In this document: positions 1-23,720 of the stretch, piece after piece
Layout of the letters: every line of letters starts with the position of its first letter
Numbering within the stretch: position 1 is the first letter of the stretch
Source: a virus
DNA: 23,720 bases
Direction: 5' to 3' (one strand)
Virus record (IMG/VR): IMGVR_UViG_3300042505_002447
Coordinates: 1 to 23,720 of that record
The notes under the pieces: generated by a model
Told to the model about the DNA's origin: nothing
Database searches by the model: none
The model's input: the letters and a program-made list of their open reading frames with translations, nothing else
Position numbers and translations under genes: made by a program

Positions 1-1368
1 GATCTCGTAAATCTGGTCAACAACCAATACTGGTGCAGATTGGAGCAATTGGAGATACGCGGATCAGGCATTGTGTTTGATACGCGACGTTTGATCCAGT
101 GGGTGTTCAAAAGTGGCAGTGGCTATTGGGCAAATGGCGTCAAGATTACGAGCACAGCGGTCGGTGGTCGAGATACGCTTGAGTACAATTTAGCGCCGCC
201 TCCACAAGATCGACTCTTTTCAAGTCACGATGGAAATCCATTAAAATCATACTTCTCAGACTGTACAGCAGAATATGGAACTTCGCCTTACCGGGGTGCT
301 ACATCTGTAATCCATTGTCACAACCGTAAACTTGTAGGCGACGTGTACAGTCACGCAGATTTCGTGGCCTGGAACCAGGATCAGGGACTTTCCGCAGCCC
401 CTTATCGTGACGCTACAGCCCCGTTTATCAATGTCGCCGCGTATCCTGCTGGCGGAAATATCGAGAAAACAGGTCAGAACGGTTCAGGAACTTTAATCTT
501 CCGGGATGGCGCAGGATCATTGACCATAACGTTGGCATCAACGCCCGAAGCTGTAGCAGCGGACGGAACGGGAAACACCGTTTTGACGACGGCGCAACTG
601 GTGGCGAAGGTCAATGCGCGCGCTGGCTGGTCGCTTAACATTACGGGTTGTCTAACAACTCGGGCAGCCAGGTTTATACTGGGTTCCGGCATCCCCGGTG
701 GAACAGTTAATAGCTGGCCCCCGTATTTCCTGACCGGAGCCTACACGTTTAACTCCCTGATTGACGTCCATGGTGACTATTACCAGACGTTCGGCACTTT
801 GCACGAGAACGTACTCATTCACTACAACCAAGTGAAAACGGGGGACGGTGACACCGCTCTAAGCGCTTACATGTTCATGGATAGTGTGTTGGGGCATCAA
901 GACTTCTTCGTCCGAGGTAACGTATTCCCGACAGGCTCGCCCGGAAACAGCTCGATGGGAGGTATTGGAAGCTCTCATGTCGTGTTTGAAGATAACACGC
1001 TGGGGGTGTTTGGTGTCTACGATATAGGGACTAATCTCTATTGTAGTTGCTCGAATAACTACATAGATAATTTTATTAGATACTCAGCGACATGGCCTAG
1101 CAGTTTTGACATCATCAACAACGCCTACAGGTCGGCAGCGTCCACGCCGAACGGGGCTTTGTGCGTTGGAAACTTCTTGACCGGCTTGTCTTACGCAGCG
1201 GCGTTCCAAAACCAGACTACGGACGACTACCGCCCGACAGCCGCGCTCTATGCTACGCTGAAGGCCAAGCGGTCGGACTACGACATTCTGTCAACCGCGC
1301 GCTCGGCCACGGATGCCGTGGGGGCCTACTCAAAGAATGCGGCGGCGCGGACTTTCTGGACGTTCTGA
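1..1368 (+). CDS. Beta-helix tail-spike-like protein, 5' end outside window
   Basis: The frame is open from base 1 (codons GAT CTC GTA...), so the gene starts upstream; a TTG at 40 is internal. About 455 residues are visible. The sequence is rich in Gly, Asn, Ser, Thr and aromatic residues, with short runs such as NYIDNF and VVFEDNTLGV that look like rungs of a right-handed parallel beta-helix, and it ends in DAVGAYSKN...TFWTF. This composition is typical of phage tail spikes and other surface carbohydrate-binding or depolymerising proteins; I see no diagnostic catalytic motif. Base composition is clearly lower in GC than the rest of the window, with TTA, ATA and AGA codons that are rare elsewhere, but the last 40 or so codons return to the high-GC style. 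That suggests an imported receptor-binding module. A secreted host beta-helix protein is the main alternative. Confidence 0.6.
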   Translation, partial: DLVNLVNNQYWCRLEQLEIRGSGIVFDTRRLIQWVFKSGSGYWANGVKITSTAVGGRDTLEYNLAPPPQDRLFSSHDGNPLKSYFSDCTAEYGTSPYRGATSVIHCHNRKLVGDVYSHADFVAWNQDQGLSAAPYRDATAPFINVAAYPAGGNIEKTGQNGSGTLIFRDGAGSLTITLASTPEAVAADGTGNTVLTTAQLVAKVNARAGWSLNITGCLTTRAARFILGSGIPGGTVNSWPPYFLTGAYTFNSLIDVHGDYYQTFGTLHENVLIHYNQVKTGDGDTALSAYMFMDSVLGHQDFFVRGNVFPTGSPGNSSMGGIGSSHVVFEDNTLGVFGVYDIGTNLYCSCSNNYIDNFIRYSATWPSSFDIINNAYRSAASTPNGALCVGNFLTGLSYAAAFQNQTTDDYRPTAALYATLKAKRSDYDILSTARSATDAVGAYSKNAAARTFWTF

Positions 1369-1377
1369 TCTCGCCAC

Positions 1378-1414
1378 ATATCCACGCCCCCTGATCCCCC
1401 CTGATCCTGATCTC
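1378..1414 (+). promoter_or_regulatory. Putative late promoter, copy 1 (ATATCCACG-N28-ATG)
   Basis: ATATCCACG begins exactly 37 bases before the ATG at 1415. The 12 bases before the ATG are GATCCTGATCTC, the same 12 bases found at the same spacing in the copy at 7510. Treating ATATCC as a -35-like box and GATCCT as a -10-like box (A at -11, T at -7) places the transcript start at or next to the ATG. No purine-rich ribosome binding site is present before this start. Promoter function is inferred. Confidence 0.5.
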
Positions 1415-1624
1415 ATGAGCTTCAAGGTCAAAAGCCCAAAACCCGCGCCGGCGCCCGAAATGCCGGTCCAGCCTGTGGCGCCGGTCAGTCAGCCGACAGA
1501 TGCGCGGGCCAGACGCCTGCGAACCGGCGGGCGACAGAGCACGTTCCTGGGCGGGGCGGCGTCTTCGGCGCTGGCGGCGCCGCGTGGGAGCCTGACCGGG
1601 GCGGCCGGCGCGACGGGGATCTGA
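1415..1624 (+). CDS. Small conserved phage protein upstream of portal
   Basis: This encodes 69 residues with a Pro-rich start (KSPKPAPAPEMPVQP), a basic middle (DARARRLRTGGRQSTFLGG) and a Gly/Ala tail. Small proteins of this design, with an R-R-GR-S-T-x-L-x-G core, often sit beside portal genes in podoviruses; the function is unknown to me. The start at 1415 is chosen over in-frame codons from 1313 because those would overlap the end of the previous gene by over 50 bases and because the upstream 37-base promoter-like element ends exactly here. There is no Shine-Dalgarno sequence, which fits leaderless translation. The portal gene follows after 4 bases, so the two are probably co-transcribed. 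Confidence 0.7.
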   Translation: MSFKVKSPKPAPAPEMPVQPVAPVSQPTDARARRLRTGGRQSTFLGGAASSALAAPRGSLTGAAGATGI

Positions 1625-1628
1625 GAGC

Positions 1629-3326
1629 ATGGCGGTCAAGGTCGAGAAGGCCGACTTTAAGAGCCTGGACCGGCATTTCGATGATCTGCGCCAGACGCGG
1701 ATCTCGACGGGGCGCGATGCCGAGTTTCAACTGATCGCGGACGTGTTCCTGCCGCGCAAGGACTTCATGCTGCCCCAGAAGCCCACCGAGCTTAGGCGCC
1801 GGCGGCTGACCAGCTCGGTGCCGGCGGTGCAACTGCGGCGTGGGGCGGGCCTAGGCATGGCCTATGCGATCTCCAACACCCGCCCGTTCATCAAGCCCAA
1901 TGTGGCGCGCGGCCTGGTGGCGGCGGGGCGGCGCACGGAGCTGGAGAGCGAGGCGATCACCTATCTGTCCGACACCGAATGGTCGGTGTTTGACGCCATG
2001 ATGCTGCCCCAGTCGGGGTTCGTGTCCAGTTCGGCACGGATGTGGCTCGAGCTCTATGCGTTCGGCACGGCGATCCAGTGGGTGGGCCGCAAGCGCGGCT
2101 TCGGGGCCAGCTATCAGACGCGCCCGCTGCGCGCCTGCTGGATCGAGGAAGGCGAGGACCAGAAGGTCGAGACGAACTTTTTTCAGTTCACCCTGCCGCT
2201 GTGGAAGGCGGTCATGCGCTGGCCCGATCATGGCGTCGACAAGTGGACGAGGGCCATGGCTGACGACAATCCGGCCAAGGCGCGCGACCATGTGACGATC
2301 GTGCATGCGGTCTATCCGCGCCGGGGCGGAGAGGCGGGCGCGTTCGCCGAAGCCAAGCCCTGGGCGGAGGTCTATTTCTGCCGCGACGAGAAGGTGATCC
2401 TGGCGGAACGCGGCTATGACAGCTTCCCCTACGCCGTGCCAAGACTGGACGTGGAAGATGGCTCCGCCTACGGGACGGGCCTGGCCTGGTGGGTGCTGCC
2501 CGAGGCGCTGGTGCTGCATTCGCTGCAGCAGGGCGTGGAAACGGCCGTCGAGCTGAAGAACAATCCGCCGCTGATGGTGCCCAAGCGCATGTTCGGCAAG
2601 GCGCTGGACCGGCGCGCCGGGTCGGTGAACCAGTATGATGCGGCGGGGCTGGGCTTCCAGAACGCCAGCCAGGCGATCCAGAAGCTGGACATTGCCGGCA
2701 ACGTCGAGGTGGCTGCCGCCTACATGGAGCGGCTGGAAGGCAATATCGAGCGGGCGTTCTTCACCGACTGGATGACGCTGCGCGATGCGTCGAACGTGAC
2801 GGCCGAGGAGATCCGCGACCGCCGGGATCTGCGCATCCGGGCCATGTCGAGCTTCGTGCCGGGGATCGACCGCGACTGGATGGGGCCGGTGGCCGACCGG
2901 ACGCTGGAAGTGATCGCCGAGGAAGGCATGCTGAAGCGCCCGCCGCCGCAACTGGGCGGGGTGGACGTGGACTGGGACTATAACGGCCCGCTGGCCATCG
3001 CCCAGCAGGCGGGGCAGGTGGAAAGCATCCAGCGCGCGCACCAGATGGCGATGGTGGCCCGCGATATCGACCCGTCCAGCGTCTATGTGTACGCGATCGA
3101 GGAAGGCCTGCGCGCCGCCGGTGAGGCGCTGGCGCTGCCGCCGGAGACGATGCGCAGCCGCACCCAGGTGGCGGAGATGCGCGCCCGCGACGAGCAGGCC
3201 CGCGCCATGGCGGAAAACGCCGAAATGATGAAGCAGGCCGGGCAGGCGTTGCAGGCGTCCGGGCAGGGCGCGGCGAACCTGGCCACGGCGGACCAGATCC
3301 AGCAGGGCGGAAGGATGGCGGCGTGA
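1629..3326 (+). CDS. Portal protein (head-tail connector, T7 gp8-like)
   Basis: This encodes 565 residues, close to T7 gp8 (536). It is recognised as the podovirus head-tail connector family: an N-terminal helical region (residues 1-60), a central wing/stem segment with AFGTAIQWV near 145 and ELKNNPPLMVPKRM near 307-320, and an Ala/Gln/Met-rich helical C-terminus (about 480-565) like a portal barrel. Twelve copies would form the ring at one capsid vertex, through which DNA is packaged and ejected and onto which the gatekeeper and nozzle dock. GAGAG at 1622-1626, just before the ATG, is a close but usable ribosome binding site. The stop overlaps the next start as TGATG, indicating translational coupling. 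Family assignment is firm; residue roles are from the family. Confidence 0.93.
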   Translation: MAVKVEKADFKSLDRHFDDLRQTRISTGRDAEFQLIADVFLPRKDFMLPQKPTELRRRRLTSSVPAVQLRRGAGLGMAYAISNTRPFIKPNVARGLVAAGRRTELESEAITYLSDTEWSVFDAMMLPQSGFVSSSARMWLELYAFGTAIQWVGRKRGFGASYQTRPLRACWIEEGEDQKVETNFFQFTLPLWKAVMRWPDHGVDKWTRAMADDNPAKARDHVTIVHAVYPRRGGEAGAFAEAKPWAEVYFCRDEKVILAERGYDSFPYAVPRLDVEDGSAYGTGLAWWVLPEALVLHSLQQGVETAVELKNNPPLMVPKRMFGKALDRRAGSVNQYDAAGLGFQNASQAIQKLDIAGNVEVAAAYMERLEGNIERAFFTDWMTLRDASNVTAEEIRDRRDLRIRAMSSFVPGIDRDWMGPVADRTLEVIAEEGMLKRPPPQLGGVDVDWDYNGPLAIAQQAGQVESIQRAHQMAMVARDIDPSSVYVYAIEEGLRAAGEALALPPETMRSRTQVAEMRARDEQARAMAENAEMMKQAGQALQASGQGAANLATADQIQQGGRMAA

Positions 3327-3676
3327 TGGATATCGGGACGCAGGGATTTTGCGACACGTGCCCGTATTGGGCGGCTGCGCTGGGGCAGGGCGGCGAGGTT
3401 TCCTCGCGCGGTCAGTGCCGCCGGCTGCCCCCTTATGCCGGCATAGGGTTTTCGAGTGTCTGGCCGCTGGTGAATTCGCACGACTGGTGCGGGGAGCATC
3501 CGGCGCGGGCGGTTACCATTAGCGGCGAGTTGGTGGCTGAGGCTGCCAATGAGACGCCTTATGTTGCAATTGGCGGCCCTGAGCTTCCGGCTGACCCCCT
3601 CCACCCCGCTACGCGCGGTCCCCCTCCCCCAACGGGGGGAGGATCTGAGGTTCAGCGGCGGAAGCGTGCGGCATGA
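3326..3676 (+). CDS. Four-cysteine small phage protein
   Basis: This encodes 116 residues. The ATG at 3326 shares its A with the portal stop (TGATG), which is preferred over the GTG at 3323. Residues 1-60 hold the conserved part: CDTCPYW (C9, C12), GQCRRLPP (C31) and DWCGEH (C55), in the pattern C-x2-C-x18-C-x23-C. This resembles small phage proteins that probably bind zinc or an iron-sulfur cluster; their role is not known. Residues from about 90 on (PLHPATRGPPPPTGGG) are encoded by a palindromic repeat element at 3595-3643 and look like an accidental extension rather than a domain. The stop overlaps the next start (ATGA at 3673). Confidence 0.75.
   Translation: MDIGTQGFCDTCPYWAAALGQGGEVSSRGQCRRLPPYAGIGFSSVWPLVNSHDWCGEHPARAVTISGELVAEAANETPYVAIGGPELPADPLHPATRGPPPPTGGGSEVQRRKRAA
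3595..3643. repeat. CCCCCTCC...GGGGAGGA palindromic repeat, family A copy 1
   Basis: The element starts CCCCCTCCACC, has an inner pairing of CCGC with GCGG, repeats CCCCCTCCCCC and ends GGGGGGAGGA, so the outer arms can pair. It matches the copies at 4886-4940, 7624-7667 and, more loosely, 19085-19125. This copy lies inside the reading frame of the four-cysteine gene. Similar elements are, to my knowledge, common between genes in Caulobacterales chromosomes. Confidence 0.8.
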
Positions 3677-4029
3677 GCGCCAGCGAGTTTGACGCCCATG
3701 CGCTGATTGCGCGGATCAGGGCGGGGGATGAGGCGGCTTTGACGGCGGCCTATCTGCAGACGTTTGGCAACGAGCTGGGGCGGCTGGTGCTGGCGCATGT
3801 CGCCGGGCTGGCGGGCGTCGGCATGAAGTACGGCGGGGCGCCGGACCTGTGGTCGCTGGGCTACCACATGGGCGGCCACGACCTGGCGCTGGACATGATC
3901 AATCGCGCGGGTTTCGACCAGGCCAGCGCGATCTCGATGGTGATGACTGGTCGATTGGAAGGACCTGAACATGAGCGAAGCGCCCAACCCGGTGGAGACG
4001 CCGAACCCGACCCCGAACTCGGGGACTGA
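3673..4029 (+). CDS. Bbp19-like small structural-region protein
   Basis: This encodes 118 residues, starting in an ATGA overlap with the previous gene. The core (residues 10-95) is helical: ALIARIRAGDEAALTAAYLQTFG, then GRLVLAHVAGLAGVG, then HMGGHDLALDMINRAGFD. The layout of a residue-G-x-x-x-L-x-x-I helix after a 'top' helix recalls the Bbp19 family, which sits beside portal genes in BPP-1-like podoviruses; the match is from memory of the pattern and is tentative. The last 20 residues (PEHERSAQPGGDAEPDPELGD) lie in a 59-base overlap with the scaffold gene and are compositionally constrained by it. The function is unknown; the position argues for a head assembly or packaging accessory. Confidence 0.65.
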   Translation: MSASEFDAHALIARIRAGDEAALTAAYLQTFGNELGRLVLAHVAGLAGVGMKYGGAPDLWSLGYHMGGHDLALDMINRAGFDQASAISMVMTGRLEGPEHERSAQPGGDAEPDPELGD

Positions 4030-4879
4030 AGCCGCACCCAACCCCGCGCCCGCGCCGGCCGGCGCATCGGGCGACGACGCCCCCTGGCACGCGAGCCTGC
4101 CGGACGATCTGAAAAGCCAGCCGGGGGTGCTGCGGCACGCGACCATGGCCGACGCCATTCAGGCCGGGATCGCGGCGGAGAAGCGGCTGGGGGTGCCGGC
4201 GGATCAGTTGGTGCGGTTGCCGACCAAACCGGACGACAAGGAGGCCTACGGGGCGATCTATAAAGCGCTCGGCGCGCCCGACGCGGCGGACGGTTACAAG
4301 CTGGACCTGACCGGCGCCAGCGACGATGACGTGGCCACGGTGACGGAATTCACCAAGGCGATGCACGAGGCGGGTCCGTTCCCGCCGGCCTTCCTGCAGG
4401 CGGCGGCGAACTGGTATCGCGCCGAGACGGCCAAGGCGGCCGAAGCGCAGGCGGCGGAAGATGCGGCGCTGACCAAGGCGGCTGAAACCGAACTGCGCAC
4501 CGAATGGGGCGCGGCCTATGACACCACGCTGAAGGAGATCGGGAAGCTGATCACCGACCTGGGCGGCGAGAGGCTGGCGCAGGAGCTGGATCTGGACAGC
4601 AAGGTGGGCTCCTCGCCCGAACTGGCGCGGTTCCTCAAGAAGGTGCTGGACAAGCAGGCCGAGGGCGGCCCGACGGCGGATGGCCAGCGGGCGGATGTGG
4701 GGGGCGGGGCGATGACGCCGAGCCAGGCCTACGCCGCGCGCGCGGCCCTGGAAGGCGACCCGGTGAAGGGCGCGGCCCTGATGAACAAATCCCATCCGCA
4801 GCACGCCGCTGTGGTGGAGGAACGCAACCGCTATCTGGCCTTTGAAAACCCGAACGTGGCGGCCGCCGCGCGCGCTTGA
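3971..4879 (+). CDS. Capsid scaffolding (assembly) protein
   Basis: This encodes 302 residues. The N-terminus (1-35) is a disordered Pro/Asn/Ala stretch; residues 40-110 contain WHASLPDDLKSQPGVLRHATMADAIQAG and DQLVRLPTKPDDKEAYGAIYKALGAP, a pattern I know from phage scaffold and capsid-assembly proteins; 120-230 is long charged helix (coiled-coil-like); the C-terminus (260-302) is helical and basic/Asn-rich, as expected for the capsid-binding end. It would template capsid shell assembly before MCP and leave the mature head. The ATG has a good ribosome binding site (GAAGGA, 3957-3962) inside the preceding gene, which supports this start despite the 59-base overlap. It is followed by a repeat and the capsid gene. 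Confidence 0.85.
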   Translation: MSEAPNPVETPNPTPNSGTEAAPNPAPAPAGASGDDAPWHASLPDDLKSQPGVLRHATMADAIQAGIAAEKRLGVPADQLVRLPTKPDDKEAYGAIYKALGAPDAADGYKLDLTGASDDDVATVTEFTKAMHEAGPFPPAFLQAAANWYRAETAKAAEAQAAEDAALTKAAETELRTEWGAAYDTTLKEIGKLITDLGGERLAQELDLDSKVGSSPELARFLKKVLDKQAEGGPTADGQRADVGGGAMTPSQAYAARAALEGDPVKGAALMNKSHPQHAAVVEERNRYLAFENPNVAAAARA

Positions 4880-4885
4880 CGCGCG

Positions 4886-4940
4886 CCCCCTCCACCACTT
4901 CGTGGTTTCCCTCCCCCGTCGTCTTCGCGACAGGGGAGGA
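4886..4940. repeat. Family A palindromic repeat, copy 2
   Basis: CCCCCTCCACCACTTCGTGG is followed by TTTCCCTCCCCCGTCG and closes with GGGGAGGA. The inner ACCAC/GTGGT arms form a small hairpin around TTC, and the outer CCCCTCC can pair with GGGGAGG. It starts 7 bases after the scaffold stop, where it could form an RNA hairpin protecting or attenuating the message ahead of the capsid gene. Confidence 0.85.
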
Positions 4941-5012
4941 CCGGACTTGACACCGCCCGCAAATCAGTTGCGCCTTCCGTGCATCGCCTGAACCGGGAAC
5001 CCGTCCTGAACG

Positions 5013-5065
5013 GTCCGGACAGAGGGCGACGCCGGGGGGCGTAAAATCCAGGCTTGCGTCCGGAC
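5013..5065. promoter_or_regulatory. Capsid-gene leader with paired GTCCGGAC palindromes
   Basis: The scaffold-capsid gap (4880-5152) has no gene. After the family A repeat it contains a TTGACA at 4947-4952 with no convincing -10 box, then the perfect palindrome GTCCGGAC twice (5013-5020 and 5058-5065) flanking a small ACGCC/GGCGT hairpin (5030-5043). The two palindromes are 45 bases apart start to start and could be an operator or a leader RNA structure. A good ribosome binding site (GCGAGGA) precedes the capsid ATG. Function is speculative. Confidence 0.3.
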
Positions 5066-5152
5066 TTTGAAGCCGGGGGTCGCTGCCGATCAATCCCAAT
5101 TTTGATCGAGAGCGCGTGCGCGTGACCCGCGACCGCTCGCAGCGAGGATTTC

Positions 5153-6070
5153 ATGTCCAACGAAGCGACCCAGTATGTTCCCGGTTTCATGGCCAATCTG
5201 CGCCTGTCGCCGCAACAGATGGAAAAGCGGTTCATCGGCGCGGTTGACGCCGACCTGAGCCACACCGCCCCCGGAACCCTGTTCAACGCCGACGACATCG
5301 GCGTGGCCAACGGCAACGAGGTGACGGTTACTGGCCGTGCGCCGCCGACCCCGGAAGGCTTCGCCGACCACAAGCGCCGCGTCGGCTTTTTCGAGGCCAA
5401 GGCGAACCAGCGCTGGATCGAGAGCCTGGAAAAGGTCCGCATGCTGGTGGACCCGACCAATCCGATCATGGAAAGCATGATGGCCGAAAAGAACCGGGGG
5501 TCCGACGACCGGATCATCCAGGGTCTGTTCGAGAACAGCCGCAATGGTCAGAACGGTGAAACCTCGACGGCTTTCCCGGCCGCCCAGATCATCGCCGTGG
5601 ACAACCGCGACTTCATCCATGACGCCGAAGTGCTGCCGGGCTCCGGCAACCTGCCGCTGACCGTGGGCAAGCTGATCAAGGCCAAGATCATGCTGGATCA
5701 GTCGGAACTGGAGGGCGAGCGCTACTTCGCCTGCAGCTCCATCCAGCTCGGCAACCTGCTGTCGTCCACCCCTGTGACCAGCGCCGACTACAACACCATC
5801 GGCGCCCTGGCTGCAGGCAAGACCGATGACTTCATGGGCTTCAAGTTCATCCGCAGCGAGCGGCTGACCGTGGCCAGCAACATCCGCCGGTGCGCGGCGT
5901 GGGTGAAGCCGGCGATCCAGTACAAGGAGCGCCCGATCACCAATGCCCAGCTCACCCAGCGGGCGGATCGCTCCTATCGCTGGCAGGCCTACTACGAGGT
6001 CGATCGCGGCTGCCTGCGTCGCTACGATGAAGGTGTCGTGCAGGTGCTCTGCACCGAGGTGGTCTTCTAA
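5153..6070 (+). CDS. Major capsid protein
   Basis: This encodes 305 residues, the main shell subunit (HK97 fold expected). The sequence looks like the phage capsid family found with T7-like connectors in proteobacteria: SNEATQYVPGFMANLRLSPQQ at the start (extended N-arm), NEVTVTGRAPPTPEGFADHKRRVGFFEA near 60-85, a spine-helix segment WIESLEKVRMLVDPTNPIMESMMAEKNR near 90-115, and GDFMGF-type beta strands (TDDFMGFKFIRSERL) near 223-240. The C-terminus (YYEVDRGCLRRYDEGVVQVLCTEVVF) is a typical closing strand. GAGGA lies 5 to 9 bases before the ATG. There is no slippery sequence for a T7-like 10B readthrough form. It lies between scaffold and a probable decoration gene. Confidence 0.9.
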   Translation: MSNEATQYVPGFMANLRLSPQQMEKRFIGAVDADLSHTAPGTLFNADDIGVANGNEVTVTGRAPPTPEGFADHKRRVGFFEAKANQRWIESLEKVRMLVDPTNPIMESMMAEKNRGSDDRIIQGLFENSRNGQNGETSTAFPAAQIIAVDNRDFIHDAEVLPGSGNLPLTVGKLIKAKIMLDQSELEGERYFACSSIQLGNLLSSTPVTSADYNTIGALAAGKTDDFMGFKFIRSERLTVASNIRRCAAWVKPAIQYKERPITNAQLTQRADRSYRWQAYYEVDRGCLRRYDEGVVQVLCTEVVF

Positions 6071-6088
6071 GGCCAGCCAACCGGAACC

Positions 6089-6112
6089 GGGTCGCTCCTG
6101 AGGGGGCGACCC
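6089..6112 (+). terminator. Hairpin after capsid gene, possible attenuator
   Basis: GGGTCGCTCC (6089-6098), loop TGAG and GGGGCGACCC (6103-6112) form a 10-base-pair stem with one G-T pair, 18 bases after the capsid stop. The following bases (ACCCTCTTG) are not a run of T, so it is a weak or partial terminator, or a 3' stabiliser that sets the capsid to decoration protein ratio. Confidence 0.45.
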
Positions 6113-6179
6113 ACCCTCTTGTCGGGCCGACAGGCCCCCCGCCGCCGCAAGCGCCGGGAACTCCGAAAGACCCAAGACG

Positions 6180-6665
6180 ATGCCTGATTTCAACGGCGAC
6201 CTGGTTGGAACCCCGCTGGCGGCCGCTGCCGGCGCCAACCCCTACAACGTCCCGAACGCCCTGAAGGGCGGCACGGACGTGGTGCTGATGCGCGACACGA
6301 TCGAACTCATCACCGCCTTCGCGCAGAACGATCGCGTCAAGCTGGGGGACTTCCCCTCGGATGTGATCATTAACCCGGTGCAGAGCACGATCTGGTTCGA
6401 CAACCTGGGGGCTTCGACCACCATGGACGTCGGCTCGACCGCCTCGGAAGCGGCCCTGGTGGCGGCGCAGGCGACCTCGGCGGCGGGTTCGTGCCTGTTC
6501 TACAAGAACGTCGACGTGGCCAACTACTGGAAGCCGCTGTGGCAGGTGCTGGGCCTCGCCGCCGACCCCGGCGGCACGATTGCGATCTTCGCCAAGCTCG
6601 AAGCCGCCGACCCCGGTGTGGGCACGATGACCTGGCAGATTGTCGGTCAGCGGCGTCTGGCCTGA
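6180..6665 (+). CDS. Probable head decoration protein
   Basis: This encodes 161 residues directly after the capsid gene. It is a soluble protein with short beta strands and many Ala/Gly/Asp residues: an N-terminal extended segment (DFNGDLVGTPLAAAAGANPYNVPNALKGG), then VVLMRDTIELITAFAQNDRVKLGDFPSDVIINPVQSTIWFDNLGASTTMDVG and later YWKPLWQVLGL...IAIFAKLEA...GTMTWQIVGQRRLA. I know similar proteins next to capsid genes as structural proteins of unknown fold; a head decoration or cement role is inferred from position and size only. GAAAGA lies about 10 bases before the ATG. A strong hairpin follows at 6755-6800, suggesting the capsid unit may end here. Confidence 0.7.
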   Translation: MPDFNGDLVGTPLAAAAGANPYNVPNALKGGTDVVLMRDTIELITAFAQNDRVKLGDFPSDVIINPVQSTIWFDNLGASTTMDVGSTASEAALVAAQATSAAGSCLFYKNVDVANYWKPLWQVLGLAADPGGTIAIFAKLEAADPGVGTMTWQIVGQRRLA

Positions 6666-6754
6666 TAGGCTTCAGCCGCCCCGCCCCGCGCTGCGCAACA
6701 TCGCGTGTCGGGCGGCTGGATCTCCGGCGGGTTTTCGATAGCAAGCCGGAAGCG

Positions 6755-6800
6755 CGGCGCGGGGGTGTGACCCATGGTCCTTCCAACCCCCGCGCCGTTT
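6755..6800 (+). terminator. Long-stem hairpin with short T tail
   Basis: CGGCGCGGGGGT (6755-6766) pairs perfectly with ACCCCCGCGCCG (6786-6797) around a 19-base loop and is followed by TTT. The very stable 12-pair stem suggests a rho-independent terminator or attenuator after the capsid and decoration genes; the short T run lowers confidence. Confidence 0.55.
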
Positions 6801-6830
6801 GCGTGAGAGAGACATTGCAGGTGGAGAGCT

Positions 6831-6880
6831 GGGTCCCGGTTCGGCTTACGCGCTTCGCGCTCCATTGACCGGGATGACAG
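6831..6880. repeat. GGTCCCGG...CCGGGATGAC palindromic repeat, family B copy 1
   Basis: TCCCGG and CCGGGA form outer arms around an inner GCGCTTCGCGC hairpin, ending GATGACAG. The copy at 19024-19073 has the same arms, core and length. It ends only 10 bases before the gatekeeper start. Elements of the form 'GTCATCCCGG...CCGGGACC' on the opposite strand are, to my knowledge, frequent chromosomal repeats in Caulobacterales. Confidence 0.8.
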
Positions 6881-6890
6881 GTTTTTACGG

Positions 6891-7505
6891 ATGACGCTGA
6901 CCGCCAAGAACGAAGTGATCAACACCGCGATGGCGCACCTGGGCGAGCCCGGGTTTTCGGCGATTGACACCGATCCGCCCGGGGCGGCGCTGGCCAAGGT
7001 GCTGGGGCAACTGGACGGGCGGGCGGGCGTCGAGCAATTCGCCCTGTCGCGGCATCCCTGGCTGTGCGCGCTCAGCTACGCCACCCTGGCGCCGGCGGCG
7101 TCGCCGCCGACCAACTGGAAGTGGAAAAACCTGTTCATCCTGCCCGACACTTTTGTGAAGATGTGGGTGGTGGACGGCGATGACGTGCCGTTCGAGGTGG
7201 GCACGGAGGTGATCTCCAGCGCGGTCAAGAAGGTGGTGCGCTGCGACGAGGCCGCGCTGAAGATCGCCTTCAGCGAGCGCAAGGCCTGGGAGGCCTATTC
7301 GCCGGACCTCTGCAACTACATGGCCCTGCTGCTGGCGGCGCGGACGGCCGGGCCGCTGAAGAACGACTATGACGGCGCGGCGCGGCTGATGAAACGGGCG
7401 GACGAGGCCCTGCAGATGGCCATGGGCGGGGAGGCCGGGCAGTATCTGGAGCCGGAGGTCATGTTTTCGAGCGGGTTTGCGGCGCTCAGGGCGCAGGCGG
7501 CGTAG
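6891..7505 (+). CDS. Tail tubular protein A / gatekeeper (T7 gp11-like)
   Basis: This encodes 204 residues, matching T7 gp11 (196). Family features: an N-terminal LTAKNEVINTAMAHLGEPGFSAIDTD helix; a central ALSRHPWLCALSYATLAP...NWKWKNLFILPDTFVKMWVVDG block (residues 45-100, typical 'W-x-FA--Y-LP-D-LR---V' pattern of the family); and a C-terminal helical hairpin YSPDLCNYMALLLAARTAGPL...RLMKRADEALQMAM. It sits as a ring under the portal and holds the nozzle. No strong ribosome binding site is visible (only AGG at 6879-6881). A terminator follows the gene at 7577, so it ends a transcription block and is separated from the nozzle gene by promoter and repeat elements. Confidence 0.88.
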   Translation: MTLTAKNEVINTAMAHLGEPGFSAIDTDPPGAALAKVLGQLDGRAGVEQFALSRHPWLCALSYATLAPAASPPTNWKWKNLFILPDTFVKMWVVDGDDVPFEVGTEVISSAVKKVVRCDEAALKIAFSERKAWEAYSPDLCNYMALLLAARTAGPLKNDYDGAARLMKRADEALQMAMGGEAGQYLEPEVMFSSGFAALRAQAA

Positions 7506-7509
7506 GGGT

Positions 7510-7546
7510 TTATCCACGGCCTGCCCGGCGGGCCGATCCTGATCTC
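7510..7546 (+). promoter_or_regulatory. Putative late promoter, copy 2 (no gene at expected start)
   Basis: TTATCCACG at 7510 is followed after 16 bases by GATCCTGATCTC, identical in sequence and spacing to the element before 1415. At the position where the other copies have ATG, this one reads GCC (7547). A small GC hairpin (GCCC/GGGC, about 7522-7532) lies between the boxes. The terminator at 7577-7604 would end any transcript after about 58 bases. It may be a relic or drive a tiny RNA. Confidence 0.4.
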
Positions 7547-7576
7547 GCCGCCCTTGGTGGCGTTTCCTCCCTGACT

Positions 7577-7604
7577 GGCCCCGGTTCGCGCCGGGGCCTT
7601 TTTT
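7577..7604 (+). terminator. Rho-independent terminator
   Basis: GGCCCCGG (7577-7584), loop TTCGCG and CCGGGGCC (7591-7598) form a perfect 8-base-pair stem followed by six T (7599-7604). It ends the block that closes with the gatekeeper gene. It is the clearest terminator in the window. Confidence 0.92.
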
Positions 7605-7623
7605 GTGGGCTGTGCGGCGGCGG

Positions 7624-7667
7624 CCCCCTCCACCACTTCGTGGTCCCCCTCCCCCGGAAGGGGAGGA
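7624..7667. repeat. Family A palindromic repeat, copy 3
   Basis: CCCCCTCCACCACTTCGTGG, then TCCCCCTCCCCC and GGAAGGGGAGGA. This is the most regular copy: the inner ACCAC/GTGGT hairpin and the outer CCCCTCC/GGGGAGG arms are both intact. It stands between the terminator at 7577 and the promoter-like element at 7676, the same order (repeat, then TTATCCACG) as at 19085-19170. Confidence 0.88.
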
Positions 7668-7675
7668 ACGCCCGC

Positions 7676-7712
7676 TTATCCACGTGCCGACCGGCACATG
7701 GAGTATCGGGCT
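7676..7712 (+). promoter_or_regulatory. Putative late promoter, copy 3 (TTATCCACG-N28-ATG)
   Basis: TTATCCACG begins 37 bases before the ATG at 7713. GAGTAT occupies -12 to -7 (A at -11, T at -7). A perfect inverted repeat GTGCCG-AC-CGGCAC (7684-7697) fills the space between the boxes and could be a regulator site. Unlike copy 1, this start also has GGAG at 7700-7703, so it may be read with or without a leader. Confidence 0.5.
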
Positions 7713-9926
7713 ATGCAAGTCTCGGGCTACAACAACAGCTTCGTGTCGGGGGAGATCTCCGAGGAGGCGTGGGAGCGGTCGGACCTGGAGCAGGTGGCGA
7801 CCGGCTGCGAGGAGGCCTCGAACATGATCGGGGCGATCACCGGACCGAATGTGAGCCGGGGCGGGTTCTACCGGCGCGGGGCGCCGAAGTTTCAGGCCAG
7901 CCAGCAGGCGTTGTTCTCGTGGAACCGACCGGACGGCGAGGGGCTGGTGCTGGAGTTCGGCGAGCTTTACGCCCGCGTCTGGACCGCGCGCGGGGCGGTG
8001 ATCGAGACGACGCCGGGATCGGGCGTGCCTTACGAGTTTGCCCACGGCTATTCGGCGTCGGACCTGGCGGGCCTTCGGATCAAGCAGGTGGGCGATATCG
8101 GGTTCATCACCAGCCGGTACGGCCTGCTGGCCACCCAGATCCAGCGCCGCGCCGACAACGACTGGACGGCGGCGGTGCAGGCCCTGAAGAACGGCCCCTG
8201 GCTGGCGGAGAATGACGACGAGACAAAGACGCTGACGTTCTCGACCCTGGGCGGCGGGAGCTGGCAGATCGACTGTACGGGCGCGAGCTGGACGCACTGG
8301 AGCGTGGCGCACGTGGGCGCGCAGATCCTGGCGCGTCCGCCGGGCGGCGGGCCGGGTCTGAAGACCTGGGCGCCCAACACGGCCTATGCGGCCGGCGAGA
8401 ACATCATCAGCGTGGGCCGGATCTATGTCACCACGGCCGGCGGGACGACGGGCAACACGCCCCCCAGCCATGAGGCGGGCGAGGTGTCGGACGGGGTGGT
8501 GCTGTGGGAATTCCAGCACGACGGGGCGACGGCATTCCAGATCACGGCCTTCACCAGTCCCACGCGGGTGGTCGCCACGGCCCTGGGCGTGCCGCCCTTC
8601 GTCACCGGGACGGCCACGCCCAACTGGAGCGATCAGGCGATCAGCTATGCCGAAGGGTTCCCGACGGCGCTGGTGGCGGTGCGTGAGGAGCGGCTGGCGC
8701 TGGCGGCGACCCCGAAACGGCCGGACGTGATCGAGTTTTCGCGGACGGCGGGATTTACCCCGGCCTTCGCCGATTTCAAGCCGGGGCTGGGCACCGGCCT
8801 GACGGTGGATGACGACGCCTGCCGGGTGCAGCTCGGCGATAACCGGGCGCGGATCGTCTGGATGATCGAGGGGATCGTCTTCGCGGTGGGCACGACCGAC
8901 GCGGAATGGGTGGTGGCGGGAGCCACGATTGAGGACCCGATCAGCCCGGCGTCGGTGAAGGCGCGGCGCGTGTCGAGCCATGGATCGGCGGATGTGATGC
9001 CGCTCGTGGTGCAAGGGCCGCCGTCGCTGATCCTGCATGTGGCCAAGGGCGGCACCGTGGTGCGCGAGCTGACCCTGGGCGGCGGCGGGGATCAGGCGTC
9101 GGCCGGGCGCGACCTGTCGGTGCTGGGCCAGCATGTCTATGGGCGCGGCGTGGCGGGCTGGGCCTGGTCGCGGCCCGACAACAATATCTGGATGCAGCTC
9201 CGCGACGGCGGGCTGGCCTGCCTGACCTATCATGCGGAACACGGCGTGCTGGGCGTGCGCCGTCAGCCGATCGCGGGCGGGTTCGCGGTGGAAAGCCTGG
9301 CCACGGCCAGCGATCCGGACGGGCAGGACGTGTTGCATGTGGCGGCGGTGCGCTTCAAGGGCGGGGTGCCGCAGCGGGCGCACTTCACCCTGGCCCCGCG
9401 CCGGGACGGCATGTTCCTGGACTGCGCCGATTTCTATGAGGGCGCGCCCGCGACGGTGATTTCGGGCCTGGCGCATCTGGAGGGCGAGACGGTCAGCGTG
9501 CTCGCCGACGGCGCCCATGTGGCGGGCTTGATCGTGACCGGGGGCGCCATCACCCTGCCGGCGGCAGCGTCAAAGGTGTTTGTCGGGCTGGCCATGTTGC
9601 GGCGGTTCAAGACCCTGCCCTTCGATCCGGACCGGCAGGGCAACCCGCTGGCCAAGAAAAGCCGTCCCAGCCACGTCTATGTGGTGCTGGGGTGCGTTGA
9701 GGCGAAGATCCAGAGCCAGGCGCAGGACGAGCCGGACGAGCGCTATGTGCCGACGGAAGAGGTGATCCAGCGCCGGCCGGGCGACACCGTGCCGATCGTT
9801 CGCCGCAAGCGCGCCAAGGTGTTTCTGGGCGGCGGGGCGGACCGCGACGTCCGGGTGATCATCGAGACGGACAAGCCCTACGACCTGTCGATCTACGCGA
9901 TCCGCCCGCTGTATGAGGCGGCGTGA
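7713..9926 (+). CDS. Tail nozzle protein (tail tubular protein B, T7 gp12-like)
   Basis: This encodes 737 residues, near T7 gp12 (794). The N-terminus (MQVSGYNNSFVSGEISEEAWERSDLEQVATGCEEASNMI) with VSRGGFYRRGAPKF is the hallmark of podovirus nozzle proteins. A beta-propeller-like body follows (AERLAL-type strand VAVREERLALAATPKRPDVIEFSR near 325-350; GTTDAEWVV near 395), then a C-terminal LEGETVSVLADG motif (589-600) before VTGGAITLPAAASKVFVGLAM, also family-typical. Six copies form the tube tip that plugs the tail and connects to fibres. The ATG at 7713 is chosen for GGAG 9 bases upstream; an in-frame ATG at 7698 has no such site and lies beside an inverted repeat. The stop overlaps the next start (TGATG). 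Confidence 0.9.
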   Translation: MQVSGYNNSFVSGEISEEAWERSDLEQVATGCEEASNMIGAITGPNVSRGGFYRRGAPKFQASQQALFSWNRPDGEGLVLEFGELYARVWTARGAVIETTPGSGVPYEFAHGYSASDLAGLRIKQVGDIGFITSRYGLLATQIQRRADNDWTAAVQALKNGPWLAENDDETKTLTFSTLGGGSWQIDCTGASWTHWSVAHVGAQILARPPGGGPGLKTWAPNTAYAAGENIISVGRIYVTTAGGTTGNTPPSHEAGEVSDGVVLWEFQHDGATAFQITAFTSPTRVVATALGVPPFVTGTATPNWSDQAISYAEGFPTALVAVREERLALAATPKRPDVIEFSRTAGFTPAFADFKPGLGTGLTVDDDACRVQLGDNRARIVWMIEGIVFAVGTTDAEWVVAGATIEDPISPASVKARRVSSHGSADVMPLVVQGPPSLILHVAKGGTVVRELTLGGGGDQASAGRDLSVLGQHVYGRGVAGWAWSRPDNNIWMQLRDGGLACLTYHAEHGVLGVRRQPIAGGFAVESLATASDPDGQDVLHVAAVRFKGGVPQRAHFTLAPRRDGMFLDCADFYEGAPATVISGLAHLEGETVSVLADGAHVAGLIVTGGAITLPAAASKVFVGLAMLRRFKTLPFDPDRQGNPLAKKSRPSHVYVVLGCVEAKIQSQAQDEPDERYVPTEEVIQRRPGDTVPIVRRKRAKVFLGGGADRDVRVIIETDKPYDLSIYAIRPLYEAA

Positions 9927-10327
9927 TGCGGTTGCGCGGATACCTCATGGGCGATGAGGCGCGGGTCAACGCCCGGGCGGATTTCGTGGCGGACTATCGC
10001 GCGGCGGGCGGCGTGTTGCCGGACGGGCCGAAAGTCAGCCTGCTGGACGACACCGGGGCGGTGCTGGGGGTGGCGGGCTTTAGCCGGATCGCGCCGCGCC
10101 AGTGGGGAGCCTGGGCCTATCTGGCGGAGATGGCGCCGCGCCAGTGGGTGCGCGCGGCCCGGCGGGCGCGGCTGGCGATCATCGGCGCGACGGGCCTGCT
10201 GGACGGAGGCTGCAGCATCTATGCGACCCCGGCGGACACCGATGCGGCGCAACGCCTGCTGGCCAGCATAGGGTTCCGACCCAGTGTGGACGACGCAGGT
10301 ATCTGGAAATTTGAGGGAGCGGCCTGA
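9926..10327 (+). CDS. GNAT-fold internal virion protein (T7 gp13 position)
   Basis: This encodes 133 residues, with TGATG overlaps on both sides. The sequence suggests a small acetyltransferase-like fold: VSLLDDTGAVLGVAGFSRIAPRQWGAWAYL (strands 2-4), RQWVRAARRARLAIIGATGLL (helix), CSIYATPADTDAAQRLLASIGFRP, the usual late helix and 'GF' strand of GNAT proteins. The canonical acetyl-CoA loop (R/Q-x-x-G-x-G/A) is not evident. T7 gp13 and relatives (DUF2833) occupy the same position between nozzle and gp14 and share this fold, so a virion assembly role is likely. Assignment rests on position and pattern. Confidence 0.72.
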   Translation: MRLRGYLMGDEARVNARADFVADYRAAGGVLPDGPKVSLLDDTGAVLGVAGFSRIAPRQWGAWAYLAEMAPRQWVRAARRARLAIIGATGLLDGGCSIYATPADTDAAQRLLASIGFRPSVDDAGIWKFEGAA

Positions 10328-10791
10328 TGGTGGCGCCACTTGCTGCGGCGGCGATCGCCAGCGCGGGCCTGTCGGCCGTGGGAAAGATCCTGGGCGGGAT
10401 CGGATCGAAGTCGGCCGCCAAGGCGCGCGCGGGGGCGCTGGAAACCAACGCCGGGATGGACCTGGCGGAAAGCGGCCTGGCCGCGCAGATGGGGCTGGAG
10501 CAGGACGAGCGGGTGGCCGCCAGTCTGGCGACGCAGGCGGCGGCCGGCGGCGGGGGCGGCCTGCGGGGATCGGCCCTGCGGGTGCTGAACGATCTGGGGC
10601 GGCAGAGCCTGCAGAAGGCCAGAAACACCGTCTATGGCGGCCAGACGGCGGCCTGGTCGCGGCGCAATGACGCGCAGGTGGCCCGCACCGAGGGACGCAA
10701 CGCCCTGACCGGGGCGGTGATCGGGGCGGGCGCCTCGCTGATCGGCGGGGCGGCCAAGGCCTATGACATCAAGAACGGCGGCAGGGGATAA
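10327..10791 (+). CDS. Internal virion / DNA ejection protein (T7 gp14-like)
   Basis: This encodes 154 residues. Hydrophobic Ala/Gly-rich segments at both ends (about 4-24, LAAAAIASAGLSAVGKILGGI, and 122-142, LTGAVIGAGASLIGGAAKAY) flank an amphipathic helical centre with Gln/Asp/Glu and a Gly run (GGGGGLRGSALRVLNDL). This is the plan of gp14 of T7 and gp7-type ejection proteins, which leave the virion and insert in the outer membrane as part of the DNA channel. Start overlaps the previous stop (TGATG) and its stop overlaps the next start (TAATG), so it is coupled within the ejection block. Confidence 0.8.
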   Translation: MVAPLAAAAIASAGLSAVGKILGGIGSKSAAKARAGALETNAGMDLAESGLAAQMGLEQDERVAASLATQAAAGGGGGLRGSALRVLNDLGRQSLQKARNTVYGGQTAAWSRRNDAQVARTEGRNALTGAVIGAGASLIGGAAKAYDIKNGGRG

Positions 10792-13670
10792 TGGCCAGAC
10801 TTCCGGACAGCCTTGATGTGGGCGCGCCGCGCGGGGCGCGGCTGAGCGGCGACACCGTGCGCCCGACCGACTTTGGCCTGGGCGATGTGGCGGGCGCGGT
10901 GGAACAGGTGGGCCAGGCGCTGGCCAACCGCGATGATCGGGATGCGGAGAAGGTGATCGCCGTACCGCAACGGGAGTTCGAGTTGAGGATGGCGGAAGAG
11001 GCCGCAGCCTATGACGGCGCCGAACCCGGGTGGGCGACCAAGGCGCTCGCCAGCTTCGACAACCATTTCACGGCAGTCAGCGAGGACACCACCTACTCGC
11101 AAGGGCTGCGTTTCGCGCTGCGCCGGAAGCTGGACGCCTACAAGGCCGACTTTGGCCGGCGGGCGCTGGGGGTAGAGGCCGGCAAGCGCGCCGGGATCGT
11201 GGCCGATCAGGAACGCGGCAAAACGCAGGGCAAGCTCTCGGAAGGTGAGATCGCCTTTGACGGCGATTTTCAGCCCCGACGGCAGGCGCGATACGATAGC
11301 TTCAACGGGGATGACCCGGAGTTCATGGCCGGAATAACGGCAGACTATGACGCAGCAGCCAAGGCGCAGTTGGATGCTGCGGAGCCCGCTGTGCGCCCCG
11401 CCCTGGAGGCCCGACTGAACGCCCGGAAAGTATCGGCGCTGGCCGAGGCAATGCAGTTTCAACAGACCACGCAGGCCAAGGTGGTTCAGGCCGCCACGGA
11501 TCGGGGTGTCCAGGCGTTGGCCAACATGGTGTCAACGAACCCGACCAGCTACGCCGACGCGACAGGAACCCTTCAGGGGTTGGCCAGCCGTTTGCCGAGA
11601 GCCCTGCAGGGCCCCTTCGTACAGGAAGCCAAGGGAACGCTGGCGACTTACCGGGTGCTGGGATTGATCCAGCGGGGTGATTACCAGCAGGCCCAGCAGG
11701 AGCTGGCCGATGGTCGCTATGACGCAGTGCTGGACCCCGGCAAGAAGTCGGCGCTGATGGCGCGGGCCGATGCGGCCGAGCGGGGCGGCCCCAAGAGCCT
11801 TGAGGACTGGCGACGGGTGCATGAGGCCGAGGATGCGCTGGAAAGCGAAGTCCAGGCCCGGGCGCGGGGCGCCACGACAGGGATATCCCTGCAGGAAATT
11901 GCGGCAAGGCTGTCACCGCGTGAGCAGGCGTCGTGGGAGCAGCGGGCCAAACAGGCCGATGAGGTATTTGCGGCGACGGGCAATCTGCGCAGCCAGTCGA
12001 CGGCGGATCTGCGCGCGCGGGCCAGTGCGCCGCCGCCGGACCCGACCGCGCCGGACTATGGCCGGAAGCAACAGGCCTGGGAGCTGGGCCGCAAGGCCGC
12101 CGCCGGGGAGCTGGCGGCGCGGGAGAAGGACCCGGCAGGCTGGGCGATGACGTCGGAAAAGCCCGGCGATGCGGGCGCCACGATCCAGACGGCGCTGAAG
12201 GGGTATCTGGAAGCCGATACGCCGGAAGCCCTGACGAAGGCGGCCGGGGTCTATGCGCGGTTCACCCTGGGGATGCAGCAACAGGCCGGGATCGCGCCGG
12301 CCGCGCAACGGGTGCTGCCCAAGGATCAGGCGGCGGACATGGTGAGCGCCTATGCGCGGGCGCCGGCGGCGGAGCGTCCGAAGGCGCTGGCCTCGCTGGC
12401 GGCGGTGTGGGCGGCCCTGCCGTCGCGGACAACCATGCAGGACGGCCGGGTGGTGTCGCCCCGGGCGATGGCGGCGCGGGAGCTGCGCGCGGCCGGACTG
12501 GGCGGGGCGGACATTTCGGCGCTGGTCGACCTGTCGGACAATCCCGGCAAGCTGGCGCTCTATGCCGAGGCGACGGGCAATCCGGCGGCCCTGACCAAGC
12601 TGACCGCCAAGGGGCAGGAGGCGACGCTGGATGGGCAGGTGGCGGCGCGGCTGGCGCCGTACTTTGCCACGGCCAATGCCGCGCCGGGGGCGGGCGAGCA
12701 GAACGCCGGACGGGTGGCGCGCGCCCAGATCATGGCCCGGCAACTGGTGCTGGTGAAGGGTCTGACCCTGGCGGAGGCGGCGAAGGAAGCCACGGCGGAT
12801 CTTGTGGATGAGTATCGCTTTGTCGATACCTGGCGGATGCCGGTGGCGCGGACGTCGGCCAATCCGCCCAGTGTGGTGCGTCGCGGCGCGGCCATTGCGC
12901 TGGCGGACCTGATCGGCCGGGACGGGCAACTGCTGGCGACGGCGCCGGGCGTTGGCATGACCGACCCTGACCGGCGGCGCAAGTCGGCCGATATTGTCGA
13001 GAACAAGGGCCGCTGGGTGACGAGCGAGGACGACAGCGGCCTGACGCTGATGATCCCGACGCAGCGCGGCTGGACGCCCGCCCCGGACCTGCATGGCCGG
13101 GCGGTGCGGCTGAGCTGGGACCAGCTCGAACAGATCGGCCGGCGGGGACCGTCGGGCAAGGCGGGCGACTGGATGGCTCCGGCGCCGGCGGCGACAGCGC
13201 CGCGCACCGTGGCCCTGCCCAGGGCGCGGGCGGCGTTTACGGCGGCGATCGAGCATCAGGAGAGCCGGGGCAATCCGCAGGCGGTGAGCCCTGCCGGCGC
13301 GCTGGGTCTGCGCCAGCTCATGATCGGAACCGCCAAGTGGCAGGCCCGCATGGATGGCAACAAGGTGTTCGACGGCCGCAGCGATGCGGAGATCCGAACC
13401 CTGCTGCTGAGCAACCCGGCGCTGAACCGGCGGCTGAGCGACAATCACATTGAGTATCTGTCGAAACGCTACGATGGCAACGTGGGTCTGATGGCGGCGG
13501 CCTACAACGCCGGGCCGGGCGCGGTGGACGGATGGCTGAAAACCTATGGCGATCCGCGCCGGGGCCGGGTGAGCCTGGACGAGTGGGTGGCCGACATCCC
13601 GTTCAAGGAAACCCGGAACTATGTGCTGGAAGTGCTGCCGAGGGCGCTGAAAAACCTGCAGCGTAGCTGA
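10791..13670 (+). CDS. Large ejection protein with C-terminal lytic transglycosylase
   Basis: This encodes 959 residues. Residues 1-780 are long, Ala/Arg/Glu-rich helical sequence like T7 gp15-type inner core proteins. Residues about 812-955 are a soluble lytic transglycosylase domain: HQESRGNPQAVSPAGALGLRQLM with probable catalytic E824, AAYNAGPGAV (903-912) and KETRNYV (E940, Y944). It would cut peptidoglycan so that the ejection channel can cross the cell wall. In T7 this activity sits at the start of gp16; here it is at the end of the gp15-position protein. The motif 'GLRQLM' replaces the usual GLMQLMP. Starts in a TAATG overlap; no other start is needed. Confidence 0.87.
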   Translation: MARLPDSLDVGAPRGARLSGDTVRPTDFGLGDVAGAVEQVGQALANRDDRDAEKVIAVPQREFELRMAEEAAAYDGAEPGWATKALASFDNHFTAVSEDTTYSQGLRFALRRKLDAYKADFGRRALGVEAGKRAGIVADQERGKTQGKLSEGEIAFDGDFQPRRQARYDSFNGDDPEFMAGITADYDAAAKAQLDAAEPAVRPALEARLNARKVSALAEAMQFQQTTQAKVVQAATDRGVQALANMVSTNPTSYADATGTLQGLASRLPRALQGPFVQEAKGTLATYRVLGLIQRGDYQQAQQELADGRYDAVLDPGKKSALMARADAAERGGPKSLEDWRRVHEAEDALESEVQARARGATTGISLQEIAARLSPREQASWEQRAKQADEVFAATGNLRSQSTADLRARASAPPPDPTAPDYGRKQQAWELGRKAAAGELAAREKDPAGWAMTSEKPGDAGATIQTALKGYLEADTPEALTKAAGVYARFTLGMQQQAGIAPAAQRVLPKDQAADMVSAYARAPAAERPKALASLAAVWAALPSRTTMQDGRVVSPRAMAARELRAAGLGGADISALVDLSDNPGKLALYAEATGNPAALTKLTAKGQEATLDGQVAARLAPYFATANAAPGAGEQNAGRVARAQIMARQLVLVKGLTLAEAAKEATADLVDEYRFVDTWRMPVARTSANPPSVVRRGAAIALADLIGRDGQLLATAPGVGMTDPDRRRKSADIVENKGRWVTSEDDSGLTLMIPTQRGWTPAPDLHGRAVRLSWDQLEQIGRRGPSGKAGDWMAPAPAATAPRTVALPRARAAFTAAIEHQESRGNPQAVSPAGALGLRQLMIGTAKWQARMDGNKVFDGRSDAEIRTLLLSNPALNRRLSDNHIEYLSKRYDGNVGLMAAAYNAGPGAVDGWLKTYGDPRRGRVSLDEWVADIPFKETRNYVLEVLPRALKNLQRS

Positions 13671-13707
13671 ATATGCAACGAAACGTCGCCCGGGCGAAAG
13701 TGAGCGC
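13671..13707 (+). promoter_or_regulatory. Possible late promoter, weak copy
   Basis: ATATGCAAC begins one base after the previous stop and exactly 37 bases before the ATG at 13708; it differs from ATATCCACG at several positions. GAAAGT lies at -12 to -7 (A at -11, T at -7). The perfect palindrome TCGCCCGGGCGA (13686-13697) takes the place of the inverted repeats in the stronger copies. Position supports it; sequence is only a partial match. Confidence 0.3.
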
Positions 13708-16050
13708 ATGCCAAGCCTGCTGATTGATCCAGAAGTCGATGAGGCGGATGCCGCCGAAGCCCTGAGCGGGTCTTCGTCGGGCCTGCTGACGTTTGAAAGC
13801 CAGATGGGCCAGTTGACGGCGGCGGCCGGCGATGTGGCGCGCGGCTTCGGGCGCGGGCGCGGCGAGCTGCTGGATCCGGAGACGGCCAACCGGGACTATG
13901 GCGTCGAGGGGCAATTGACCTTCGAGCGCCCGACCTATGAGAACGATGCGGCGCGCAAGCAACATTCGGCGCAGCGCCGGGCGTTCCGCGACGATGTGAT
14001 GAGCCGGTCCGAACTGGGGCCGCTGGGCAAGATGGGCGCGGCCCTGACCGGGGCGCTGTTTGATCCGGTGGGCCTGCCGCTGATGTTCGCCCCCGAACTG
14101 CTGGGCCTGCGCGGGACGCTGGAAGGCGGGGCGGTGTTCCGGGCGGGCAGCGTGCTGGGCAAGGCCGGGCGGGTGGCCAATGTCGGGCGCGGGGCGGTGA
14201 TCGGCGGGATCGAGGGCGCGGCGGGCGGCGTGGTCTATGAGGCGGGGGCGTTCGCCCTGAGCAATGCCGATGATCCGGACTACACGGCGGGCGATGCGCT
14301 GAACAACGTGCTGCTGGGCACGGTGCTGGGCGGCGGGATCGGCGGGGTGCTGGGCGGCGTGTTCGGCGGGCGGGGCCAGCCGGCGGCGCTGGCGCGGATG
14401 GACGAGGACGCCCGGCTGGGGGCGGTGATGAGCGCGCTGGACGATGTGTCCGCCGACCGGCCGGTGAACGTGGCCGCGATCATCGAGAAGGAAGCGCCGC
14501 CGAAGGCCGCGCCCACGCCCGAACGGCTGGCGGCGCTGGACGAGGGCGGCGGCGGGCCACGGATCACGGCGCGCGAGCTGGAGGCTGATGTGGCGGTGAC
14601 GTCGCGCGGCCGCGAGATCCCGGTGAAGTACGCCCTGGTGGAACTGGACGATCTGGTCACCAGCCACACCGATGACCTGGAGCGCAATGCGGCGTTCCCG
14701 GAAGCCCTGCAACCCCGCGACCGGACGCGGGCGGGGAGCCAGGCAGGCAACTTCCGGCTGGAAGCGGAGCTGAACCCGAAACGGCTGATGCGCGAGGCCG
14801 GGGCGGAAACCGGCGCGCCGTTGGTGGCGCCCGACGGCACGGTGGAAAGCGGGAACGGCCGGACGATTGCGCTGCGCCGGTCGGCGCGGACGGGCTCGGA
14901 GGCCTATGGCCGCTATCGTCAGGAACTGGCGGCGCAGGGGTTTGATACGACCGGCATGACCAACCCGGTGCTGGTGCGGATCCGCACAGGCCGGATGGAC
15001 GGGGAGGCGCGGGCGGCGCTGGCCCGGGAAATGAACGCCGCGCCCACGGAAACCATGGGACCGTCCGAACAGGCGATGGCCGATGCGGCGGCGCTGGACG
15101 ATGCGGTGCTGAGCCGGATCGACGGCACGGCGGCGGGCGAGCGCGCCTTCATGCAGGCCTTCGTGGCCAAGGTGGCGCCGGACCAGCAGAACGCCTTTGC
15201 AGCGGCGGACGGCGCCCTGAGCCAGCAGGGTCGCCAGCGGGCGGCGGCGGCGCTGGTGGCGCGGGCCTATGGCGATCCGCGCCTGGTGGAAGCCGTGTTC
15301 GAGACGGCGGACCCGAACATTCGCACCCTGGGGGCGGCGCTGAGCGAGGCGGCGCCCGGCTGGGCGAAGATGCGATCGCTGGCGGCGCGGGGCGAGATCC
15401 CGGCGGATCTGGACGTGACCGCGCAGCTCCGCGCGGCGGTGGACATGATCCGCCACGCGCGGGACCATAGAATTCCTGTGGATGAATGGATCGCCCAGCG
15501 GCTGGACCAGCAGGAGCTGTTCGGCGGGAATTCGGTGGATGTGGAAACCGAAGCCTTCCTGCGGCTGTTTTTCCGGGATGACACTTTCCGTCGGCACCGT
15601 TCTGCGGATAAGATCGCCTGGGCGCTGAAGGACTATGCGCGACAGGCGGGCGACGTGGCCCCCGGCCCGAACCTGTTTGGAGATACGCCCGATGGCGAAG
15701 CCCGCCTCATTCTCGATGGCCTCAACCGGAAATTCGCCGGAGACGAGCGGTTCCCCGCCGAAGCCGACCTCCTCGACCTCGCGCCAAAGCCCACGGAACC
15801 TGCTCGCATCGACCTTCGCCCGGATGCCGGCGACGGAGGCGGAGGCGGCGTACAACGCGGACCTGGCGAAGGCCCTGCGGGAGGGGTAGCGGAGGGCGGA
15901 CGTCCCGACCCTACGACCCTGATTGATCCGGAACTGAAGGCCCTGGCGGACGAGGTGCTGGCCGATGCACCGTCGCTGGCCCCGCGCGATGATCCGGCGG
16001 TGATCGCCGAGGCGATCCGGGCGGCGGCGTTTTGTTTGAGGGAGGGGTAG
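13708..16050 (+). CDS. Polyvalent ejection protein with DdrB/ParB-like domain
   Basis: This encodes 780 residues. Residues 1-100 are acidic/basic linker; 105-225 contain glycine-zipper hydrophobic stretches (ALTGALFDPVGLPLMFAPELLGL; LLGTVLGGGIGGVLGGVFGG at 202-221) suited to membrane contact. Residues about 280-560 match the DdrB-like ParB superfamily domain of phage 'polyvalent' proteins: ELDDLVTSH, ALQPRDRTRAG (333-343), LVAPDGTVESGNGRTIAL (372-389), then helical EWIAQRLDQQELFGG and FLRLFF near 590-625. Such proteins are thought to be injected with the DNA and act early in the cell, perhaps as ParB-like nucleases or CTP-binding DNA proteins. The C-terminus after about 690 is Gly-rich and may be a mosaic patch. 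GTGAG lies a few bases before the ATG. Confidence 0.82.
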   Translation: MPSLLIDPEVDEADAAEALSGSSSGLLTFESQMGQLTAAAGDVARGFGRGRGELLDPETANRDYGVEGQLTFERPTYENDAARKQHSAQRRAFRDDVMSRSELGPLGKMGAALTGALFDPVGLPLMFAPELLGLRGTLEGGAVFRAGSVLGKAGRVANVGRGAVIGGIEGAAGGVVYEAGAFALSNADDPDYTAGDALNNVLLGTVLGGGIGGVLGGVFGGRGQPAALARMDEDARLGAVMSALDDVSADRPVNVAAIIEKEAPPKAAPTPERLAALDEGGGGPRITARELEADVAVTSRGREIPVKYALVELDDLVTSHTDDLERNAAFPEALQPRDRTRAGSQAGNFRLEAELNPKRLMREAGAETGAPLVAPDGTVESGNGRTIALRRSARTGSEAYGRYRQELAAQGFDTTGMTNPVLVRIRTGRMDGEARAALAREMNAAPTETMGPSEQAMADAAALDDAVLSRIDGTAAGERAFMQAFVAKVAPDQQNAFAAADGALSQQGRQRAAAALVARAYGDPRLVEAVFETADPNIRTLGAALSEAAPGWAKMRSLAARGEIPADLDVTAQLRAAVDMIRHARDHRIPVDEWIAQRLDQQELFGGNSVDVETEAFLRLFFRDDTFRRHRSADKIAWALKDYARQAGDVAPGPNLFGDTPDGEARLILDGLNRKFAGDERFPAEADLLDLAPKPTEPARIDLRPDAGDGGGGGVQRGPGEGPAGGVAEGGRPDPTTLIDPELKALADEVLADAPSLAPRDDPAVIAEAIRAAAFCLREG

Positions 16051-16052
16051 GC

Positions 16053-16352
16053 ATGGCCAAGCGTCCCTTCTGCGACGATTGGGGTTGTCCCTCCATGTGG
16101 ACCTGTGCCCGCGCTTGGGGCCGAGCCGAAGCCTACTGGCGCTTCGACCCCGACCAAGACGCCCGCGAACGCATCTCCCTCTATGCAGGCCTGCGGAAGC
16201 CCGGCCACGAGGCCTGTGCCGATTGGGAACGGGACAAGCCGCGCCCTTGGCTGGCGGGGGCCTTTGAGCCGATGAACGGGGTCGGCATGACGCGCCCGGT
16301 GATCCCGCCTAACTTCAAGTTGGCGGCGGTCGAATGCGAAGGTGAAGCATGA
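16053..16352 (+). CDS. Second four-cysteine small phage protein
   Basis: This encodes 99 residues with GGAGG just before the ATG (16041-16046) in the tail of the previous gene; an in-frame TTG at 16032 is less likely. Cysteines C7, C12, C18 and C55 (CDDWGCPSMWTCARAW ... HEACADW) may bind a metal. Small proteins of this type (C-D-x-x-C-P ... C-x-R ... C-x-x-W) occur beside ejection genes in other podoviruses; their job is unknown. Its spacing differs from the four-cysteine protein at 3326, so the two are not obvious duplicates. The stop overlaps the next start as ATGA. Confidence 0.72.
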   Translation: MAKRPFCDDWGCPSMWTCARAWGRAEAYWRFDPDQDARERISLYAGLRKPGHEACADWERDKPRPWLAGAFEPMNGVGMTRPVIPPNFKLAAVECEGEA

Positions 16353-19024
16353 AAGCCTGCCACGCCCCCATCCGCGCCGCGACGGGCGACGCCTTCTCCG
16401 ACGCCGAGATTGACGACATCCTCGACCGGCTGGCGCGCAAGCACAAACGCGCCAAGGGCAAGGCTCCGACCGCCAGCGATGAACAGGCGTGGGCTGAGGC
16501 CGCCGCCGACCTGACGCGGGAGGAGGTGGAAACCGCCCTGCAGGCGCGCCGGCTGGAGCATTTCGCCAAGGCCGCGCGGGTGGCGCGTGAAGCCCGGATG
16601 GCCGCCATGACGGCGGGCGGGCTGGACGAGGCGCAGGCCCTGAAGGCCTACAATGTGGGATCGGACAAGCAGGCCGGGTTCTCCAGCGCCAGCGTGGACG
16701 CCGAGGGCCGGGCGCGGGCGGTGGCGGCGTGGGGCGACGTCGAGCGCGGTCTGGCGGCGCACGAGGGCCTGAGCGACCGGCTGGTGAACTTCTGGGGCGG
16801 CGGCGACGATGCGTTCGACCGCGACGTGGCGCGCGAGATGGCCCGGCTGAACGGGGCCGACATCGAGGCGACGGGGGATGCCGACGCGCTGGCGGCGGCG
16901 CGGGTGTTTGCCGCCGCGCTGGAGAAAAACCGTCAGGGGCTGAACGCCCAGGGCGCGTTTGTGGGCAAGCTGAAGGGGCGGATCGCGGCGCAGTCGCATG
17001 ACCGCCTGAAGGTGTCGGGCGGGTTCTGGCGGGAGTTTCGCGAGGCGGGGATCGGTGCGCCGGCCAAGTGGGGCGAGGCGCGCCTGCAGGCGTCGCGCAA
17101 GGCGTTCCGGCAATGGCGGGACTATATCCGGCCACGGCTGGACCCGGCGACCTTTGACGGGATCGACGTTTCCGACGGGGCGCTGGCGGACGAGGCCGAG
17201 GCGCTGGCGAAGGCCGGGGTGATCGACGACGCGGCGGATCTGGAGGAGCGGTTCCTGTACCGCGCCTGGTGGAACATCGTCTCGGGCGCCCATGAGGTGC
17301 TGGGGGGCGCGCAGGATCTGGCGGAATTCCGCCCGCCGGCCGGCAAGGCCCGGGCGGTCAGCAAACACCGGGTGCTGCACTTCAAGGACCCCGACGCCTG
17401 GTCGGACTATCACGCCGAATATGGGCGGGGATCGCTCTACAGCGTGGTGATGGGCGAGCTGGAGCGCGGCGGCAAGAACGCCGCCCTGATGGCGCGCTGG
17501 GGCCCGTCGCCGGAAGCCGCCTTCGGGCGGACGATGGAGACGCTGGGATCGGCGGCGCGGGCGCGCGGCGACGCCGGGGCGGCGAACGCCCTGCAGAGCC
17601 GGTTGCGGCAGGCGGAGTTTGACGAGCTGACCGGGGAAACCAACCGGCCCGACAAACTGCGGCTGGCGCTGATCGGGCGCACGATCCGGACCTCGCAGGT
17701 GCTGTCCAAGCTGGGCGGCATGGTGCTGTCGGCGCTGTCGGACACGGCGCTGGCCAGTCAGGCCATGACCCGGGCGGGCGGCAATTTCGCGGGCGGCTAT
17801 GGCGCGGCGCTGAAAGGCATTGCGCGGCTGCAGGACGCGGAGGGCAAGCGCGCGGCGGATCTGCTGGACGTGGGCTCACGCTCGGCGGCGGCGCATCTGA
17901 TGGGCCGCTTCACGGCCACGGACGGGCCGTTGGGCTGGTCGGCCTGGGCGCAGCGGGTGTTCTATCGGGTGAACGGGTTCGAGGCCTGGTCGGACGGCCT
18001 GCGCCGGGGCGTCGGCGAAATGCTGTCCGCGCACTGGGGGCAGGAGGCGGCGTTCGGGTGGGATGGATTGCAGGCGGGCACGCGCGAGACGTTCGAGCGC
18101 TACGGCATTGACCGGGGCCTGTGGGATCTGGCGCGGACCGGGACCACGCCGCTGGAGGACGGGCGGACCTATTTCAGCCTGGAGGCCATCGACGGCCTGT
18201 CGGATGCGGACGTGCATCGCTGGGCAGGGCTGAAGGGCAAACAGGCCACGGCGGCGGCGGCGGCGCGGTTACGTGACGACATCAGGCTCAGGTTCCAGAC
18301 CATGACCGGCGGCATTCTCGACGACGCCCTGACGGAGGCCCGGGCGCGGGAGCGGGTGGCGCTGGTTCAGGGCCTGAAGGCGGGCACGGTGTGGGGGGAG
18401 GCGGTGCGCAGCTTCACCCAGTTCTGGAGTTTTTCGGCGACGATCCTGGGGCGGCATGTGGCGCCGGCGGCGCGGGGGTTCGCGGGCCGCCAGCCGGTCG
18501 CCCTGCTGGCGCATCTGATCGTGGCCACGACCCTGCTGGGGGCGGCGTCGCTACAGGCCAAGCAACTGGTGAAGGGCCGCACGCCGCGCCCGCTGGACCG
18601 GCCCGAGACCTGGCTGGCGGCGCTTCTTCAAGGAGGGGGCCTTGGCGTGTACGGCGACTTTCTGTTTGGGGAATACGCGCGCAGCGGTATGCCGGCAACG
18701 ATCAGCACGTTCGCGGGTCCGTCGGTGAGCGAGCTGGAGCGTCTGCGCTTGGTGGTGGGTGCGGCGGCGGGCACGCTGAACCCGCTGACCACGGATGAAA
18801 AGCGCGACGCCTCGAAGCAGGTGCTGGAGCAACAGGGGTTCCGGTTCATCAAGGACAACACCCCGTTCGCCAACATCTTCTACACCCGGCTGGCGCTGGA
18901 TTATCTGGTGCTGTGGCGGCTGCAGGAGGCGATCTCGCCGGGGTATCTGGCGCGGTATGAGGCCAATGTGCGCGAGCGCGAGGGAAGTGATTTCCTGATC
19001 TCGCCGACGGAGGCGGTGCAGTAG
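16349..19024 (+). CDS. Large internal virion / ejection protein
   Basis: This encodes 891 residues, starting in an ATGA overlap. It is mostly helical: charged N-terminal region (EIDDILDRLARKHKRAKG, 20-40), a middle section FWREFREAGIGAPAKWGEARLQASRKAFRQW, and a hydrophobic segment PVALLAHLIVATTLLGAASLQAKQL at about 716-740. The end, NTPFANIFYTRLALDYLVLWRLQEAISPGYLARYEANVRE then a Phe-Leu-x-x-Pro-Thr-Glu-Ala closing, is the conserved tail of the very large ejection proteins of BPP-1/T7-like podoviruses. It probably lines the inner-membrane part of the ejection channel (gp16-like), but has no transglycosylase domain; that activity sits in the 10791 gene. Confidence 0.85.
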   Translation: MKACHAPIRAATGDAFSDAEIDDILDRLARKHKRAKGKAPTASDEQAWAEAAADLTREEVETALQARRLEHFAKAARVAREARMAAMTAGGLDEAQALKAYNVGSDKQAGFSSASVDAEGRARAVAAWGDVERGLAAHEGLSDRLVNFWGGGDDAFDRDVAREMARLNGADIEATGDADALAAARVFAAALEKNRQGLNAQGAFVGKLKGRIAAQSHDRLKVSGGFWREFREAGIGAPAKWGEARLQASRKAFRQWRDYIRPRLDPATFDGIDVSDGALADEAEALAKAGVIDDAADLEERFLYRAWWNIVSGAHEVLGGAQDLAEFRPPAGKARAVSKHRVLHFKDPDAWSDYHAEYGRGSLYSVVMGELERGGKNAALMARWGPSPEAAFGRTMETLGSAARARGDAGAANALQSRLRQAEFDELTGETNRPDKLRLALIGRTIRTSQVLSKLGGMVLSALSDTALASQAMTRAGGNFAGGYGAALKGIARLQDAEGKRAADLLDVGSRSAAAHLMGRFTATDGPLGWSAWAQRVFYRVNGFEAWSDGLRRGVGEMLSAHWGQEAAFGWDGLQAGTRETFERYGIDRGLWDLARTGTTPLEDGRTYFSLEAIDGLSDADVHRWAGLKGKQATAAAAARLRDDIRLRFQTMTGGILDDALTEARARERVALVQGLKAGTVWGEAVRSFTQFWSFSATILGRHVAPAARGFAGRQPVALLAHLIVATTLLGAASLQAKQLVKGRTPRPLDRPETWLAALLQGGGLGVYGDFLFGEYARSGMPATISTFAGPSVSELERLRLVVGAAAGTLNPLTTDEKRDASKQVLEQQGFRFIKDNTPFANIFYTRLALDYLVLWRLQEAISPGYLARYEANVREREGSDFLISPTEAVQ

Positions 19025-19073
19025 GTCCCGGCTCGGCCGCCGCGCTTCGCGCTTTGTTGGCCGGGATGACGGG
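19024..19073. repeat. Family B palindromic repeat, copy 2
   Basis: GGTCCCGGCTCGG, inner GCGCTTCGCGC, then GGCCGGGATGACGGG. Same arms and core as 6831-6880. Its first base is the last base of the preceding stop codon, so it acts as the 3' end of the ejection gene message and could serve as a weak terminator or stabiliser. Confidence 0.82.
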
Positions 19074-19084
19074 CTTTATGGCGT

Positions 19085-19125
19085 CCCCCTCCGGCGCTTC
19101 GCGCCACCTCCCCCTCCGGGGAAGG
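19085..19125. repeat. Family A palindromic repeat, diverged copy 4
   Basis: CCCCCTCC followed by the hairpin GGCGCTTCGCGCC, then ACCTCCCCCTCCGGGGAAGG. The core hairpin differs from copies 2 and 3 but the CCCCCTCC-hairpin-CCTCCCCCTCC-GGGG order is kept. Together with the family B copy and the promoter-like element it fills the whole 146-base gap between ejection and tail fibre genes. Confidence 0.7.
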
Positions 19126-19133
19126 CGCTGAGC

Positions 19134-19170
19134 TTATCCACGGCTCGCGCCCGCGCGCGAGCATGGGCCT
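19134..19170 (+). promoter_or_regulatory. Putative late promoter, copy 4 (TTATCCACG-N28-ATG)
   Basis: TTATCCACG begins 37 bases before the tail fibre ATG. GAGCAT occupies -12 to -7 (A at -11, T at -7), close to GAGTAT in copy 3. The inverted repeat GCTCGCG...CGCGAGC (19143-19162, 7 pairs) lies between the boxes. The ribosome binding site is weak (GGG only). Confidence 0.5.
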
Positions 19171-21411
19171 ATGACCCTCGTCGTCGAATATCCGAGCAGC
19201 GCCTATACCGCGACCGGCGGACCGGGCGAGACGTTTGCGGCGGGGTTCTCGTTCGCCAGCGACAGCGAACTGCGGGTCAGCTACGCCGGGGTCTCCAAGA
19301 CAGCAGGCGTCGACTATCTGGTGACAGGCGACCGGCTGGCGGGCGGGGCGCTGATCAATCCGGTGAGCGGCCTGGCGCCGGGCGCGGGCGTGGCGGTGCT
19401 GATCACGCGGGCGACGCCGAAGGACCAGCCCTATACGTTTGGCAACTCGGGCCAGTTGACCCCGGCCCAGGTGGGCGCGGCGTTTGATCGCGTCACGCGG
19501 ATGATCCAGGAGCTGGGCCGCGACGTGGGCGCGGGCGGTGGCGGCGGCGGCGGCGGCGGGGGATCGAACCTCTGGGCCGACATCATCGGCAAGCCCTCGA
19601 CCTATCCGCCGTCGGCCCACACCCATGACTGGACGACGGGCATTACCGGCAAGCCCACCCTGGGGGCGCTGGCGGCCAAGGATGCGGTGAACAACGCCGA
19701 CTGGACCGGGACCGACCTGTCGGTGGCCAACGGCGGGACGGGGGCCTCGACGGCGGCGGCGGCGCGCACGGCGCTGGGGCTGGTGATCGGGACGGATGTG
19801 CAGGCGCACAGCGCCACCCTGGCGGCCATTGCGGCGGGTGGGACGCCGGGCGCGGGCAAGATCTTCGAGTTTACGTCGGCGACGACCGGCGCCTTCATTC
19901 CGACCCCGACGGGCGGCGGCGGCGGCGCCAACCGGCAACCGCTGTCGGCGTTCGGAGCGCTGGACGCGGGCGGGGTGAACACCACGGCCAATAATGCGGC
20001 GTTCGCGGCGGCCGAGGCCAGCGCGTTCGAGGATATCTGGGTTCCGGAAGGGGTCTACGCCACGACGCGCACCCGCCTGCAGCTCAACAAGAACTACGCC
20101 GGGCCGGGCGTGATCCTGTCGACGACCGACAGCGCGGGCCTGCCCGGCAACTTCGCCTCGATCGCGGCGGCGCCGACCCTGTGGCCCGCGCAGGGCCTGG
20201 CGGGATGGTTCCGCGGTCCGGGCGTGTTCGGCGAAGGCGAGTACAGGATCATCGGGCCGAACACCCGGGCCAAGGTGGACGCCCGCTACTACGAGAGCAC
20301 GTTCATCCCGCACCATGCGTGGATGGACGTCAACGACGGCGGATCAGGATGCACGGCGCACCTGACCGTGGCCGCCTCGACCAGCTCAAATCTGGTGACG
20401 GTGGACGGGGCGGATGCGGCCTATCTCGTCGGGCGGCAGATCATCTTCACGTCAGGGTTCGGCGGGACGGTGCTGGACACCCGGACGGTGATCGCCGTCT
20501 CGGGGACTGCGCCGGCGGTGCTGACGCTGAACGCCAACCCCTCGGCCAATCACCCGGTGGGCACCTTCATCACGACCAGCACACGGACCTGGGCCGGACA
20601 CACCTATGTCCGGATCAACGGCGCGGCAGAAGGGGATGTGTACGGTCACATCGTCCGCACCAACCAGAGCTACCAGAAAAAACCCGGACAGAAACACGTC
20701 TTCGAGACGTCGACCGTGGGGCAATACGGCGGGGACACCAACTATCTGTCGGGATCGGCGGGCGCCTACGGCACCAATCTGGAGTTCGCCAACTACGACC
20801 AGGGCAATGACGTGGCCAATATCGGCTACGTTTCCAGCCACGTCCGGGACAATGACACGGGCGCCATGGGGGCCATGTGGCTGGGCAGCTTCTTCAAGTC
20901 TGAAGGCGTCAAGCCCGGGGACGTCGCCCACGTGGTGGCCGGCAAGTGGCGTGCGGTGCTGGACAGCGTGCGCGCGGATCTGACGAATTTCGCGGCCGTC
21001 GGCGACAACGCCAATGTGCTGATCAATTCGGCCAAGGGCCATCGCTGGGTGATGAATTCCACGGCCTCGGTGAGCGGCCGGGGCGCAGGGACGGAATTCG
21101 GGGCGACGTTCGGCAATACCCTGGGCGACATGTTCATCGAGAGCGGCGCCGACGGGACCAGCGATTTCATCGCGCTCAGGTTCAATCGTGCGGCGCCGAA
21201 CGACGGGCGCATCCGGCTGCGGCCGGAGGGCGTGCAGATCAACAAATCGATCACCTCGGGCGGCTCCCTGCTGACGGTCGGCGACATCGTTTGCGGCGCC
21301 GGCAGCGTGCTGGGCATGGGCGGATCGGGCTCGGGCGTCTGGATCACATATTTCGGCGGCCGCATTCAGGGCACCATCAACGGCGGCGCCAGCTACACAA
21401 TTCTGGTCTGA
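19171..21411 (+). CDS. Tail fibre / receptor-binding protein
   Basis: This encodes 746 residues. Residues 1-115 match the T7 gp17 N-terminal attachment domain ([65 protein letters not shown]), which docks on the nozzle. A ten-glycine linker (122-131) follows, then fibre shaft repeats with [22 protein letters not shown] and [21 protein letters not shown] (about 150-215), a common tail-fibre motif. From 258 ([24 protein letters not shown]) a pectate-lyase-like beta-helix domain begins, giving the host surface binding or cleaving part. No peptidase S74 chaperone domain is seen at the end. Host range would be set by the C-terminal half. Preceded by a putative promoter, so it may form its own transcription unit. 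Confidence 0.88.
19531..19563 (+). repeat. GGC trinucleotide tract coding for poly-glycine
   Basis: A run of GGC codons with one GGT and one GGG encodes ten consecutive glycines between the nozzle-binding domain and the shaft of the tail fibre. Slippage in units of three would change the linker length without breaking the frame. Confidence 0.8.
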
Positions 21412-21421
21412 GGACGAGACG

Positions 21422-21568
21422 ATGAGTGAAGACGAACGCCCCTTTCGCCGCATCAGCCTGCCGCCCGCGCCGCCGGCCTATGTGCCGGTTCCCACAGACG
21501 CCAAGGAGGCCCTGTTGCTGGAACGCCTGCGCGAGAACGCGGCGGAAATGGCCCAGCGCCCCGAGTAA
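21422..21568 (+). CDS. Small hypothetical protein, 48 residues
   Basis: Begins 10 bases after the tail fibre stop with a good ribosome binding site (GAGGA at 21410-21414). The N-terminal half is Pro-rich (FRRISLPPAPPAYVPVPTD), the second half one charged helix (EALLLERLRENAAEMAQRPE). The tight spacing, ribosome binding site and codon style support a real gene. I do not recognise the family. Its place between fibre and holin genes suggests a tail or lysis accessory. Confidence 0.6.
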   Translation: MSEDERPFRRISLPPAPPAYVPVPTDAKEALLLERLRENAAEMAQRPE

Positions 21569-21600
21569 TTCCCAAGATCAACCTGGAAGGACTGAAGACG

Positions 21601-21888
21601 ATGAACGATGAATCAAGCCATCATCAACAACACTGGTACGACAGCGACGAACATTTCAGCACGCAGCTTGAAGCCCGCGTTGCCCAGAAGCTGGGCCGCG
21701 CCATGCTGGACGTCACGGGCGCGCAGATCCGGCTGGAGATGGCGCACGCCCGTTCGGCGGCGCAGGGCGAGCGGGTGAAGGCGATCGAGGCGGAGGTCGA
21801 GACCCTGAAAGGCATGGTGGACGCCCTGACCCCGGCGGCCACGACGCCGGAGGTTGCGCCGTCGCCGGTCAAGGGCCGCCGGCCATGA
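21601..21888 (+). CDS. Hypothetical coiled-coil protein
   Basis: This encodes 95 residues with a strong ribosome binding site (GGAAGGA, about 10 bases upstream). The start is His/Asp/Glu-rich (NDESSHHQQHWYDSDEHF), residues 20-78 form a long amphipathic helix (LEARVAQKLGRAMLDVTGAQIRLE...VKAIEAEVETLKGMVDAL) likely to make a coiled coil, and the end is a Pro/Thr linker. There is no signal peptide or membrane segment, so it is not an obvious spanin. Its stop overlaps the holin start (ATGA), linking it to the lysis cassette. Confidence 0.65.
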   Translation: MNDESSHHQQHWYDSDEHFSTQLEARVAQKLGRAMLDVTGAQIRLEMAHARSAAQGERVKAIEAEVETLKGMVDALTPAATTPEVAPSPVKGRRP

Positions 21889-22373
21889 TCCTGGAAACCG
21901 TGCTCGGCGGGCTGGGCGGCTATGCCGCCCGGCTGGCGCCGGAAGTCCTGAAGTTCTTTGACCGCAAGAACGAGCGCGGCCACGAGCTGGCCATGCTCAA
22001 AGGCCACTATGATCTTGACAAGCTGCATGCGGAGCAGGGGCTGGCGCTGGCCAAGGCGCAGGCGGAGCAGGCGCGCGAAACCGGCGACACCGACAAGCTG
22101 CTGGCGGCCTACGCCTCGATGGCGGTGAAGACCGGCATTGGCTGGATCGACGCGCTGAGCCAGATCATCCGGCCGGTGCTGACCATCTACTGGTGCATCG
22201 GGCTCTACACCTGGGCGCTGTGGGCGCAGTTTGACATCCTGACGCGCGGCGGCGTCACGGCCACGGCGGCGGTGCTGCAGCTCTGGGGCCCGGAAGAAAA
22301 GACCATCGTGGCCGGGATGATCGCGTTCTGGTTCGCCGACCGCACCCTGAAGACGCGCGGGCTGGGCACGTGA
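21885..22373 (+). CDS. Holin-like membrane protein (gene-transfer-agent / 3TM type)
   Basis: This encodes 162 residues. Amphipathic N-terminal helix (ILETVLGGLGGYAARLAPEVLKFF), then a soluble charged stretch (ERGHELAMLKGHYDLDKLHAEQGLALAKAQAEQ), then membrane segments: about 94-115 (IIRPVLTIYWCIGLYTWALWAQ) and 140-156 (TIVAGMIAFWFADRTL). The 'RPV-T-Y---LY' pattern is typical of the holin family first named from gene transfer agents. It would form the membrane lesion that lets the lysozyme reach the cell wall. Starts in ATGA overlap with the gene before, and its stop overlaps the GTG start of the lysozyme. Confidence 0.72.
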   Translation: MILETVLGGLGGYAARLAPEVLKFFDRKNERGHELAMLKGHYDLDKLHAEQGLALAKAQAEQARETGDTDKLLAAYASMAVKTGIGWIDALSQIIRPVLTIYWCIGLYTWALWAQFDILTRGGVTATAAVLQLWGPEEKTIVAGMIAFWFADRTLKTRGLGT

Positions 22374-22951
22374 GTGTGATGGACGCGGCGATCGCGCTGG
22401 CCTTGCCGCTGGCGCGCCTGTTCGAGGGGTGGCGGCCAAGGCCGTACCTCTGCCCGGCGGGCGTGCCCACGCAGGGCTACGGGGCGACGGGCAAGGGCGT
22501 CTCGATGCGCAACGGACCCTGGAGCCTGGAGGCGGGCGAGGCGCGGCTGGCGGCCGACATGGCGGTCTATGCGCGCGGCGTGCTGGCCCTGTCGCCGAAC
22601 CTGGCCAGGTGTCCGCCGGAGGTGCTGGGCTCGCTGGCGGACTTTGCGTTCAATCTCGGGGTGACCCGCTACAAGGCCTCGACCCTGCGCAAGCGGGTGG
22701 CCGACGAGAACTGGGACGCCGTGGCGCACGAGCTGGGCAAGTGGGTTCACGGCGGCGGGCGCAAGCTGCCCGGGCTGGTGAAGCGCCGGGCGGCGGAGGC
22801 GCGGATGATCCTGGGCGCCATGGCCCGGGACGCGGCGCGCCGGCCGGACCCGGCGATGAACGACGAGGCGGCCTTCCGGGGCCGGGTGGACGAGATCCTG
22901 CAGGGCGGCGGCGATGTGCGCGCGAACCTGCTGAAACTGTTGCAGGGGTAG
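22370..22951 (+). CDS. Endolysin, GH24 lysozyme
   Basis: This encodes 193 residues from the GTG at 22370 (GTGA overlap with the holin stop); an ATG at 22379 is the alternative and would remove three residues. The T4/P21-type lysozyme signature is clear: F-E19-GWRPRPYL-C28-PAGVP-T34-QGYG, i.e. E-x8-C-x5-T, with cysteine where T4 lysozyme has Asp20. It is followed by ADFAFNLGV..YKASTLRKRVADENWD and KWVHGGGRKLPGLVKRRAAEARMI (helical lobe). It hydrolyses the beta-1,4 MurNAc-GlcNAc bond. The residues after 165 are an extra charged tail. No signal-anchor helix long enough for a SAR endolysin is seen, so it depends on the adjacent holin. Confidence 0.92.
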   Translation: MSVMDAAIALALPLARLFEGWRPRPYLCPAGVPTQGYGATGKGVSMRNGPWSLEAGEARLAADMAVYARGVLALSPNLARCPPEVLGSLADFAFNLGVTRYKASTLRKRVADENWDAVAHELGKWVHGGGRKLPGLVKRRAAEARMILGAMARDAARRPDPAMNDEAAFRGRVDEILQGGGDVRANLLKLLQG

Positions 22952-22954
22952 GCG

Positions 22955-23212
22955 ATGGCGGGACCGACATTGGGCGAGCGTGTGACGCGGCTGGAGGAGT
23001 GGCACACCAATCACGAAACCCATTGCGATGAACGCCAGCAGGCCATGGGCCGCGAGATCCGCGACCTGAAGGGCGGCGTCAATGGCCTGACGAAGGGCGC
23101 CTGGGGGATCGTCCTGGCCCTGCTGGCCTGGACGGCCGCGCAGCTCTGGGACGGGCTGAAGGCGGACGCTGGAAGCGGGGTGCAAAACGCGGTTGCATCG
23201 CAGCCGAAATAG
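22955..23212 (+). CDS. Small coiled-coil membrane protein (XhlA-like), lysis accessory
   Basis: This encodes 85 residues, 3 bases after the lysozyme stop. Residues 6-45 are a charged helix with a coiled-coil look (GERVTRLEEWHTNHETHCDERQQAMGREIRDLKGGVNGL) and 48-66 a single membrane span (KGAWGIVLALLAWTAAQLW). This plan, coiled coil then C-terminal membrane span, is shared with XhlA-type and antiholin-type lysis accessory proteins. Exact role not provable here. It ends one base before the stop of the convergent HNH gene. Confidence 0.68.
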   Translation: MAGPTLGERVTRLEEWHTNHETHCDERQQAMGREIRDLKGGVNGLTKGAWGIVLALLAWTAAQLWDGLKADAGSGVQNAVASQPK

Positions 23213-23213
23213 G

Positions 23214-23720
23214 TCAGCGCGTTGGCGATTTCGCCGAGGGCGCGGCCGGAAAATTCAGCACCGCCCACTCTCCATGATCGGCCAGCGCGGCGGCGTCATA
23301 GGCGCGCGCAGCAGCCTCGGCTGTCGCAAAGACCCCAAGATTGCGCATCTTTCCGTCGCGGCGGTGACGAGCCTGCCACCCCGTAGGTGTGGCGCGCACG
23401 CCCCGAAATGGACTGGACGTTCGGGGCGCCCGGCGATTGATGTTGTTTTGCTGGACCGTGGCCACCCGGAGCTGTGAGCGCCGGTTATCAAGGGTGTCGC
23501 CATGCCGGTGATCAACGCGCAGGCCTGACGGATTGCCCATGATCTCGCGGTGCATCCATACGCGACGCTGGCCCCCGTCCTCGCGCCTGGCATTGCGCAC
23601 GGCGCAGAAACCTGCGCCGTTGGAGGCCGGTATCGCGTACCACTTGTGCTGCGAAAGCCATCCGAAGTCCTCGTCAGAAACCTTGGCGAACAGGCCGCGT
23701 GACAAAGGGATCAGGCGCAT
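23214..23720 (-). CDS. HNH endonuclease with AP2 domain
   Basis: This encodes 168 residues on the opposite strand; the ATG is the last three bases of the window and the sequence MRLIPLSRGLFAKVSDEDFGWLSQHKW is a typical full N-terminus of this family, so the gene is probably complete, although an upstream start cannot be excluded. HNH core: MHREIM (H57), VDHRHGDTLDNRRSQLR (D70, H71, N79) and QQNNINR. AP2 DNA-binding domain from about 104 to 158: SPFRGVRATPTGWQARHR, LGVFATAEAAARAYDAAALADHGEWAVLNFP. These are phage-borne homing-type endonucleases that cut DNA and spread with the cut site. It runs against the lysis cassette. Confidence 0.92.
   Translation of the reverse strand: MRLIPLSRGLFAKVSDEDFGWLSQHKWYAIPASNGAGFCAVRNARREDGGQRRVWMHREIMGNPSGLRVDHRHGDTLDNRRSQLRVATVQQNNINRRAPRTSSPFRGVRATPTGWQARHRRDGKMRNLGVFATAEAAARAYDAAALADHGEWAVLNFPAAPSAKSPTR

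Follow-up and report, generated by a model that had tools for sequence, protein, structure and literature searches.

Lineage-specific boxes, probable upstream elements of late promoters in temperate podophages

A short element recurs at a constant distance before start codons in a 23,720-nt stretch of viral DNA (IMG/VR record IMGVR_UViG_3300042505_002447; the whole stretch is called the window here). The initial annotation took it for part of a phage late promoter, which raises the question of what part of a promoter such an element would be, and what would read it.

Boxes before late genes in the window and in related podophages

The element, (A/T)TATCCACG or WTATCCACG, is present in four exact copies at 1378, 7510, 7676 and 19134, all on the + strand, which is the gene strand. 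Each of the ATGs at 1415, 7713 and 19171 follows a copy (1378, 7676 and 19134, respectively) whose first base lies exactly 37 nt upstream, as had been claimed, and the weak copy proposed for the gene at 13708 is a degenerate box, ATATGCAACG, that lies 37 nt before the ATG and is identical in the close relative G002. The list of exact copies in the window holds none directly upstream of the major capsid protein gene. The 8-mer TATCCACG was enriched in the window (four exact copies against a Markov mean of 0.32 and a maximum of 3 in 60 simulations); the 9-mer with one mismatch was not (6 found, mean of 4.1 expected). The late-gene features are:

1378–1386, + strand: box ATATCCACG, 37 nt before ATG 1415; the orthologous G002 start has TTATCCACG at an equal distance
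1403–1408, + strand: -10-like GATCCT; the transcript would start at the A of ATG 1415
1415–1624, + strand: small ORF that immediately precedes the portal gene and opens the downstream block, with orthologues in relatives
1629–3326, + strand: head-tail connector (portal), PF12236, E = 5e-63
5153–6070, + strand: major capsid protein, phrog_3437
7676–7684, + strand: box TTATCCACG, 37 nt before ATG 7713
7701–7706, + strand: -10-like GAGTAT, upstream of ATG 7713
7713–9926, + strand: tail protein (tail tubular B type), promoter-linked late gene, phrog_376, E = 3e-103
13671–13680, + strand: degenerate box ATATGCAACG, 37 nt before ATG 13708, same in G002
13696–13701, + strand: -10-like GAAAGT, upstream of ATG 13708
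13708–16050, + strand: ddrB-ParB-domain protein, promoter-linked late gene, PF18763, E = 2e-28
19134–19142, + strand: box TTATCCACG, 37 nt before ATG 19171; G002 has ATATCCACG at an equal distance
19159–19164, + strand: -10-like GAGCAT, upstream of ATG 19171
19171–21411, + strand: tail fibre-type protein, promoter-linked late gene, phrog_1640, E = 1e-10

A motif search in related phages, as the annotation had suggested, showed that a box lies near -37 (-35 to -39 relative to the ATG) at most orthologous late starts in related podophage contigs, with a sequence that is specific to the lineage. TTATCCACG is kept in close relatives, and distant lineages have boxes of their own (CGTCCGCCCC, TCATCCGAC, CCGTCCCC, TATCCCTCC and TAACCCCCCC). 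At starts of the 7713 type, the distance is the same in G002 and L001 despite differing neighbouring sequence. The gene orthologous to 13708 has the lineage box in G003, G004, G012 and G013, and a one-base variant of it in G006. Promoters of one genome share their box (identity 0.76 versus 0.50; 0 of 20,000 permutations), as compared over 31 segments, with L001 and five displaced or misplaced starts set aside; the permutation test used five genomes. A box that differs between lineages and is common to the promoters within a lineage points to a lineage-specific reader. By Markov comparison, CATCCGAC was modestly enriched; the G006 box CGTCCCC was not enriched genome-wide (18 found versus a mean of 15.8).

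Both the box and the -10 rule described below were derived from a discovery set of 36 starts in 11 contigs, from which we dropped L001 TTB, G009 sm and the ddrB starts of G005, G009, G010 and G011, the last five being boxless. The held-out set comprised 25 starts from 14 of 16 new loci, the other eight of 24 loci lying in records already included, and its relatives cannot count as independent of those in the discovery set. L128 sm, whose upstream sequence is the same as that of G005 sm, was dropped from it, as were the boxless L144 sm and TTB starts; L126 sm likewise has no box. The TTB starts of L130, L137, L140, L147, G012 and G013 were moved one codon upstream of the extrapolated start, to an ATG. 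As controls we used the orthologue starts of nine other late genes, 124 in all from 24 contigs.

A scan based on the major capsid protein yielded 80 loci, nearly all distant, among which L001 alone was examined for promoters; L008, L093 and L094 (the latter two at 33% and 28% identity) were covered by a search for box-like strings only. A DNA search with the window gave no match to named phages, and two scans of genome contigs found no relative. Small intergenic repeats resemble repeats on Sphingomonas plasmids, which is no more than a hint at the host.

The -10 element and its distance from the start codon

At all five window sites, the bases at -12/-11 are G-A and the base at -7 is T (GATCCT, GATCCT, GAGTAT, GAAAGT and GAGCAT), just as first noticed. 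The hexamer thus has A as its second and T as its sixth base, and it sits 6 nt before the start, as in sigma70-type promoters. The 17-base spacer between sigma70 boxes did not hold up: from TTATCC to the -10 hexamer we measured 19 nt, and a 17-nt spacer would require the hexamer ATCCAC, which does not match the sigma70 -35 consensus. The output of a promoter scan over positions 1–20000 held no window site with a TTGACA-type -35 element and a 16–18 nt spacer. What stands of the proposed sigma70 promoter is thus the -10-like xAnnnT element with A-11 and T-7, while the box is no ordinary sigma70 -35 element.

Exact A-11/T-7 was found at 27 of 36 discovery starts and 18 of 25 held-out starts, versus 2 of 124 control starts and 2.5% of random positions; with the dropped rows included, the counts become 28/42 and 18/28. 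The nine discovery misses are four displaced promoters, two one-base shifts (G004 fibre and G009 TTB), a promoter with a 3-nt leader (G011 TTB), G006 fibre, and G009 fibre, whose start was placed away from its box. At the four displaced boxes, the spacing to the -10 element stays at 19–20 nt, the start is 53–69 nt away, and a Shine-Dalgarno 4-mer is present in three of the four leaders. Such 4-mers occur at 11/36 discovery and 5/25 held-out starts versus 66/124 control starts; they are depleted, although some remain, and this depletion makes leaderless transcripts likely. Comparison therefore supports the view of these sites as late promoters of the phage, whose transcripts would begin at the ATG or beside it; the support comes from the box and its spacing in relatives, A-11/T-7, the fewer Shine-Dalgarno sequences and the held-out relatives.

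The pattern YRTCC-N19/20-SAnnnT-N5/7-ATG, derived from the late promoters themselves, had 37 gene-strand matches in 21 contigs, 31 of them at late starts, and 4 matches on the other strand (Markov expectation, 2.7). This search left out G004, G007, L001, L125, L128, L138, L142 and L144; L130, L137 and L147 gave no match because their box is not YRTCC. Of 29 box sites unlinked to a start, 17 are followed 19 or 20 nt on by a -10-like hexamer (13/20 outside G006 and 4/9 in G006).

Inverted repeats between the boxes had been suggested as a regulator site. We rejected them as operators, since perfect stems are barely longer than in shuffled spacers (mean 4.18 versus 3.79, with p ≤ 0.05 at 3 of 56 sites).

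The orphan copy at 7510

The copy at 7510 keeps the internal spacing, as previously stated, with its -10-like hexamer at 7535–7540. The features at this site are:

7510–7518, + strand: box TTATCCACG of a candidate sRNA promoter, conserved in G002 and L001
7535–7540, + strand: -10-like GATCCT of the candidate sRNA promoter
7547–7604, + strand: candidate 58-nt sRNA of the alphaR8/MmgR type, core UUUCCUCCCU from 7563, presumed 5' end

The orphan box best fits a promoter for a 58-nt, terminator-ended RNA resembling alphaR8/MmgR sRNAs. The putative terminator spans 7577–7598 and is followed by a T run, and all 58 nt are identical in three contigs. The UUUCCUCCCU core sits after a hairpin and before the Rho-independent terminator, as this 10-mer is reported to do in the alphaR8 sRNAs MmgR and SisA-D (PMC12559287). 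Unlike those sRNAs, the candidate is phage-encoded and lies behind a late-type promoter. Its RF00519 match (7543–7613) scored 31.5 bits in the window and in G002 (as L002) and 33.4 bits in L001, below the gathering score of 41, and an Rfam search of the window gave nothing at the gathering threshold.

Candidate readers of the box

We propose that the GC-rich xAnnnT -10 element serves host RNA polymerase carrying the housekeeping sigma factor, and that transcription would start at the start codon or a few bases from it, producing leaderless late mRNAs. We consider this part very probable; the transcript starts, the polymerase used and the binding are all inferred from sequence comparison. The box would stand in for a normal -35 element and be read by an activator that diverges with it, and it is quite likely that this activator is encoded by the phage. 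We lean towards the explanation as a whole, in which the boxes would form the upstream half of late promoters in this temperate podophage group. In T4 MotA and Mu C promoters, the site of a phage protein likewise replaces the -35 element and sigma70 uses the -10; the protein fold differs from that considered here, where, in addition, the start would be at the ATG.

An early protein resembling domain IV of DnaA is encoded in 16 of 16 contigs that hold at least 5.5 kb upstream of terL. For a profile of 13 members, the top five PDB matches were all DnaA (E = 2e-6 to 0.05), and for each of two predicted models Foldseek placed DnaA at ranks 1–9, with best E-values of 0.0045 and 0.02. Of the 13 members, 5 had a match to Pfam Bac_DnaA_C (best E = 0.0016), with member 1 below its cut-off, and the nearest family matches, to PRK06030 models, were also below cut-off. 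This protein is the best candidate reader of the box, with the case for it about evenly balanced; it could bind at -35 and aid sigma region 4, as proposed for GafY. Covariation with the box does not point to it specifically: the correlation of box similarity is 0.62 with the similarity of terL and 0.52 with that of the DnaA-like domain (partial correlation 0.31, p = 0.035), and G002 and L126 have the same box and different recognition helices (NRS versus DPA).

The box might instead be read by the host, through its DnaA, an activator or a sigma factor, with box differences following the hosts. TTATCCACG differs at its last base only (8/9 in lineage A) from TTATCCACA, which we take to be the E. 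coli-type DnaA box; hosts may differ between lineages, and box similarity tracks overall phage similarity. However, CGTCCGCCCC, CCGTCCCC and TAACCCCCCC, at the same place, do not resemble DnaA boxes, and we regard a host reader as doubtful, if worth keeping in mind. An alternative that accepts the promoters, but makes the DnaA-like protein the initiator of phage replication and has another phage protein read the box, seems rather unlikely. The initiator role would suit the position of the gene, within the early operon and ahead of a gene that looks helicase-like from its translation, and the 3' end of the gene contains two box copies in G009 and L128 (a box inside this gene in L147 was set aside because it looks like a terminator-type hairpin). 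Against it, a scan covering 2.5 kb ahead of the gene and 6 kb beyond it found no box copy at up to one mismatch in G002, L126 and L137, and scattered copies in other contigs; moreover, by tblastn the DnaA-like ORF is the sole early ORF in at least 12 of 13 contigs (12/13 with the G003 query), with terminase, helicase-like, primase-like and antisense ORFs set aside.

Promoters of phage polymerases have a fixed spacing and a lineage-specific sequence, which the box resembles, but we think it very unlikely that the box is the promoter of a single-subunit phage RNA polymerase or the target of a phage sigma factor. Sigma70_r2 was found in 0 of 12 related records, some partial, with 10 control genomes positive, and Sigma70_r4 gave nothing over cut-off, with short matches in 3 of 12 records (E = 0.003–0.006). 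PF00940 was found in 0 of 12 records, again some partial, with no control genome positive, so that this search does not establish the absence of a single-subunit polymerase. The constant distance to start codons would also suit a translation signal in the mRNA; this is scarcely credible, since the four displaced cases keep the distance to the -10 and not that to the ATG, and the box at 7510 precedes a candidate terminator-ended RNA, with no late gene start at this distance.

The preferred candidate, the DnaA-like protein, finds its closest parallel in the activators of gene transfer agents in Caulobacter and Rhodobacter. GafA is reported to have a DnaA-like DNA-binding domain, and GafY corresponds to its N-terminal part (PMC11150451, PMC9638019, PMC6363796); GafY interacts with domains 3–4 of RpoD (sigma70) and has been suggested to assist where the -35 element is degenerate (PMC11150451). 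GafY/GafA and the present system would share a DnaA-like fold and the activation of phage-type structural genes. Binding of GafY is reported far upstream, at -123 to -113 and with IHF, whereas the box here occupies the -35 position in several promoters and varies with the lineage. The partner of GafY, GafZ (DUF6456), was not found over cut-off in 12 records here, some partial (one weak match, E = 0.047; Caulobacter control positive). Leaderless phage promoters have likewise been predicted in Cluster O mycobacteriophages, but as SigA promoters (PMC4351075), whereas here late structural genes share a lineage-specific box. We found no published description of such promoters in the full texts of one open-access library, a scope outside which most subscription papers lie.

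A broader scheme, which we put forward tentatively and consider improbable in full, is that a DnaA-derived activator, bound to a DnaA-box-like element that stands in for the -35, drives leaderless structural mRNAs, and that in lineage A promoters of this type give rise to a Shine-Dalgarno-pairing sRNA of the alphaR8 type as well. As a speculation from sequence and predicted folding, the exposed CCUCC of this sRNA might base-pair with Shine-Dalgarno sequences, to the advantage of the leaderless late mRNAs.

If true, the explanation would provide a late-promoter code for a temperate podophage group that can be read from sequence, and would connect late regulation in these phages with the DnaA-like activators that gene transfer agents use. 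It would also offer a natural set of co-diverged boxes and candidate readers for studying activator specificity and the leaderless translation of structural genes.

Box copies in the window and its relatives

The 23.7-kb window carries late podophage genes for a head-tail connector, capsid, tail and internal virion proteins, a fibre-type protein and lysozyme. The exact 9-mer WTATCCACG (the box) occurs four times, always on the gene strand, with three copies beginning 37 nt upstream of an ATG, bearing out the fixed 37-base distance described in the initial annotation:

1415, small ORF before the portal gene (sm), box at −37
7510, orphan box copy
7713, tail tubular B-type gene (TTB), box at −37
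19171, fibre gene, box at −37

The exact 8-mer TATCCACG was found four times, versus a Markov mean of 0.32. The 9-mer with one mismatch allowed was not enriched in the window, and the case for the box therefore rests on its position and conservation. Intergenic repeats of the type CCCCTCC...CTTCGTGG or CGCTTCGCGC lie at 4880-5152, 7506-7712 and 19025-19170; Sphingomonas plasmids contain repeats similar to 7506-7712.

The aligned pieces of the 41.3-kb contig G002 (locus L002) share 90-98% identity with the window. The contig has five exact box copies, all on the gene strand, and one copy of the pattern read backwards. Three of the five stand at the same distance before orthologous ATGs despite partly changed sequence between box and ATG; one corresponds to the 7510 copy, and one, with a −10-like hexamer, lies at the 3′ end of the terminase gene (terL). 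Integrase-like and repressor-like ORFs, as we read the translations, make G002 likely to be a temperate phage. Locus L001 has both the 7510-type and the TTB copies.

TTATCCACG is kept in G002, but is absent from distant loci, those with 47-58% identity in the 16349 protein. There, the corresponding late genes have a different box at around −37, though not every gene does. There was no box before sm in G009, nor before ddrB (the 13708 gene) in G005, G009, G010 and G011.

Lineage-specific boxes and further box sites in related contigs (contig positions as oriented)
Near −37 of late genes: CGTCCGCCCC in G003, G004, G012; TCATCCGAC in G005, G009, G010, G011; CCGTCCCC in G006; TATCCCTCC in G013
Loci found via terL, new box: TAACCCCCCC in L130, L137, L147
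Upstream of terL, with −10-like hexamer, then a common GGGTCAGGG-type stretch: G006 32702, G012 81, G013 6195, G009 13681
Before the small terminase gene (G009 alone with a −10 matching the search): G003 11344, G004 9204, G013 5152, G009 12658
Box and −10 at −36 of an ORF after the fibre gene: G010 15513, G011 18398

The lineage boxes exceed Markov expectation genome-wide, except CGTCCCC in G006 (18 found, mean 15.8); enrichment of CATCCGAC was modest (4, 8, 4 and 4 found versus means of 1.4, 2.1, 0.7 and 1.1), and one or two copies of CGTCCGCCCC were found on the opposite strand as well. Later loci, found via terL, displayed known boxes again or new ones; L126 has TTATCCACG before TTB and an sm without a box, while L144 has no box before either gene. 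Boxes of different genes within a genome had a mean identity of 0.76 (five genomes), compared to 0.50 for the same gene across other lineages, and none of 20,000 permutations reached the within-genome value. At about 56-59 kb, some ORFs of G004 look, from their translations, like an additional terminase and portal module of a different kind, next to the podophage.

Promoter anatomy and predicted leaderless starts

The box core is followed after 19-20 nt (19-21 allowed in the search) by a hexamer, xAnnnT, which usually ends 6 nt before the ATG. Exact A-11 and T-7 were present at 27 of the 36 discovery starts, from which the rule was derived, and at 18 of 25 held-out starts from later terL loci (28/42 and 18/28 if previously dropped rows are counted). 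By comparison, they were present at 2 of 124 starts of control late genes and at 2.5% of positions picked at random. The pattern YRTCC-N19/20-SAnnnT-N5/7-ATG, itself derived from these promoters, was searched for in 21 contigs. It gave 37 gene-strand matches, of which 31 fell at late starts, and four on the other strand; the Markov expectation was 2.7.

Shine-Dalgarno 4-mers preceded 11/36 discovery and 5/25 held-out starts, versus 66/124 controls. In four cases (sm of G013 and G005, fibre gene of G010 and G011), the box is displaced to 53-69 nt upstream, and the box-to-−10 spacing is unchanged, as would be expected of a promoter rather than of a translation signal. Three of these four leaders contain a Shine-Dalgarno 4-mer; that of G005 sm reads GGGGAAG. 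Leaderless mRNAs are reported to be frequent in Caulobacter (375, or 9.6% of CDSs; PMC4117421). Late promoters with transcripts beginning at the start codon, as initially proposed, are a well-supported prediction from comparison alone. The accompanying suggestion that inverted repeats between the boxes may serve as operators found no support when tested.

The orphan copy at 7510

The 7510 box is accompanied by a −10-like GATCCT, and a terminator closes the 58-nt stretch running from the predicted start, which is identical at 58/58 positions among the window, G002 and L001. No Rfam family reached its gathering score for this stretch. RF00519 (mmgR) matched over its full length at 31.5 bits, below the gathering score of 41; overlapping this match were lower-scoring ones to a betaproteobacterial sRNA and to SorX. 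The 10-mer UUUCCUCCCU, described as common to alphaR8 sRNAs (PMC12559287), is present and was found only in the window, G002 and L001 among 29 sequences searched. Window 7547-7604 is a candidate phage sRNA of the alphaR8/MmgR type.

A candidate reader of the box

All 16 contigs with 5.5 kb or more upstream of terL encode an early protein whose helix-turn-helix is like that of DnaA domain IV; five of the 16 supplied the first profile, and the G009 assignment is a weak tblastn match (E 2e-4). The protein was not found in L145 or L144, with 3.1 and 4.7 kb upstream of terL. Individual queries detected it in between 8 and 12 of 13 contigs, and Pfam and NCBIfam single-sequence matches were weak. The top five PDB matches of a 13-sequence profile were DnaA; for the G002 and G003 models (pLDDT 82 and 80), all nine best Foldseek matches were DnaA chains, with E values above 0.001 throughout. 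Domain searches of 12 records, not all of them complete, yielded no Sigma70_r2, three matches to Sigma70_r4, all weak, and a single weak one, below cut-off, to DUF6456, the domain of the GafY partner GafZ. A search of 12 records for a single-subunit polymerase gave no match, and gave none in the control genomes either. In both G009 (7727, 7749) and L128 (2363, 2383), the DnaA-like gene contains two box copies within its 3′ end, raising the question of an origin or autoregulation.

Similarity between boxes tracks that of terL no less closely than that of the DnaA domain, and recognition-helix residues differ between G002 and L126 although the box is common to both; these observations count against a simple protein-box code. 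The DnaA-like protein is a reasoned candidate for the box reader. We infer an alphaproteobacterial host from the type of sRNA and from the domain resembling that of GafA/GafY (activators of gene transfer agents). For GafY, an interaction with RpoD domains 3-4 is reported, and a helping role at a degenerate −35 has been proposed (PMC11150451); by analogy, the DnaA-like phage protein could act in the same way.

Follow-up and report, generated by a model that had tools for sequence, protein, structure and literature searches.

The DdrB-like ParB domain was named in 2017 by Iyer et al. (PMC5512222), who found it beside virion genes and proposed that it is injected. The family is marked by a conserved active-site arginine and by an added helix that bears a conserved tyrosine, and its ParB unit was described as a network-hub domain among putatively phage-injected proteins (PMC5512222). 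A lysozyme fusion of the domain is found among late phage genes in Acinetobacter prophages (PMC5512222). In other ParB folds, the arginine of the GxxR motif is required for NTP binding and its loss abolishes binding (PMC12704722). A 2025 survey of the ParB-CTPase fold used PF02195 as its query, and the DdrB group is absent from its main text.

DdrB of the contractile-tailed phage P1 is encoded in the Dar operon and carries a C-terminal metallopeptidase. It was detected in virions with 39 unique peptides and is listed as aiding the incorporation of DarB into the capsid (PMC9024508), which is its best documented role, rather than a direct action on DNA. The Dar set, including DdrB, is co-ejected with the DNA and protects it from type I restriction (PMC12810830). 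The second system of interest is the ejection cassette of Salmonella phage epsilon15, in which gp16 is flanked by gp15 and a member of the gp17 family. Ejection proteins of such a cassette are expected to exit the head together with the DNA or before it (review PMC8954989).

The ParB unit and its conserved residues

The stretch analysed here (the window) is a viral record of 23.7 kb. One of its open reading frames encodes a protein of exactly 780 residues, the length given in an earlier note on this DNA (Table 1). The domain, its family and the idea of injection have been in print since 2017 (PMC5512222), and the protein is a further example. What is added is modest: the SLT and ParB modules are split between the gp15- and gp16-position proteins, and the ParB domain with its helical extension forms a constant unit.

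Table 1. Features of the gp16-position gene and its neighbours in the window
Feature	Position	Strand	Basis or remark
gp14-like internal virion protein (phrog_418)	10327..10791	+	E 7.3e-13
gp15-position protein, 959 aa, C-terminal SLT transglycosylase (residues 816-921)	10791..13670	+	PF01464, E 5.4e-18
Putative gp16-position ejection protein with DdrB-like ParB domain	13708..16050	+	780 aa; synteny with gp16-like proteins of Piluca and TPWB-05
Glycine-rich hydrophobic segment, residues 104-226, glycine zippers	14017..14385	+	GxxxGxxxG enrichment, hydropathy; conserved in relatives
PF18763 ddrB-ParB domain, residues 300-426	14605..14985	+	E 2.2e-28; AlphaFold2 pLDDT 93.6
Box-I-like motif QPRDR, residues 335-339	14710..14724	+	Q, P, R337 and R339 invariant
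Box-II P-motif ESGNGR, residues 380-385 (GxxR)	14845..14862	+	G382, N383 and R385 invariant
Invariant Tyr403 on extra helix typical of DdrB-like ParB	14914..14916	+	Alignment; helix in model; PMC5512222
Conserved all-helical extension, residues 427-665	14986..15702	+	Common to P1 DdrB and solo DdrB of phage D6
Candidate Box III region	15034..15069	+	Invariant N443 and E454
Low-confidence C-terminal tail	15703..16047	+	Nearly invariant Cys776
99-aa ORF in gp16-gp17 gap	16053..16352	+	Variable insertion site
gp17-family virion protein (phrog_684)	16349..19024	+	E 2.1e-138; same family as epsilon15 gp17

The earlier note had recognised a ParB-superfamily domain by two motifs. Both are present, LQPRDR at residues 334-339 and ESGNGRT at residues 380-386, and the assignment is borne out by PF18763, the single Pfam domain found in the protein, with a score of 99.3 bits against a cut-off of 27.6, far beyond chance. 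The interval that the note gave, 14500-15650 (about residues 265-648), holds the ParB domain and the helical extension, whereas the glycine zippers named with it lie upstream, outside the interval. Searches with the 780-residue protein gave no match in PADLOC (defence systems) or NCBIfam, and no significant match among PDB sequences.

The conserved region is longer than the Pfam domain. The family phrog_5143 (PHROG 5143) covers residues 295-664 (E 1.1e-64), and in tblastn a block of about 355 residues is 29% identical to P1 DdrB (residues 296-649) and 34.5% identical to the 454-residue DdrB of phage D6. The same block has matches in phages of Acinetobacter, Alcaligenes, Pseudoalteromonas, Shewanella and Cronobacter. 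Because this whole block is conserved in PHROGs and tblastn, the functional unit is probably the ParB domain together with its helical extension of about 240 residues, and not the 121-residue Pfam domain alone. P1 DdrB shares this domain and extension as well as the invariant motifs; in the window protein, in contrast, the unit follows a glycine-rich, membrane-like segment in a fusion that is encoded in an epsilon15-like ejection cassette. A helix-turn-helix (HTH) in the extension was considered and not accepted, as HTH_25 scored marginally in just two of 102 family members.

An alignment of 102 relatives, diverse in sequence with a median pairwise identity of 36%, revealed invariant residues at Q335, P336, R337, R339, G369, G382, N383, R385, Y403, P420, N443 and E454. 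The conservation of QPRDR and VESGNGR is partly selected, because both served as search patterns, while G369, Y403, P420, N443 and E454 played no part in finding the sequences. R385 and Y403, the active-site arginine and the tyrosine on the extra helix that are hallmarks of the DdrB-like ParB family, are kept in 102/102 relatives. Loss of active-site residues had been named in the earlier note as a result that would count against its reading; the active-site-like positions (QPRxR, GNxR, Y403, N443 and E454) are without exception retained. Relative to a 98%-identical sister locus (L002), the ParB domain has a dN/dS of 0.037 and the helical extension one of 0.067, and the C-terminal tail reaches 0.26; the low values in the first two regions indicate a constrained coding gene, with strong constraint on the ParB part.

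An AlphaFold2 model of residues 285-668 has a mean pLDDT of 93.6, and its strands and helices, among them the extra helix at residues 398-409 with Tyr403, follow the order published for DdrB-like ParB domains (PMC5512222). In a Foldseek search against BFVD, family members came first and many weak matches at ranks 18-46 were named ParB or ParB/sulfiredoxin (Srx); against PDB there was no significant match. Against a profile built from canonical ParB proteins, QPR and GNGR aligned weakly to the QPR and GERR of ParB (probability 5.5%, single-comparison E 0.002). The ParB-fold assignment is thus based on the published family definition, with weak independent support.

The likeness to canonical ParB (PF02195) consists of a similar succession of the QPR and GxxR motifs and of viral ParB/Srx models among the weaker fold neighbours. 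The window protein differs from canonical ParB in having no PF02195 match and no recognised HTH or dimerisation domain. The earlier note had listed segregation among the possible roles and proposed a search for parS-like sites. This search returned 0 matches to the canonical parS at up to three mismatches in the 23.7-kb window, which is a fragment; palindromes are at chance level, and the scanned ORFs showed no ParA-like gene, so a segregation role finds no support here. The same results make it very improbable that the gene encodes a non-virion protein, either a late product acting in the producing cell or a partition-like ParB of a plasmid prophage, and its position within the ejection cassette in many phages argues further against this.

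The conserved pocket also bears on a DNase reading, one of the options in Iyer et al. 2017, by which the injected ParB domain would nick or degrade host or rival DNA early in infection. Nuclease activity was reported for other ParB/Srx members, namely Osa, a ParB-methylase and GmrS (PMC5512222), and the conserved arginine is present in the window protein. Iyer et al. nevertheless judged NTP sensing to be likelier, because no other DNase replaces the domain (PMC5512222), and later work on the ParB fold centres on NTP binding (PMC12704722). A DNase would, in addition, sit packed against the phage's own genome. We therefore regard a nuclease function as improbable.

The ejection cassette and the N-terminal segment

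The setting is that of late phage genes beside virion proteins, as for the DdrB-like ParB family (Pfam and PHROG neighbours). The window encodes a portal (PF12236), a major capsid protein (PF19821) and tail proteins, and the ParB gene stands in an epsilon15-like cassette, in which the phrog_418 protein and the SLT-bearing gp15-position gene precede it and the phrog_684 gp17 gene follows. Epsilon15 gp17 scores 1015 bits against phrog_684. The gene order is identical in Alcaligenes phage Piluca and in Acinetobacter phages TPWB-05 and MD-2021a, whose gp16-position proteins carry the same ParB unit at 33-34% identity. A gp17-like gene was detected at the same locus in 78/109 relatives shorter than 1300 residues, normally directly downstream and on the same strand, and a further 63 relatives are giant proteins of polyvalent type; these counts describe the sample alone, because the loci were picked by sequence pattern. 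Of 289 alphaproteobacterial genomes searched with an HMM, three carry the family, two of which had been chosen for it beforehand (otherwise one in about 287), and the domain is thus rare in bacterial genomes of this sample. For close relatives, we found no published virion proteomics.

The glycine zippers, which the earlier note had described as joined to the ParB domain in one chain, are real. The overlapping GxxxGxxxG patterns in residues 104-226 number seven, against 1.9 expected from shuffling of the segment (P~0.005), and the strongest hydrophobic stretch (residues 201-219) has a mean Kyte-Doolittle hydropathy of 1.86. The segment is common to close, Caulobacterales-type relatives and divergent Rhizobium-type relatives (hhalign probability 97%, E 3e-11). 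The full-length AlphaFold2 model (mean pLDDT 66.9, pTM 0.40) was left unused for the domain arrangement, because the glycine-rich region and the tail are unreliable.

Epsilon15 gp16 occupies the same slot, flanked by gp15 and a gp17 family member, but it is without the ParB domain and has no detectable homology to the window protein. The latter has no match to phrog_1145, the family of epsilon15 gp16, and no homology of its N-terminus to gp16 was found: BLASTP gave an E of 0.029, and profile comparison of the N-terminal parts a weak match of 31-47 columns. Because the N-terminal part has no detectable homology to epsilon15 gp16, the gp16 assignment is positional.

This comparison weighs on two further explanations. 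The ParB and helical unit might be a packaging or assembly adaptor that docks the protein, or cargo proteins, in the capsid during assembly and plays no enzymatic part once a new host is entered. The listing of P1 DdrB as an aid to DarB addition (PMC9024508) agrees with this, as does the recurrence of the unit, like a loading tag, in many otherwise different and probably virion-associated giant proteins. However, epsilon15 gp16 is without the domain and the unit is therefore not generally needed for packaging of gp16, and a strictly conserved nucleotide-pocket motif exceeds the needs of a docking tag, which leaves an adaptor rather unlikely. The unit might also act as a gate or motor of the ejectosome, an NTP-binding element at the cytoplasmic mouth of the channel that binds the DNA on arrival and regulates or ratchets its passage into the cell. 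The position matches the ejection protein class that was proposed as the cytoplasmic hub in T7 (review PMC8954989), and a membrane-like segment and a DNA/NTP-type fold are combined in one chain. Yet the cassette of epsilon15 does without the ParB domain, and the contractile-tailed P1 carries it in a non-channel protein; we consider a gate or motor doubtful.

Proposed role in the infected cell

The precedent of P1, with DdrB in the virion and an ejected Dar set, together with the GxxR arginine, favours an ejected NTP-binding anti-defence module. According to this model, which we hold with about even confidence, the protein would be an internal virion protein of an epsilon15-like podophage, packaged with its gp15- and gp17-like partners, and would exit the head together with the DNA or in advance of it. 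The N-terminal part, hydrophobic and rich in glycine, may then join or line a trans-envelope channel, and the C-terminal ParB-fold unit, comprising the ParB domain and the helical extension, would be delivered to the cytoplasm. In this compartment the unit is predicted to bind a nucleotide via the QPR/GNGR pocket and, ahead of all phage gene expression, to act on the incoming DNA or on a host defence. By analogy with the Dar set of P1, the most likely role would be anti-restriction or anti-defence. The proposal of the earlier note that the phage, if the protein is ejected with the genome, delivers a DNA-acting protein is partly supported by context, namely the ejection cassette and the P1 DdrB prototype.

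A more specific version, which is speculative and has a low probability, would make the ParB unit a DNA clamp, switched by a nucleotide and loaded onto the entering genome, that coats the leading DNA and shields it from restriction. If true, the phage would possess a protein-delivered, transcription-independent genome shield that is fused to its ejection channel.

Shuffling of the lytic domain and variation at related loci

The SLT domain is located at the C-terminus of the gp15-position protein in the window (13236-13553) and in two related loci (L019 and L033). In two others (L017 and L025) the gp16-position protein contains it, placed between the glycine-rich segment and the ParB domain, and it is also found inside this protein in Acinetobacter and Alcaligenes phages. 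No SLT was detected by Pfam in the proteins scanned from L016 and L023. The proteins of Piluca, TPWB-05 and MD-2021a combine an N-terminus like that of epsilon15 gp16 with SLT in one chain, whereas the window has SLT at the C-terminus of gp15 and a gp16-position protein whose N-terminus is unrelated by sequence. The ParB unit keeps its place while SLT alternates between gp15 and the gp16-position protein, which suggests separate tasks for the two modules. The alternating location fits with both proteins crossing the envelope together. With 780 residues and its ParB unit apart from the lytic domain, the window protein is a simpler test system than the usual giant proteins.

In Rhizobium-type loci such as L046 (2778-6053), the upstream gene combines SLT with a VanY-type D-alanyl-D-alanine carboxypeptidase domain. 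The gp16-position protein of L063 (6035-10603) is enlarged to 1522 residues and keeps the ParB unit; about 700 added residues match phrog_9880 and phrog_13543, PHROGs of the giant polyvalent type. The gap between gp16 and gp17, which in the window holds an unassigned ORF of 99 residues, is occupied in the 98%-identical sister L002 by a gene for a Mom-like DNA-modification protein (10328-10807; phrog_1384, E 3e-28), and by HNH endonucleases in L019 (9638-10132) and L024 (9836-10336). Within the C-terminal tail, Cys776 (16033-16035) is nearly invariant in 27 relatives, despite the variable sequence that surrounds it.
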